From positions 37,285 to 87,368 of the forward strand of contig CADCIP010000027.1 in the NCBI GenBank assembly GCA_902801485.1: a stretch of 50,084 nt of DNA, given 5' to 3'. Each line of letters opens with the position of its first letter. Positions within the stretch are counted from its first letter, which is position 1. The translations under genes were made by a program, and so were the position numbers. Below are positions 1 through 50,084 of this stretch, piece after piece. The stretch comes from an uncultured Bacteroidales bacterium (GTDB taxonomy: Bacteria; Bacteroidota; Bacteroidia; Bacteroidales; Bacteroidaceae). Under the pieces are notes generated by a model that saw only the letters and a list, made by a program, of their open reading frames with translations, was not told the DNA's origin and made no database searches.

Positions 1-1548
1 CGCCTGAAAAACCTTGAGCCTGTGGCCATGCGCCTTGAGGTGAAGGCAGGCATACGCGACTGCACACTCATCAACGACTCTTATAACAGCGACCTGAACA
101 GCCTGGATATTGCCCTGCATTTTATGAACCGCCGACCCGAGCGTGAGGGTAAATCCAAGACCCTAATCCTGAGCGATATTCAGCAGACAGGTGTTCCGCC
201 CATGATGTTCTACACGCATCTGGCACAGATGATTGAGCAGCAAGGCGTAGAGCAACTGGTGGCAATAGGTCCCGTAATTTCTGCCCACGCTCATTGTTTC
301 GAGAATCTGCAGGCACGATGCAGTTTCTTCCCCAACACAGAGTCGTTCCTGCAGAGCCCGCTCTTTGGCTCTCTGCGCAACCAACTGATTCTGATAAAGG
401 GTGCCCGCTCTTTCTGCTTCGAGCAGATCTCGGATTTGTTGGAGCAGAAGGTGCACGAGACTATCTTGGAGGTGAACCTAAGTGCGATAGAGCAGAATCT
501 GAACTATTACCGTTCTTTCCTGAAGCCCGAGACCAAGATGGTCTGCATGGTTAAGGCCGATGGCTACGGAGCCGGTGCTATCGAAGTGGCAAAGATTTTG
601 CAGGATCACCGTGTGGATTATCTGGCTGTTGCCGTTGCCGATGAAGGTGTGGCACTTCGCAATGCTGGCATCACGGCAAATATAATAATCATGAACCCCG
701 AAATGAGTACTTTCCACACACTCTTCGAGTATAACCTGGAACCAGAGGTTTATAGCTTCCGTTTGCTGGATGCGCTGGTTCATGCTGCCAAGAAGGAGTG
801 TGTAACAAACTTCCCCATACATATTAAGCTGGATACCGGAATGCACCGCATGGGTTTCGACCCTCTGAAGGATATGCCTACGCTTGTAGAACGGCTGAAA
901 CAGCAGAACGCTGTTATCCCACGCTCTGTTTTTTCACATTTTGTAGGAAGCGACAATGACGATTTCGATAGTTTCTCTGCCCGGCAGTACGAACTTTTCC
1001 TGAAGGGCAGTCAGCAGTTGCAGGCTGCTTTCCATCACCAGATTCTGCGTCACATGTGCAACAGCGCCGGCATAGAGCATTTCCCGGAACGACAGATGGA
1101 GATGGTGCGCCTTGGGCTTGGCCTTTACGGTATAAACAGTCGCAACAACCAGCTTATAAATAATGTATGCACCCTACGCACTACCATCCTTCAGATTCAC
1201 GATGTGCCCGCAGGTGATAGTGTAGGGTATAGCCGGCGCACGTTTATGGAACGCGACAGTCGTATTGCCAGCATTCCCATCGGTTATGCCGATGGATTGG
1301 ACCGACTCTTGGGACGTGGCAACGGCTACTGTCTGGTAAACGGACAGAAAGCCCGCTATGTGGGAAACATCTGTATGGATGTCTGCATGATTGATGTAAC
1401 GGATATCCCCTGTCAGGAGGGCGATTCCGTGCTCATCTTCGGCGAAGAACTCTCCCCGTCCGTTCTGGCAGAGATTATTGATACCATTCCCTACGAGATA
1501 CTGACGGGCATCAGTAATAGGGTAAAGCGGGTATATTATCAGGAATAA
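1..1548 (+). CDS. murF-alr: Bifunctional MurF ligase / alanine racemase fusion, 5' end outside the window
   Basis: The frame is open from base 1, so the gene begins upstream. The first ~150 codons are the C-terminal part of MurF, which adds D-Ala-D-Ala to UDP-MurNAc-tripeptide (motif LINDSYNSDLNSL). From about base 469 (EVNLSAIEQN) a complete alanine racemase domain follows, which makes the D-Ala substrate. The PLP lysine lies in MVKADGYGAG (Lys codon 553-555), and VGYSRRT with IPIGYADGLDR marks the C-terminal catalytic region. Fusing the two steps in one cytoplasmic protein is typical of Bacteroidetes. The gene ends 25 bases before a terminator hairpin shared with the convergent gene. Confidence 0.95.
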   Translation, partial: RLKNLEPVAMRLEVKAGIRDCTLINDSYNSDLNSLDIALHFMNRRPEREGKSKTLILSDIQQTGVPPMMFYTHLAQMIEQQGVEQLVAIGPVISAHAHCFENLQARCSFFPNTESFLQSPLFGSLRNQLILIKGARSFCFEQISDLLEQKVHETILEVNLSAIEQNLNYYRSFLKPETKMVCMVKADGYGAGAIEVAKILQDHRVDYLAVAVADEGVALRNAGITANIIIMNPEMSTFHTLFEYNLEPEVYSFRLLDALVHAAKKECVTNFPIHIKLDTGMHRMGFDPLKDMPTLVERLKQQNAVIPRSVFSHFVGSDNDDFDSFSARQYELFLKGSQQLQAAFHHQILRHMCNSAGIEHFPERQMEMVRLGLGLYGINSRNNQLINNVCTLRTTILQIHDVPAGDSVGYSRRTFMERDSRIASIPIGYADGLDRLLGRGNGYCLVNGQKARYVGNICMDVCMIDVTDIPCQEGDSVLIFGEELSPSVLAEIIDTIPYEILTGISNRVKRVYYQE

Positions 1549-1572
1549 CAGTTGATTCTTAGCAGCTATATA

Positions 1573-1607
1573 AAAAGAAAGAGCACTCAGAATTCGAGTG
1601 CTCTTTT
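1573..1607. terminator. Bidirectional intrinsic terminator
   Basis: A perfect 8-bp stem GAGCACTC/GAGTGCTC with a 7-base loop is flanked by an A-run on the left and TTTTC on the right. It separates the convergent murF-alr and FAS1 genes and can work in both directions. Confidence 0.8.
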
Positions 1608-1616
1608 CTTGCTTTA

Positions 1617-3707
1617 TTACCAAATATCCTCTGGCGTATTCGGGTTGTCGTAAATTTCCTTGGGGCACCATTCTATGTAGTCAAGGAACAACTGCTTGTT
1701 AGGATTATCCTGCACACTCTTGAAACGCAGGTAGTAAACCCTATCCGAATCAATATGCGTGCGGAGCAGGATTCGGCGGGTGGTCTTAGCCAGCGAACGG
1801 CCCGTCTGGTTGCCGCCGGGGATTTCCGTAAAGTATTCGGGGCCTTTCATGAAACCATTGTTACGCATCTGCTTATCAACCTCAGCATTATAGTCGTCGT
1901 CTTCCTTGTCAGACTCCCATTTCAGCAGCGGATCGTTACCTCCCAATCCCATATTAACAGGAATGCCGGCAGGGTATAGAGCATCTTTGTTCTCACCGTA
2001 ATATACCTGGCAGATACCTCGCCATGGACTCTCGGTAGATACACCCATTCTTATCTCGTAGGTTCCGGAGATAGGTACAGGAGGCAAACGGAGCGTTACG
2101 TCATACGTACCTTCGCACAGCATTTCATCGGCCTGATAGTTGGGCCAGTCCTGATTGATACCGTTCAGCAGGTAGAAAATCATATCCTTCGTATTGACGT
2201 TGATGTCGTTAAAGTACTGGTAAACTTCGTCTGGCGGGAAAGAGTAGCGGTAGAAATAGCTCATGCAGCGCAAGTCGTTGGTTATCATCTCTGGAGCAAA
2301 TTCCCAGACGTCATAGCGCAAACGTGACCGCATCAGTTCCTTGCGTACATGGTTGTCATAAACAAGAACCTTGTCTATTGGGTAGATGATAGAGTTCATC
2401 AGCTTCACCATCTTAGAGTCAGCGTCGGTTCTAATGTATATACCTTCGTTCTCCATCGTGCAAGACAGCTCGTGGTAGGTTCCCCTGCGTCCATTGTCCA
2501 GTACGGGGAAACGGTTCAGGTAAACGCCTTTACTTTCTGCACTCTCCCATGTGCGGAGCAGACGACGTTTTCCCATTGTTACATAATGGTTCCATACGGG
2601 AATGGTAGGAGCCTTGTTACGGCCCTTGGGGTTATAGCCTTTCTCGTTGTAATGCAGTACCAGCTTATCCACCGGCAGTCGGCAGGGAAGCAAGTGATAG
2701 GTTACAAACTGGTTAAGCAGATTGTTCTCGTTCTCGTAATCCTCGTCGTTTATGGCATCGGGATAGAAACCTTGTGCAGCCACCCATTCCCTAACATCGT
2801 TGACGGTAATCTCCATCAAATCCTTCTTCAGGGTCTTAGTCCAGAAATCATCTGTTTCTGCAAACAGGGTAAAGCCGTATTTGCGGTATGGCTGTGGTGG
2901 AACATTAACACTTAGGTTTGGCCACCAGCTGTCTGTAATGGCGCCTATCTTCACCAGTTTCTCATACTCATAGTCCTTGACGGCCGACAGGGTGTCTGTA
3001 AGTCCGCAAGCCTCTACCAGTTTCGCCGTGATGAAATATCCGCAATCGGGCAGAGTAGCATAGAGGTGCAAAGTGCTGCCAAGCGTTTCGCTCGTGGGGT
3101 TGATGGCATAACCCACTTCGTGGATAAAGCCGTTCAGACATTCTATATCTCTGTTTCTGACGGAAACGGGACATTTGCCGTCAATCCAACATGAATCAGG
3201 GTCGTTCTTTGCATAGATAATACTGATTTTGCAATCCGCCATGGTGTTCAGCGAGAACTCCTCGTTGTTGTCGGGGAATTCGCTAACGGTAAACATTTTG
3301 CGGTCGGCATCCTTACCGTCTATCAGGCTGTTCATGACAATCACATATCGGATAGAGTCACGAAGCCGTTCATTGGGAAATGCATCCCAAGTGGGTTCTG
3401 GAATAACACCTTTGATGCAAAGGGTGTCCAGATAAAGCTGGATGGCATTGTTGGTCGGAGCAAAACAAGTATAGGCACCATAGGCTGTTAATAACTGATA
3501 GACAGAGGTTTCTGAAACTTCACTTACCTTCTGTTCTTTGCACAAGCGAACATACTCACTGAATTGACTATGATCAGTGAGGTAGCTTCCAATGGTACGC
3601 TCCTTAAACACATAGCGGGCCGAGGTGTCAATCTCCTCGCTGCAGCTGATGGCTAAAACAGCTACCAATAATGGAATGGAAATTAGGTTAAAAACTTTGA
3701 ACTTCAT
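1617..3707 (-). CDS. FAS1 (fasciclin) domain lipoprotein
   Basis: 696 residues. The N-terminus is a lipoprotein signal: a hydrophobic stretch ends in LAISC, so Cys22 should be lipidated and the protein tethered to a membrane surface. Residues ~38-200 form a first fasciclin-like domain (TIGSYLTDHSQFSEYVRLC, then CFAPTNNAIQLYLD). A second, more divergent one follows at ~205-450. The last ~250 residues are unassigned and may be a sugar-binding sandwich. FAS1 lipoproteins in Bacteroidales often sit beside surface polysaccharide or adhesion genes; no SusC/D pair is seen here. It lies 53 bases downstream of the CotH gene on the same strand and has a possible promoter of its own. Function beyond surface attachment is unknown. 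Confidence 0.8.
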   Translation of the reverse strand: MKFKVFNLISIPLLVAVLAISCSEEIDTSARYVFKERTIGSYLTDHSQFSEYVRLCKEQKVSEVSETSVYQLLTAYGAYTCFAPTNNAIQLYLDTLCIKGVIPEPTWDAFPNERLRDSIRYVIVMNSLIDGKDADRKMFTVSEFPDNNEEFSLNTMADCKISIIYAKNDPDSCWIDGKCPVSVRNRDIECLNGFIHEVGYAINPTSETLGSTLHLYATLPDCGYFITAKLVEACGLTDTLSAVKDYEYEKLVKIGAITDSWWPNLSVNVPPQPYRKYGFTLFAETDDFWTKTLKKDLMEITVNDVREWVAAQGFYPDAINDEDYENENNLLNQFVTYHLLPCRLPVDKLVLHYNEKGYNPKGRNKAPTIPVWNHYVTMGKRRLLRTWESAESKGVYLNRFPVLDNGRRGTYHELSCTMENEGIYIRTDADSKMVKLMNSIIYPIDKVLVYDNHVRKELMRSRLRYDVWEFAPEMITNDLRCMSYFYRYSFPPDEVYQYFNDINVNTKDMIFYLLNGINQDWPNYQADEMLCEGTYDVTLRLPPVPISGTYEIRMGVSTESPWRGICQVYYGENKDALYPAGIPVNMGLGGNDPLLKWESDKEDDDYNAEVDKQMRNNGFMKGPEYFTEIPGGNQTGRSLAKTTRRILLRTHIDSDRVYYLRFKSVQDNPNKQLFLDYIEWCPKEIYDNPNTPEDIW

Positions 3708-3731
3708 TATATAATGTTGTTAATTCTGCTG

Positions 3732-3739
3732 CAAAAATA
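3732..3739 (-). promoter_or_regulatory. Possible -7 box for the FAS1 gene
   Basis: TATTTTTG on the minus strand fits the Bacteroidetes -7 consensus TAnnTTTG, about 25 bases before the FAS1 start codon. I see no clear -33 TTTG at the expected distance. Confidence 0.35.
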
Positions 3740-3760
3740 CACATTTTTTTAATTAATGTT

Positions 3761-6700
3761 CTACTTTTGGGCGATTTTCTTTAAAGTAATGGAACCATTT
3801 CTGAATATTTGCTTACAAATGCATATCCCTTTGGTTGGACTGGATAACTTCTGACCATCCAAATTATAATATTCTGTACTGATCAGTTGGTCTGTTATGT
3901 CGGGTGTCAGCTGCTGTACTTTATCTATGATTTCCTGCTCTTGCTGATTCCGATTACCTGTTCCGTCTTCGTAAAGTTCTTCGATGATAAAATCGTAGGT
4001 GCTTAGCACATTGCTTTTACCGATAGTAGGGATATTCATAACGAATGTTCTGTTGCCTCCGTCGGGGTAACGGCCAAAGGATTGCTTGTCACTCTGGGCA
4101 TTATAGCACAAGGCATCCGCCCAACTTCCGCCCTCGGCCTGAATGATAACCACACCACCATCTGTGTTTTCCAGCTTGAAGGGTGCATGCAGCTGACTTC
4201 CCTGTTCCCGTTTGGATGCCCATATAATCAGCGTTCCGTGTGCCGGTACAATAGTGGAAAGACCGTTTCCGCCTGTAATCTGGTACTTGGCCGGATTGTC
4301 GGCATCGTCGCTCAGATACATTCCTGCAATATCAATATCCTGATGGGTTGTGTTGTAAAGCTCTATCCAGTCGTCTTTCTTTGCATATTCATTTATGTAG
4401 ATGCTATTGTTGGTACTCACCTCGTTGATGCGGATAGGTGATGCTCCTGCTGCGGCATAACTAACGGGGTTACTTATGGGTTCGAACAGCGCTGTATAGG
4501 AATCGTCTGTATCTTCCGTAAGTGTCAGTTGGTTGGTTCTGATGCAAGTTGTCCCGTTCACCCATCCGGTGAATCTGTATCCTGCCGGTGCTGTTGCAGT
4601 GAGTGTCACAGGAGCAAAGAGTGTTCCGTCGAAGGCATTTCCAGGAACAGGCAGGTTGTCCAGCATGAGAGAGGCCTGCGGGATGTTGGCTTTGAAACTC
4701 ACCTTCATGCCGGTTCCCAGGTGATAGCTATTGCGGAGGGCATTGATACGCGACTGTCTGCTGGAGCTGCTGGTCATGTTACCTATTTGTTCATTATATG
4801 AGGTCCAAGGCTGTTTGCCCTCAAGAGCCAGGGCCGGCTCCACCAACTGGCAGATGCTGTCGCCAATGCTGTAACATCTGTCTGGAGTGAATACGCTGCC
4901 TTCCAACAGGCAGTATGCGTTTACGAACTGACGCTGGAACTGCGGGTTCTGCTTCATGCCGTTGTATATCTGCAGCAGTTCATTGCCGTTATTGTTGTTG
5001 ATGAGGCTCACGCCGTTGTTGTTGCTCCAGCCCCAATCCTGATCGTGCAACACAAGGTGGAACTTGCCGTCGGGCAGACTGCGATAGCCCTTTACGTTGT
5101 TGTTGTTGCATATCCAGTCGGAACAGCCGATGTACGATATGGCGGCAAAGAAGTTTATCACCTCGTCCATATCCACTTTCTGCCTGATTTCATTATAGAC
5201 CTCATCGTCAGCCGCTCTCTTGCTCAGACTAAGCCACTCGCTGAAGGCATCTTTCGTTCCTGCCTTCTGGAAATAGCCGTTACTGTACTCAAAGGCATCC
5301 ATCTCATCATCGTCGTAGCCATAGTTGGCTGCGCCGTTGTAGCGGTTGTTTGGCTCTCTGAGGTTCAGCTGGGCAATGTACTCTCCGTTGAAGAATACGT
5401 GTACGGGCTGATAATCCTGCGCATCGATGTAGAATCCGTTGCTGATGAGCACCTGCTGCGTGATGGCGTCTCTCACCCTGCCGTGAGCGTGCGAGTTGTT
5501 GTCGTTTCCTCCGTTTCGGATTTGCAGCTGCTTATATTTATTATAAGGTTTGTAACGGAAGAACGGATAGTCGAAGCTGGTGGTACCTTCGTACAGTCTG
5601 CTGGCTTTCAGCTTGAACGAAGAGGGAGCATAATGGCGGCTCCATCCGCCGCTGATGATAAACTCAGCTTCCTGGTTGATAACCATCTTTCCTTCCGGCG
5701 TAATGTATTCAAAGTTCACAGGGCGTTCCCAGTCCATGTTGATGTTCGACTTTCCGTGATTCCTTCCGCTCACGCCGTTGGTACCGTCAACGTAAACGCC
5801 AATCATGTCATCGTACAGATTATCCGGATCGGTGGTGATAGCCAGCACGGGCAGATAGTAATCCTGGTCTTTATAGATATAGGAACGGGTGATAACCTGA
5901 CTGGGCAGATAGCCCTTCTGGAAGAGTCTGAGCCTAAGGCTGGTGGTCTCGGCTATGTGGAAGATGCCGTCTTTGCTTACCAACCCGTTCCGGAGGGTTG
6001 GTGTGGTGCCGTCTGTTGTATATCGGAGCGTTGCACCGGCAGGAACGGTCACTCTGACGTCAAACGGACTGGTGAACAGATGCGAATCGGTATCCGCCTC
6101 GGGAGCATTCATGCGGAACTCCGCAAACGTTTCGGCATTGTTCACTTCCTCTGGTGTGGGGTCGCCGTTATATCCCCATTCGTCGGAAGTCAGATTCATC
6201 CTTGCCCACGAGCAGCGGGCAATAGCCGTCGGATAGTCTATGGTAAGGAAAGGCTTCCGTCCGTCTTCGCTCAGGAAGATCCGGCCGCCTTCGGTGTTCA
6301 GCTTAAACGGAACCTGCCTGGTTGCCTGGTCCCCGAATACACCGTCTGCTGCATTGTGGTCAAAGAAGATACATTTGTAACCGTTGGGTTCTATTATGCC
6401 CAAATCGGGCAGCATGAACTTCTTCAGGTCGTTGGCATCGTCGCTGATGTAGAGGTAGCGCAGGGATATGCGCTTGTCCGACTTGTTGTAAAGTTCCACC
6501 CATCCGCCGTAGTTCCACGAATAGTCGATGGTCTGGTCTATGTTGGCCGCATTTACTTCTGTCGCTATCAGCGAAGCAGGGATATCCGCCTCGATGTCTC
6601 CTTCGTCGTAGGCATCTTCCACGATGCTCATACCCACATCATAGAAGTGGCCTCCCCAGTTTTGCTGAATGTAGGTGGCTATTGCATTTCTGCCCACTTT

Positions 6701-7666
6701 CAGGTAGCGTGCCGGAATCTCTATCGTTATGGGGTTCTTGCCGTCGGTCCAGTTCGTCTGACTGTCTATCAGGTGGCCGTTTACATAGATAGAGTAGGCA
6801 TCGTCATGACACACATTAATATAATAGGCTGTGGTGTTTTTTACCTCATCCAGTTCAAAGTCACGCCTGATCCAGTAGTTGGTGTTGTCGCCTCCCTGCC
6901 AGATGGTTTTCACCTCTTTCATATAACCTCTGCTGCCGATAGGCATTCCGGCTTCTGTCCACATGCTGTCGTCAAAGTCGGCATCCGTCCAGCTGAGCGT
7001 CTCTACGCGTCCGTCAATCTTCATATCCTTAATGCGCGTCCACGTATCCTCGTCGCGGTAGTAGCAATAGTTATAGTAGGATGTTCCCACCCATATTTCC
7101 TGTTGCTCAGTCACATCGAAAAGATGGATGCCAGAGAGTTGTATCTTGGTATTATCCTCTTCTGTGGTTATGCTCATTGCCAGTTTCATGTCCTGGATAT
7201 CTATACCTTTCAACCCGTTGCGAGTAAGTTTAAGGCTCTTACCGGCCTCAAGGTTAAGAGACATAGAAAAGAACTCGTTGTTGTCATTCTCGTTTTCCGA
7301 AAGCTGTAGCAACACCGATGTCTGCTTGTCTGCTTGCAGCACAGCCTGAAACTTGTAGGTGTGATCTTCTTGTATGGTGATAGGCGTCTTAAACTGCACC
7401 CTACCGTTGCGAGGGGTAGATACGGTGGTAGGCATACTTATGGTGTAAACATCATTCTCCTGAGCTTCGTACAGCTTGCTCCAACCGTGAATGTCGCTCT
7501 CTACATTGGTGTAGTTTCCTGCGTACCCGCCTTCCGAGTTAAAGAGCAGCCTTGCCGTCCATGTCTGCTGGTATCCCATGGGCAGGTTGCCTTTTTGGGT
7601 AATAGGGTCAGCGTTTACGGTAGAAGCCATAAACAGAGGTAAAAGCAAAAGAGGAAAAATTTTCAT
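3761..7666 (-). CDS. Secreted multidomain CotH-kinase / lamin-tail protein
   Basis: 1301 residues with a cleavable signal peptide (ends near STVNAD). Domains in order: a carbohydrate-binding-like sandwich with a YYNYCYYRDED..W region (~190-350); a lamin-tail domain (~370-470, WVELYNKSDKRISL); a chitobiase-C-like fold (RYTTDGTTPTLRNG, ~550); a CotH kinase-like domain (~610-900, with HDQDWGWSN near its end); an InlB-like repeat (PAGYRFTGWVNG); a second lamin-tail domain (DDWIELYNTTHQDIDI); and a short C-terminal tail YNLDGQKLSSPTKGI. That tail is common on exported Bacteroidales proteins and may be a sorting signal. CotH homologues phosphorylate spore-coat proteins in Bacillus; the substrate here is unknown. 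It may be co-transcribed with the FAS1 gene. Confidence 0.85.
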   Translation of the reverse strand: MKIFPLLLLPLFMASTVNADPITQKGNLPMGYQQTWTARLLFNSEGGYAGNYTNVESDIHGWSKLYEAQENDVYTISMPTTVSTPRNGRVQFKTPITIQEDHTYKFQAVLQADKQTSVLLQLSENENDNNEFFSMSLNLEAGKSLKLTRNGLKGIDIQDMKLAMSITTEEDNTKIQLSGIHLFDVTEQQEIWVGTSYYNYCYYRDEDTWTRIKDMKIDGRVETLSWTDADFDDSMWTEAGMPIGSRGYMKEVKTIWQGGDNTNYWIRRDFELDEVKNTTAYYINVCHDDAYSIYVNGHLIDSQTNWTDGKNPITIEIPARYLKVGRNAIATYIQQNWGGHFYDVGMSIVEDAYDEGDIEADIPASLIATEVNAANIDQTIDYSWNYGGWVELYNKSDKRISLRYLYISDDANDLKKFMLPDLGIIEPNGYKCIFFDHNAADGVFGDQATRQVPFKLNTEGGRIFLSEDGRKPFLTIDYPTAIARCSWARMNLTSDEWGYNGDPTPEEVNNAETFAEFRMNAPEADTDSHLFTSPFDVRVTVPAGATLRYTTDGTTPTLRNGLVSKDGIFHIAETTSLRLRLFQKGYLPSQVITRSYIYKDQDYYLPVLAITTDPDNLYDDMIGVYVDGTNGVSGRNHGKSNINMDWERPVNFEYITPEGKMVINQEAEFIISGGWSRHYAPSSFKLKASRLYEGTTSFDYPFFRYKPYNKYKQLQIRNGGNDNNSHAHGRVRDAITQQVLISNGFYIDAQDYQPVHVFFNGEYIAQLNLREPNNRYNGAANYGYDDDEMDAFEYSNGYFQKAGTKDAFSEWLSLSKRAADDEVYNEIRQKVDMDEVINFFAAISYIGCSDWICNNNNVKGYRSLPDGKFHLVLHDQDWGWSNNNGVSLINNNNGNELLQIYNGMKQNPQFQRQFVNAYCLLEGSVFTPDRCYSIGDSICQLVEPALALEGKQPWTSYNEQIGNMTSSSSRQSRINALRNSYHLGTGMKVSFKANIPQASLMLDNLPVPGNAFDGTLFAPVTLTATAPAGYRFTGWVNGTTCIRTNQLTLTEDTDDSYTALFEPISNPVSYAAAGASPIRINEVSTNNSIYINEYAKKDDWIELYNTTHQDIDIAGMYLSDDADNPAKYQITGGNGLSTIVPAHGTLIIWASKREQGSQLHAPFKLENTDGGVVIIQAEGGSWADALCYNAQSDKQSFGRYPDGGNRTFVMNIPTIGKSNVLSTYDFIIEELYEDGTGNRNQQEQEIIDKVQQLTPDITDQLISTEYYNLDGQKLSSPTKGICICKQIFRNGSITLKKIAQK

Positions 7667-7747
7667 TATTCGTGGATGTTAAAAAGCAATGTGTGGCAAA
7701 ATTACAAAAAAGTAAAGAATGAAGAGCGAAGAATGAAGATTTATTTT

Positions 7748-7755
7748 TATCTTTG
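7748..7755 (+). promoter_or_regulatory. -7 box of the GH97 gene
   Basis: TATCTTTG, a perfect match to TAnnTTTG, lies 30 bases before the GH97 start codon in the divergent gap with the CotH gene. The -33 box is not clear because the upstream bases are a GAAGAATGAAG-type repeat. Confidence 0.5.
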
Positions 7756-7785
7756 TTGCCCAAATGACTTTAAAATAGAAACGTA

Positions 7786-9816
7786 ATGAAGAAACACTTG
7801 TTTTTATCGGCTCTTCTTCTGCTGCCCCTCGGTATGACGGCAAAAGATGTGAAAATCGCTTCGCCCAACGGCAAGCTCGAAGTAACTGTCAAGGACAATG
7901 GCGGCCTCGCCACGTACAGCGTAACCCTGAACGGACAGCCTGTCCTGTTGCCTTCCAGGTTAGGTTTCAAGGCCGATTTTGCCGACTTCACGCATGGCCT
8001 TGCCATCACAGAGGACCATCCGGGTTCCTGTAATGGCGATTACCGTATGTGGCAGGTAAAGCAGTCAAATATCAGTTTCAAGGCTAATACGCTCGATGTT
8101 ACCTTCGAGAATGCACAGAAGTTGCAGATGACGGTCGAGCTTGTTGTGAAGGACAACGATATTGCATTCCGTTACACCATTCCGCGTCCTAAGAAAGACA
8201 ACCCCAAGTGTGCCGTCATTACAGAAGAGGTAACTTCTTTCTGTCCGACCGAAGGCACCACCACCTTCCTCTGTCCCCAGATTGATGCCATGAAAGGGTG
8301 GGAGCGTACCAAGCCCAGCTACGAGGAAGGCTATCGTGCGGATGCACCCATGAATACCCGTTCGACTTTCGGTCAGGGCTACACCTTCCCCTGCCTCTTC
8401 CATCTTCCTGCAGCCCCTCAACCCTCTTATATCTCCTCCTCCTCGGGGGAGGTTGGGAGGGGGCTTCAACTCTCAACCGACGGTTGGATGCTGATTAGCG
8501 AGACAGGCGTTGACGGTCAATATTGCGGTTCTCACCTTTCCGATTACCATTCGGGAGCAGGCTACACCATAGCCTATCCGCAGGCAGGCGAGAACAACGG
8601 CTTCGGCTCAACAGGGGCGCAGATAGCCCTTCCCGGTGCTACTCCCTGGCGAACCATTACGGTAGGAGAGACATTGAAACCTATCGTAGAGACTACCATC
8701 CCCTACGATGTGGTAGGACCGCGATATCCTCTAAACTCTACACTCTCCACTCTCCACTCATCCGCAAGGTACACCTGGAGCTGGCTCATCTGGCAGGATA
8801 ACAGCATTAATTATGACGATCAGGTGAAGTTCATCGACCTCGCCGCTGCTATGGGCTACGAGTTCTGTCTGGTGGATAACTGGTGGGACGAGCGTATAGG
8901 TCGTGAACGCATAGAGGAGCTTTCTAAGTATGCCCGGCAGAAGGGCGTTTCGCTGATGCTGTGGTACAACTCGAACGGAGCCTGGAACGATGCGCCGCAG
9001 ACACCACGCAACATCATGAATAACAGCATCGCCCGCGACCGCGAGATGGCCTGGCTGCAGCGCATAGGCGTGAAGGGCATCAAGGTGGATTTCTTTGCCG
9101 GCGACAAGCAGGAAACGATGAAGCTTTACGAGGATATCCTCTTCGATGCCAACCGCTACGGCATCCAGTGTATCTTCCACGGCTGTACCATTCCCCGCGG
9201 CTGGGAACGTATGTACCCCAACTATATCGCCAGCGAGGCTGTCTTGGCTAGCGAGAATGTCTTCTTCGGCGAGAATGCCGCCATTCAGGAGCCTTTCGAT
9301 CTGACCCTGCATCCCTTCTGCCGTAATGCCGTAGGTACCATGGACTGGGGTGGGGTAATCATGAACAAGTACCTCTCGAAGGACAATAAGGACCGCCATT
9401 CGCGCAAGACAACCGATGTGTTCGAGATTGCAACTGCCTTTACCAATCAGACTGCCGTTCAGTGTATTGCCATCCAGCCCAACAACTTGCAGGAACTTCC
9501 CCAGCATGAGTTGGATTTCCTGAAGACCATTCCCACCACTTGGGACGAAACACGTTTCATCGACGGCTATCCCGGCAAGTTTGTCGTGCTGGCTCGCCGT
9601 CATGCCGACCGCTGGTATATCGCAGCCCTGAATGCCAAGAAGGAGCCGCTTAGCCTGACGCTTAACCTCAGCGAGTTTGGTGTAAAGAACCTCCTTGCGG
9701 ATCAGGCTGACAAGAAAGGCAACATAACAGGTTCGGCCGTCCTGCCCATAAAGGCAGATAAAAAGGGAAACGTAAAGCTGACTGTCCAGCCCAATGGCGG
9801 TGCAGTGATTTATTAA
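7786..9816 (+). CDS. Glycoside hydrolase family 97 enzyme, secreted (probable retaining alpha-galactosidase type)
   Basis: 676 residues, signal peptide MKKHLFLSALLLLPLGMTAK. The N-terminal beta-sandwich of GH97 starts IASPNGKLEVTVKDN; the TIM barrel begins near TWSWLIWQDNSINYDDQ. GKVDFF-type motif GIKVDFF places an Asp at residue 435 where retaining GH97 enzymes have their nucleophile, and IASEAV gives Glu484 as a candidate acid/base. Inverting SusB-type enzymes lack this Asp, so alpha-galactosidase-like activity is more likely than alpha-glucosidase; this is inferred from motifs only. The gene carries two low-complexity inserts derived from intergenic-type repeats (8410-8480 and 8729-8767), both in frame. 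It is followed by a GH78-type gene on the same strand. Confidence 0.9.
   Translation: MKKHLFLSALLLLPLGMTAKDVKIASPNGKLEVTVKDNGGLATYSVTLNGQPVLLPSRLGFKADFADFTHGLAITEDHPGSCNGDYRMWQVKQSNISFKANTLDVTFENAQKLQMTVELVVKDNDIAFRYTIPRPKKDNPKCAVITEEVTSFCPTEGTTTFLCPQIDAMKGWERTKPSYEEGYRADAPMNTRSTFGQGYTFPCLFHLPAAPQPSYISSSSGEVGRGLQLSTDGWMLISETGVDGQYCGSHLSDYHSGAGYTIAYPQAGENNGFGSTGAQIALPGATPWRTITVGETLKPIVETTIPYDVVGPRYPLNSTLSTLHSSARYTWSWLIWQDNSINYDDQVKFIDLAAAMGYEFCLVDNWWDERIGRERIEELSKYARQKGVSLMLWYNSNGAWNDAPQTPRNIMNNSIARDREMAWLQRIGVKGIKVDFFAGDKQETMKLYEDILFDANRYGIQCIFHGCTIPRGWERMYPNYIASEAVLASENVFFGENAAIQEPFDLTLHPFCRNAVGTMDWGGVIMNKYLSKDNKDRHSRKTTDVFEIATAFTNQTAVQCIAIQPNNLQELPQHELDFLKTIPTTWDETRFIDGYPGKFVVLARRHADRWYIAALNAKKEPLSLTLNLSEFGVKNLLADQADKKGNITGSAVLPIKADKKGNVKLTVQPNGGAVIY
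8410..8480. repeat. G/C-rich palindromic repeat inserted in frame in the GH97 gene
   Basis: The stretch CTCCTCCTCCTCGGGGGAGG followed by TTGGGAGGGGG resembles the CTCCCTCTCCTCGGAGAGGG elements found between genes here. It encodes a Ser/Gly-rich stretch (YISSSSGEVGRGLQ) between HLP and DGWMLISETG, a point where GH97 proteins normally have a short turn. Confidence 0.7.
8729..8767. repeat. Seven-base-type repeat inserted in frame in the GH97 gene
   Basis: CTCTAAACTCTACACTCTCC followed by ACTCTCCACTC repeats with a period near seven, and matches the TTTAGAG/TTGAGAG arrays seen between genes (reverse complement). It encodes YPLNSTLSTLHSS just before the barrel strand RYTWSWLIWQD. Confidence 0.65.
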
Positions 9817-9930
9817 CGAAAGACGAAAGACGAAAGACGAAAGACGAAAGACCGAAGGTCAAAAACTAAAACGCCAATCCCTAATCTTGGCTCCCTCTCC
9901 TCGGAGAGGGCGGGGGGAGAGGCTGAAACC
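9817..9930. repeat. CGAAAGA heptamer array followed by a G/C-rich palindrome
   Basis: Directly after the GH97 stop codon, CGAAAGA is repeated about five times (9817-9852). At 9889-9930 follows CTCCCTCTCCTCGGAGAGGG with a CGGGGGGAGAGG tail, the standard palindromic element of this window. Together they fill the gap to the GH78 gene. Confidence 0.85.
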
Positions 9931-9942
9931 GCTAACCGTATT

Positions 9943-12153
9943 ATGAGATATTTCCTGTTAACACTTCTCGTGGCATTTCCTCTTCTGGGGCAGGCTGAAG
10001 ACTGGAAGGGACAGTTCCTGACACTGGAGCATCATCAGAGTCGCCCCAATACATGGATGCTTTGGCGCAAAAAGGCGAACGTGGAGAAGGTGCCAGCCTC
10101 TGTGAAGGCAAAGATTGCAACAGATTCCAAGTATTGGCTTTACATCAATGAGCAGCTCGTTGTTTTCGAGGGAGGACTGAAACGGGGACCGGCGCCCAAT
10201 GCAAGCTATTACGATGAGGTGGAGATAGCGCCTTCCCTGAAGCCCGGCGAGAACCTGATAGCTGTGCTGACGTGGTATTTCGGCTTGAACGGCTTCAGTC
10301 ATGTCAGCAGCGGAACGGCAGGCCTTCTCTTCGAAGCCAGGGCCGACGGGGTGGATATCTGTTCCGACAAGACGTGGCGCGGTGCTGTCTATGGCGCATA
10401 CGGCGAGACAGGCGAGCCGAAGCCGAACTACCGCATCTCGGAAAGCAACATTCGCTTCGATGCCAGGAAAGAGGAGCAAGGCTGGTACAAGAACAGCTAC
10501 ACCTACGGTCTGGAGGAAGTCTTGCCTGTCGATGTCGGGAACTGCACCCTGGGGCGACTCGTCAAGCGCCCTATTCCCCAGTGGAAGGATTACGGACTGA
10601 AGGATTATGTGCGTACGGAGCGACACGGCGACACGCTGGTGTGCCGGCTTCCGTATAACTGCCAGTGCACGCCTTACATGAAGCTGAAATCTGCCGAGGA
10701 AGGACTGCTCATCAAGATACAGACGGACGTTCACATGATAGGCGGGTCGCCTACTCCCCGATGTGAGTTCATCACCCGTAAGGGGGAGCAGGAGTACGAG
10801 AACTTCGGATGGTTCAACGGGCACGAGGTGTGGTATATCCTGCCCGAAGGCGTGGAGATGGAGGAGGTGAAGTTCCGCGAGACGGGATACGGATGCGACT
10901 TCGTGGAGCCTTTCCAGTGCGACGATACGTTCTTCAACGAGTTGTGGAAGCGTGCCCAGCGGACTCTCTACATCACGATGCGGGACAACTACATGGACTG
11001 CCCGGACCGTGAACGCGGTCAGTGGTGGGGCGATGCGGTCAACGAGTTGGGCGAGGCGTATTATTCGCTGAGTCCGGAGGGAGCGCAGCTGGGCTTCAAG
11101 GGCCTGAACGAGCTTTTCGGCTGGCAGCGTGCCGATGGTGTGCTCTACTCGCCTTGTCCTGCGGGAAACTGGAACAAGGAACTGCCCAGTCAGATTCTGG
11201 CTACCTGCGGCTGGTACGGCATCTATACCCAATGCTATTACGGTAACGATTTCTCTGTCGTCAGGACGCATTATCCTCGCTTGCACCGCTATCTTCATGA
11301 TGTCTGGCAGACGGATGCCGACGGACTGGCTGTTCTGCGTTACGGAGACTGGTTCTGGGGCGACTGGGGCGAGAATATCGACCAACTGCTCCTGCAGAAT
11401 TGCTGGTACTATCTTGCCCTGAAGGGTGAGCTGGAGTTGGCGAAGATGCTGGGCAAGACTGCCGATGTGGCTCAGATAAGCAGCATGATGACGAAGATGG
11501 AGGAGAACTTCGACAGGAGATTCTGGAAGGACGGCGTGTACCGTTCGCCTGACTATCAGGGGGAGACCGACGACCGGGGAAATGCGTTGGCTGTTGTGTC
11601 GGGGCTGGCATCGGAAGATAAATATCCGTCCCTTACGGCTTGTCTTACCAAGGAGTATCACGCAAGCCCCTACATGGAGAAATACGTTCTGGAGGCCCTG
11701 TTCCAGATGAAGGCTCCCGACGCGGGACTCGACCGTATCCGCAAGCGCTACAAGCCTATGCTGGATTTCCCCGGACTGACCACACTGCCGGAAAACTGGT
11801 TGCCTGAGGGGGCAAAGCCTAAGCCGGGCGAGCCTATGGTGAACGCTTGCTGGGGCACGTATAATCACGGCTGGAGTGGCGGGCCCCTGACTATCTTGAG
11901 TCAGAAGGTTTGTGGCGTAGAGCCCACTTCGCCAGGATTCCGTACGTTCCGCATCTGTCCTCAGCTGGGATACCTGAATCGTGCGGCTTGTACAGTGGAG
12001 AGCTCGAGCGGCAGGATAAAGGTGAGCATCCAGAGGAAGGGCAGGAAGCTGGAACTGAATGTCAGTGTACCTCAGGGCACCTCGGCAGAAGTCGTCTTCC
12101 CTAGTGGGAAAAGGCAGACGCTGGAGAGCGGACAGCATGTGCTCAAAGGGTAG
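9943..12153 (+). CDS. GH78-type alpha-L-rhamnosidase-like enzyme, secreted
   Basis: 736 residues with signal peptide MRYFLLTLLVAFPLLGQAE. An N-terminal beta-sandwich region (KYWLYINEQLVVFEGG; FNG..VWYILP) precedes a six-hairpin (alpha/alpha)6 barrel. The barrel carries MDCPDRERGQWWGDA, the counterpart of the conserved acidic CP.RDER..W.GDA motif of bacterial rhamnosidases. The C-terminal sandwich starts near SPGFRTFRICPQLGYL. It would release terminal rhamnose or a similar sugar from plant glycans such as pectin; substrate is inferred from family only. It lies 126 bases after the GH97 gene, separated by repeats, and may share its transcript. Confidence 0.85.
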   Translation: MRYFLLTLLVAFPLLGQAEDWKGQFLTLEHHQSRPNTWMLWRKKANVEKVPASVKAKIATDSKYWLYINEQLVVFEGGLKRGPAPNASYYDEVEIAPSLKPGENLIAVLTWYFGLNGFSHVSSGTAGLLFEARADGVDICSDKTWRGAVYGAYGETGEPKPNYRISESNIRFDARKEEQGWYKNSYTYGLEEVLPVDVGNCTLGRLVKRPIPQWKDYGLKDYVRTERHGDTLVCRLPYNCQCTPYMKLKSAEEGLLIKIQTDVHMIGGSPTPRCEFITRKGEQEYENFGWFNGHEVWYILPEGVEMEEVKFRETGYGCDFVEPFQCDDTFFNELWKRAQRTLYITMRDNYMDCPDRERGQWWGDAVNELGEAYYSLSPEGAQLGFKGLNELFGWQRADGVLYSPCPAGNWNKELPSQILATCGWYGIYTQCYYGNDFSVVRTHYPRLHRYLHDVWQTDADGLAVLRYGDWFWGDWGENIDQLLLQNCWYYLALKGELELAKMLGKTADVAQISSMMTKMEENFDRRFWKDGVYRSPDYQGETDDRGNALAVVSGLASEDKYPSLTACLTKEYHASPYMEKYVLEALFQMKAPDAGLDRIRKRYKPMLDFPGLTTLPENWLPEGAKPKPGEPMVNACWGTYNHGWSGGPLTILSQKVCGVEPTSPGFRTFRICPQLGYLNRAACTVESSSGRIKVSIQRKGRKLELNVSVPQGTSAEVVFPSGKRQTLESGQHVLKG

Positions 12154-12370
12154 GTTGTATCAATATGTCAATAATTTTTTGAATGTGTTTTCTTCCCCGC
12201 TGGGAAGGCCAAGTTAGGGATTATTCTTTAGTGCACGTAAGAATTTTTACCGCCACGTGTGGGAGTAATTTTTCATCCCTTCCCTTTGACATTGCAAATG
12301 TATAACAATTTTTTAGAATGTCCAAATATTTTCGTCAGTATTTTCTAAATTTTTATTAAATATTTTCATG

Positions 12371-12520
12371 GTATACAGTATACAGTATACAGTATACAGT
12401 TTTGGTTTAGTGGGAGAAAAATTTTTATTATTATATTATATTATATATATATATAATATAATATAATAATAACCATAACTTCAACTCTTTTCAAGAAACT
12501 GTATACTGTATACTGTATAC
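12371..12520. repeat. Inverted GTATACA heptamer arrays flanking a 48-bp perfect A/T palindrome
   Basis: Left arm 12371-12400 is about four copies of GTATACA; right arm 12498-12520 is about three copies of TGTATAC, its inverse complement. Between them, 12425-12472 is made only of A and T and is a perfect palindrome centred between 12448 and 12449. The whole could fold into a long hairpin or cruciform. Confidence 0.9.
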
Positions 12521-12790
12521 AAAGAATGTCTTTTCCTGATTTTGGTGGTTCTTCTTCACTTTTGTTGATAAAAGAAAACCAGGAAAACCCCTCTTCAGCT
12601 GTCTTAGCTCTTCGAACTTCTGTGGTGGCTCATGGCTTTGTGCCTGTGAACAAGTTCCCGCACAAGTCATGACATCCCCACACATTGCTACGCAACGTAA
12701 GACAACTTCCGAGGAAAAACACCGTTACGCTTCGCTCCACTAAAAAAGCTGCACATTGTGGCTAAAAACAACTTGTTTACTTGTTAACTC

Positions 12791-12830
12791 AAAAATGGTA
12801 AATGGTAAATGAAAAATGGTAAATGAGAGG
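12791..12830. repeat. AAATGGT heptamer array
   Basis: AAATGGT is repeated three to four times with one altered unit (AAATGAA), in the non-coding region upstream of the WYL gene. Confidence 0.75.
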
Positions 12831-13090
12831 TTTTTCTTCTGGTTGGGTTGAAATCTCGAAAGAGATTGATGGTGTGGCTGCGTGCTTTTATCTGGGTGCT
12901 TGCACACAAGGAAAGGACGCAGACATAACATCAAAGACGAAGTCTCAACCTAAGCAGAAGGGTTTTGGCGGTTTTCTTTAATTCCCACATTTCAACTAAA
13001 TTGAAGAAGAACCAATACGGTTGACTCCTTTCAGACCTTGTTATTTAACACTTGCCTACCCGTACGGATTTGGTTGACTCCTCTCTCTGA

Positions 13091-13129
13091 GAACAGTAAA
13101 CGATAAACAGTAAACGGTAAACAGTAAAC
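13091..13129. repeat. AGTAAAC heptamer array
   Basis: Five to six units of AGTAAAC with variants CGATAAAC and CGGTAAAC. The inverse complement GTTTACT appears as arrays at 27361 and 34815. Confidence 0.8.
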
Positions 13130-13220
13130 TTTTGCCCACCATTTTGTGTTAAAAAATCATAAATAATTGCGGTTGTAAGTCTAAAAACTACAACGCTGGA
13201 AGTGTTTTTCCATCAAGCGT

Positions 13221-13250
13221 TTTGTGATAATTGATTTTTTTGTACCTTAG
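13221..13250 (+). promoter_or_regulatory. Probable promoter of the WYL-gene leader
   Basis: TTTG at 13221-13224 and TACCTTAG at 13243-13250, 18 bases apart, fit the Bacteroidetes -33/-7 pattern with one mismatch. Transcription would start just before the repeat element at 13258, giving the WYL gene a leader of about 210 nt. Confidence 0.5.
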
Positions 13251-13257
13251 CGACGAA

Positions 13258-13434
13258 ATTAATTAAAATTTCGGGAGTTACAAGATGGATTTAAACAGGG
13301 AGTTATGCGCTTCGCGCAGGAAGTTAAGCCAACAAGTTGGCAGGACGATAGTCTTGGATGCTGTCTGCCTATATGGTATTGTCCTTTTATTACTTCCAAT
13401 TTAACTTCCATTTTTACTTCCAATTTAACTTCCT
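13258..13434 (+). repeat. Copy A of a ~180-bp dispersed element (leader-like, with hairpins and a short frame)
   Basis: This stretch is repeated on the other strand at 48533-48712. A core of about 56 bases (13296-13351) differs at only two positions. It contains two small hairpins, GCGC-TTC-GCGC and GCCAAC-AA-GTTGGC, and ends in ACTTCC repeats of period 12. Both copies lie directly upstream of a gene and both contain a short ATG-led frame in the same register. Confidence 0.8.
13285..13404 (+). CDS. Possible 39-residue peptide in repeat copy A
   Basis: The frame starts MDLNRELCASRRKLSQQVGR and ends in a hydrophobic LLLLPI tail. The copy at 48604-48684 gives MKSNRKLCATRRKLSQQVGR, so 16 of the first 20 residues match, but base identity is just as high, so selection on the protein is not shown. 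It could be a leader peptide or a by-product of a structured repeat. Confidence 0.25.
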   Translation: MDLNRELCASRRKLSQQVGRTIVLDAVCLYGIVLLLLPI

Positions 13435-13466
13435 ATATTTGAGTAAATTAACAATAACTAATATCA

Positions 13467-14333
13467 ATGAAAACAATTTTTTCTTTTGCGCAATTCAAGT
13501 TCGATGTCTGGCTTATAGAACAACTTCAGATGACACCACCTCCAGGCCCTACATTGGAGGATCTGAGAGACCGTTGGCTTGCTTTGCCCGGCCATGTAGG
13601 AATCCTTTCGCGCGATATGCTGACTACCCACAGGCAGGCTATAAAGGATTTTATGGGCATCGTAATCTCGGCACCCGACCGCATGCACTATCGTATCATG
13701 AACCCTGAGGCTCTTGCCCTCGACTCGCTTGCCAACGATCTGCTAAAGAGTATACAGAACTATTCGTTCCTTCAGCAGTACAAGGAATTAGGCAAGCAAA
13801 TCCAGCCAGAGCAGATAGAGACGGGTTCGCGCTATCTGCGGCTGATTGGTCAGGCGCTGCGCGACAAACAGAAGCTGCGTATCACCTATCAGAAATTTTC
13901 GGACGAAAATCAGTACGATGCCATCGTGCATCCTTATTGCCTGAAGGCTGATAAAGGCCGTTGGTATATCTTGGCTTACAAGGAGGGAAGTGAATGTCAG
14001 GAACCTGCACAATGTTTTGCTCTCGACAGGACATTGCGCCTTACGCTCCTACCCGAAAGCTTTGTCCCCAACCGAAGAATAAAGGTCGCAACCTATTTCC
14101 GTGATTGCTTTGGTGTATGGCGCGATTACGAGCATTATCCAGTTCGTCGCGTTGTTATCACCTGTACCGAAAAGGTAGCTCATTATCTGCGCACCTTGCC
14201 GCTGCATCACAGCCAGAAAGAGATTCGTTGCAAGGAAGAAGGTTATGCCTCTTTCCGCTACCGCATTTCCCCCTCTCCCGACTTCATAGCCGAACTAAGA
14301 AAATGGGGCGACGAAGTGAGGATGGAGGAATGA
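13467..14333 (+). CDS. WYL-domain transcriptional regulator next to the CRISPR operon
   Basis: 288 residues. The N-terminal ~100 residues look like a winged-helix region (TLEDLRDRWLALPGH..LSRDMLTTHRQAIKDFMG). The WYL domain spans ~125-210 (LRITYQKFSDE, HPYCLKADKGRWYILAYKEG, FALDRTLRLTLLPESF), and a C-terminal extension ends the protein (VITCTEKVAHYLRTLPLHHSQ). WYL proteins bind ligands, probably nucleic acids or nucleotides, and several control CRISPR operons. It lies 151 bases upstream of cas6 on the same strand, so control of the cas genes is a fair inference. Its own leader contains the dispersed element A. Confidence 0.85.
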   Translation: MKTIFSFAQFKFDVWLIEQLQMTPPPGPTLEDLRDRWLALPGHVGILSRDMLTTHRQAIKDFMGIVISAPDRMHYRIMNPEALALDSLANDLLKSIQNYSFLQQYKELGKQIQPEQIETGSRYLRLIGQALRDKQKLRITYQKFSDENQYDAIVHPYCLKADKGRWYILAYKEGSECQEPAQCFALDRTLRLTLLPESFVPNRRIKVATYFRDCFGVWRDYEHYPVRRVVITCTEKVAHYLRTLPLHHSQKEIRCKEEGYASFRYRISPSPDFIAELRKWGDEVRMEE

Positions 14334-14430
14334 AAAAATATTGGAATTCATTTACAGGATGATAGACAATAAAAAAAGTTAAGATATAGTGTTTAATGGA
14401 AGAAAACTGCATAAGTTTAAGAAAAATGTG

Positions 14431-14438
14431 TAACTTTG
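14431..14438 (+). promoter_or_regulatory. -7 box of the cas operon
   Basis: TAACTTTG matches TAnnTTTG, 47 bases before cas6. No -33 TTTG is visible at 19-21 bases upstream, which would suit an activator-dependent promoter. Confidence 0.5.
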
Positions 14439-14484
14439 TTACCATATTATAATAATACAAGTTGATACAGATATAAAGAATAGT

Positions 14485-15267
14485 ATGAGATTCAAGTTAA
14501 CATTACAATTACAACCAGAAGTGATGGGACGTAAAATGCCCATTAACTATCAGTATCCGTTGCAAGGTGTTATCTACCATACACTGGAGAAGAGTGACCT
14601 TGAATATTCTACATGGCTGCATGAAAACGGTTATCAGCAGGATGGTAAGCGTTTCAAGCTGTTCACTTTCTCCAACCTAATCGTACCCCAATATGGAATT
14701 GACAAGCAGCGAGAACGTCTCATCGTCGAGTCAGACTTTGTGACGCTCTACATCACTTTCCTACCCGAACGGAGCACCCAACAATTCATTCAAGGATTGT
14801 TTCAGCAACAGACCTTCCAAGTGTCAGATTACATCTCAGGCGTACAGTTTATGGTCAGAGAGATTCAGGTGATGCCTACGATCGACTATCAGCCCGACAT
14901 GGTGTTCAAGACCCTGTCGCCAGTTTGTATATCGCTGCGAAATGAAAGAGGCCTGATGGACTATCTTTCGCCTGCAGACCCTCGTTATGAGTTGGGCATC
15001 CTGACAGGACTTCTTGCTCGTTACGATGCAGTAAACGGACATCCGTTCAATGGCACGCCCTACTGCCATCTGCAACTGCTCAGTGAACCTAAGTCCACCC
15101 TCGTCCGCATCAAGGCTGGCACCCCCAACGAAACCCGTGTGCGTGGCTACCGCTACCACTTCAAACTCGACCTTCCAGAAGAACTCATGCACATCGCCTA
15201 CGAAAGCGGATTAGGCGAAAAAGGAAGCATGGGATTCGGGATGATTGAAGCACAAGAAAAGGCGTGA
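14485..15267 (+). CDS. cas6: Cas6 CRISPR RNA endonuclease
   Basis: 260 residues, normal for Cas6. It starts MRFKLTLQLQPEV, a beta1 strand of a RAMP fold, and ends with the glycine-rich loop GLGEKGSMGFGMI that marks Cas6 proteins. It cuts the array transcript within the repeats; the 8-nt handle would derive from the GAATTGAAAT end of the repeat. It is the first gene of the effector operon. Its base composition is close to that of the chromosome, unlike the clearly A/T-rich cas8b-cas3 genes that follow. Confidence 0.9.
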   Translation: MRFKLTLQLQPEVMGRKMPINYQYPLQGVIYHTLEKSDLEYSTWLHENGYQQDGKRFKLFTFSNLIVPQYGIDKQRERLIVESDFVTLYITFLPERSTQQFIQGLFQQQTFQVSDYISGVQFMVREIQVMPTIDYQPDMVFKTLSPVCISLRNERGLMDYLSPADPRYELGILTGLLARYDAVNGHPFNGTPYCHLQLLSEPKSTLVRIKAGTPNETRVRGYRYHFKLDLPEELMHIAYESGLGEKGSMGFGMIEAQEKA

Positions 15268-15321
15268 TGATGTTTGGAGAATAGAAAAGTATATGTTAAT
15301 TTGCAACGAAAAACTGATTTT

Positions 15322-17361
15322 ATGAGTTTAGATACAGTCTTGAAAATAGGGAAAGTGCTTAGAAATTCAAACAATAATTTGAAGCACTTTAAGTATGTGA
15401 GTACCCCAATAAGCAAAGACGGAGGCTATCCTCTTTGTATTATAATTCCTGTAAAAAAGAACTTTACTTTTAATTTTGAAGAAATAAGTATAGTATCCGA
15501 AAGAGAGAGAAAAAATCTATATTATTTGAGGTATAAAACCTCTGACAGTGATTCAAGCCCTGCAAAATATGTTTATGGCGATATTTTTTATCAGATTGAT
15601 AAACGATTTGATAAGAATGGGAAGATTAAGGAAGGGAAAGAATCTGGAAACTATATGATTTTCAAAAAAAATGCTTTTGAGAATGCCAAAGATGTGCGTG
15701 AATCGTACATCAAGCATTTCATTGAAATTAATGAGCAGAATAAATCAAAGAAAGAACAGAAACTATTCTTAAAGAACGTGATAAATTACATTAGTGGTGG
15801 CGAAACAAATGATTATTCGACTTCACTTTCTAAAGTGTATCCTATCATTGCTTTTTGGAAAGCTTTTAATGATAATAGAGATACAATAGAAAAAATCCTT
15901 AGATTCGCTCCTGTATATAATAAAAATGTGCACAACATAAAAAACATAGAAGACGAATATATAAAGTATTTGTTTGAAAACAAATTAAAGGATATCAAGA
16001 AACTAACCAGTAACAAACAAAACGAAGAATTATCAGTAGAAGAAAAAGAGTTACTTTTGAATTATGCTGAACACGAAGTGTTTATTCACTTCAAATTTGA
16101 GGATGGCGAGCAATGGTATAAACATTCAGTGTTTAAGATAATTATACAAATGCTAAATAAAGAAATATCCTCAATCCAGAATGAAAATATGATTGTTCCA
16201 ACAAAATCCATTTGTCGCACATTATGTTCAGGTAATGATAAAAATGATATCCAATTTCCTAATTTTAGTTTCGACAACAGTTATAAATCTTTTGGATTCA
16301 CAAGCGAACAATTCGATGATTTCATGTATGCTAATTCTGTATTAAATACACCAAGAATTTGGTTGAAAGGTACGGATATAAATATATTTGTATTACCTGC
16401 CAAGTATGATGGGGGTACAATAGATGCAGACAAATATGAATCATTCTTTTTTGATAAGAAATCGGAGAGTAGTTTGTTTGACTTCGATTTTCTCAATTTT
16501 GAAGACGAAGGAGAAGAATCAAGTGTCAGATTCGATTTTGTTTTTTCGAATACAGGTGGAAATACAACAATTGATTTGATTGAAATTTCGGGCATTGAAA
16601 AAAGTCAACTATTGAGAATCCATAATAGGATTACGGATGCAGAACACAATATTTCTAAGATTAAAGAAGAAACGTTAGGTTGGTCGAATGTTAATATGTC
16701 TATAGAAAAATCCTTTATTGATATTATGGGAGTATCTTCAATAGAGCAAGGCAAGGTTGTTTTCAAAAATCAAGTCAAGAAGAATGGAAAACTTGTCCCA
16801 TATGCTCCTTATCAATCATACATGGTAAAAGTACTCCCATTGATATACACAGAGAATTATTACAATGACGATGTGTTAATGCACAAAACCATTGAAAAGA
16901 TTGAGTTTTCGGTAAGAAATGGTGAAGAATATGGTAACTTTAATTTATTAAAATATGATTTAATATTAATTTATAGTATTCAAAACTCTAAAAACAACAG
17001 ATATATGGAAATTACACAATCGGAAAGTTACGGCATTGGGGTATTGTTGGGCAGTTTAGCCAAAAACCTCAGCCTTGAAATCAATTCTTTCGAAAAGAAT
17101 TATGTGGGTAATCTTACCCGTAGAATCGGGACAATGGATGATTTTATTCGCCTGAAAAACGACATTGAACAAAAACTGATTATGCATGAAAAGTCAAGAT
17201 TCACATTCCAAACATCATATGAACTTGCACAAAAAGTGAAAGAGTTCAAGTCCCAGTATGATAAAGACAAATGTGCATTCGGTTTTTTTGAGAGTTACTT
17301 TAAGCCGATACCATCAAAACATAACAATTCTTCAGATAACGAAGTAAATAATAATCAATAA
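15322..17361 (+). CDS. cas8b: Cas8b-like large subunit of type I-B Cascade
   Basis: 679 residues from ATG 15322; an upstream TTG at 15274 is open in frame but less likely. The call rests on position (between cas6 and cas7), size and operon type. The sequence is highly diverged and I see no CxxC pairs. Regions such as IEQGKVVFKNQVKKNG and ESYGIGVLLGSLAKNLS resemble the C-terminal half of Cas8b/Csh1-type proteins. It should recognise the PAM and help load target DNA. Strongly A/T-rich, suggesting horizontal origin. Confidence 0.75.
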   Translation: MSLDTVLKIGKVLRNSNNNLKHFKYVSTPISKDGGYPLCIIIPVKKNFTFNFEEISIVSERERKNLYYLRYKTSDSDSSPAKYVYGDIFYQIDKRFDKNGKIKEGKESGNYMIFKKNAFENAKDVRESYIKHFIEINEQNKSKKEQKLFLKNVINYISGGETNDYSTSLSKVYPIIAFWKAFNDNRDTIEKILRFAPVYNKNVHNIKNIEDEYIKYLFENKLKDIKKLTSNKQNEELSVEEKELLLNYAEHEVFIHFKFEDGEQWYKHSVFKIIIQMLNKEISSIQNENMIVPTKSICRTLCSGNDKNDIQFPNFSFDNSYKSFGFTSEQFDDFMYANSVLNTPRIWLKGTDINIFVLPAKYDGGTIDADKYESFFFDKKSESSLFDFDFLNFEDEGEESSVRFDFVFSNTGGNTTIDLIEISGIEKSQLLRIHNRITDAEHNISKIKEETLGWSNVNMSIEKSFIDIMGVSSIEQGKVVFKNQVKKNGKLVPYAPYQSYMVKVLPLIYTENYYNDDVLMHKTIEKIEFSVRNGEEYGNFNLLKYDLILIYSIQNSKNNRYMEITQSESYGIGVLLGSLAKNLSLEINSFEKNYVGNLTRRIGTMDDFIRLKNDIEQKLIMHEKSRFTFQTSYELAQKVKEFKSQYDKDKCAFGFFESYFKPIPSKHNNSSDNEVNNNQ

Positions 17362-17370
17362 TTTGCTATT

Positions 17371-18309
17371 ATGGAAAAATCAGAAATCTTATTCTTGTAC
17401 GAAACTTCGTACAACATTCCTAACGGAGACCCTTTCACAGGTGAGCAGCGTTACGACGAGGAGACCAAGAAAATCTTAGTCAGCGATGTAAGAATTAAAC
17501 GTTTCATCAGAACATATTTGGAAGATGTCAAGAATCTTTCAATCTATGTCAGCGAAAAAACAGGCGCAGGCAAAACCGATTCAAAGAACGTTTTGAAATG
17601 GCTTGCAGAAAACAGAAACGAAAATGCATTAACTGATATTGGAGAAATCCTTAAAGAACAAATCGATGTAAGACTGTTCGGTGGCATATCAACACTGAAG
17701 GATGACGAAACATCAAAGATTAAGGTTAGTGGTAACTCGTGTACCAACGGTCACGTTCAGTTTACAGGTCCCGTTCAGTTCGCATTGCTGAATCCATCGC
17801 TCAACGAGGTTGATTTGAGAATGCATCAAAACACAACTCATTTCACTTCAAGCGAAAGCAATGCCCAAGGTTCTATCGGCACAACAACCCTTGTACCGTA
17901 TTCTGTAATGCAGATTCACGGTTGGGTTAATCCCAAAGTTGCAGAAACTACGGGGCTGACTCCCGCAGATTTGAAACTGATGTACGAAGGTCTTTGGTAC
18001 GGTACAAGCGGTGAGGGTAGTTCTTTTTCGCGCAGTAAGGTTGGCCAGAATTCTGTACTATTGGTGGAAATCATCTACGCTGAATCTAACAAAAAAATCT
18101 ATGGTGCTGACAGGTTGATTTCCATCAAACCTAAAAACGAGAAAAAAGGAGAAACTATCCGTAGTATGGACGACTACGACTTCGATTTCAGCAAACTGAC
18201 TGAATTGCAGAATGATGATAGAATTGCGAAAGTCCGATACTACACGGAAATTCCTAAAATTGAAGAAGAATTGATAAAAAATAACAAATTTGAAAAAATG
18301 GCAATATGA
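17371..18309 (+). CDS. cas7: Cas7 (Csh2-type) backbone subunit
   Basis: 312 residues. The N-terminal NIPNGDPFTGEQRYDEE and VSDVRIKRFIRTYL motifs are hallmarks of Cas7/Csh2 of type I-B. Several copies would line the CRISPR RNA along the spacer. It starts 9 bases after cas8b and overlaps cas5 by four bases (ATGA), so the genes are translationally coupled. Confidence 0.93.
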   Translation: MEKSEILFLYETSYNIPNGDPFTGEQRYDEETKKILVSDVRIKRFIRTYLEDVKNLSIYVSEKTGAGKTDSKNVLKWLAENRNENALTDIGEILKEQIDVRLFGGISTLKDDETSKIKVSGNSCTNGHVQFTGPVQFALLNPSLNEVDLRMHQNTTHFTSSESNAQGSIGTTTLVPYSVMQIHGWVNPKVAETTGLTPADLKLMYEGLWYGTSGEGSSFSRSKVGQNSVLLVEIIYAESNKKIYGADRLISIKPKNEKKGETIRSMDDYDFDFSKLTELQNDDRIAKVRYYTEIPKIEEELIKNNKFEKMAI

Positions 18310-19010
18310 AAGGTTTTCAATTAGAAATAAAAGGTAATTGGGGACATTTCAAAAGACCAGAAACAAACAACAATCCGCTTTCCCACGATTTGATAACCAA
18401 AACCGCCTTGATTGGAATGATTGGGGCGGTTTTGGGCATCGAGCGTCAGAAAATGAAATCGTTATTTCCGCAATTATCAGAAGATTTGCTTTACGGGGTG
18501 CAGTTACTTCATCCTGTGAAAAAGATTTCGTGGGGTTTTACAAGCCATACCGCCATAAATCCTACAGCTGCGGGTACACCGAAATATTTTGAATTTCTAC
18601 GAGAGCCTGCTTTTTCAGTGTGGATTGCATTGAGAAACAAACGGTCTGAGAATCTGTTTAACAGGTTTGTGGATTCTGTAAAAAAAGGGGATGCGGAGTA
18701 TCCACCCATTTTAGGGTGGCACAATTGTCCTGCGGAACTCAAATATGTTTCTGTTGGGGAGTTCTCAGACAAAAAATACGGTGAATATGAGACAAAGGGC
18801 TTTGTTGTTGCAGGAAGCAAACCTAAAATATCAGGACTGTTTAGAATCGGATTTGACAAAATACCAACTTTCCAAAACGATGATTTTTGGAATCTGCCTG
18901 ATAAATATGTAAATATTATTTATCCTGAGTATCCCAATTCTATTACAGTAGAGGGCAATTTTTTTGTTTACAATGATGGCGACAAAACTGAAAATTTATG
19001 TCTGATATAA
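18306..19010 (+). CDS. cas5: Cas5 (type I-B) subunit
   Basis: 234 residues. It begins with the RAMP-like strand MKGFQLEIKGNWGHFKRPE and TKTALIGMIGAVLGIER, typical for Cas5b/Cas5h, which caps the 5' handle of the CRISPR RNA. It overlaps cas7 by four bases and cas3 by 13. Confidence 0.9.
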   Translation: MKGFQLEIKGNWGHFKRPETNNNPLSHDLITKTALIGMIGAVLGIERQKMKSLFPQLSEDLLYGVQLLHPVKKISWGFTSHTAINPTAAGTPKYFEFLREPAFSVWIALRNKRSENLFNRFVDSVKKGDAEYPPILGWHNCPAELKYVSVGEFSDKKYGEYETKGFVVAGSKPKISGLFRIGFDKIPTFQNDDFWNLPDKYVNIIYPEYPNSITVEGNFFVYNDGDKTENLCLI

Positions 19011-21400
19011 CATTATATAAATCGCATCCCGATAAATTGCTGATAGAGCATATCAAAGGCGTTGTGAAAAATGTCAATAATCGCACTGATTCCCTTTTTG
19101 CGGAAATAGCCGCCATTTTTCACGACTTGGGCAAAATGAATCCTAACTTCCAAGCAAAGTTAGAAGGTAAAACACCCAAAGAATATTCTAATCACTCGCT
19201 TTTGTCGGCGTATGCTTTTTATTGTATGGTGTTGGTTGACAAAAATAGAAAGTTGTCCCCAAATGATATAATCGGATTAATTGTTTTGATAGCCAAACAT
19301 CACGGCAATCTTCCTGACTTTTGTCCATCAGGAGCTGATGGATATATTTTGTCAAGAAATGAAATAAAGGATTTGTTTTCGTTTTTGGAAAACAATGATT
19401 TGCCTTTTTATAATTTCGTCAAATATTTCTATCCGCAAGCACCTGATTTTAGAAGCATTGTAACAAACGAAAAGGCAAAAAACTTTTTTTTAGAAAGATT
19501 GGCATTTTTACCTAAAAACAATAATGAGCCTTTGAATTATTACTTTAATATTAAATCAGCGTTTGCTAATTTAATTCAGGCGGATAAGGCTGACGCTGCA
19601 AAATTCGACTTTTATGTTAAAGAAGACAAAGATGATGTCGTCACTTTTTCAGATGTCTTTTGTGACAAACTTGATGCTTTTTTGAAAACATTGAACCAAA
19701 ATTCTGATTTAAACAGACTGAGAACACAAATTCGATGTGAGGCAGTAGAAAAAATAAACGGCTTGTTACCGAAAGGCAAGAGAGTTTTTGACTTGACAAG
19801 TCCTACGGGTTCGGGTAAAACATTGATATTGCTGTCAATGGCTGCGGAAATAATCAGACAGAAGGGCTCAAAGAGAATCATTTATGCTCTTCCATTTTTG
19901 TCAATTACCGAACAAGTGGAAACTGAAATCTTAAAAATATTCAAAGGATACGAACAATATATACAACGTATAGATTCGAAATCTGTTAATACACGTTTTG
20001 ACGAAATTCAAAAAGAATTGGACTCCATGCCTGACGAAGAAAAAATCGAGGAATTAAACGCCTTGGACTTTAAGGAAGAAACATTCTCATATCCTTTGAT
20101 AATTACCACGTTTGTGAGATTTTTTGAATCTCTCTTGAGCAACAGTAATTCTGTTTTGCAAAAACTCCCCAATTTTTCAAATTGTATTTTCCTGTTGGAT
20201 GAGATTCAGGCTCTGCCTCCGAGACTATATGGATTCTTTGTTGCATATTTGTCGAAGTTCTGCGAAATGTTTGATAGTTTTGCACTTATATCCACGGCCA
20301 CTCAGCCAAATTTTGAATTACCTAATTATGACGATAACATAAAAGCATTTTTTTCTGATTATGAAAAACCTGCCCCATTGTTGCCGCTGAGTTATTTCAA
20401 AAACGAATTGTTCAATAGATACGCTATTACATATAAAGCGGAAACCATTGATATTAATTCGTTAATCAAAATGGTCATAGAAGAAGATGACTCTGTTTTG
20501 CTGATTTTGAACACCATTGATGATACAAAAAAAGCCTATAAGCTTTTATCGGGTAGGTTTAACGGTTTGTTAATTCTCTTGAATACTCATTTTACGCCTG
20601 ATGACAGGAAGATAAAAATTCAAGAAGCGAAAGAAAAACTTGAAGCGAAGGAAAAAGTGATAATTATTTCCACTCAATTAATCGAAGCGGGTGTGGATAT
20701 AGATTTTCCCATTGTTTACCGTGATTTTACAACAGTCGCAAGCATTGTACAATCCGCAGGTCGTTGCAACAGAAATGGCAAAATGTCACAACTAGGCAAA
20801 GTTTTCCTTTTTAAACTTGCAAACAATGACAAGATACGATATGAGTTGATTTTCAGAGGGAATGACCGCGTTTGGATAAACTATACATCCAATGCTTTTG
20901 TTGAAGATTATTATGAGGAGAAATCATTATTGGAGGTACAAAAAATATTTTTTGACCAAATACAAAGAGAATCATTATTCGCTGTGTACGGCAAAAAACT
21001 TGAAGACAACTTTTTGACAGACATAAAATCGTGTATGTTTGAGAAAATTGGCAATTTTAAACTTATCGAAGAAGAATACTTCGGAACAGAAATGCGTTAT
21101 TATGTAGCAGAGAATGACGAAGATTATAAGTTTGAAGAGTTGTTGGAAAAACAAAAACAATTAATAGAATTACTTAAACAAAAGCCGAAAATTAACTTCA
21201 CGATTATCAAAGCCAAGAAAAGAGAAATAGAGAATCACTTAAAGGAAATGGCTAACCGAATTGTTCAAGTGCGATTGAAAAAAGGTCAAAATGCTCCACT
21301 TTCTTTAAGTGAGTCGTATTTTGATTTGTATAAGATAAGTCCGTTCAGTTACTCTTTTGATAAGGGAATTGATATGGACAATGTGGAATGTATATTATAA
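18998..21400 (+). CDS. cas3: Cas3 HD nuclease-helicase
   Basis: 800 residues. The N-terminal HD nuclease has IFHDLGK, YSNHSLLSAYAF and AKHHGNLPD. The helicase follows with Walker A SPTGSGKT (~267), Walker B LLDEIQALPP, motif III STATQPNF and motif VI QSAGRCNRNG. All key residues look intact, so the protein should unwind and degrade targeted DNA. It is the last intact cas gene in the operon. Confidence 0.95.
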   Translation: MSDITLYKSHPDKLLIEHIKGVVKNVNNRTDSLFAEIAAIFHDLGKMNPNFQAKLEGKTPKEYSNHSLLSAYAFYCMVLVDKNRKLSPNDIIGLIVLIAKHHGNLPDFCPSGADGYILSRNEIKDLFSFLENNDLPFYNFVKYFYPQAPDFRSIVTNEKAKNFFLERLAFLPKNNNEPLNYYFNIKSAFANLIQADKADAAKFDFYVKEDKDDVVTFSDVFCDKLDAFLKTLNQNSDLNRLRTQIRCEAVEKINGLLPKGKRVFDLTSPTGSGKTLILLSMAAEIIRQKGSKRIIYALPFLSITEQVETEILKIFKGYEQYIQRIDSKSVNTRFDEIQKELDSMPDEEKIEELNALDFKEETFSYPLIITTFVRFFESLLSNSNSVLQKLPNFSNCIFLLDEIQALPPRLYGFFVAYLSKFCEMFDSFALISTATQPNFELPNYDDNIKAFFSDYEKPAPLLPLSYFKNELFNRYAITYKAETIDINSLIKMVIEEDDSVLLILNTIDDTKKAYKLLSGRFNGLLILLNTHFTPDDRKIKIQEAKEKLEAKEKVIIISTQLIEAGVDIDFPIVYRDFTTVASIVQSAGRCNRNGKMSQLGKVFLFKLANNDKIRYELIFRGNDRVWINYTSNAFVEDYYEEKSLLEVQKIFFDQIQRESLFAVYGKKLEDNFLTDIKSCMFEKIGNFKLIEEEYFGTEMRYYVAENDEDYKFEELLEKQKQLIELLKQKPKINFTIIKAKKREIENHLKEMANRIVQVRLKKGQNAPLSLSESYFDLYKISPFSYSFDKGIDMDNVECIL

Positions 21401-21411
21401 AATAGATATCA

Positions 21412-22419
21412 ATGACCGACCGACCTTCAAATATCATCATCTACAACACCACCGACGGGAAGGCTTCGGTGGCGTTGTATGCCCGTGACGGCAAGATCTG
21501 GCTGAACCAGCAGCAGATGGCAGAACTTTTTGCCACCTCGAAGTCAAATATTAGTATGCACATAGCTGGAGTGCTGAAAGACAGGGAGTTAGAAAAAAAA
21601 TCAGTTGTTCAGAATTACTTAACAACTGCCGCCGACGGTAAGAATTACAACGTGGTTTATTACTCTCTTGAGATGATTCTAGCTGTAGGCTTTAGGGTTC
21701 GAGGTGTACGAGGCACACAGTTCCGACAATGGGCGAATATGCATCTGTCAGAGTATCTGGTAAAGGGATTCACAATGGATGACGAGCGATTGAAGAATCC
21801 TGACGGAAGACCTGACTACTTTGATGAACTGCTGGAACGTATTCGTGACATCAGGGCATCTGAGAAGCGTTTCTATCAGAAGTTGCGCGACCTATTCAAA
21901 CTGAGCAGCGACTACGAGGCACGTGAAAAGGCTACGCAGATGTTCTTTGCCGAGACCCAGAACAAACTTCTTTATGCTGTCACTCATCAGACAGCTGCTG
22001 AAATCATTGTGGACCGCGCTGATGCGGATAAGCCCAACATGGGGCTGACCACATGGAAAGGGAGCATTGTGAGAAAGGGGGACATCATTGTTGCCAAGAA
22101 TTATTTGGAAGTAGAGGAGATTGACAAGCTGAATCGTATTGTCAACCTATTCCTTGAATCGGCAGAGTTGAGAGTGAAGGAACGAAAAGACTTGACACTA
22201 GACTTCTGGCGTGAGAACGTAAAAGGATTGCTGTCATTTCAAGGTCTTGACATTTTGGAAAACAATGGGAGTGTGTCAAATTTGCAGATGGAAGAACATG
22301 TACGTGATGTTTATGCACAATTTGATGCCTGTCGAAAAAGTTACGAGGCACAATTGGCAGACGAAGAGGATTTGAAGTTGTTGGACGATCTGGAAAAAGA
22401 AATCAAGGAGAGGAAATAA
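21412..22419 (+). CDS. rhuM: RhuM-family protein inside the cas operon
   Basis: 335 residues. WLNQQQMAELFATSKSNISMHI is the N-terminal DNA-binding-like motif of RhuM proteins, followed by the conserved core (VGFRVRGVRGTQFRQWAN, LLYAVTHQTAAEII). The family was named for a Salmonella pathogenicity-island gene and often travels with defence islands and restriction systems; its biochemical role is not settled. It starts 11 bases after cas3 and ends two bases before the cas4 remnant, so it sits where cas4 normally begins. It is less A/T-rich than cas8b-cas3, so it probably joined later. Confidence 0.85.
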   Translation: MTDRPSNIIIYNTTDGKASVALYARDGKIWLNQQQMAELFATSKSNISMHIAGVLKDRELEKKSVVQNYLTTAADGKNYNVVYYSLEMILAVGFRVRGVRGTQFRQWANMHLSEYLVKGFTMDDERLKNPDGRPDYFDELLERIRDIRASEKRFYQKLRDLFKLSSDYEAREKATQMFFAETQNKLLYAVTHQTAAEIIVDRADADKPNMGLTTWKGSIVRKGDIIVAKNYLEVEEIDKLNRIVNLFLESAELRVKERKDLTLDFWRENVKGLLSFQGLDILENNGSVSNLQMEEHVRDVYAQFDACRKSYEAQLADEEDLKLLDDLEKEIKERK

Positions 22420-22421
22420 AT

Positions 22422-22502
22422 ATGCACCCTACAGGTACGCATTTTAGCTATTGTCAGATTTGTCATCGAAAGTTGTGGCTCTTTGCCAACGGCAGTATAT
22501 GA
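22422..22502 (+). pseudogene. cas4: cas4 remnant (first 26 codons)
   Basis: The frame reads MHPTGTHFSYCQICHRKLW, then LFANGSI and stops. This matches the start of Bacteroidales type I-B Cas4 (TGTHF-Y-Q-CHRKLWLF, with the first iron-sulfur cysteine). The RecB-like nuclease core and the C-terminal cysteines are missing. The frame runs straight into cas2 sequence in another register, where TGA (22500-22502) ends it. Confidence 0.8.
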
Positions 22503-22743
22503 CTTTGGAGAGAAGCGCGTAGGCAAGATGCTGAAACTGTGTCGCAAGTACTTGCATTGGGTGCAGAATTTGGTATTTGAGGGTGAGATTACAGAAGTTA
22601 AGTTGAAGGAGCTGTTGCAGAAAGCCCATTCTTTCATGGACAAGAAGGAGGATAGCGTCATTCTGTTTAAACATCCGTCTGTTGTGTATATGGATAAGGA
22701 GGTTATTGGCAAGGAGCGAAGTTCGACAGATGTATTTCTATAA
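22483..22743 (+). pseudogene. cas2: cas2 lacking its normal start, joined to the cas4 remnant
   Basis: From AVYDFGEKRVGKMLKLCRKY onward the frame is a near-complete Cas2, including the metal-binding Asp of VYD and the end VIGKERSSTDVFL. Only the first few residues are lost. Upstream bases belong to cas4; the only in-frame start is TTG at 22483. cas1, which normally lies between cas4 and cas2, is absent. A single deletion joining cas4 codon ~24 to cas2 codon ~5 explains this, probably across a short GGCA/GCA microhomology. Confidence 0.8.
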
Positions 22744-22960
22744 GTGCTATTGATGTCGATATATTGCTGGATAACTCTTGCAGGAATTCTGGTATAGTCT
22801 TCCATAAAATAAAATGCTTGATATACAGAAACTTATGCGTTATGTCGATACCCCGGCGAAAAAATATATCTTCACATCGACATTAAATTCCAACTATTTT
22901 ATGTAAATTTGTGCCAATATTTCATTGATTTACAATAATCTCTTATTCTGTAGATACAGG
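22744..22960 (+). promoter_or_regulatory. CRISPR leader region
   Basis: About 217 A/T-rich bases between the cas2 remnant and the first repeat, with no gene. Position and composition fit a leader, which would drive transcription of the array to the right. Confidence 0.65.
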
Positions 22961-23513
22961 ATGTTAATCGTACTTATGTAGAATTGAAATGACGAAATGA
23001 AACAGGAGTTTTACGAACTCTATGACAATGTTAATCGTACTTATGTAGAATTGAAATACGGTAGATCCTGTTCGTGTAGGTGTCGGTATATATATGTTAA
23101 TCGTACTTATGTAGAATTGAAATATTGTCTCTGTAGTTGCAGCAGCTGAGTTTTTCCATGTTAATCGTACTTATGTAGAATTGAAATAGCACAAGACCTG
23201 TAATGGCTGTGCCGCCTGCACGGATGTTAATCGTACTTATGTAGAATTGAAATAGGGCAGCACACGCAGCGGAAAGGATGCCGATGGATGTTAATCGTAC
23301 TTATGTAGAATTGAAATATGGTTTGCCCGACTCGAGGACGTATTAAAATGAATATGTTAATCGTACTTATGTAGAATTGAAATAGCCTCAATACGCTTTT
23401 CCTCAGAAGCATAATATCATGTTAATCGTACTTATGTAGAATTGAAATTAAAAAAGGTTTAGTTTTAGAGGGTAAATAATTAAATGTTAATCGTACTTAT
23501 GTAGAATTGAAAT
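22961..23513 (+). CRISPR. Type I-B CRISPR array: 9 repeats of 30 nt, 8 spacers
   Basis: Repeats start at 22961, 23028, 23094, 23158, 23224, 23288, 23354, 23419 and 23484. Each begins ATGTTAATCG and ends GAATTGAAAT, and all nine are identical by eye. Spacers are 37, 36, 34, 36, 34, 36, 35 and 35 nt. The GAAAT end is typical of repeats processed by Cas6. No repeat decay is seen even at the distal end. Confidence 0.98.
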
Positions 23514-23541
23514 TTGGACGATTAGCAATACACTTAATCTT

Positions 23542-23640
23542 GTCACCCCTCTCGTAGGGGTGTGGATTGAAACTCAAACAGCCTGTCCAAATCCTCCTTT
23601 GCAAAGTACGTTGCCCCTTTATAGGGGCGTAGACTGAAAT
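23542..23640 (+). CRISPR. Relic repeat-spacer-repeat unit of another CRISPR type (I-C-like)
   Basis: 23542-23573 reads GTCACCCCTCTCGTAGGGGT then GTGGATTGAAAC: a 32-nt repeat with an inner palindrome and the GTGGATTGAAAC end typical of type I-C. After 36 bases, 23610-23640 (GTTGCCCCTTTATAGGGGCG then TAGACTGAAAT) is a diverged second copy. It begins only 28 bases after the last I-B repeat. Confidence 0.65.
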
Positions 23641-24041
23641 AGTACCTTTGCCCTTGGTTAGTGTCCGCATCATGTCGCCTAGGTTGACTTTGTTGTGGTT
23701 TGATGATGAAACAAGATGATATACACCCCAGTTTCTTAATCTTCGTCGAATCTGTCTGAGCCTAGCTGCTGACAGAGCCACACATAAGGGCAATAATTAC
23801 CATAATGTATCTCATAGCCTCAGTTACTATCCCGGCGCTTGCCGCCGGAAATCATCAGTAGGATGCCAATTATAATCAGATAGGCAGACATGATATTAAG
23901 GTATCATTGCTTTCTGCATAAAAAGCCCCGAGGGTTTCATCTCCTTCGGGGCGGCATTCTGAAATGTCAGGGTCAAACAACAAATCAGAGTGTAATGCTA
24001 AGAATTAAGCGTTCATGGTTGCAGGAATGCCTAAAATAGCG
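23641..24041. other. Intergenic region between CRISPR relic and RAYT gene
   Basis: About 400 bases without a convincing gene. It contains a small CCGGCG/CGCCGG hairpin at ~23852-23868 and a minus-strand terminator. A minus-strand frame through the relic repeats resembles a broken small secreted protein but is interrupted by a stop. Confidence 0.6.
23918..23952 (-). terminator. Minus-strand intrinsic terminator
   Basis: Stem GCCCCGA/TCGGGGC with a run of T on the minus strand. No minus-strand gene lies just upstream, so it may block transcription from inside the RAYT region or belong to a lost gene. Confidence 0.55.
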
Positions 24042-24049
24042 TATCTTTG
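24042..24049 (+). promoter_or_regulatory. -7 box of the RAYT gene
   Basis: TATCTTTG matches TAnnTTTG, 20 bases before the RAYT start codon. A weak GTTG lies at the -33 distance. Confidence 0.5.
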
Positions 24050-24069
24050 TAAATAAAAAACAAAAAAGC

Positions 24070-25359
24070 ATGACACGTGAAGAGATGATTGCAAAAGGAT
24101 TGACGCCCAATGAAACAAAGCATAACGGACATCGTAGGGCGTTCTTTCATGACTATAATCGACCCGGGACTTATATGATTACGATGGTGACGGAAGGGAG
24201 GAAACGTGTTTTTGGCTGTATCGAGGGGCATATCCGCGGCAAACAAGGAACGGCTGATTACCCTCATTTACATTGTTCTGCCCTGGGTTCTTTGGTTCTT
24301 CAGGAAGAAGTGAAGAAAATCCCCATGTTTTATCCTATGGTAGAGGTGTGGAAAGTGGCATTGATGCCAGACCACATTCACCTTCTGATAAATGTGAAGA
24401 AGAAGCTGCCAGCAGGGAAGCATTTGGGGAACATTGTGCGTGGTTTTAAGACTGGCTGCACGAGGGCTTGGTGGAAATTGGAGGATGAAGCGTCCTGTGA
24501 TGTGCCCTGTGGAGAAGCACAGGGCACAATGTTGCGGAGGGAGGATATTGGAGAAGCACAGGGCACAATGTTGCGGAGGGAGGATATTGGAGAAGCACAG
24601 GGCACAATGTTGCGGAGGGAGGATATTGGAGAAGCACAGGGCACAGTGTTGCGGAGGGAGGATATTGGAGAAGCACAGGGCACAGTGTCTCCGAGGGAGG
24701 ATATGCGCCCCAGTGGAGAAATCCCGAGTACTGTGCCTGAGGTTTTTCCCTCGGGTTTACGGCCAGTTCTCTTTCAGGCGGGCTATCACGATCGCATTGT
24801 TATGAGAGATTGTACGTTAGATAATATCTTTCGCTATATGGAAGAGAACCCTTTTAGGGCGAAGCTTAGGGAAGAGACCCCAGATCTTATGCAACGCCAG
24901 CTACACCTGTGGATTCAAGGCCGCGAGTATGCGGCCTTTGGTAATCTTTTCTTGCTGAAATACCCAGAGAAAGAACAGGTGTTTTTTCATCGGAGAAGCA
25001 AAGAGGGAATCCCTACACATCTCACCCCCGAGTATGATAAGGAAAAGACTCTGTTGCTCCAGCACGCAGAACAGGGCACTGTGCTGGTAACACCGGGCAT
25101 ATCTGAAGGAGAGAAGGGAGTTGTTCAAGCAGCCTTAGCGGAACACTTTGCGCTTATTATCTTACAAAAAGAACCCATTACAGAATATTGGAAGCCTTCG
25201 CAAGGCCGTTTCTACGCTTGCGCTACAGGTAGATTGTTAATCCTGGCTCCTTGGAAGGTTGTGGGAGATTCAGATTATACCCGCTTTCATTCTTTGAACG
25301 ACATGGCTCGTGAAATTTGCCAGGCAACCGATACACGTTTGCTGGGCTTTGGATGTTAA
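24070..25359 (+). CDS. REP-associated tyrosine transposase (RAYT, Y1_Tnp family) with expanded internal repeats
   Basis: 429 residues. The HUH motif is MPDHIHLLI (His102, His104). The likely nucleophile is Tyr256 in FRYMEENPFRA. Such enzymes cut single-stranded DNA at REP hairpins and are thought to spread them. Between the two catalytic parts, residues 148-212 are five 13-residue repeats (EAQGTMLRREDIG type). The C-terminal ~150 residues (GTVLVTPGISEGEKGVV, ATGRLLILAPW) form an extra domain seen in Bacteroidales homologues that resembles DprA/SLOG-type Rossmann folds; this is inference. It has its own promoter. It is the only obvious candidate in the window for mobilising the many G/C-rich palindromes. 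Confidence 0.85.
   Translation: MTREEMIAKGLTPNETKHNGHRRAFFHDYNRPGTYMITMVTEGRKRVFGCIEGHIRGKQGTADYPHLHCSALGSLVLQEEVKKIPMFYPMVEVWKVALMPDHIHLLINVKKKLPAGKHLGNIVRGFKTGCTRAWWKLEDEASCDVPCGEAQGTMLRREDIGEAQGTMLRREDIGEAQGTMLRREDIGEAQGTVLRREDIGEAQGTVSPREDMRPSGEIPSTVPEVFPSGLRPVLFQAGYHDRIVMRDCTLDNIFRYMEENPFRAKLREETPDLMQRQLHLWIQGREYAAFGNLFLLKYPEKEQVFFHRRSKEGIPTHLTPEYDKEKTLLLQHAEQGTVLVTPGISEGEKGVVQAALAEHFALIILQKEPITEYWKPSQGRFYACATGRLLILAPWKVVGDSDYTRFHSLNDMAREICQATDTRLLGFGC
24511..24705 (+). repeat. Five 39-bp tandem repeats inside the RAYT gene
   Basis: Units begin GGAGAAGCACAGGGCACA at 24511, 24550, 24589, 24628 and 24667. The first three are identical, the fourth differs by one base, the fifth by several. 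CACAGGGCAC in each unit can pair with GTGCCCTGTG at 24501-24510. The unit is 13 codons, so copy-number changes keep the frame. Confidence 0.97.
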
Positions 25360-25408
25360 TCGTGATTTGTAAACAAATAAGGAAACACAATTATAACTGA
25401 AGAATATC

Positions 25409-27283
25409 ATGAAAAAGTGGATTTTAGGATTTGTATTGACGATTGCCTGTATATTCCCTTCCTATGCCCGCAAGCAGTGGACTGAGAAGGAAGCATGGAA
25501 ATGGCAGGAGAGAGTTGGCGTTGTGAAAGGGTTCAATGGGATGATTCCTCCGTATCCGGGCATGACGCGCGACGATGTTCTGCGTAAGGCTAAGGAAATC
25601 GGGCTCAATAATGTCCGTTTCTGGATTCCCGGTACCACAGCTGAGGAGAAGATTGCCAATCTGAAGCTTATTGTTGATACGGCAGAGAAGTACGGCATTA
25701 CATGCTCTCCCGTTCTTACGATGCCTTTCCCCAAGGCTTTCGTTGAGTCTGGCGGAACGGATGAGGGCGCTTTGAAGGAGATGGAGGTTTACACCAAGAA
25801 GGTTATCGGAGCGTTTGCCAAGGACCGGCGCATCATTATGTGGGACTTGTTCAACGAGCCAGGCTGCGTGAACTTCTTCTCTGCAGGAGATGCCGACTTC
25901 ACGCTTTCGCTGAAAGCCGTTGAGCACTTCCTGGAATGGAGCCTTGAGATGGATCCTGTTCAGGCCCTGACTTCCAGTATCTTCTGGCGCGGCGACCTGA
26001 TAAACAACGAGACGCCGCTCCACAAGTATGCCCGTGAGGTGGAATCGAAGATGGATGTCCATAACTTCCATGACTATGCGGCGGCTGGCGACAGCGACCA
26101 TCCGCAGGAATACCAGCGCAAGCTGATGGATTATCTGCTGGGCATCAGCAACCGTCCGTTGGTCTGTACGGAATGTCTTACGCGTGTGAACAATTCGGGT
26201 CTGGCGCGCACCTTTGCTGATTTTCAGCCCTATAACGTGAATTTCTATCTGTGGGGACTTTATATATGTGACCGTAACTGGGCAGTCCGTTGGGAGCGAT
26301 CCACGTACGACCCTTATGAGAACCCGTTCCATAACCTGTTGCGCCCTGACGGAGATCCTATTGATTCCCGCGATATAGAGCTGATACGCAACTATTGTTT
26401 CACCAATGGAAAGCAGGTGGATCCCGGAGCCGAATATACAGACAGGTGGGAAAATCAGAAAGCTTGGCGCTGGATGTCGCCCGGTCCGGTAAAAGGACGG
26501 CAGTTCGACAGCGTGGGCGATGCCTTGGCATGGTTGAATACGCCCGAGGCAGAGACGGGTTTCAACAGTCTGAACGTGAAGTGGAACTATAACGAGTATG
26601 CCTCCGACAAGAAGGGCTTCTATGCCCGGACCGATTCCTTGCTGAGGATGGCTGATGCCCGTGGGATGACCGTATTGCCGACGCTCTTGTCGGATGCTGA
26701 CCTGACGGCAGCAGATAAGGAGCTTGCCCAGTATGTCGGACATGTAATCCGACACTACTATCAGGATGCCCGCATACAGGCGTGGGACCTATATTATCAG
26801 CCCGGAGCAGTATCGAGGGATACGGAACGGTTGAAAGACCTGTTGAAGATGCTCTTCCGATACGGCCGCTACGAGTGGCCTAATCAGCCCATGATGGCAA
26901 CGCCTGTTGTCCGGGTTCAGGAATTTGCGCCTGATTTTGATTATCGCAGGGCTTTATATCATGGTACCACCAACGGCTGGAACCGTTTGGAGTATCAGGG
27001 CGGAGCGAATGCTGATTTGTGTTATCTGGCCTGGAAACTGAGTGACGTGATAGCTTTTGCATCCAATCAGACGGCTCCTCAGACGGGCTGGCTGAAGAGT
27101 ATTGCTTTCCGTTACGGGCGTCCTGTCTTTGTGACGAACTGGCAGCCGACAGATGATGCCAATGCCGCTGAGACGTTGGATAACTTCAGCCGAAGTCATA
27201 CGTTCTGGTATCAAAGCGGTAGGACTGCCACTTTGAGGAATATCGGGAATTTCAGGTTTAAGCCGATTACTGTAGGACATTAG
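25409..27283 (+). CDS. Secreted GH5-like cellulase-family protein with a duplicated, partly dead barrel
   Basis: 624 residues, signal peptide ending near FPSYA. Residues ~22-340 form a GH5-like TIM barrel: WDLFNEPG gives the acid/base Glu, and RPLVCTECLTR a nucleophile Glu. Residues ~348-600 look like a second copy of the same fold: AWRWMSPGPVKG mirrors AWKWQERVGVVKG. At the catalytic points it has WDLYYQPG and RPVFVTNWQP, so both Glu are lost. The first barrel may be an active beta-glycosidase; the second may bind substrate. It starts 49 bases after the RAYT gene and precedes a GH43 gene. Confidence 0.75.
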   Translation: MKKWILGFVLTIACIFPSYARKQWTEKEAWKWQERVGVVKGFNGMIPPYPGMTRDDVLRKAKEIGLNNVRFWIPGTTAEEKIANLKLIVDTAEKYGITCSPVLTMPFPKAFVESGGTDEGALKEMEVYTKKVIGAFAKDRRIIMWDLFNEPGCVNFFSAGDADFTLSLKAVEHFLEWSLEMDPVQALTSSIFWRGDLINNETPLHKYAREVESKMDVHNFHDYAAAGDSDHPQEYQRKLMDYLLGISNRPLVCTECLTRVNNSGLARTFADFQPYNVNFYLWGLYICDRNWAVRWERSTYDPYENPFHNLLRPDGDPIDSRDIELIRNYCFTNGKQVDPGAEYTDRWENQKAWRWMSPGPVKGRQFDSVGDALAWLNTPEAETGFNSLNVKWNYNEYASDKKGFYARTDSLLRMADARGMTVLPTLLSDADLTAADKELAQYVGHVIRHYYQDARIQAWDLYYQPGAVSRDTERLKDLLKMLFRYGRYEWPNQPMMATPVVRVQEFAPDFDYRRALYHGTTNGWNRLEYQGGANADLCYLAWKLSDVIAFASNQTAPQTGWLKSIAFRYGRPVFVTNWQPTDDANAAETLDNFSRSHTFWYQSGRTATLRNIGNFRFKPITVGH

Positions 27284-27420
27284 GTTTAGAATTTAAAGTT
27301 TAGAGTTGAGAGTTTAGAGTTGAGAGTCAGTTTATTTAGTTTAGAGTTGAGAGTTTAGAGAGTTTACTGTTTACTGTTTACTGTTTACGGTTTACTGTTG
27401 AGAGTTTAGAGATTAGAGTT
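27284..27420. repeat. Heptamer arrays (TTTAGAG/TTGAGAG and GTTTACT)
   Basis: The whole gap between two glycosidase genes is made of TTTAGAG/TTGAGAG units, then four to five GTTTACT units, then TTTAGAG again. The period is seven throughout. Confidence 0.9.
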
Positions 27421-27433
27421 AAAAAATAAAACG

Positions 27434-28564
27434 ATGAAAGGAAAGAATTTTTTTACTATGCTGGCTGCCTGTATGCTGGCAACAGTGAGTGCTAATGCAC
27501 AAGGTATCCGTTCCGGTGAAATATGGCCGGATGAGGACGGGAACCACATAAACGCCCACGGCGGAGGTGTAATGAAGTACGGCGATACGTACTACTGGTT
27601 CGGCGAACACAAGGCAGAACATACGAGCAGCGCTCTGGTGGGCGTGACATGCTATGCCTCGAAGGACCTGAGGCACTGGCGCAACTGCGGTGTGGCGCTG
27701 AGCGTAACGGATGAACGCGGACACGACATAGAGCGGGGATGTGTGCTGGAACGCCCGAAGGTTATATATAATAAGGTAACGGGGAAGTTCTGCATGTGGT
27801 TCCACCTGGAACTGAAGGGTCAGGGGTACAATGCCGCCCGCTATGGTGTTGCTGTGGCCGACAAGCCGGAAGGACCTTATAAGTTCCTCTATTCCCAGAG
27901 GGCCAATGCAGGAACCTGGCCTGTGGAGTTTGACAAGCAAGCCATGGCTGTGGTGGATACGCTGAACGAGGCAAACTTTAAGGAGTGGTGGACACCTGCC
28001 TGGCGTAAGGCAGTAGGAGAGGGCCTGATAGTGAAGCGTGACTTCGGCACCGGTCAGATGTCGCGCGACATGACGCTCTTTGTGGACGATGACGGAAAGG
28101 CTTACCACATCTTCTCGAGCGAGGAGAACCTGACGCTTCACATAGCCGAGCTGACGGGCGATTACCTGCACCATACGGGGCGTTATACGCGTCTGGCTCC
28201 TGCGGGACATAACGAGGCGCCAGCAATCTTTAAGCACGAGGGGACTTACTGGATGATTACCAGCGGCTGTACGGGCTGGGATCCCAACGAGGCCCGTATG
28301 TTCTCTGCTCCCAGCATCTGGGGACCCTGGAAGCAGCATCCTAATCCCTGCAGGGGTCCGAAGGCCGAAATAACATTCGGCGGGCAGAGTACGTTTGTGT
28401 TAAACGTTGACGGGAACGACTCTCAACTCTCATCTCTCAACTCTCAACTGATTTTTATGGCTGATATCTGGCGTCCTCGTCATCCCATAGATGCACGATA
28501 CATCTGGCTTCCCATAGAATTTGAGGATGGGAAACCAGTTGTACGTTGGCGTGATGAGTGGTAA
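27434..28564 (+). CDS. Secreted GH43-like five-bladed glycosidase
   Basis: 376 residues, signal peptide ending near VSANA. IRSGEIWPDEDGNHINAHGG and YYWFGEHKAE are typical of Bacteroidales GH43-type proteins (arabinofuranosidase, xylosidase or galactanase subfamilies). LERPKVIYNKVTGKFCMWFH and EAPAIFKHEGTYWMITSG supply further blade motifs. Near the C-terminus NDSQLSSLNSQL is encoded by a CTCTCAACTCTCA repeat, between LNVDG and FMADIWRP. The exact substrate cannot be told from sequence. It converges with glnN with no gap to spare (stop codons adjacent). Confidence 0.85.
   Translation: MKGKNFFTMLAACMLATVSANAQGIRSGEIWPDEDGNHINAHGGGVMKYGDTYYWFGEHKAEHTSSALVGVTCYASKDLRHWRNCGVALSVTDERGHDIERGCVLERPKVIYNKVTGKFCMWFHLELKGQGYNAARYGVAVADKPEGPYKFLYSQRANAGTWPVEFDKQAMAVVDTLNEANFKEWWTPAWRKAVGEGLIVKRDFGTGQMSRDMTLFVDDDGKAYHIFSSEENLTLHIAELTGDYLHHTGRYTRLAPAGHNEAPAIFKHEGTYWMITSGCTGWDPNEARMFSAPSIWGPWKQHPNPCRGPKAEITFGGQSTFVLNVDGNDSQLSSLNSQLIFMADIWRPRHPIDARYIWLPIEFEDGKPVVRWRDEW
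28419..28450. repeat. Heptamer repeat inserted in frame in the GH43 gene
   Basis: CTCTCAACTCTCATCTCTCA followed by ACTCTCAACTG has period seven and equals the TTGAGAG arrays of the adjacent gap in reverse complement. It encodes a Ser/Leu/Gln-rich loop of about 11 residues. Confidence 0.75.
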
Positions 28565-30757
28565 TTATCGGATAAACAGCATCTCGCGGTACTTGGGCAG
28601 AGGCCACAGCTCGTCGTCTACGATAAGCTCCAGCTCGTCGATGTGATAACGGATCTTCTCGATGAGCGGTGCTACGGTATCGTGGTAGGCGATGGCTTTC
28701 TCGCGTACACTCTCGATCTTGTTGGCCACACGGCGGGCTTGAATGAGGGCTTCCACATTCTCTGTGATGAAGCTACTGTGCTCGCTGATGCGCTCTATGA
28801 GTGCCAGATTGTTGGCGCTGACCTTCAGGGCCGTCTGTTCGGGGAATATCTCCTTTACCTTATGTACATTATCTATTAGCTGACTCTGGTACTTGGTGGC
28901 TACGGGGATAATATGGTTCAGGCAGAGGTCGCCGAAGATGCGTGCCTCGATCTGTATCTTCTTGGTGTAGGTCTCCTGCTTGATTTCGGTGCGAGCCTCC
29001 AGCTCGGCCTCGGAGAGGACGTGCATATCGCCGAACATCTTTATGGTGTCGGGCTTCAGGTAGTTGTCCAGCATCAGGGGTGCGCTGTTCTCTACATCGA
29101 GGCCGCGACGGGCTGCCTCCTGCTTCCACTCCTCGCTGTAGCCGTTGCCGTCGAAGCGGATGGGCTTGCAGGTAAGGATATCCTCGCGAACGGTCTTCAG
29201 GATGGCCTTCATAGGCTCTGTGCCATTCTGGATAAGCTGGTCAACACGCTCCTTGAAATGGGTCAGCGCCTCGGCCATAGCGGTATTGAGGACAATCATA
29301 GAGGCGGCGCAGTTGGCCTGCGAACCGGCAGCACGGAACTCGAAGCGGTTACCCGTAAAGGCAAAGGGCGAGGTGCGGTTGCGGTCGGTATTGTCCAAGA
29401 GGAGCTCGGGAATCTGAGGAATATCGAGGGTGAGCGAGCGCTTGCCCTTGAGGTTGATAATCTCCTCGTCGGTGGCGTTCTCCAGATGGTCGAGCAACTC
29501 GGAAAGCTGCTTGCCCAGGAAACTGGAGATGATGGCTGGAGGCGCCTCGTTGGCACCCAGACGATGTGCATTGGTAGCAGAGATGATGCTGGCCTTGAGG
29601 AGTCCGTTATGACGGTAAACAGCCATCAGGCTCTCTACCAGGAAGGTTACGAAGCGCAGGTTGTCCAGCGGCGTCTTGCCCGGGCCGTGCAGGAGAATGC
29701 CTGTATCGGTGGAAAGGCTCCAGTTGTTGTGCTTGCCGCTTCCGTTTACGCCTCCGAAGGGTTTCTCGTGCAGCAGACAGCGGAAGCCGTGCTTGCGGGC
29801 TACCTTGCGCATGAGCATCATCAGCAACATATTATGGTCAACGGCCAAGTTGCACTCCTCGAAGATGGGAGCCAGCTCGAACTGGTTGGGAGCCACCTCG
29901 TTGTGGCGCGTCTTGCAGGGAATACCCAGTTCGAGGGCTTTGATTTCCAGGTCCTTCATGAAGGCAGCTACACGACCGGGGATGGAGCCGAAGTAATGGT
30001 CGTCCATCTGCTGGTTCTTGGCGCTGTCGTGACCCATCAGGGTACGCCCCGTCATTACCAAGTCGGGACGAGCGGCATAGAGGTCCTCGTCAACCAGGAA
30101 ATACTCCTGTTCCCAACCCAGATTGGTGATAACCTTCTTGACTTCGGGATAGAAGTATTGAGCCACAGCGGTAGCAGCCTTATCGACAGCCATCAGGGAT
30201 TTCTTGAGCGGAGCCTTATAGTCGAGTGCCTCGCCCGTATAGGAGATGAAAACGGTAGGAATCATCAGCGTATCGCCCACCACGAATACGGGACTTGCAG
30301 GGTCCCATGCAGAGTAGCCGCGCGCCTCGAAGGTAGAGCGGATGCCGCCGCTGGGGAAAGAGCTGGCGTCGGGTTCCTGCTGGACAAGCTGCTTGCCTGT
30401 GAATTCCTCCACCAGACCGCCCTTGCCGTCGTGTTCCACAAAGCCGTCGTGCTTCTCGGCCGTTCCCTCTGTAAGGGGCTGGAACCAATGGGTGCAATGT
30501 GTGGCGCCTAATTCCATCGCCCACTTCTTCATGCCCTCGGCTACAATATTGGCGGTTGCCAAATCCAAGGTCTCGCCGTTGTCCATAACAGCGCACATTT
30601 TCTTATATACGTTGGCAGGAAGATACTGGTACATCTTCTTACGGTTGAATACGTATTTACCGAAGAACTCACTGGGCCGTTCCGTGCGATTGGGAACGGA
30701 AATGGGTTTCTTGTTGAAAGCTCCTCTTACTACTTGAAATCTGAGTGTACTTGACAT
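28565..30757 (-). CDS. glnN: Glutamine synthetase type III
   Basis: 730 residues, the full length of GSIII, which makes glutamine from glutamate and ammonia. Motifs include FGKYVFNRKKM, HCTHWFQP, GGIRSTFEARGYSAWDP, RHNEVAPNQFELAPIFE and HEKPFGGVNGSGKHNNWS, which contain ATP- and substrate-binding residues. Bacteroidales commonly rely on this form for ammonium assimilation. The start is MSSTLRFQVVRG. It lies 64 bases downstream of aguB on the same strand and could be read from that operon. Confidence 0.97.
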   Translation of the reverse strand: MSSTLRFQVVRGAFNKKPISVPNRTERPSEFFGKYVFNRKKMYQYLPANVYKKMCAVMDNGETLDLATANIVAEGMKKWAMELGATHCTHWFQPLTEGTAEKHDGFVEHDGKGGLVEEFTGKQLVQQEPDASSFPSGGIRSTFEARGYSAWDPASPVFVVGDTLMIPTVFISYTGEALDYKAPLKKSLMAVDKAATAVAQYFYPEVKKVITNLGWEQEYFLVDEDLYAARPDLVMTGRTLMGHDSAKNQQMDDHYFGSIPGRVAAFMKDLEIKALELGIPCKTRHNEVAPNQFELAPIFEECNLAVDHNMLLMMLMRKVARKHGFRCLLHEKPFGGVNGSGKHNNWSLSTDTGILLHGPGKTPLDNLRFVTFLVESLMAVYRHNGLLKASIISATNAHRLGANEAPPAIISSFLGKQLSELLDHLENATDEEIINLKGKRSLTLDIPQIPELLLDNTDRNRTSPFAFTGNRFEFRAAGSQANCAASMIVLNTAMAEALTHFKERVDQLIQNGTEPMKAILKTVREDILTCKPIRFDGNGYSEEWKQEAARRGLDVENSAPLMLDNYLKPDTIKMFGDMHVLSEAELEARTEIKQETYTKKIQIEARIFGDLCLNHIIPVATKYQSQLIDNVHKVKEIFPEQTALKVSANNLALIERISEHSSFITENVEALIQARRVANKIESVREKAIAYHDTVAPLIEKIRYHIDELELIVDDELWPLPKYREMLFIR

Positions 30758-30821
30758 TTATATTTACTATTTGACTATTTACAATTTACGTTTTTGTAAT
30801 AACGTACGTTATCACGGTCTA

Positions 30822-31700
30822 TTATTCATCTATGAAGCGTTGCGTAAGGCCGCTGTAATTCTCTACGCGGCGGTCGCGCAGGAAAGGCCACCAGCGGCGG
30901 ACATTCTCGGAACGCTGCATATCTACCTCTACTATCTTATTTACTTCCTCGTCCTTGGGAGCCCGATAGAGAATCTCGCCTTGCGGACCTGCCACGAAGC
31001 TGCTGCCCCAGAACTGGATGCCGTTGGTCTGTCCGCTGGGGTCGGGCTCGTGACCTACACGGTTGACGGCAATCACAGGAAGGCCGTTGGCAACAGCATG
31101 ACCGCGCTGGACGGTTGTCCAGGCTTCGCGCTGGCGCTCCTGCTCTTCTGGCGTATCGCTGCTCTCGTAACCGATGGCAGTAGGGTAGATGAGCAATTCG
31201 GCTCCCTGGAGGGCCATCAGGCGGGCTCCTTCGGGGTACCACTGGTCCCAGCAGACCTGAACGCCCAGCACACCTATGCTGGTCTTTATGGGATGGAATC
31301 CTAAGTCGCCGGGCGTGAAGTAGAACTTCTCGTAATAAGCGGGGTCGTCGGGGATGTGCATCTTGCGGTATTTGCCGGCAATGGAGCCGTCCTTCTCGAA
31401 TACCACAGCCGTATTATGGTACAGACCTGCAGCCCTGCGCTCGAAGAGGCTTGTTACTAGCACAATACCATACTGACGGGCCAATTCGCTATAGAACTGC
31501 GTACTGTTCCCCGGGATGGGTTCAGCCAGCGAGAAGTTATCCACATTCTCGGTCTGACAGAAATAAAGGCTGTTGTGCAACTCCTGCAACACCACTAACT
31601 GTGCGCCCTGCTTTGCCACATCGGCAATATTACGGGTCAGCTTCTGCTTGTTCTCTTCGGTGTCAGCTGTGCAACTTTGCTGTATGATTCCTATTTTCAT
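30822..31700 (-). CDS. aguB: N-carbamoylputrescine amidase
   Basis: 292 residues of the nitrilase superfamily with the Glu-Lys-Cys triad: VVLQELHN, KYRKMHIPDDP and GVQVCWDQWYPEGAR. AguB splits N-carbamoylputrescine into putrescine, CO2 and ammonia. The neighbouring aguA makes its substrate, so the pair is the agmatine route to putrescine. The length fits AguB. Confidence 0.95.
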   Translation of the reverse strand: MKIGIIQQSCTADTEENKQKLTRNIADVAKQGAQLVVLQELHNSLYFCQTENVDNFSLAEPIPGNSTQFYSELARQYGIVLVTSLFERRAAGLYHNTAVVFEKDGSIAGKYRKMHIPDDPAYYEKFYFTPGDLGFHPIKTSIGVLGVQVCWDQWYPEGARLMALQGAELLIYPTAIGYESSDTPEEQERQREAWTTVQRGHAVANGLPVIAVNRVGHEPDPSGQTNGIQFWGSSFVAGPQGEILYRAPKDEEVNKIVEVDMQRSENVRRWWPFLRDRRVENYSGLTQRFIDE

Positions 31701-31723
31701 TGTTTTTGTCTTTTCTGAGTTTC

Positions 31724-31790
31724 CAATCTCTAACCTCTAACCACTAATTGGTTCTCCCTCTCCTCGGAGAGGGTAGGGGTGAGGCTTCCT
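31724..31790. repeat. CTCTAAC heptamers and a G/C-rich palindrome forming the 3' end of aguA
   Basis: CTCTAACCTCTAACCAC (period seven) is followed by CTCCCTCTCCTCGGAGAGGG and TAGGGGTGAGG. The aguA frame reads through both in reverse before stopping. Confidence 0.8.
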
Positions 31791-32905
31791 AACGGGAATT
31801 GCATGGCTGAGCAATGGATGGAGCCGTGCTGAAGGATAAGCGTCTGACTGTCTATCTCCACAATCTCGTGCTTGGGGAACGCTTTGGCCAGTTGGCTGTG
31901 TGCCTGACGGTCGGTTTCGTAATCGCCGTATGTGGGCATCAGCACGGCCTTATTGATAATAAGGAAATTGGCGTAGGTGGCAGGCAGGCGGGAACCGTCT
32001 TCGTCGAACCTCTTGGGAGCCATTGGCAATGGGATAAGATTATAGGGCTCGCCGCTGAGGGTCCTGAAGGTGCGTAGCTGCTCCTCCATGAGTTTCAACT
32101 CGGCATAGTGCTCGTCTTCGTTATCTGTGCATTGAACGTAGGCAATGGTGTTGTTGGGACAGAAGCGGGCCAGGGTATCTATGTGGCTGTCCGTATCGTC
32201 GCCGGCCAGATAGCCGTGATCGAGCCAGAGGATGCGCTCGGCATGGAGGTAAGAGAGTAGCTTCTTCTCGATATCGGCCTGTGTGAGAGGCTGGTTCCTG
32301 TGTGGAGCCAACAGACATTGACTGGTAGTGAGGATGGTTCCCATACCGTCGCTCTCTATGCTGCCGCCTTCGAGAACGAAATCCAGATGGTCTTCGTACT
32401 CACCCTTGAAAATGCCTTGCTGCATCAGGTTCCGGTTTATCTGGTTGTCCAACTCGGCAGGAAACTTCTCGCCCCATCCGTTGAATCGGAAGTCGAGCAG
32501 GCACGTGCCTGTCTCGGTAAGTAAGGTAATGAACCCATGATCGCGAGCCCAAGTGTCGTTGGTGGGCATCTGGCAGAACATAATCTGCTGGCATACCTGC
32601 TTGGGCAACTGCTCTGTAAGGAGCGCCTTTACTTGTTCGGGCTCTGGGGTAACGATGAGAAGCTTCTCGCGAGAGGCAATCTGCATGGCCATCTGGATGT
32701 AGCAATGTGTTACTTCCTTCAGAACGGGAGCCCAGTCGGTACCGGCATGCGGCCATGTTAGCTGAACAGCACATTGCGGATACCATTCGGCAGGCAGATG
32801 GGTAGATCGGATTTCTGTCAGTTCAGGGCCATGCTCCTCATCATATCGGAGTAGCATGAGCAGATCGGTAATTGTTGTTGTCGGTTTCTGAATATGAATA
32901 GCCAT
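31730..32905 (-). CDS. aguA: Agmatine deiminase with a repeat-derived C-terminus
   Basis: 391 residues from ATG 32905 (MAIHIQKPTTT); a longer in-frame start at 33037 would cross the promoter region and is rejected. Motifs: MPTNDTWARDHG, GWGEKF, LEGGSIESDG, DHGYLAGDDTDSHIDT, and GSIHCSAMQFP with the catalytic Cys. It converts agmatine to N-carbamoylputrescine. The natural protein should end shortly after AMQFP; here about 18 extra residues (LTPTLSEERENQLVVRG) are encoded by intergenic-type repeats. It lies just upstream of aguB, 29 bases apart. Confidence 0.95.
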   Translation of the reverse strand: MAIHIQKPTTTITDLLMLLRYDEEHGPELTEIRSTHLPAEWYPQCAVQLTWPHAGTDWAPVLKEVTHCYIQMAMQIASREKLLIVTPEPEQVKALLTEQLPKQVCQQIMFCQMPTNDTWARDHGFITLLTETGTCLLDFRFNGWGEKFPAELDNQINRNLMQQGIFKGEYEDHLDFVLEGGSIESDGMGTILTTSQCLLAPHRNQPLTQADIEKKLLSYLHAERILWLDHGYLAGDDTDSHIDTLARFCPNNTIAYVQCTDNEDEHYAELKLMEEQLRTFRTLSGEPYNLIPLPMAPKRFDEDGSRLPATYANFLIINKAVLMPTYGDYETDRQAHSQLAKAFPKHEIVEIDSQTLILQHGSIHCSAMQFPLGSLTPTLSEERENQLVVRG

Positions 32906-32941
32906 AAGTCCTCTTACCTTATTATATATATTAAGTGGCTG

Positions 32942-32949
32942 CAAAGATA
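32942..32949 (-). promoter_or_regulatory. -7 box of aguA
   Basis: TATCTTTG on the minus strand matches TAnnTTTG, 37 bases before the chosen aguA start, which supports ATG 32905 over the upstream one. Confidence 0.55.
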
Positions 32950-32998
32950 CGAAAAAAAGTAATAGGGAATAGTGAAAAGTGAAAAATGAGAGAAGAAA

Positions 32999-33030
32999 TT
33001 TGGATTTTATCTTCTTTTGGCGTACCTTTG
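32999..33030 (+). promoter_or_regulatory. Promoter of the Nif3-like gene
   Basis: TTTG (32999-33002), 20 bases, TACCTTTG (33023-33030): a full Bacteroidetes promoter. It lies inside the longest open frame of the gene and so favours the ATG at 33052. Confidence 0.75.
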
Positions 33031-33051
33031 CGCCCAAGAAATGTACTTACT

Positions 33052-33867
33052 ATGAGCGTGAGAGTTCGGGAAGTGATGAACGCCCTTGAAAATTTCGCGC
33101 CTCTGCCCTTGCAGGAAAGTTATGATAATGCTGGCTTGCAGGTTGGACTGACAGAGGCGGAAGTCTCAGGGGTTTTATTGTGCCTTGACGTGACCGAAGA
33201 AGTGATTCAGGAGGCCGTAGAGTTGGGGTGCAACCTTATTGTGTCTCATCATCCGCTGCTGTTCCGAGGCCTGAAAGTGCTTTCTGATACCGATATGGTA
33301 CAGCGCTGTGTAAGGATGGCCGTTCAGAACGACATAAACATCTACGCCGCCCACACCAATCTGGACAGCGCCATAGACGGTGTAAACTACGCTATTGCGG
33401 AGCGCCTGGGATTGATGGATGTGGAGTTGATTCAGCAGAGAAAGGTGCCTGTGCACTCTGATGCAAGAGAACGAATGGTATTGGCAGGCAATGGTGTGAT
33501 TGGCTATCTGCCGGAGGGCGAAGATTCGTTGGTCTTCCTGCAAAGGGTAAAGCAGGCCTTCGGTGTGGAATGCCTGATGCACAACGAGTTGCTTCAGCGC
33601 CCCATACAATGCGTGGCTATCTGTGGCGGAGCAGGAGATTTCCTGTTGGATGAGGCTATCCGACTGAAAGCAGACGCTTTTCTGACGGGTGAAATGCATT
33701 ACCATCAATACTTCGGCCATGCCCAGCAGATACAGATTGGCGTGTTGGGACATTACCAGAGCGAGCAGTACACAACGGACATCCTGCGTAGTGTGATAGA
33801 GGACAAATTTCCCAGTCTGGCACTCTTTAAGACGAGCATTTGTACAAACCCGATAAAGTACCTTTAG
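33052..33867 (+). CDS. Nif3-like dinuclear metal centre protein
   Basis: 271 residues from ATG 33052. Metal-binding histidines and acids lie in VSHHPLLFRGLK, YAAHTNLDSAIDG and GHYQSEQYT. This is the short form without the PII-like central insert seen in ~365-residue Bacteroidetes homologues. The family (DUF34, YbgI) is conserved but has no settled function; roles in cofactor repair have been proposed. The next gene is a zinc-ribbon coiled-coil protein, a common pairing in Bacteroidetes. Confidence 0.9.
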   Translation: MSVRVREVMNALENFAPLPLQESYDNAGLQVGLTEAEVSGVLLCLDVTEEVIQEAVELGCNLIVSHHPLLFRGLKVLSDTDMVQRCVRMAVQNDINIYAAHTNLDSAIDGVNYAIAERLGLMDVELIQQRKVPVHSDARERMVLAGNGVIGYLPEGEDSLVFLQRVKQAFGVECLMHNELLQRPIQCVAICGGAGDFLLDEAIRLKADAFLTGEMHYHQYFGHAQQIQIGVLGHYQSEQYTTDILRSVIEDKFPSLALFKTSICTNPIKYL

Positions 33868-33914
33868 TTTAGTTTACCGTTTACGGTTTACAGTTTAGGG
33901 TTTAGAGTTTAGAG
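33868..33914. repeat. Heptamer array TTTACGG/TTTAGAG
   Basis: TTTACCG, TTTACGG, TTTACAG, TTTAGGG, TTTAGAG, TTTAGAG: six degenerate seven-base units filling most of the gap before the zinc-ribbon gene. Confidence 0.85.
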
Positions 33915-33945
33915 AAAAAGATATTATCAAATCGTAAATATAATT

Positions 33946-34779
33946 ATGGCAAGAGAAAAAGTTAAGGATCCCGCCGATTTGAGCGTGGAAGAAAAGCTGA
34001 AAAACCTGTATGAGTTGCAGAAGCTGCTGACAGAGATTGACAAGATTAAGACTCTGCGTGGTGAATTGCCCCTTGAGGTTCAGGATTTGGAGGATGAAAT
34101 AGAAGGTCTTTCTACTCGCGTAGAGAAGATTACTGCAGAAGTGGCAGAGTTAAAGCGTGAAATCAACCAGCGTAACGGTGACATAGAGGTCAATAATGGA
34201 AATATAGAGCGCTTTAAGACTCAGATGGACAGCGTAAGAAACAACCGCGAATACGACACCCTGAGTAAGCAGATTGAGTATGCGGAACTGGACAATGTCC
34301 TGAATCAGAAGAAGATAAACGAAGCCAAGGCGCAGGTAGAGAGCAAAACTGCAGAGGTTACACGCTGTAACCTGTTGGCTAACGAAAGACGTGCTGACCT
34401 GGAAGTGAAGCGCAGCGAGTTGGAGGAGATTATTACAGAGACCAAGGCTGATGAGGATAAGCTTCGCGAGAAGGCTAAGGCTTTGGAATTAACGATAGAG
34501 CCTCGTCTGTTGGGTGCGTTCAAGCGTATTCGCAGAAATAGCCGTAATGGTCTGGGCGTTGTTTATGTACAGCGTGATGCCTGTGGCGGTTGCTTCAACA
34601 AGATTCCACCTCAGCGCCAGTTGGATATCCGTATGCGTAAGAAGATTATCGTTTGCGAATACTGCGGACGTATTATGGTTGACCCCGAACTGGCTGGTGT
34701 AGAACTGGTAGGAAAAGAAGACAAGCCAAAGCGCAGAAGATCTATTCGCAAGAAGGCAGAAGACGGCACGGAGGATTAA
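33946..34779 (+). CDS. Coiled-coil zinc-ribbon protein (zf-RING_7 type)
   Basis: 277 residues. Residues ~15-190 form a long charged coiled coil (EIEGLSTRVEKITAEVAELKRE and on). The C-terminus has a four-cysteine ribbon: CGGCFNKIPPQRQLDIR and CEYCGRIMVD, then a basic tail KPKRRRSIRKK. Homologues in other phyla are linked to RNA or secretion-related roles, but function is not settled. It follows the Nif3-like gene and ends at a strong terminator. Confidence 0.85.
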   Translation: MAREKVKDPADLSVEEKLKNLYELQKLLTEIDKIKTLRGELPLEVQDLEDEIEGLSTRVEKITAEVAELKREINQRNGDIEVNNGNIERFKTQMDSVRNNREYDTLSKQIEYAELDNVLNQKKINEAKAQVESKTAEVTRCNLLANERRADLEVKRSELEEIITETKADEDKLREKAKALELTIEPRLLGAFKRIRRNSRNGLGVVYVQRDACGGCFNKIPPQRQLDIRMRKKIIVCEYCGRIMVDPELAGVELVGKEDKPKRRRSIRKKAEDGTED

Positions 34780-34784
34780 AAAAC

Positions 34785-34814
34785 ACTGGCAGGATTTCCT
34801 GCCAGTTTTTTTTG
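34785..34814 (+). terminator. Intrinsic terminator of the zinc-ribbon gene
   Basis: Perfect 10-bp stem ACTGGCAGGA/TCCTGCCAGT with a two-base loop and eight T. Confidence 0.9.
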
Positions 34815-34905
34815 TTTACTGTTTACTGTTTACTGTTTATGGTTTACTAACCTCTAACCTCTAAAGTTCCCCTCTCTTTCGGAGAGGGGTTAGGGGTAAG
34901 GTTTT
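34815..34905. repeat. GTTTACT and CCTCTAA heptamers, then a G/C-rich palindrome
   Basis: GTTTACT about four times, CCTCTAA twice, then CCCCTCTCTTTCGGAGAGGG with GTTAGGGGTAAGG. All lie between convergent genes. Confidence 0.85.
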
Positions 34906-34926
34906 CTTGCCCCTTGCCCCTTGCTC

Positions 34927-35388
34927 CTAAAAAATCCCCCTCAGTTCGTTCCACGAGGGTATGTCGGACAGAAACTCATAGGTTTCGTCCTCGTAGTTAA
35001 CCTTGCAGCAATAATGTTGCATCCCGTTGCTAACAACAAGCCAACGGACTCGCATTCTTATGTTGTACCGGCTTATCTGACTGAATACTCTCTGGCTGAT
35101 GGGAATATGAGGTGCTTTGTACTCGACAATCATAACGGGGCGAGCCTGAGCGTCAAAGACAACCGTATCGCAGCGCTTCTGGGTATTGTTCAGATTCAGG
35201 GCAACCTCGTTGGCTATACATGAGGCGTTGTATCCCTTTTGTCCGATAAGAAAATGAATGAAGTGCTGGCGGACCCACTCTTCAGGTGTTAGGACAACGT
35301 ATTTTTTGCGTAAAATATCAAAAACCGTTATCCGATTTCCCTTTCTTTGTAACTTTAGGTCCGTTTTTGGTAAATTCAGCACTTCCAT
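34927..35388 (-). CDS. Small HSDR_N-type nuclease-domain protein
   Basis: 153 residues from ATG 35388; upstream extension would overlap the amn start. TPEEWVRQHFIHFLI leads into the PD-(D/E)xK-like core CDTVVFDAQARPVMIVEYKAP. This is the isolated N-terminal nuclease fold of type I restriction R subunits, widespread as a stand-alone gene in Bacteroidetes. No restriction partner is nearby. It diverges from amn, 42 bases apart. Confidence 0.8.
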   Translation of the reverse strand: MEVLNLPKTDLKLQRKGNRITVFDILRKKYVVLTPEEWVRQHFIHFLIGQKGYNASCIANEVALNLNNTQKRCDTVVFDAQARPVMIVEYKAPHIPISQRVFSQISRYNIRMRVRWLVVSNGMQHYCCKVNYEDETYEFLSDIPSWNELRGIF

Positions 35389-35402
35389 TTCAGAATAATT
35401 TG

Positions 35403-35410
35403 TATCTTTG
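35403..35410 (+). promoter_or_regulatory. -7 box of amn
   Basis: TATCTTTG, 20 bases before the amn start. A TTTG lies at 35366-35369, further than usual, so the -33 box is uncertain. Confidence 0.5.
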
Positions 35411-35430
35411 CCTACAAAATTACATAAATT

Positions 35431-36207
35431 ATGAAAACCAAGCAAGAGATTGTTGAAAATTGGTTGCCCAGATATACGCATAAGTCGCTGGAAGAGTTTG
35501 GCGAGTATATTTTGCTGACCAATTTTAATAACTATGTGGATATTTTCTGCAAGCATTTCGGTATAGAACCTCCGGACTATACTTCCAACATGCGTACGGA
35601 AACGTCAGATGGTATTAGCATCATCAATTTTGGTATGGGAAGTCCTAATGCGGCAATTATTATGGACCTGCTGAGTGCCATAAAGCCCAAAGCTTGTCTC
35701 TTTTTGGGTAAATGCGGAGGTATCTCTACCAAAACACAGCGTGGCGATCTGATTCTTCCCATTGCCGGCATCAGGGGAGAGGGAACCAGTAACGACTATT
35801 TCCCGCCCGAAGTTCCTGCTTTACCTGCATTTATGTTGCAGCGTGCCATCTCCAGTACTATTCGAGACCTAGGGTTTGACTATTGGACGGGAACGGTATA
35901 TACTACCAACCGGCGTGTTTGGGAGTTCGATGACAGTTTTAAGGATTATCTGCGTACTACGCGTGCTATGGCTGTGGATATGGAGACGGCAACGCTCTTT
36001 ACCTGCGGATTTGCCAACCATATTCCCACGGGCGCCCTTTTGCTGGTAAGTGACAATCCAATGGTTCCGGATGGCGTAAAGACCGATGAGAGCGATAAGA
36101 TTGTGACAAGCAGATATGTCGAAGACCATGTGGAAATAGGTATTCAGGCGCTTGAGATGATTAAACAGGAGAAGAAGACGGTTCGTCATTTGAAATTCGA
36201 TTATTAA
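35431..36207 (+). CDS. amn: AMP nucleosidase
   Basis: 258 residues, the short bacteroidal form. Nucleoside-phosphorylase-fold motifs: FGMGSPNAAIIMDLL, LFLGKCGGIS, and AVDMETATLFTCG with the Met-Glu pair that holds the ribose. The enzyme splits AMP into adenine and ribose 5-phosphate. Its stop overlaps the start of holA by one base (TAATG), so the two are translationally coupled. Confidence 0.9.
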   Translation: MKTKQEIVENWLPRYTHKSLEEFGEYILLTNFNNYVDIFCKHFGIEPPDYTSNMRTETSDGISIINFGMGSPNAAIIMDLLSAIKPKACLFLGKCGGISTKTQRGDLILPIAGIRGEGTSNDYFPPEVPALPAFMLQRAISSTIRDLGFDYWTGTVYTTNRRVWEFDDSFKDYLRTTRAMAVDMETATLFTCGFANHIPTGALLLVSDNPMVPDGVKTDESDKIVTSRYVEDHVEIGIQALEMIKQEKKTVRHLKFDY

Positions 36208-37235
36208 TGGCTGCACAGGCAAAAGGAGGCATTTCGCACGAGGATATTATCCGTTCCGTTCGTGCAGGAGAGGTGAAGCCCGTCTATCTCTTGATGGGCG
36301 CAGAGGACTATTATATAGATAAATTGAGTGATTTTCTTACGGAAACGCTCTTACAGCCGGATGAACGTGATTTTAACCTGGATATCGTGTACGGTCTTGA
36401 AACGAGTGCCGACAAGGTGGTGGAGTTAGCCAGGGCTTATCCTATGATGGCCGACAGGCGCGTGGTATTGGTACGCGAGGCACAGGCTATGCGTTCTTTG
36501 GATGCGCTGGAAGCTTATCTGGAGCATCTCACGCCCACTACGGTACTCATTCTCTGTTACAAGCACGGCACGTTGGATAAACGTAAGGCTGTGGCCAAGC
36601 TGATAGAGCAGAATGGTGTGATATTTGAAAGCAAAAGGCTTTATGATAGCCAGTTGCCTCAGTTTATCACTCAGTATTTTAGCCGCAAAAAGGTGAAAAT
36701 AGAAACGCAGGCCGTCCAGATGCTGGCCGGACACGTAGGAGCCGATTTGTGCCGTCTGTCTGCAGAAATGGACAAGTTGTTGCTCTCGCTCTCAGAGAAC
36801 GAGGATAGCGTAACGGCAAGCAGGGTAGAGGAGCTTACCGGAATGAGCAAGGAATTCAATGATTTTGAATTGCGTACCGCTTTAGCCTATAAAGATGTTT
36901 TCAAGAGCATGCAGATAGTTAAGTACTATCAGGGCCAGCAACAGAAATTTGCCCTTCCGCAGACGCTTTCCAATTTATTTACATTTTTTTCTGCTGTTTT
37001 GCTTACATATTATGCTCCGGATAAAAGTGACAGGGGAATTGCTGCCTGGTTAGGAATCCCGGAATGGCAAGCCAGAAAGGATATTATTCCGGCCTATCAA
37101 AACTACAAAGGAGTGAAGGTTTTACAGATCTTATCTGAAATACGCAAAACTGATGCCAAAGGTAAGGGGGTAGGGGGCTGTAAAACTCCAAAAGAGGAGC
37201 TTCTTCAGGAGCTTATTTACTTTATTTTACATTGA
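36207..37235 (+). CDS. holA: DNA polymerase III delta subunit
   Basis: 342 residues. VYLLMGAEDYYIDKLSDFL and VVLVREAQAM are typical of HolA, which opens the sliding clamp as part of the clamp loader. DDFELRTALAYKD-like NDFELRTALAYKD and IPEWQARKDI mark the later domains. Near the C-terminus KGKGVGG is encoded by AAGGGGGTAGGGGGC, a fragment of the G/C-rich palindrome, before the conserved LLQELIYFILH end. The strong terminator downstream ends the amn-holA unit. Confidence 0.93.
   Translation: MAAQAKGGISHEDIIRSVRAGEVKPVYLLMGAEDYYIDKLSDFLTETLLQPDERDFNLDIVYGLETSADKVVELARAYPMMADRRVVLVREAQAMRSLDALEAYLEHLTPTTVLILCYKHGTLDKRKAVAKLIEQNGVIFESKRLYDSQLPQFITQYFSRKKVKIETQAVQMLAGHVGADLCRLSAEMDKLLLSLSENEDSVTASRVEELTGMSKEFNDFELRTALAYKDVFKSMQIVKYYQGQQQKFALPQTLSNLFTFFSAVLLTYYAPDKSDRGIAAWLGIPEWQARKDIIPAYQNYKGVKVLQILSEIRKTDAKGKGVGGCKTPKEELLQELIYFILH
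37161..37192. repeat. G/C-rich repeat fragment in frame near the 3' end of holA
   Basis: GGTAAGGGGGTAGGGGGCTG matches the right half of the intergenic element (TTAGGGGGT). It adds a Gly-rich loop to an essential protein. Confidence 0.5.
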
Positions 37236-37277
37236 TTTTTGTCTAGATTGTAACAGTTGGCTAACATAAAAAAAGAG

Positions 37278-37317
37278 GCCCTATCTTCTGTAAAATAGCA
37301 AGTTAGGGCTTTTTTTT
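37278..37317. terminator. Intrinsic terminator after holA
   Basis: Stem GCCCTATCTT/AAGTTAGGGC with one mismatch, preceded by A-run and followed by eight T; can act both ways. Confidence 0.85.
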
Positions 37318-37923
37318 GCGTGCTGAGAATCGCGTAAATCTGTGCGTTTTCACAGCTGGACTGGTATTCTTTAAGCATTCAAAATTTGGTAAAAAATGGG
37401 TGTTTTTGCGATTTTTGAGTTTACATTTGTAATTCAGAATCATAAACCCGATTTGCAATCGCAACACTCACAATTGTCTTGTGAATGTAAATTAAGGGCA
37501 GGAATTTAAATACACAAATGTAAATTGCATATTTGTGTATTGCATTCACGATTTTTAAATCACGCAATTTTAATCATAAAACTGAATAATATGCAAAAGC
37601 AAATTCTATACGTAACAGATTAAAAATCAGTCTGTTTTATATCATTGTTTACAACCTCGCTTCATTAAAGTGTAATGACTTTTGAATAATTGCTCAAATT
37701 TACCGTTTTAACACCATTCAGATGATTTTTATCATTTATAATACAAAGATAATCAGATTATTATGTCTTTCAACCTATGCACTTTGCTTTAGGTGTGTAA
37801 ATTTGCAAATCTGCATGTAATTGTTGGATTATGTTAATAAGTCCGCCTTACGATTTACAACTGTAAATATTTGAAAGCATAAATGTTCGCAAAAATTTTT
37901 CTTTTGATTTTTGAATTGCAAAA
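37318..37923. other. A/T-rich non-coding region with repeated TGTAAAT motifs
   Basis: About 600 bases, no gene on either strand. TGTAAAT or its complement recurs, for example TTTACATTTGTAA, GAATGTAAATTA, AAATGTAAATTGCA and CTGTAAATATTTG, several with dyad symmetry (CACAAATGTAAATTGCATAT then TTGTG). It precedes a helix-turn-helix gene and may hold its operators. Confidence 0.5.
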
Positions 37924-37955
37924 TTTGGATAATTAAATCGCTTTTTCTACCTTTG
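37924..37955 (+). promoter_or_regulatory. Promoter of the helix-turn-helix gene
   Basis: TTTG (37924-37927), 20 bases, TACCTTTG (37948-37955): full match to the Bacteroidetes promoter. Confidence 0.75.
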
Positions 37956-38001
37956 CACTCAGTTTAGAGTTTAAAATCAAGGGGGCGTCCCTACTAATTA
38001 A

Positions 38002-38430
38002 ATGCAAAAACAGATGAAGGACAGGATTTATCAGTTGATGAAATATCAGGGTATGTCGCAAAAAGAGTTTGCCGCTACCCTTTGTATTGCGGAAGGAACT
38101 TTGTCGGGAATCTTCACCGGAAGAACCCGTCCCACTAACAATATCGTTAATGCGATACATGAATGCTTCCCCCACATTAGTATTAATTGGCTGATGTTCG
38201 GTGAGGGTGAAATGCTTCTTGACGGAGCTTCTTCTAAAACTCCGGAATCTGCTACTGGACAGTCCGATCTGTTTTCCCCCGAATCAACCCCTTCACCCGA
38301 GGGTAATTCTGCCCCCACTTCTGTACCCCAAGTTCATGAGGTGGTAAAATATATTGACAAACCGCAACGTAAAATAACTGAAATCAGAGTCTTTTATGAC
38401 GACGGAACGTTCGAAACATTTTCATCTTAA
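38002..38430 (+). CDS. XRE-family helix-turn-helix protein
   Basis: 142 residues. Residues ~6-60 are an XRE/phage-repressor-like helix-turn-helix (YQGMSQKEFAATLCIAEGTL, SGIFTGRTRPTNN). A low-complexity Ser/Pro/Thr linker follows, and a short C-terminal piece (RKITEIRVFYDDGTFETF) that may mediate dimer formation. It has its own promoter and terminator, so it is a single-gene unit. The long upstream region with TGTAAAT dyads could be autoregulatory. Confidence 0.8.
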   Translation: MQKQMKDRIYQLMKYQGMSQKEFAATLCIAEGTLSGIFTGRTRPTNNIVNAIHECFPHISINWLMFGEGEMLLDGASSKTPESATGQSDLFSPESTPSPEGNSAPTSVPQVHEVVKYIDKPQRKITEIRVFYDDGTFETFSS

Positions 38431-38441
38431 ATGAAAAAACT

Positions 38442-38475
38442 CCTGAAACTCTGCCTTGTGTTTCAGGTTTTTTTT
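38442..38475 (+). terminator. Intrinsic terminator after the helix-turn-helix gene
   Basis: Stem CCTGAAAC/GTTTCAGG followed by eight T. Confidence 0.85.
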
Positions 38476-38476
38476 A

Positions 38477-38484
38477 TACCTTCG
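38477..38484 (+). promoter_or_regulatory. -7 box of the pyrK operon
   Basis: TACCTTCG, one base off TAnnTTTG, 24 bases before pyrK and directly after the preceding terminator. Confidence 0.45.
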
Positions 38485-38508
38485 CAAAAAAATAGGCAGA
38501 ATAAGTAA

Positions 38509-39288
38509 ATGAAGAAGTATATTTTGGACTTGAAACTGACGGCTGTTGAGCGTCTGCATGAGCGCTATGTGCTGATAAAGGCTACGGATAAGACTCGTCC
38601 TTTGCCAGAAATGCTCCCCGGTCAGTTTGCCCAATTACAGATAGAAGGCAGCAAGCAGACATTTTTGCGCCGTCCCATCAGTATTCATAATGTAGATAGG
38701 AAACAAAACGAGGTCTGGTTCCTTGTGCAGACCATAGGAGACGGCACGCGTCAGCTTGCCAAGATGCAGCCGGGAGATACGCTGAACGTAATCCTTCCCT
38801 TAGGGAACGGTTTTACGATGCCTACCGACCCCTCATCGCGCGTTTTGCTGGTTGGCGGAGGCGTGGGTGTGGCTCCCCTATTGTATATGGGTGCCGTAAT
38901 GAGAGAGAAAGGCATAGAACCTACTTTTCTTTTAGGTGCCCGTAGTGCAGGAGATTTGCTGCAGTTGGATAAGTTCAAGGCTTTGGGACGCGTGTTTGTT
39001 ACTACAGAAGACGGTTCGATGGGCGAGAAAGGCTTCGTTACCCAGCACAGTCTTTTGCAGCAGGAGAAGTTTGATCAGATTAGCGTATGTGGTCCCAAGC
39101 CCATGATGGTGGCTGTTGCCCGTTATGCCAAGAGTGCTGATACATCTTGCGAAGTAAGCCTGGAGAATATGATGGCTTGCGGCTTAGGTGCCTGCCTGTG
39201 TTGTGTGGAAGATACAGAGATGGGTAATGTGTGTGTATGTAAAGAAGGTCCGGTATTCGACATAAACAAACTGAAATGGCAGATTTAA
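38509..39288 (+). CDS. pyrK: Dihydroorotate dehydrogenase electron-transfer subunit
   Basis: 259 residues. [11 protein letters not shown] binds [19 protein letters not shown] is the NAD-binding glycine loop. The C-terminal cluster [20 protein letters not shown] holds the 2Fe-2S centre. It passes electrons from PyrD to NAD. Overlaps pyrD by 13 bases. Confidence 0.95.
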
Positions 39289-40184
39289 GAACTAACATAG
39301 CAGGCTTGCAGCTCTGTAATCCCGTAATGACCGCCAGCGGAACATTCGGCTACGGTCTGGAGTTCCAGGATTTTGTGAATCTGGAAGAGATAGGCGGTAT
39401 TATCGTAAAAGGCACTACGTTGCAGCCTCGCCAGGGCAATCCATACCCGCGCATGGCAGAAACAGCACAGGGAATGCTAAACTGCGTAGGCCTTCAGAAC
39501 AAAGGCGTTGACTATTTCTGCGAGCATATCTATCCCCAGATCAAGGATATCCGCACCAATATGATTGTGAATGTCTCGGGCAATAGTCCTGAGGATTATG
39601 CCGAGTGCGCCGCTCGCATCAATGAGTTGGAAAATATTCCTGCCATAGAGTTGAATATTTCCTGCCCCAATGTCAAGCATGGCGGAATGGCCTTCGGTAC
39701 CACCACCGAGGGTGCTGCCAGCGTTGTTAAGGCTGTCCGTGAGGCTTATAAGAAGACCTTGATAGTTAAGCTCTCGCCCAATGTTACCAGCATCACGGAT
39801 ATTGCTTTGGCCATTCAGGATGCGGGAGCCGATGCTGTGAGTCTTATCAATACGTTGATGGGAATGGCCATCGATGCCGAGAAACGCAAGCGTGTACTCA
39901 GTATCGGAACAGGCGGTTTGAGCGGCCCTTGCGTTAAACCTGTGGCGCTCAGGATGGTCTATCAGGTAGCACATGCTGTCCGGATTCCCGTTATCGGCTT
40001 AGGCGGCATCAGCTGTGCAACGGATGCAGTGGAATTCCTTCTTGCGGGTGCAACGGCTGTAGAGATTGGAACTGCCAACTTCCTCGATCCTGCCATTACC
40101 GTTAAGGTGGCACAGGGAATTAAAGATTATCTGGACCGTCACGGATTCCAGAGCGTAAAAGATATAATAGGTATATGCGAATAG
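39276..40184 (+). CDS. pyrD: Dihydroorotate dehydrogenase, class 1B catalytic subunit
   Basis: 302 residues. [24 protein letters not shown] and [12 protein letters not shown] (catalytic Cys) identify the NAD-linked class 1B enzyme, partner of PyrK, which oxidises dihydroorotate to orotate in pyrimidine synthesis. [19 protein letters not shown] binds FMN phosphate. Overlaps trmD by 10 bases. Confidence 0.96.
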
Positions 40185-40858
40185 ACATCATAACCGTACT
40201 ACCCGAACTGCTGGAGAACTTTACTCAGGAGAGTATCGTCGGCCGTGCGCAGAAGAAAGGGCTGGTGGAGATACACATTCACAACCTGCGTGATTACACG
40301 CTGGACAAGTGGCGTCGTGTTGACGACTACCCCTTTGGCGGCTTTGCCGGTATGGTTATGCAATGCGAGCCCATAGACCGATGCATCAGCAAGCTCAAGA
40401 GTGAGCGCCACTACGATGAGATTATCTTCACCACTCCCGACGGTGAGCAATTCTCGCAGCCGATGGCCAACAGCCTCTCGTTGTGCGAGAACATCATCAT
40501 CCTGTGCGGTCATTACAAGGGTATCGACTACCGCGTTCGCGAGCACCTTATCACCAAGGAAGTCTCCATCGGCGATTACGTGCTTACAGGCGGAGAACTG
40601 GCAGCTGCCGTGATGACGGATGCTATCGTGCGTATTATCCCAGGAGTCATTGGCGACGAGCAGAGTGCCCTGTCAGACAGCTTCCAGGATAATCTGCTGG
40701 CAGCTCCTGTCTATACACGTCCTGCCGAATACAAGGATTGGGGCCGTGTGCCCGATGTTCTCCTTTCCGGCCACGAGGCCAGGATAAAGGAGTGGGAGCT
40801 TCAGCAGAGCTTAGAGAGAACAAAAAGATTACGTCCAGACCTTTTGAAGAAAAAGTAA
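40175..40858 (+). CDS. trmD: tRNA (guanine-37-N1) methyltransferase
   Basis: 227 residues with the trefoil-knot SAM site [13 protein letters not shown] and [13 protein letters not shown], plus [15 protein letters not shown]. It protects against frameshifting on CCN/CUN codons. Coupled by overlap to pyrD. Confidence 0.96.
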
Positions 40859-40863
40859 GAGTT

Positions 40864-41478
40864 ATGGAACACCAGAAAAAGAAAATGAACCTGTATGTTA
40901 TTGCGGGCTGTAACGGAGCCGGAAAGACAACGGCCTCTTTTACCGTGCTGCCCGAGATGCTGAAATGCAGGGAGTTTGTGAATGCCGACGAGATTGCCGC
41001 AGGTATCTCGCCCTTCAACCCCGAAGGAGTGGCTATTCAGGCAGGCCGACTGATGATAGACCGTATCATCCAGTTGCTGAAGGACGGAGAAACCTTTGCC
41101 TTCGAGACAACGCTTGCCACCCGTTCATACGTCAAGTTGATTCAGCAGGCCAAAAAGCGCGGTTATTTTGTAACATTGCTCTTCTTCTCGCTGAGCACTT
41201 CCGAGCAAGCCCAGCGCCGTGTGGCTCAGCGTGTGAGCATGGGAGGCCATAATATCCCGTCGGATGTGATTGTGCGCAGGTACGAGGCCGGGCTTCAGAA
41301 CCTGTTCCAGCTTTATATGCCTATATGCGACTATTGGACACTCTACGACAACAGTAACTGTCCTGCCGTCCGTATAGCCAGCGGATTTGGAACAGAGAGG
41401 ATAGAGGTCTTCGACAAAGAGCGTTATCAAACCCTTTTTAAAAAATACCATCAGCCGGAGGAGGGCAAGACAAAATGA
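40864..41478 (+). CDS. Zeta-toxin-like kinase
   Basis: 204 residues from ATG 40864, five bases after trmD. Walker A GCNGAGKTT (residues 15-23), NADEIAAGI with the base Asp, ETTLATRSY, and a lid HNIPSDVIVRRYEAGLQN. The fold phosphorylates UDP-N-acetyl sugars in true zeta toxins. No epsilon-like antitoxin lies upstream, but a 70-residue protein overlaps it downstream (ATGA). It may be a toxin with an unusual partner or a housekeeping kinase. Confidence 0.8.
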   Translation: MEHQKKKMNLYVIAGCNGAGKTTASFTVLPEMLKCREFVNADEIAAGISPFNPEGVAIQAGRLMIDRIIQLLKDGETFAFETTLATRSYVKLIQQAKKRGYFVTLLFFSLSTSEQAQRRVAQRVSMGGHNIPSDVIVRRYEAGLQNLFQLYMPICDYWTLYDNSNCPAVRIASGFGTERIEVFDKERYQTLFKKYHQPEEGKTK

Positions 41479-41687
41479 CAGATTATGAAGTTCGTGAGAT
41501 GCAGCGTCTGATAGATGCCGGCATCCTTTTGGCCCATAAGCGCCTTCTTGCCCGTGCCCGTTTCGACCAGCAGGTTCTGGTTTTTTCTCAGGATGGTAAA
41601 GTCGTAGAGAAAGTTCCCGATGGAGTTGCCACCTCTCCAGCTTTGGAGGGTGATCCTCTTCTTCGTCATCGTATTTTCCGAGATTAG
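41475..41687 (+). CDS. Small protein coupled to the zeta-like kinase
   Basis: 70 residues, starting MTDYEVREMQRLIDAGILLA, with a C-terminal PALEGDPLLRHRIFRD. It overlaps the kinase stop by four bases, so the two are made together. I recognise no family with confidence. A partner or antitoxin role is possible but only inferred from position. Confidence 0.65.
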   Translation: MTDYEVREMQRLIDAGILLAHKRLLARARFDQQVLVFSQDGKVVEKVPDGVATSPALEGDPLLRHRIFRD

Positions 41688-41695
41688 GAAACAGC

Positions 41696-41875
41696 ATGCC
41701 AGGCAGAGACTTGCTTGATAAGTTCATGCAATCGTTAAGAAGCGCCCTTCCCTCCACATGGAAGAGCGCCTCTTGGCTGCTTAAGCTTATGATACCCATT
41801 TCCCTTACCGTTGCTTTTCTGCAGCATTGGGGCATATTGGCCTGGATGGCTAAGGTTAAAAGGTTAAAATGTTAA
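41696..41875 (+). pseudogene. Truncated nucleoside-recognition (Gate) membrane protein fragment
   Basis: A 59-codon frame: MPGRDLLDKFMQSLRSALPS, then WLLKLMIPISLTVAFLQHWG and ILAWMAKV. This looks like the first transmembrane part of the nucleoside-recognition membrane proteins of Bacteroidales, which are several hundred residues long. The frame then runs into GGTTAAAA-type repeats and stops. The rest of the gene is missing from the window, consistent with a deletion at the repeats. Confidence 0.55.
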
Positions 41876-41937
41876 AGGGTTAAAAAGGTTATTAGAACAT
41901 CTAAATAAGTTATCGTTAACGTTAACGTTATCGTTAA
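41852..41937. repeat. GGTTAAAA-type repeat and GTTAAC hexamer array
   Basis: AAGGTTAAAAGGTTAAAATG and on is a degenerate 8-9-base repeat. Then TTATCGTTAACGTTAACGTT and ATCGTTAA at 41910-41937 is a self-complementary hexamer array. A similar array with GTTGAC units lies at 43509-43536. Confidence 0.8.
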
Positions 41938-41941
41938 ATAT

Positions 41942-42553
41942 ATGTGTAACGGAGAAAAAGGAAATACTTGGACACACCTCATAGGGGCTGTTTTCGCCCT
42001 CGCTTCTATGTGGGTTATCTGGCCTGCCGTAAAGCAAGGCTGGCAGATGACCATGGGCGTTATCTTTTTTATTGCAGGAATGTTCCTGATGTTCCTCAGC
42101 AGCACCATCTACCATTGGCTCAGTCCCGGTAGGGTAAAGCAGGCCATGCGCAAGCTGGACCACATCAGCATCTACGTAATGATAGCCTGCAGCTATGCTC
42201 CCATCTGCCTGGGTGTAGTCGGAGGGTGGTTAGGCTGGAGTGTCTTTGCTTTCCTGTGGGCCATCGTATTAGGCGGCACCTTCTATAAGATATACGCCAT
42301 AGGCAAGTGGCCTCGCCTCTCCCTGGCTCTGTATTTGCTGATGGGGTGGAGCGTTGTGCTTATCTTCAAGCCCGTTATGGACCGTCTGGAGCCCATTTCT
42401 ATGGCGCTGTTGCTTGCCGAGGGCGTCTTCTACACTTCCGGCACCTACTTCTTTGCTCACGACAGCAAACCGGGCTATCATGCCATCTGGCACGTCTTCG
42501 TCCTCCTTGGCGCCATGGCCCATTGGCTCACCGTCCTGACAATAGTAATATAA
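41942..42553 (+). CDS. Hemolysin III / PAQR-like membrane protein
   Basis: 203 residues with seven hydrophobic segments. Conserved metal-site motifs: SSTIYHWL, KLDHISIYVMI and HAIWHVFVLLGAMAHW. The family (YqfA/HlyIII) is linked to membrane fluidity or ceramidase-like hydrolysis; the bacterial role is unclear. It starts MCNGEKGNTWTHLIGA right after the hexamer array. Confidence 0.88.
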   Translation: MCNGEKGNTWTHLIGAVFALASMWVIWPAVKQGWQMTMGVIFFIAGMFLMFLSSTIYHWLSPGRVKQAMRKLDHISIYVMIACSYAPICLGVVGGWLGWSVFAFLWAIVLGGTFYKIYAIGKWPRLSLALYLLMGWSVVLIFKPVMDRLEPISMALLLAEGVFYTSGTYFFAHDSKPGYHAIWHVFVLLGAMAHWLTVLTIVI

Positions 42554-42586
42554 TATAATGTATAAACAAATAACACACATGTCATT

Positions 42587-43444
42587 ATGAAAGAATTTTG
42601 GAGAATGCTTCGCCTCTTGCTTCTTTGGGGGGTTATTTATTATGGAACAATATTCGTTGGTGCAATCGTTGTTATTGTAGGAAACCCTAACATTAGCAAG
42701 GAAGAGTATATAGAAAAACTCTTCGACTCCCCCGAGTTCACAGTTACAGCCCTTCTGGGCGCTCTGCTCATCATTGCCATCTTCTTTGGCAAGCGATACG
42801 TCACCTTGTCACCCGGGCTCATAGAGAGGAAGAGCGCACGTAAATTCCTTGGCATCTTGGCCTTGGCTACCATTAGCTATTTTTTTATTGATGGCTCAAT
42901 CATGGATTTGCCATTTTACCACAACCTCTTCCCCGAAGAAGACTGGCAGAAATATGAAGATATGAAGTTCGATTTCTTCTCCCTTCTTAACCTCAGTTTT
43001 GCAGGGCCGGTAACAGAAGAGATTGCCTTCCGTGGCGTCCTCCTTGGCGGACTGCTGCGAATGCGTTGCCGTCCCTGGCTGGCCATCCTTATCTCCGCAT
43101 TGGCTTTCGGCGCCGTGCATGGCGATGGATTAAAGATGCTTGGCTGCACTGGCTTTGGCATCCTCTGCGGCTGGCTCTTCTGGCGTACGCGCAGTCTCCT
43201 GCCCAGCATCGTTGCTCACATCATCAATAATTGCTTCTGTGCCATCGCTATCGTCTCAGAAAAAATCTTCGGTTCTTCCGAGGAATACGAGCCAACTCCA
43301 ACTATCGACGTCATCTTAATCCTCGTCTCCGTTCCCATCCTCTACTATTCCCTGCGTTACCTCAACAGGCTGATTCCCCGGGAGCCCGCCCCCCAGGTGG
43401 CGGAACCCGTTACCGAAACCGCGCCCAAACCCGCGGAAGAATAA
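42587..43444 (+). CDS. CPBP-family intramembrane protease
   Basis: 285 residues, about seven to eight membrane segments. The CPBP motifs are present: PVTEEIAFRG (EExxxR), LAFGAVHGD (FxxxH) and IVAHIINN. The family includes CAAX prenyl proteases and bacteriocin-immunity proteins; the substrate is unknown. The C-terminal tail is Pro/Ala/Glu-rich. It follows the HlyIII gene by 33 bases, on the same strand. Confidence 0.85.
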   Translation: MKEFWRMLRLLLLWGVIYYGTIFVGAIVVIVGNPNISKEEYIEKLFDSPEFTVTALLGALLIIAIFFGKRYVTLSPGLIERKSARKFLGILALATISYFFIDGSIMDLPFYHNLFPEEDWQKYEDMKFDFFSLLNLSFAGPVTEEIAFRGVLLGGLLRMRCRPWLAILISALAFGAVHGDGLKMLGCTGFGILCGWLFWRTRSLLPSIVAHIINNCFCAIAIVSEKIFGSSEEYEPTPTIDVILILVSVPILYYSLRYLNRLIPREPAPQVAEPVTETAPKPAEE

Positions 43445-43450
43445 GAAACA

Positions 43451-43490
43451 AGAAAGGGGTATTTGCGAAAAGCAGATGCCCCTTTCTAGA
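43451..43490. terminator. Hairpin after the CPBP gene, probable terminator
   Basis: AGAAAGGGG pairs with CCCCTTTCT, with an inner TGC/GCA pair. The T-run is short, so activity is uncertain. Confidence 0.5.
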
Positions 43491-43508
43491 GTCTAAAGTC
43501 TCACGTCT

Positions 43509-43536
43509 GTTATCGTTGACGTTGACGTTAACGTTA
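43509..43536. repeat. GTTGAC/GTTAAC hexamer array
   Basis: GTTATCGTTGACGTTGACGT then TAACGTTA, close to the array at 41910. It lies beside the broken P5-like gene, so the two membrane genes are bracketed by similar arrays. Confidence 0.75.
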
Positions 43537-43981
43537 CTGGCCACAGGCCAGGGCGAAGCCTTTCAGCATCGGCACCGCAGGGAGCGCCTTGCCGCATTCC
43601 ACTACTGCCATAGCGTAGCCTATCAGTAGCCAGTTGGTGGGATGCGTCTGCGGGTCACCCAAGTCCCTGTCGGGGCCTATTCCCGTGTAGTCCTACACAT
43701 GACGGATGTAGGCCTCCGTGTTGTTCTCCTTGGGTGGTGCCCATCGGGACACAATGTCCCTGATGGTCTTCAACCCGTACTTTCCATAGTAGGTTCGGCA
43801 GAGAATCACAAAGGCTGCTCTCCAACCATATTCCATAGATGAGAACACACAAAAGACAGCCTCTCCCCCCGCCCTCTCCGAGGAGAGGGAGCTGTTTCCG
43901 TCGATGTTCCCTTTCCCGTTTATCACTTGATAATCTGATATTCAACGGATTGTTGTTCCTGATTCCTCTTGGTTCACTCAT
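43534..43981 (-). pseudogene. P5-like phage structural / lysis-type protein, broken by a palindromic repeat
   Basis: The first 20 codons read SEPRGIRNNNPLNIR. A G/C-rich palindrome at 43858-43893 then shifts the frame. After it the original protein resumes in another frame as MEYGWRAAFVILCRTYYGKY, GLKTIRDIVSRWAPPKENNT. A TAG follows YIRHV; beyond it DYTGIGPDRDLGDPQTHPTN and MLKGFALACGQ complete the protein. So one insertion-frameshift plus one stop codon disable it. In Bacteroidales this family is annotated as structural protein P5 and lies with HU-like and smalltalk genes. Confidence 0.75.
43858..43893. repeat. G/C-rich palindromic element inside the P5-like gene
   Basis: CAGCCTCTCCCCCCGCCCTC then TCCGAGGAGAGGGAGC: the standard element, here causing a frameshift. 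Confidence 0.85.
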
Positions 43982-43989
43982 AATATCAG

Positions 43990-44042
43990 CCTCTCCCCCC
44001 GCCCTCAAGCCTCACCCCTAACCCCTCTCCGAGGAGAGGGGA
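43990..44042. repeat. Composite G/C-rich palindromic element
   Basis: GCCTCTCCCCCCGCCCTCAA is followed by GCCTCACCCCTAACCCCTCT and CCGAGGAGAGGGG: parts of two elements in tandem, just upstream of the P5-like start. Confidence 0.85.
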
Positions 44043-44112
44043 ACTATTTAGAGTGAGCGATGAGCCAAGGTTATGAGGACTTTGTTAAAATGATAATTTT
44101 TCATTCTTTCAC

Positions 44113-44208
44113 TTACCTTATACAAGAGGTAGTTCCCAATGCGGTAATGATAGAAGCAATAATGCTTGCTACAAGGTGAAGTATCGTCTTCCAAGTTTCT
44201 TTCTTCAT
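44113..44208 (-). CDS. Smalltalk protein (31 residues)
   Basis: MKKETWKTILHLVASIIASI followed by ITALGTTSCIR. A short basic N-terminus, one hydrophobic segment and a terminal GTTSC are the hallmarks of the small smalltalk family of Bacteroidales. The Cys could be a lipidation site. It is found typically between HU-like and amidase or P5-like genes, as here; function unknown. Too short for usual gene calling. Confidence 0.8.
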   Translation of the reverse strand: MKKETWKTILHLVASIIASIITALGTTSCIR

Positions 44209-44289
44209 TTCGATTAAATAGTTTAATGGGTTAATAGCTTAAGTAGTTTAATTCTCAATTTGAAGAGAGGGGGCTTTCGCCCCGCTCTC

Positions 44290-44404
44290 CATTCCCCCTA
44301 AAGGGCGACTGGGGTCTTCAGAGGAGCCACTGAATGTGGCTCTGGCCCCACAAAGGGGAGCGAATCCCCATTCGCGACGGAGGGGCCCGAAGGGTTAGGG
44401 GGTC
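44290..44404. repeat. ~105-bp composite palindromic repeat, copy 1 (inverted partner at 44981-45092)
   Basis: CCCCCTAAAGGGCGACTGGG leads into GAGCCAC-TGAAT-GTGGCTC and GCGAAT-CCCC-ATTCGC hairpins. The partner copy on the other strand has GAACCAC-TGAAT-GTGGTTC: both sides of the stem changed together. Confidence 0.85.
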
Positions 44405-44968
44405 TTAGTCTTCATCCGCTCCTGGCTCATCGCCACCACCACCGTTGTCGTCACCGCTTCCCTCGTTAGGGTTTGGGTTAACGTTCCCGTTGGTGTTACC
44501 ACCATTCTGGTTTTCGTTCTCGTTGTCTTCCACGTCGTTGGTGTCGGCGCTGGTCACGCGTTTCACGATGTTGCCGTCCTTGTCGTAGCAGGTGATGGCA
44601 ATCTTGGTGTTCTGGAGCTCGTCCTTCACCTCCTTGGATGGAGTGAAGATAACGCGACGGGCTGAGATGAGCGAGGTCTTCACGTCCTCTACGTTCTGCA
44701 CACTCTTGGAGCGGACGCTGAAGCGCATGCTGCCCAGACCAGGCAGAGGCACGTTGTGGCCTTCGGTTGCCCAGGTGCGGATAACCTCGCCTGCTGCGTC
44801 CCAGGCAGCCTTGATAACCCCTACGCTGATGCCGCTTCGCTTGGCAGCCTCCTCGATCACCTTGCTGGCGTCCAGCGTGTTGTACAGGTGTGCCGAGAGC
44901 ACGTAGGCCAGTTTCTCAACGTTCTTTTCGAACGATACGTTCTGTTGCTTTGCTTTAATCTGAATCAT
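44405..44968 (-). CDS. HU-family DNA-binding protein (HU-HIG type)
   Basis: 187 residues from ATG 44968 (MIQIKAKQQNVSFEKNVEKL); an upstream in-frame ATG reads through the repeat and is rejected. The HU fold spans ~1-125, with helices VIEEAAKRSGISVGVIKAAW and the arm VPLPGLGSMRFSVRSKS. A low-complexity Asn/Gly/Glu/Asp tail follows. HU-like proteins bend DNA. It is flanked by the two inverted ~105-bp repeats. Confidence 0.88.
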   Translation of the reverse strand: MIQIKAKQQNVSFEKNVEKLAYVLSAHLYNTLDASKVIEEAAKRSGISVGVIKAAWDAAGEVIRTWATEGHNVPLPGLGSMRFSVRSKSVQNVEDVKTSLISARRVIFTPSKEVKDELQNTKIAITCYDKDGNIVKRVTSADTNDVEDNENENQNGGNTNGNVNPNPNEGSGDDNGGGGDEPGADED

Positions 44969-44980
44969 AATAGTAACCCT

Positions 44981-45092
44981 CTCCCTAACCTTTTGCCCAT
45001 CTTCGCGAATGGTGATTCGCTCACCTTTGTGGGGCCGGAACCACATTCAGTGGTTCCTCTAAAGACCCCAGTCGCCCAAATGGGAGGGGACT
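44981..45092. repeat. ~105-bp composite palindromic repeat, copy 2
   Basis: Reads as the reverse complement of 44290-44404 with about 80-85% identity by eye, and keeps both hairpins. It lies in the leader of the HU gene. Confidence 0.85.
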
Positions 45093-45243
45093 GCAAACAG
45101 GGGTATGGCAGTCTTGGTTAAACATTTTGAATTTTCAATTTTTTCCCCTCCGGAGCCTGCACGTGTTGTTCCCGGGAATGTGCAAACGTGGGCTCGGGGA
45201 GGGTGCAAATGCACGCGCTCGTGCCTGCTTTCTTAAGACACTA

Positions 45244-45251
45244 CAAAGGTA
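45244..45251 (-). promoter_or_regulatory. -7 box upstream of the HU gene
   Basis: TACCTTTG on the minus strand. It would give a leader of ~270 nt that contains the palindromic repeat. No clear -33 box. Confidence 0.45.
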
Positions 45252-45356
45252 CGACATTCGCCGCCACCGTTCTGACGATAGCTGGCGATGCCGTACGATT
45301 CCTGTACTTTATTTGCGATAAAACATCATCCATCTTACTTCTTACATCTTACATCT

Positions 45357-45575
45357 TCATGGTTTTCCCAACTGCTCTACGATAGCTTTTACCTGACGGG
45401 GCGTAAACGTCTTGCAGGTGGTTTCGTAGCCCATCTCCTGCAGTTGTTGACAAAGCTGGGTGCAGCGTCGAATCCAACTCATCAAGTGGCTCACGGCTGT
45501 GTGTGGGCTGCTGTCTGGAAAGTACATCAGCGCCAATTCCTTCTTGGTGTAAGGTCGTATTCTGAAATCATCCAT
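45357..45575 (-). CDS. DUF4248 family protein
   Basis: 72 residues: MDDFRIRPYTKKELALMYFP, then a helical region (AVSHLMSWIRRC) and TFTPRQVKAIVEQLGKP at the end. Small helix-turn-helix-like family restricted to Bacteroidales and found beside primase/DUF3987 and HU-like genes, as here. Function unknown; DNA binding is plausible. Confidence 0.82.
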   Translation of the reverse strand: MDDFRIRPYTKKELALMYFPDSSPHTAVSHLMSWIRRCTQLCQQLQEMGYETTCKTFTPRQVKAIVEQLGKP

Positions 45576-45598
45576 AATATAATTGTTAGATTATACAT

Positions 45599-46540
45599 TC
45601 AGCATTCTTCCACTCCCCCAAAGGGGGAGCCAGAGGGGGCCTTCAAATAGTACTCGCTGAAATCCTTGCAGGTGGGTGGCAATTGGTGATGCACCAGCGA
45701 GGGCAACACCTTTTGAAGTTGCAGGAAGAGTCGTTCGCCAGGCTCGTCACAATCTGGCCACATGTGGAACTGAATGGAGAATCGACCTCTTACCTCTTCC
45801 ATCTTACTTCTTACATCTCGCGTTATCAGCGTGGCCGACGGGATTGCGATGGCCTTATGGCCAGCTGATAAGAGACTCCAGCAATCGCTACAACCCTCAG
45901 CTATGTAGAGCTCATCGCCTGGCTTCAGCAGGTTCAGAACAGGCAGGTTATAGATGCCACATTGCGAGCCTTGGGGAAAGCGGAAGCGAGGAAGGGCACC
46001 TTTAATGAGGTTGCGGTTCTGAATGCCCACCAACTTGCCCTCACAATTATAATAAGGTATTTGCAACCAAGGTACGCCCAGCTTATCTTTCCATGAGGTC
46101 AAACGACACCAGCGAACTACCCGCTCATCCAAACGCCGCTCCTCGAAGAGAAACTTCTTGGCCTCAGGCAAAAGCCAAGGATGCTCGAAGAAACGGGCAT
46201 ATCGAGAAGCATCAAAAAGACCCCCTCTATCTCCCCCTCTAAGGGGAGAATTTGGTTTAGCCTCTCCATAGAGGGAGAGGTTTGGAGAGGGTCCTTCGTC
46301 GGCAAGCCAGCGGCAAGTTTCCACGAAGTCCTTTCCCAGCATTTTCTCTGCCAGTTTGATGGTATCTCCACTTTCCCCGCAGCTCCAGCATTTGAACTTA
46401 TTTTTCTTAAAGGACATGCTTGCATGATGGTCGTCATGAAACGGACACAAGCATTTATGGTGGCTCACGTATAGCCCAAGTCGCTCTGCGACCCCCTCAA
46501 TGGGAAGGTCGCGGAGCTTCTGAAGTTCAAATCTAGTCAT
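45599..46540 (-). CDS. CHC2 zinc-finger / TOPRIM primase with several repeat-derived inserts
   Basis: 313 residues. The zinc finger is CLCPFHDDHHASMSFKKNKF followed by KCWSCGESGD. The TOPRIM part has LYIAEGCSDCWSLL and WPDCDEPGERLF. It would make RNA primers for the cassette. Three stretches look like repeats read in frame: the linker YGEAKPNSPLRGGDRGG (46219-46294), VRSKMEEVRGRF (GTAAGAT heptamers, ~45783-45822), and the C-terminus KAPSGSPFGGVEEC. The linker and the last 14 residues lie outside the core folds, so activity may be kept. Confidence 0.85.
   Translation of the reverse strand: MTRFELQKLRDLPIEGVAERLGLYVSHHKCLCPFHDDHHASMSFKKNKFKCWSCGESGDTIKLAEKMLGKDFVETCRWLADEGPSPNLSLYGEAKPNSPLRGGDRGGLFDASRYARFFEHPWLLPEAKKFLFEERRLDERVVRWCRLTSWKDKLGVPWLQIPYYNCEGKLVGIQNRNLIKGALPRFRFPQGSQCGIYNLPVLNLLKPGDELYIAEGCSDCWSLLSAGHKAIAIPSATLITRDVRSKMEEVRGRFSIQFHMWPDCDEPGERLFLQLQKVLPSLVHHQLPPTCKDFSEYYLKAPSGSPFGGVEEC
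45603..45645. repeat. G/C-rich palindrome forming the primase C-terminus
   Basis: CCACTCCCCCAAAGGGGGAG then CCAGAGGGGGCC: palindromic core CTCCCCCAAAGGGGGAG. The primase stop lies just beyond. Confidence 0.8.
46219..46294. repeat. Composite G/C-rich repeat inside the primase gene
   Basis: GACCCCCTCTATCTCCCCCT, CTAAGGGGAGA and, after 20 bases, CTCCATAGAGGGAGAGG with TTTGGAGAGGGTC. It replaces the linker between zinc finger and TOPRIM. Confidence 0.8.
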
Positions 46541-46546
46541 AATTTA

Positions 46547-46650
46547 GACCCCCCATCCCCCTTTAGGGGGAGTGTCCTGGGGGAAGGATTTTGAATTTTG
46601 AATTTAAACATTTGGAATTTATTATTCCCCCTAAAGGGGGTTAGGGGGTC
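46547..46650. repeat. Two G/C-rich palindromic elements between primase and DUF3987 genes
   Basis: CCCCCCATCCCCCTTTAGGG then GGAGTGTCCTGGGGGAAGG, and CCCCCTAAAGGGGGTTAGGG then GGTCC. The second overlaps the last codons of the DUF3987 gene. Confidence 0.85.
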
Positions 46651-47942
46651 CTGTACTTTTCCGTTTTCGTATACAGTCCCGTCTGGCTGGAGTACTCGAT
46701 AAAGCCGCGGTTCTTCCACACGTTCAGCTGATGCTTGGTGCCCTCACGGCTCTTGCCAAGTTCCTGGCGCAAGGCTTCCAGCTGCTGTTCGTTGAACGAG
46801 CGGTCAAGGCTGTCGAGCATGTTCTTCGGGCCTGTCCTCTGCGCTTCATCCATCAGGGCATCGCCACCCTTGAACATATCCGAGAACACCCTTACCTTCG
46901 ACCAAAGGTCGTAGTAGCAAAACCACACCATGAAGTCGCCAATCGAGCGGCTATACGTCTGATTGTTCAGAACCCACAAAGTGGCGGCCTTCTTCCATGC
47001 GCTGAATATCGAGCGATGCGAAAGTTCAAACAACATGTCGTCATCAGCAAGGTCTGCCAGACGCGCCATCTCCTCAGCCAACTGGTCGGCAACCTTGTTC
47101 AGCGGCTTCACCACGAATCGCCCCTTGCAGTTATCCAGTCGCAGCAGGTACTGGTCCAGTTCCTGAAGGAAACCTTCGTCATACTGACCTTGACGCGGAA
47201 TCCTGCCCTTGCGCTCGCTACGCCCCTTGTAGGCAAAGGGAATACGTCCGAAGAATCCGTTCGTCATGTCCCGCTTATAGAACAAACGGGCAGCCTCTGG
47301 CGTCGAGCTGAATGTAAGGTTTACGCGGAGCAAGGGATTGCCGGTCACTCCTTCGGCAGTAGCACGCAAAGCGCCTGCACGCTGGCGGTCGTAGATGTTG
47401 CGCACCATCTGGCTCACCTGCTTGTGTCCGCCACACATCTTGTCGGCCATCTCCACCTCGGGCAGGTTCAGATACTGCGTGCGGCCTCCCTGCTGCTCAA
47501 GTGCCAAGGCGTTCTGCAGGAAAGCGGGCGCTGTGATATCGGCAGGCGGGAACCAGAAGCTAACTGCAGGACGCTCAGGTTTCTCCTTGTTTGCTCCACG
47601 CGTCTTCATCTGACGAATCCAGTCGGCCAACTTCCTATATTCCACCTCGTCGTGGTCTCGGAATGGTCTCATGATGGCCTCGATGAGATGTGTCAACTGC
47701 GCCTTACCGATACCGCTTGGGCCTACCAAATGCCCCATTTGGCCACAAAGTTCATAATATTGGTTATCGGAATACATCAGTTCCACGTCGGTCAGATGAG
47801 CAGCAAGTGCAGGCAAAGCCATCGGAACTAGCGGTTCGCGCATGTCTTTTGAGGCCTGAGAGAGTAGTAATTTCACAATTTCTGTGCCTTTTGAAGGCTT
47901 AGGCATCGCCGGAGCGGTGCTGTTGAAGATATTGTAAGTCAT
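46641..47942 (-). CDS. DUF3987-type P-loop ATPase
   Basis: 433 residues. GPSGIGKAQLTHLIEAIMR is a P-loop whose usual Ser/Thr after Lys is Ala. LNLPEVEMAD sits at the Walker B position, without the common Asp-Glu. RVNLTFSSTPEAARLFY and NGFFGRIPFAY are family motifs. It resembles the helicase-like ATPases paired with primases in mobile elements and VirE-like proteins. The last residues RTP are encoded by a palindromic repeat. It precedes the primase gene on the same strand. Confidence 0.82.
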   Translation of the reverse strand: MTYNIFNSTAPAMPKPSKGTEIVKLLLSQASKDMREPLVPMALPALAAHLTDVELMYSDNQYYELCGQMGHLVGPSGIGKAQLTHLIEAIMRPFRDHDEVEYRKLADWIRQMKTRGANKEKPERPAVSFWFPPADITAPAFLQNALALEQQGGRTQYLNLPEVEMADKMCGGHKQVSQMVRNIYDRQRAGALRATAEGVTGNPLLRVNLTFSSTPEAARLFYKRDMTNGFFGRIPFAYKGRSERKGRIPRQGQYDEGFLQELDQYLLRLDNCKGRFVVKPLNKVADQLAEEMARLADLADDDMLFELSHRSIFSAWKKAATLWVLNNQTYSRSIGDFMVWFCYYDLWSKVRVFSDMFKGGDALMDEAQRTGPKNMLDSLDRSFNEQQLEALRQELGKSREGTKHQLNVWKNRGFIEYSSQTGLYTKTEKYRTP

Positions 47943-47981
47943 TGCTTTTTAGAGAGTTAAATTAACTGATAATATAGCCGG

Positions 47982-48151
47982 CAGTCTCAGTCTCAGAGTC
48001 TCAGTTATTTTTCAAACCTACCCATCAACTCACTCTTATATATATATTTATTATATATCTATCTAATAATCAATAAGTTACAAGTGTTATAAGAGGTGGC
48101 TGCGAGTTAGATTGTGACTTTTTTTCTAACTGAGACTGAGATTTGAGACTG
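47982..48151. repeat. Inverted GTCTCAG arrays flanking an A/T-rich core
   Basis: Left arm 47982-48007 is CAGTCTCAGTCTCAGAGTCT then CAGTTA; right arm 48127-48151 is TAACTGAGACTGAGATTTGA then GACTG, its inverse complement with small changes. The core holds TATATATATATTTATTATAT. The architecture is the same as at 12371-12520. Confidence 0.85.
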
Positions 48152-48178
48152 TTCAGCGAATTCTTCACTCTTCATTCT

Positions 48179-48514
48179 TCACTCTTCACTTCCCTTTACA
48201 AGGCCAGTTACTACGATAAGTTCCTCGGCAGCCTCACGGCAGAAGTCCTGAAACGTGAAGTTCTTGCTGTAACGCGGACGGTTGAACGTAGGGTACAGCG
48301 TACCGTCATCGGCACGGCTCACGTTGATGTACTTCCCCATGTAAATGTGCGGGTTGCGCTTCTGCGTTGCCGGATGGCTCTCCAGGAAAGTGTAGTGGTC
48401 CTCCCCGTCGCGCATCAGCACGCCCCTGTAATTCTTACCAATCCTAGTCACTCTGTCTGTGCGCAGGAGTGTCTTAACATCCATGCACAAGTCTGTGTTG
48501 CATAATAAAAACAT
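48179..48514 (-). CDS. Unknown small cassette protein
   Basis: 111 residues from ATG 48514; a second ATG (MDVKTLLRTDRV) at 48484 is equally possible. Motifs such as RIGKNYRGVLMRDGEDHYTF and HIYMGKYINVSRADDGTLYP look like a compact beta-rich protein. I recognise no family. The C-terminus (LVKGSEE) comes from a CTTCACT heptamer array (48160-48192). It lies directly downstream of dispersed element copy B. Confidence 0.6.
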   Translation of the reverse strand: MFLLCNTDLCMDVKTLLRTDRVTRIGKNYRGVLMRDGEDHYTFLESHPATQKRNPHIYMGKYINVSRADDGTLYPTFNRPRYSKNFTFQDFCREAAEELIVVTGLVKGSEE

Positions 48515-48532
48515 AATTAAAAATTGAGCTAT

Positions 48533-48712
48533 CGGAAGTTAAAATGGAAGTTAAATTGGAAGTAAACTCGCTACGCTCGTGGGAGTTAAAATGGACAAGA
48601 CCATTACACGTGCAGAACTATCGTCCTGCCAACTTGTTGGCTTAACTTCCTGCGCGTAGCGCATAACTTCCTGTTTGACTTCATTTTATAACTCCAGAAA
48701 TTTAAATTAATA
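48533..48712 (-). repeat. Copy B of the ~180-bp dispersed element
   Basis: Minus-strand counterpart of 13258-13434, with the same order: AATTT..GGAGTTA start, hairpins GCGC-TAC-GCGC and GCCAAC-AA-GTTGGC, AGGACGATAGT, then ACTTCC repeats. It lies 19 bases upstream of the gene at 48514, as copy A lies upstream of the WYL gene. Confidence 0.8.
48604..48684 (-). CDS. Possible 26-residue peptide in repeat copy B
   Basis: MKSNRKLCATRRKLSQQVGR followed by TIVLHV. Same register as the frame in copy A. Coding status unproven. Confidence 0.2.
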   Translation of the reverse strand: MKSNRKLCATRRKLSQQVGRTIVLHV

Positions 48713-48815
48713 ATGTAATTAAAATGCCCTTCCAGCACTTGCACGATGATATAGAAAGGCGTTCTTCATCTCGTGCCCCGGAGCCGTGCTCAGTTTTTGA
48801 CTGCTGACAGACTTA

Positions 48816-48861
48816 TAAAAAGAAAAGCAGCAGAAACTCCGATGTTTGGAATTCCTGCTGC
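48816..48861 (-). terminator. Minus-strand terminator hairpin just after a promoter-like box
   Basis: On the minus strand GCAGCAG..TTTCTGCTGC with TTTTCTTTTT. It starts at the TACCTTTG box, so it would stop a transcript of about 45 nt or act as an attenuator. Confidence 0.65.
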
Positions 48862-48868
48862 AAAGGTA
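48861..48868 (-). promoter_or_regulatory. Minus-strand -7 box upstream of copy B
   Basis: TACCTTTG on the minus strand between two terminator hairpins. No -33 TTTG at the usual spacing. Confidence 0.4.
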
Positions 48869-48883
48869 CGGATAGGCAGAAAT

Positions 48884-48918
48884 AAAAACCCGCTACATGG
48901 CTGCTACATGTAGCGGGT
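48884..48918 (-). terminator. Terminator of the unknown gene at 48946
   Basis: Stem CCCGCTACAT/ATGTAGCGGG followed on the minus strand by TTTTTATTT, 28 bases after the stop codon. Confidence 0.85.
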
Positions 48919-48945
48919 ACAACCCACCCCCTAAATGTGTTGTTT

Positions 48946-49440
48946 TTATCGGAAAATACGCTTTATTTCATCCTGAAACGTCAACGCCTGTTGCATGTTG
49001 AGAGCCTTGTAATAGTCGCGATACATATTTCGCCGATTCCATAGTCCTTCAAAAGTCTTCCACTTCTCTGTTATATCCAGCCGAACAGCCATCTCGAAGG
49101 CCAGAATAGCTGATAGCGTTCGGGAGATTGTAGGCTGAAAGTTCTCGTCGACATACCCCGCCTCCTGCGCCTTCCTCCATAGTACCATTGCCGCCTCGGT
49201 ACAGAGTTCGTTAGGTAGGCTATTGGCTTTTTCAGAGTTATCTTCTCCCCTCGCCCTTTGGAGATGGGTTGGGGGACGGGCTTCTATTCTTTGCGTTTCA
49301 ATCTTATCCACGTGCTGTGCGCCTGGCGATACATATACTATTTGTAGGTGGCTGAAATGTTGGTCATAGCCTGCTTGATGCAGCCGTTCAAGCAGGCGAT
49401 TCAATTCATCGAGGCTATCCTCGTCGTTATTGTAATTCAT
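48946..49440 (-). CDS. Unknown cassette protein with a repeat-derived insert
   Basis: 164 residues. N-terminus: DELNRLLERLHQAGYDQHFS and VYVSPGAQHVDKIE. C-terminus: PTISRTLSAILAFEMAVRLD and WNRRNMYRDYYKALNMQQAL. Similar small proteins occur in Bacteroidales mobile elements, but function is unknown. Between the halves, EARPPTHLQRARGEDN is encoded by CTCCCCTCGCCCTTTGGAGA then TGGGTTGGGGGACGGGC, a palindromic repeat in frame (49240-49295). It has a full promoter and a very structured ~275-nt leader. Confidence 0.65.
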   Translation of the reverse strand: MNYNNDEDSLDELNRLLERLHQAGYDQHFSHLQIVYVSPGAQHVDKIETQRIEARPPTHLQRARGEDNSEKANSLPNELCTEAAMVLWRKAQEAGYVDENFQPTISRTLSAILAFEMAVRLDITEKWKTFEGLWNRRNMYRDYYKALNMQQALTFQDEIKRIFR

Positions 49441-49490
49441 ATTCTTAATTCTCTTTCAACCTTATTAGACAAAACTTGTTGATAATGTAC

Positions 49491-49716
49491 ATATTGTGAT
49501 TTTTGGAAAAAAGGGTGGACATTATTGGTACATTAACGACAAAACTTCCAGGCCAACGCCAATCAGCCTTACTCCAAGTTGTCTATACCGCCAATGCCCA
49601 CACCATATGGTGTGAGCAGGCAGGCAATCTTTCTTGGAGTAAACTGAGAAACTAAATTTTGGCGTTGTTCGGAAGTTTACAAGAAAGCTGTCATAGCTCC
49701 ATAATCACAATATACT
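49491..49716 (-). ncRNA. Candidate structured RNA (nested inverted repeats)
   Basis: Four nested pairs: ATATTGTGATT 49491-49501 with 49703-49713; AAACTTCC 49542-49549 with 49671-49678; CAACGCCAA 49554-49562 with 49659-49667; TTACTCCAAG 49569-49578 with 49633-49642. The apex is the 16-bp palindrome CACACCATATGGTGTG (49599-49614), extended by TGC/GCA and GCC/GGC pairs. A full minus-strand promoter ends six bases upstream, so the structure starts with the transcript. It may be a 5' leader switch, a 6S-like rod, or a DNA-level element. Confidence 0.5.
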
Positions 49717-49721
49717 GGGTG

Positions 49722-49753
49722 CAAAGGTACTATTATTCCTTAAGACACTCAAA
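49722..49753 (-). promoter_or_regulatory. Minus-strand promoter of the structured leader
   Basis: TTTG (49753-49750), 20 bases, TACCTTTG (49729-49722), identical in spacing to the promoters at 32999 and 37924. Confidence 0.75.
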
Positions 49754-49834
49754 TAATTATGGATATTTCTTTTACGGACTCATGACATTTTTCTTCGTTT
49801 GAGGGTTCAACATTATATTGATTTTATTGTTAAC

Positions 49835-50084
49835 TTACATTCTCTTATATAGTGCAAATGGCAGATTCTTGTTGATGATTGCGAGAATATGCCAACGCTT
49901 TGTGACGTATACTTTGGATTTCTTCTTGCGAATAGCGGAAATAATCTGATGGGCAACCTTCTCGACTGGCATCACCCAAAACAGGCCATCACCTTTAGCC
50001 ATTACTGTATCAACGAGACCTGGACGAATGTCAGTAACTGTTATGCTACCACCGCTCTTATAAGCTTTCTTACGCAAAGCTTCC
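49835..50084 (-). CDS. Short-chain dehydrogenase/reductase, C-terminal part; gene continues beyond the window
   Basis: The frame is open to the right edge (EALRKKAYKSGG). VTDIRPGLVDTVMAKG is the segment after the catalytic Tyr-Lys in SDR enzymes, which positions cofactor; VEKVAHQIISAIRKKKSKVY is the usual C-terminal helix of membrane-associated SDRs. The nucleotide-binding and catalytic parts lie outside the window. Confidence 0.8.
   Translation of the reverse strand, partial: EALRKKAYKSGGSITVTDIRPGLVDTVMAKGDGLFWVMPVEKVAHQIISAIRKKKSKVYVTKRWHILAIINKNLPFALYKRM

Follow-up and report, generated by a model that had tools for sequence, protein, structure and literature searches.

The window analysed here, a stretch of 50,084 nt from an uncultured Bacteroidales bacterium, contains short palindromic repeats both between its genes and within several of its reading frames. 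The repeats are palindromes of about 36 nt that consist of a hairpin and a G-rich tail, the commonest form of the hairpin being CCCCTCTCC-nn-GGAGAGGGG and the tail being, for example, TTRGGGGTGAGGCT; the window holds 14 occurrences of CCCTCTCC, where shuffled sequence has 1.3 on average. The model R1, which was built from 20 seeds taken from this genome's copies (the window copies at 9893 and 44006 included), matches the window 9 times when E-values up to 1 are admitted, and one palindrome can give R1 matches on both strands. The strongest matches are at 44006, 9893, 43857, 8434 and 31756 (E 2.5e-8 to 9.4e-5), the weaker ones at 45610 (0.013), 46550 (0.13), 34871 (0.18) and 46221 (0.9). Rfam has no match above the gathering score in the window.

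The elements that the initial annotation had placed between genes at 9889, 31754, 34867, 43990, 46547 and 46624 are all present, those at 34867 and about 46.6 kb being weak by R1, yet perfect hairpins. The element between the GH97 gene and the next ORF (9893..9926, + strand, R1 E 4.1e-6, an R1 seed) has 36 nt that are exactly complementary to 43857-43892, where a minus-strand element is found at 43857..43889 (E 9.1e-6). Another minus-strand element and R1 seed, at 44006..44041 (E 2.5e-8), agrees over 38 nt without a mismatch with a copy that lies within uxaA in another part of the genome. At 34868..34904 (+ strand) there is an 8-bp hairpin with a G tail and an R1 E-value of just 0.18, and at 46550..46645 there are palindromes with 7-bp and 6-bp hairpins, not assigned to a strand (R1 E 0.13 at 46550), and the adjacent ORF 46641-47942 takes its stop codon from the right-hand one.

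The repeat family in the genome and beyond

The genome contains the pattern CTCTCC(N0-10)GGAGAG 57 times if nested matches are counted, and the reversed pattern once; searching an 850-kb sample for a hairpin plus G tail gives 28 places, against 0 in the complement control. With at most 150 candidates scored per genome and stricter filters, R1 has 143 matches in this genome, and of 24 further genomes from the genus 20 have matches too; the carriers include G015 and G020, and there are zero matches in G004 and G021 (the entries G024 and G124 have the same coordinates and scores). Near-identical copies are found in Desulfamplus and Roseivirga, a 34-nt match being common to these and Bacteroidales, and the palindromic elements are not specific to Bacteroidales.

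Copies that lie within 150 nt of each other are mostly paired in one orientation: 20 of 24 such pairs have their tails outward (two of these being a single palindrome that is matched on either strand), 1 inward, and 3 in the same direction, and among pairs from named MAGs the numbers are 23 of 31, 0 and 8. A special openness of the element frames was considered and rejected, as 4.67 of six frames are open (39 elements) versus 4.88 in same-composition shuffles and 3.93 in random genome 34-mers, and the openness is no greater than composition predicts.

Element-derived segments in proteins

That the same elements occur in frame inside proteins was checked by aligning the window proteins to their homologues, and an origin from elements is found for GH97, aguA and the primase linker, but not for holA. 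The alignments omit homologues that are more than 99.5% identical, and their floors are 100 bits for GH97 and holA, 60 bits for aguA, primase and cassette gene, 200 bits for gltB, 150 bits for dapL and gltD, and 120 and 50 bits for the alignments of pyrF, cassette and DUF3987-protein homologues.

GH97 has an in-frame insert of 25 codons at 8407..8481 (+ strand), previously placed at 8410-8480, which contains an R1 match at 8434-8466 (E 1.9e-5). The insert makes up residues 208-232, where the closest homologue L039 (L039 and L065 are one and the same protein) has 2 residues, and it is missing also in the solved structure 5xfm. In the AlphaFold2 model, pLDDT is below 50 only at residues 12-16 and 214-229, the latter stretch being predicted to sit between strands 199-207 and 233-240, and the modelled fold is that of 5xfm (TM 0.96 by target length) with a low-confidence insert. 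GH97 also contains a heptanucleotide array in frame at 8729..8759 (+ strand, NSTLSTLHS), where it is about 4 residues longer than most homologues.

The agmatine deiminase-like protein (aguA) does take its C-terminus from an element, as had been proposed for 31730-31785: the extension at 31730..31792 (minus strand) includes the element 31756-31787 (R1 E 9.4e-5) and is missing in 29 of 29 homologues shown, and the homologue L157 has another, different element-like tail. In the primase-like protein, two segments had been named. The first, 45603-45645, is a short C-terminal tail (45599..45645, minus strand) with an R1 match at 45610-45639 on the + strand (E 0.013), and homologues end differently. 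The second, 46219..46294 (minus strand), contains two palindromes with 7-bp hairpins in the linker from the zinc finger to the rest; they are element-like, but weak by R1 (E 0.9). Here, element-like sequence replaces the linker and lengthens it by about 8 residues relative to L099, and the linker is shorter or different in homologues. For the unknown cassette gene, where 49240-49295 had been assigned, an element origin is plausible, but the element-like segment (49240..49284, minus strand) is degenerate, has no R1 match, and is present likewise in the 92% homologue L129. Of the C-terminus of the "DUF3987" protein only the stop and about 2 residues come from an element, the protein length being normal, and Pfam gives nothing to support the label DUF3987 at E-values up to 1.

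The headline case was holA (DNA polymerase III delta, identified by NCBIfam), and it is wrong. The segment 37161..37192 (+ strand) is no element, has no R1 match, and aligns without gaps in all 29 homologues shown; 6 of these belong to other families, and 25 have KGVG. An insertion into holA was rejected, as the alignment shows a conserved motif of its C-terminal part, and with it falls the claim that an essential replication gene carries an element. Core genes are hit nevertheless, namely the metabolic genes pyrF, dapF and dapL, and these are often essential. The initial annotation is right in outline and partly confirmed.

In-frame palindromes are far more widespread than the window shows and occur in gltB, gltD, uxaA, a histidine kinase, pyrF, dapF and dapL. 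The open frame of gltB (1583 residues) alone contains seven R1 matches, and among the 22 orthologues shown of 29 aligned, many lack these inserts or differ from them; those at sites 2-4 are common to the sister species G000 and G015. In pyrF the insert lies in the loop ahead of WVILLALTSNKGS; inspection by eye shows peptides resembling the element in that loop in 5 of 29 relatives and in a second loop in 4 of the 29, and in dapL the same loop carries inserts in 4 of the 14 rows that cover it (by eye). Many orthologues have no insert, or a different one in the same loop. The inserts of gltD, pyrF, dapL, uxaA and GH97 coincide with gaps or breaks when aligned to solved structures; the structure prediction for GltD is poor (mean pLDDT 63.5).

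It could be argued that such segments are ordinary conserved or low-complexity parts of proteins that merely resemble repeats, which is true for holA and possible for the cassette gene with its lack of an R1 match. As a general explanation this is extremely improbable, because 7 of 17 in-frame copies have 27-41 nt of DNA identity to other copies, R1 E-values inside frames reach down to 1.2e-8, and orthologues lack the inserts; for GH97, gltB, pyrF and uxaA it is already refuted. Stretches of 41 nt are identical between one gltB and one uxaA copy and also between two gltB copies, 39 nt being common to all three, and the pyrF copy has 35 nt identical to a copy that was not called in frame.

Reading frame and origin of the inserts

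Besides the genome-wide count of 143 matches, the share that lies in frame was tested. Of 256 matches, 44 lie between coding flanks of the same frame and none changes the phase, while 1 keeps the phase with a stop and resembles a gene junction. These include 57 matches from the sample of this genome, of which 17 are in frame in genes, and 64 from relatives and 135 from named MAGs, for which loci were chosen by protein or pattern, not at random, and some genomes overlap. The in-frame copies are clustered: two neighbourhoods account for 14 of the 17, and seven proteins for the whole set. R1 seeds lie partly inside the sample and are partly in-frame copies, and since R1 was built from this genome's copies, some of them match by construction. 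When 1 or 2 nt were artificially removed from the first 23 in-frame copies, the phase change was detected in 46 of 46 cases, and rescoring of the first 121 matches with a pooled model gave 23 in frame, 0 phase changes, and 2 with flanks on opposite strands. The test has low power, with 574 of 1500 random positions scored in frame, and some of the coding flanks contain element sequence themselves. Strong hairpins within an mRNA could cause skipping, and the inserts might be bypassed by ribosomes or spliced out and never be part of the protein. This is very hard to credit given the 44 frame-keeping matches with no phase change and one same-phase stop, because skipped DNA need not keep the frame or avoid stops.

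Most probably, selfish REPIN-like DNA copies itself to many sites, and genes keep the in-frame copies in tolerant loops. The palindromes would be a short, non-autonomous mobile DNA built like a REPIN, for which inverted pairs with outward tails are common, and this DNA may copy itself to many places including genes. Copies that break the frame would be purged by selection, and stop-free copies that keep it would persist where the protein tolerates added residues. Translation of the survivors would give loops rich in Pro, Gly and Ser, very roughly 10-35 residues long. The same loops are struck in several related species. Mobility, translation and near-neutrality of the elements are what we infer from the data above.

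At some gltB sites the element replaces a loop, as in site 7 at equal length, which is not what simple insertion would give. Replication slippage or template switching at the hairpin and G-rich DNA, or conversion between copies, could overwrite loops rather than interrupt them, in place of a process like transposition, and this is conceivable, if on the whole doubtful. It agrees with the replacement of gltB loops at equal or near-equal length, with in-frame heptanucleotide arrays, likely a product of slippage, in loops of the same kinds within this genome, and with no transposase being linked to the elements. However, exact copies of 35-41 nt on different contigs and the strong bias to one orientation of inverted pairs suggest a defined mobile unit. 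That the hairpin-plus-G-tail repeat, near-identical across phyla, and heptanucleotide arrays together steadily generate new loops of housekeeping enzymes in these gut Bacteroidales by overwriting, without a REP transposase, is unlikely. Of 81 heptamer arrays 7 are in frame, 2 keep the phase with a stop and 1 changes it (two of these three lie at pyrF ends), 30 have one coding flank and 41 none. An array lies within 60 nt of 5 of 57 palindromes, versus 45 of 2000 random not-in-frame positions, and these few cases are suggestive of a link.

As for a mobiliser, the Y1_Tnp domain has 2 matches in this genome (33 and 27 bits, cut-off 23) and is found in 4 of 15 relatives of the genus, with one strong, two marginal and one below cut-off. 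R1 has no match at ten Y1_Tnp loci, only two of which are from the genus, one of this genome's two included. A RAYT was rejected as mobiliser, being rare or modest in these incomplete genomes of the genus and unlinked, and neither a target-site duplication nor a clean empty site was seen.

The inserts might also be kept for a benefit, the element-derived loops being selected as linkers or for regulation. The same loops have inserts in several species (GH97, pyrF, dapL, gltB), and sister species have some in common, as at the gltB sites 2-4, but many close orthologues have none, the insert sequences vary freely, confidence in the predicted GH97 insert is low, in the manner of disordered loops, and the frames are no more open than in shuffles, which makes selection for benefit quite improbable.

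In-frame palindromes have hitherto been known mainly from the intracellular Rickettsia and Wolbachia, together with scattered REPs. Neither a Bacteroidales case of in-frame palindromes nor any of six peptide strings was found in the open-licence papers searched. Here they occur densely in several species of a gut genus, and a single enzyme contains as many as seven. The earlier reading is partly supported in that its core idea holds; the elements are not particular to Bacteroidales. Because the same loops are struck across species with different inserts, there are natural pairs of enzymes with and without insert, and such pairs are a test both of how repeat DNA becomes protein and of how much proteins tolerate. 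For annotation there is a warning, as Pro/Gly-rich stretches derived from repeats can mislead domain calls and gene ends.

Comparison with known repeats

In the majority of surveyed genomes, heptanucleotides are reported to outnumber every other class of short repeat, and TAACTGA of Beggiatoaceae and the cyanobacterial arrays are described as 7-nt units that are mostly intergenic (PMC4679880), whereas here a single genome has many different units, some in frame within genes. In E. coli, a 41-nt element upstream of fepB has the layout CCTCACCC-TAA-CCCTCTCC...GGGGCGAGGGG (PMC7311995) and is thus alike in combining a tail with a hairpin. Of 5426 E. coli genomes, 5358 carry this repeat, at a median of 16 places, and R1 matches it in part (11.6 bits), but the one copy opened lies between genes. 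We take it to be BoxC. Length and copy number of BoxC have been described (PMC2267715).

REPINs, described as short palindromes with many copies per genome in inverted pairs (PMC3116915), are similar in that the palindromes here are short and numerous and that inverted pairs are over-represented in one orientation. They differ in that a RAYT domain is seldom found in the genus and is not linked to the elements, and the REP tag GTAG or CGTC was not seen by eye in the 20 aligned seeds. REPs are mostly extragenic by description (PMC3733652, PMC3116915), and those inside genes are described for several species, many of them in replication and repair genes (PMC3733652), whereas in this genome's sample the in-frame share is the 17 of 57 given above.

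The likeness to the Rickettsia palindromic elements (RPEs) that the initial annotation had drawn is borne out, as intergenic palindromes lie also in frame inside genes. An in-frame palindrome in dnaE of Rickettsia conorii is already published (PMC3733652), and for RPEs a length of 105-146 bp and a translated and active gmk product containing an RPE are reported (PMC2229807). The elements here are not members of the named RPE family, from which they are told apart by length, with about 36 nt and pairs of roughly 70-110 nt, and by a host in Bacteroidales, whose kin are by their names ruminant-gut MAGs, so that on this basis it is not obligate intracellular. Like the elements of Rickettsia and Wolbachia, however, these palindromes lie between genes as well as in frame in conserved genes, are absent in many orthologues, and, judging from the open frame and the lack of phase changes, are probably translated.

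A palindromic element family and its distribution

The G/C-rich palindromes between and within genes of the window are a real family: CCCTCTCC occurs there in 14 copies versus 1.3 expected, and in the 3.6-Mb genome the paired palindrome pattern has 57 matches versus one with a reversed control pattern. The sequence model R1, built from 20 seeds that all come from this same genome, gave 143 matches there (E up to 0.1, among 150 candidates scored). The element consists of a hairpin of about 18-22 nt and a G-rich tail, in most copies terminated by GGCT. Among the first set of pairs not more than 150 nt apart, 20 of 24 are inverted with tails outward (two of these 20 being a single palindrome matched on both strands), one is inward and three point in the same direction; in named MAGs, 23 of 31 pairs are tails-outward, none inward and eight in the same direction.

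Among 24 further genomes of the genus, 20 have R1 matches (1-144 each), as do 3 of 16 genomes of other families (36, 3 and 1 matches). In public genomes, an exact 34-nt pattern matched 61 stretches, namely 57 of Bacteroidales MAGs, many of which carry ruminant-derived names, one of Roseivirga, two of Desulfamplus MAGs and one of a Coriobacteriaceae MAG that is perhaps a misbinned contig. With E up to 0.01, R1 matches the two Desulfamplus genomes 17 and 45 times and Roseivirga four times, and each of the four non-Bacteroidales loci examined has an outward-tail partner close by, the Roseivirga partner being weak (E 0.11). In E. coli a similar repeat, presumably BoxC, has a median of 16 sites per genome.

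The window also holds repeats of other kinds: a CRISPR-like array at 22937-23513 in which a 30-nt repeat (ATGTTAATCGTACTTATGTAGAATTGAAAT) occurs nine times at intervals of 64-67 nt, a five-unit 39-nt tandem repeat at 24510-24704 within the ORF 24070-25359, and two long non-element inverted repeat pairs, 13258-13352/48617-48711 (95 nt, 91%) and 44303-44384/44996-45077 (82 nt, 89%).

Reading frames across the elements

A sample of 850 kb, made up of the window and 40 stretches of 20 kb, was used to score coding potential on either side of R1 matches; a match was called in frame when both flanks were coding in the same phase. The best 57 of 76 matches of the own genome (E up to 1) were tested, the 19 weaker ones being excluded, and they cluster, with 11 and 10 in two of the 41 stretches (L207 and L034) and none in 20. 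Seventeen were in frame and none showed a phase change, while 23 had one coding flank and 17 none; the 17 are confined to seven proteins, 14 of them in two neighbourhoods, a clustering that slightly lowers confidence in the overall reading. Loci of relatives (64 matches) gave 6 in frame, no phase change, 27 with one coding flank and 31 with none, and 57 named Bacteroidales loci (135 matches) gave 21, none, 64 and 48, together with one case on opposite strands and one stop that looks like a gene junction. When one or two bases were deleted from each of the first 23 in-frame copies, a phase change was called in 46 of 46 cases, so frame-breaking copies would have shown up. At 1500 random positions, 574 were called in frame, two as phase change and four as opposite. 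Three further matches in L034 (3963, 9063 and 1235) were not called by the test, yet fall within the open frames of gltB, gltD and dapF.

Among the short tandem arrays of the same 850 kb, heptanucleotide arrays predominate: 81 have period 7, with many different units, versus 6 of period 6 and 9 of period 8. A gene holds the array in frame in seven of these 81 cases, and an order-1 Markov control based on 20 of the 41 stretches yielded no arrays.

Predicted protein segments made of element sequence

The initial annotation placed palindromes inside GH97, holA, a primase and a cassette gene and at the end of aguA, and this holds in part. In GH97, 25 residues stand between two beta strands versus two in the closest homologue; in a predicted structure with a mean pLDDT of 85.9 the GH97 fold is retained (TM 0.96 to the solved structure 5xfm, normalised by target length), with low confidence at residues 214-229. 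As judged by eye, other repeat-like peptides occupy this loop in 4 of 29 homologue rows, and the loci of two of these have R1 matches. The C-terminal tail of aguA is an addition relative to homologues, and a homologue in the relative G015 (L182) has an internal in-frame copy. In the primase, a linker is replaced and about 8 residues longer than in the homologue L099, and the C-terminus is unlike that of homologues. The case for the cassette gene is weak, and that for holA, the essential replication gene of the initial annotation, falls away, as all 29 homologues shown align ungapped across the segment. The primase-like gene and its neighbour (45599-47942) form a mobile-looking cassette, and the primase-like protein has matches in 27 of 101 genus genomes searched, often at several places in each.

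Beyond the window, seven R1 matches fall within gltB (1583 residues), at certain sites with element DNA in place of a loop rather than added to it, and its four Pfam domains are still recognised across nearly whole profiles. Two matches in gltD lie where the alignment to the solved structure 7mfm breaks, a histidine kinase holds four, and one falls in dapF (E 0.0056). The uxaA gene contains two copies as a pair, another on its own and a long array of hexamers/heptamers, and in its product 193 residues cover 135 positions of the Pfam profile GD_AH_second. The one copy in pyrF precedes WVILLALTSNKGS; among its relatives, element-like peptides were seen by eye before WVILLALTSNKGS in 5 of 29 and in a second loop in 4 of 29. 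In dapL, such peptides occupy the same loop in 4 of the 14 rows covering it, including that of the own genome, where R1 is weak (E 0.19). The in-gene phenomenon is larger than initially claimed, and the initial interpretation of the palindromes is partly supported. The same hypervariable loops in other species hold tandem-repeat peptides in gltD (L279, L283), the primase (L116, L117) and gltB (L279, L295, L303), which from inspection by eye derive from heptamers or similar units.

Probable copying among sites and relation to known repeats

One gltB and one uxaA copy have 41 identical nt in common, as do two gltB copies, and all three share 39 nt. Another uxaA copy is identical over 38 nt to an intergenic copy of the window, and the pyrF copy over 35 nt to one not called in frame by the flank test. 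Such identities of 35-41 nt suggest that the elements were copied from site to site recently. Within the genus, REP transposase domains are rare, and none was found linked to the elements.

The tails-outward inverted pairs have the layout of REPINs as described in PMC3116915. Palindromes in frame inside genes are described for Rickettsia and Wolbachia (PMC2229807), and REPs inside genes for several species, one of them in dnaE of R. conorii (PMC3733652), and no report of in-frame palindromes in Bacteroidales was found in the open-licence literature searched. Compared with these systems, what is new is the host group, the element, its density, the reuse of the same loops, and that there is no linked REP transposase.
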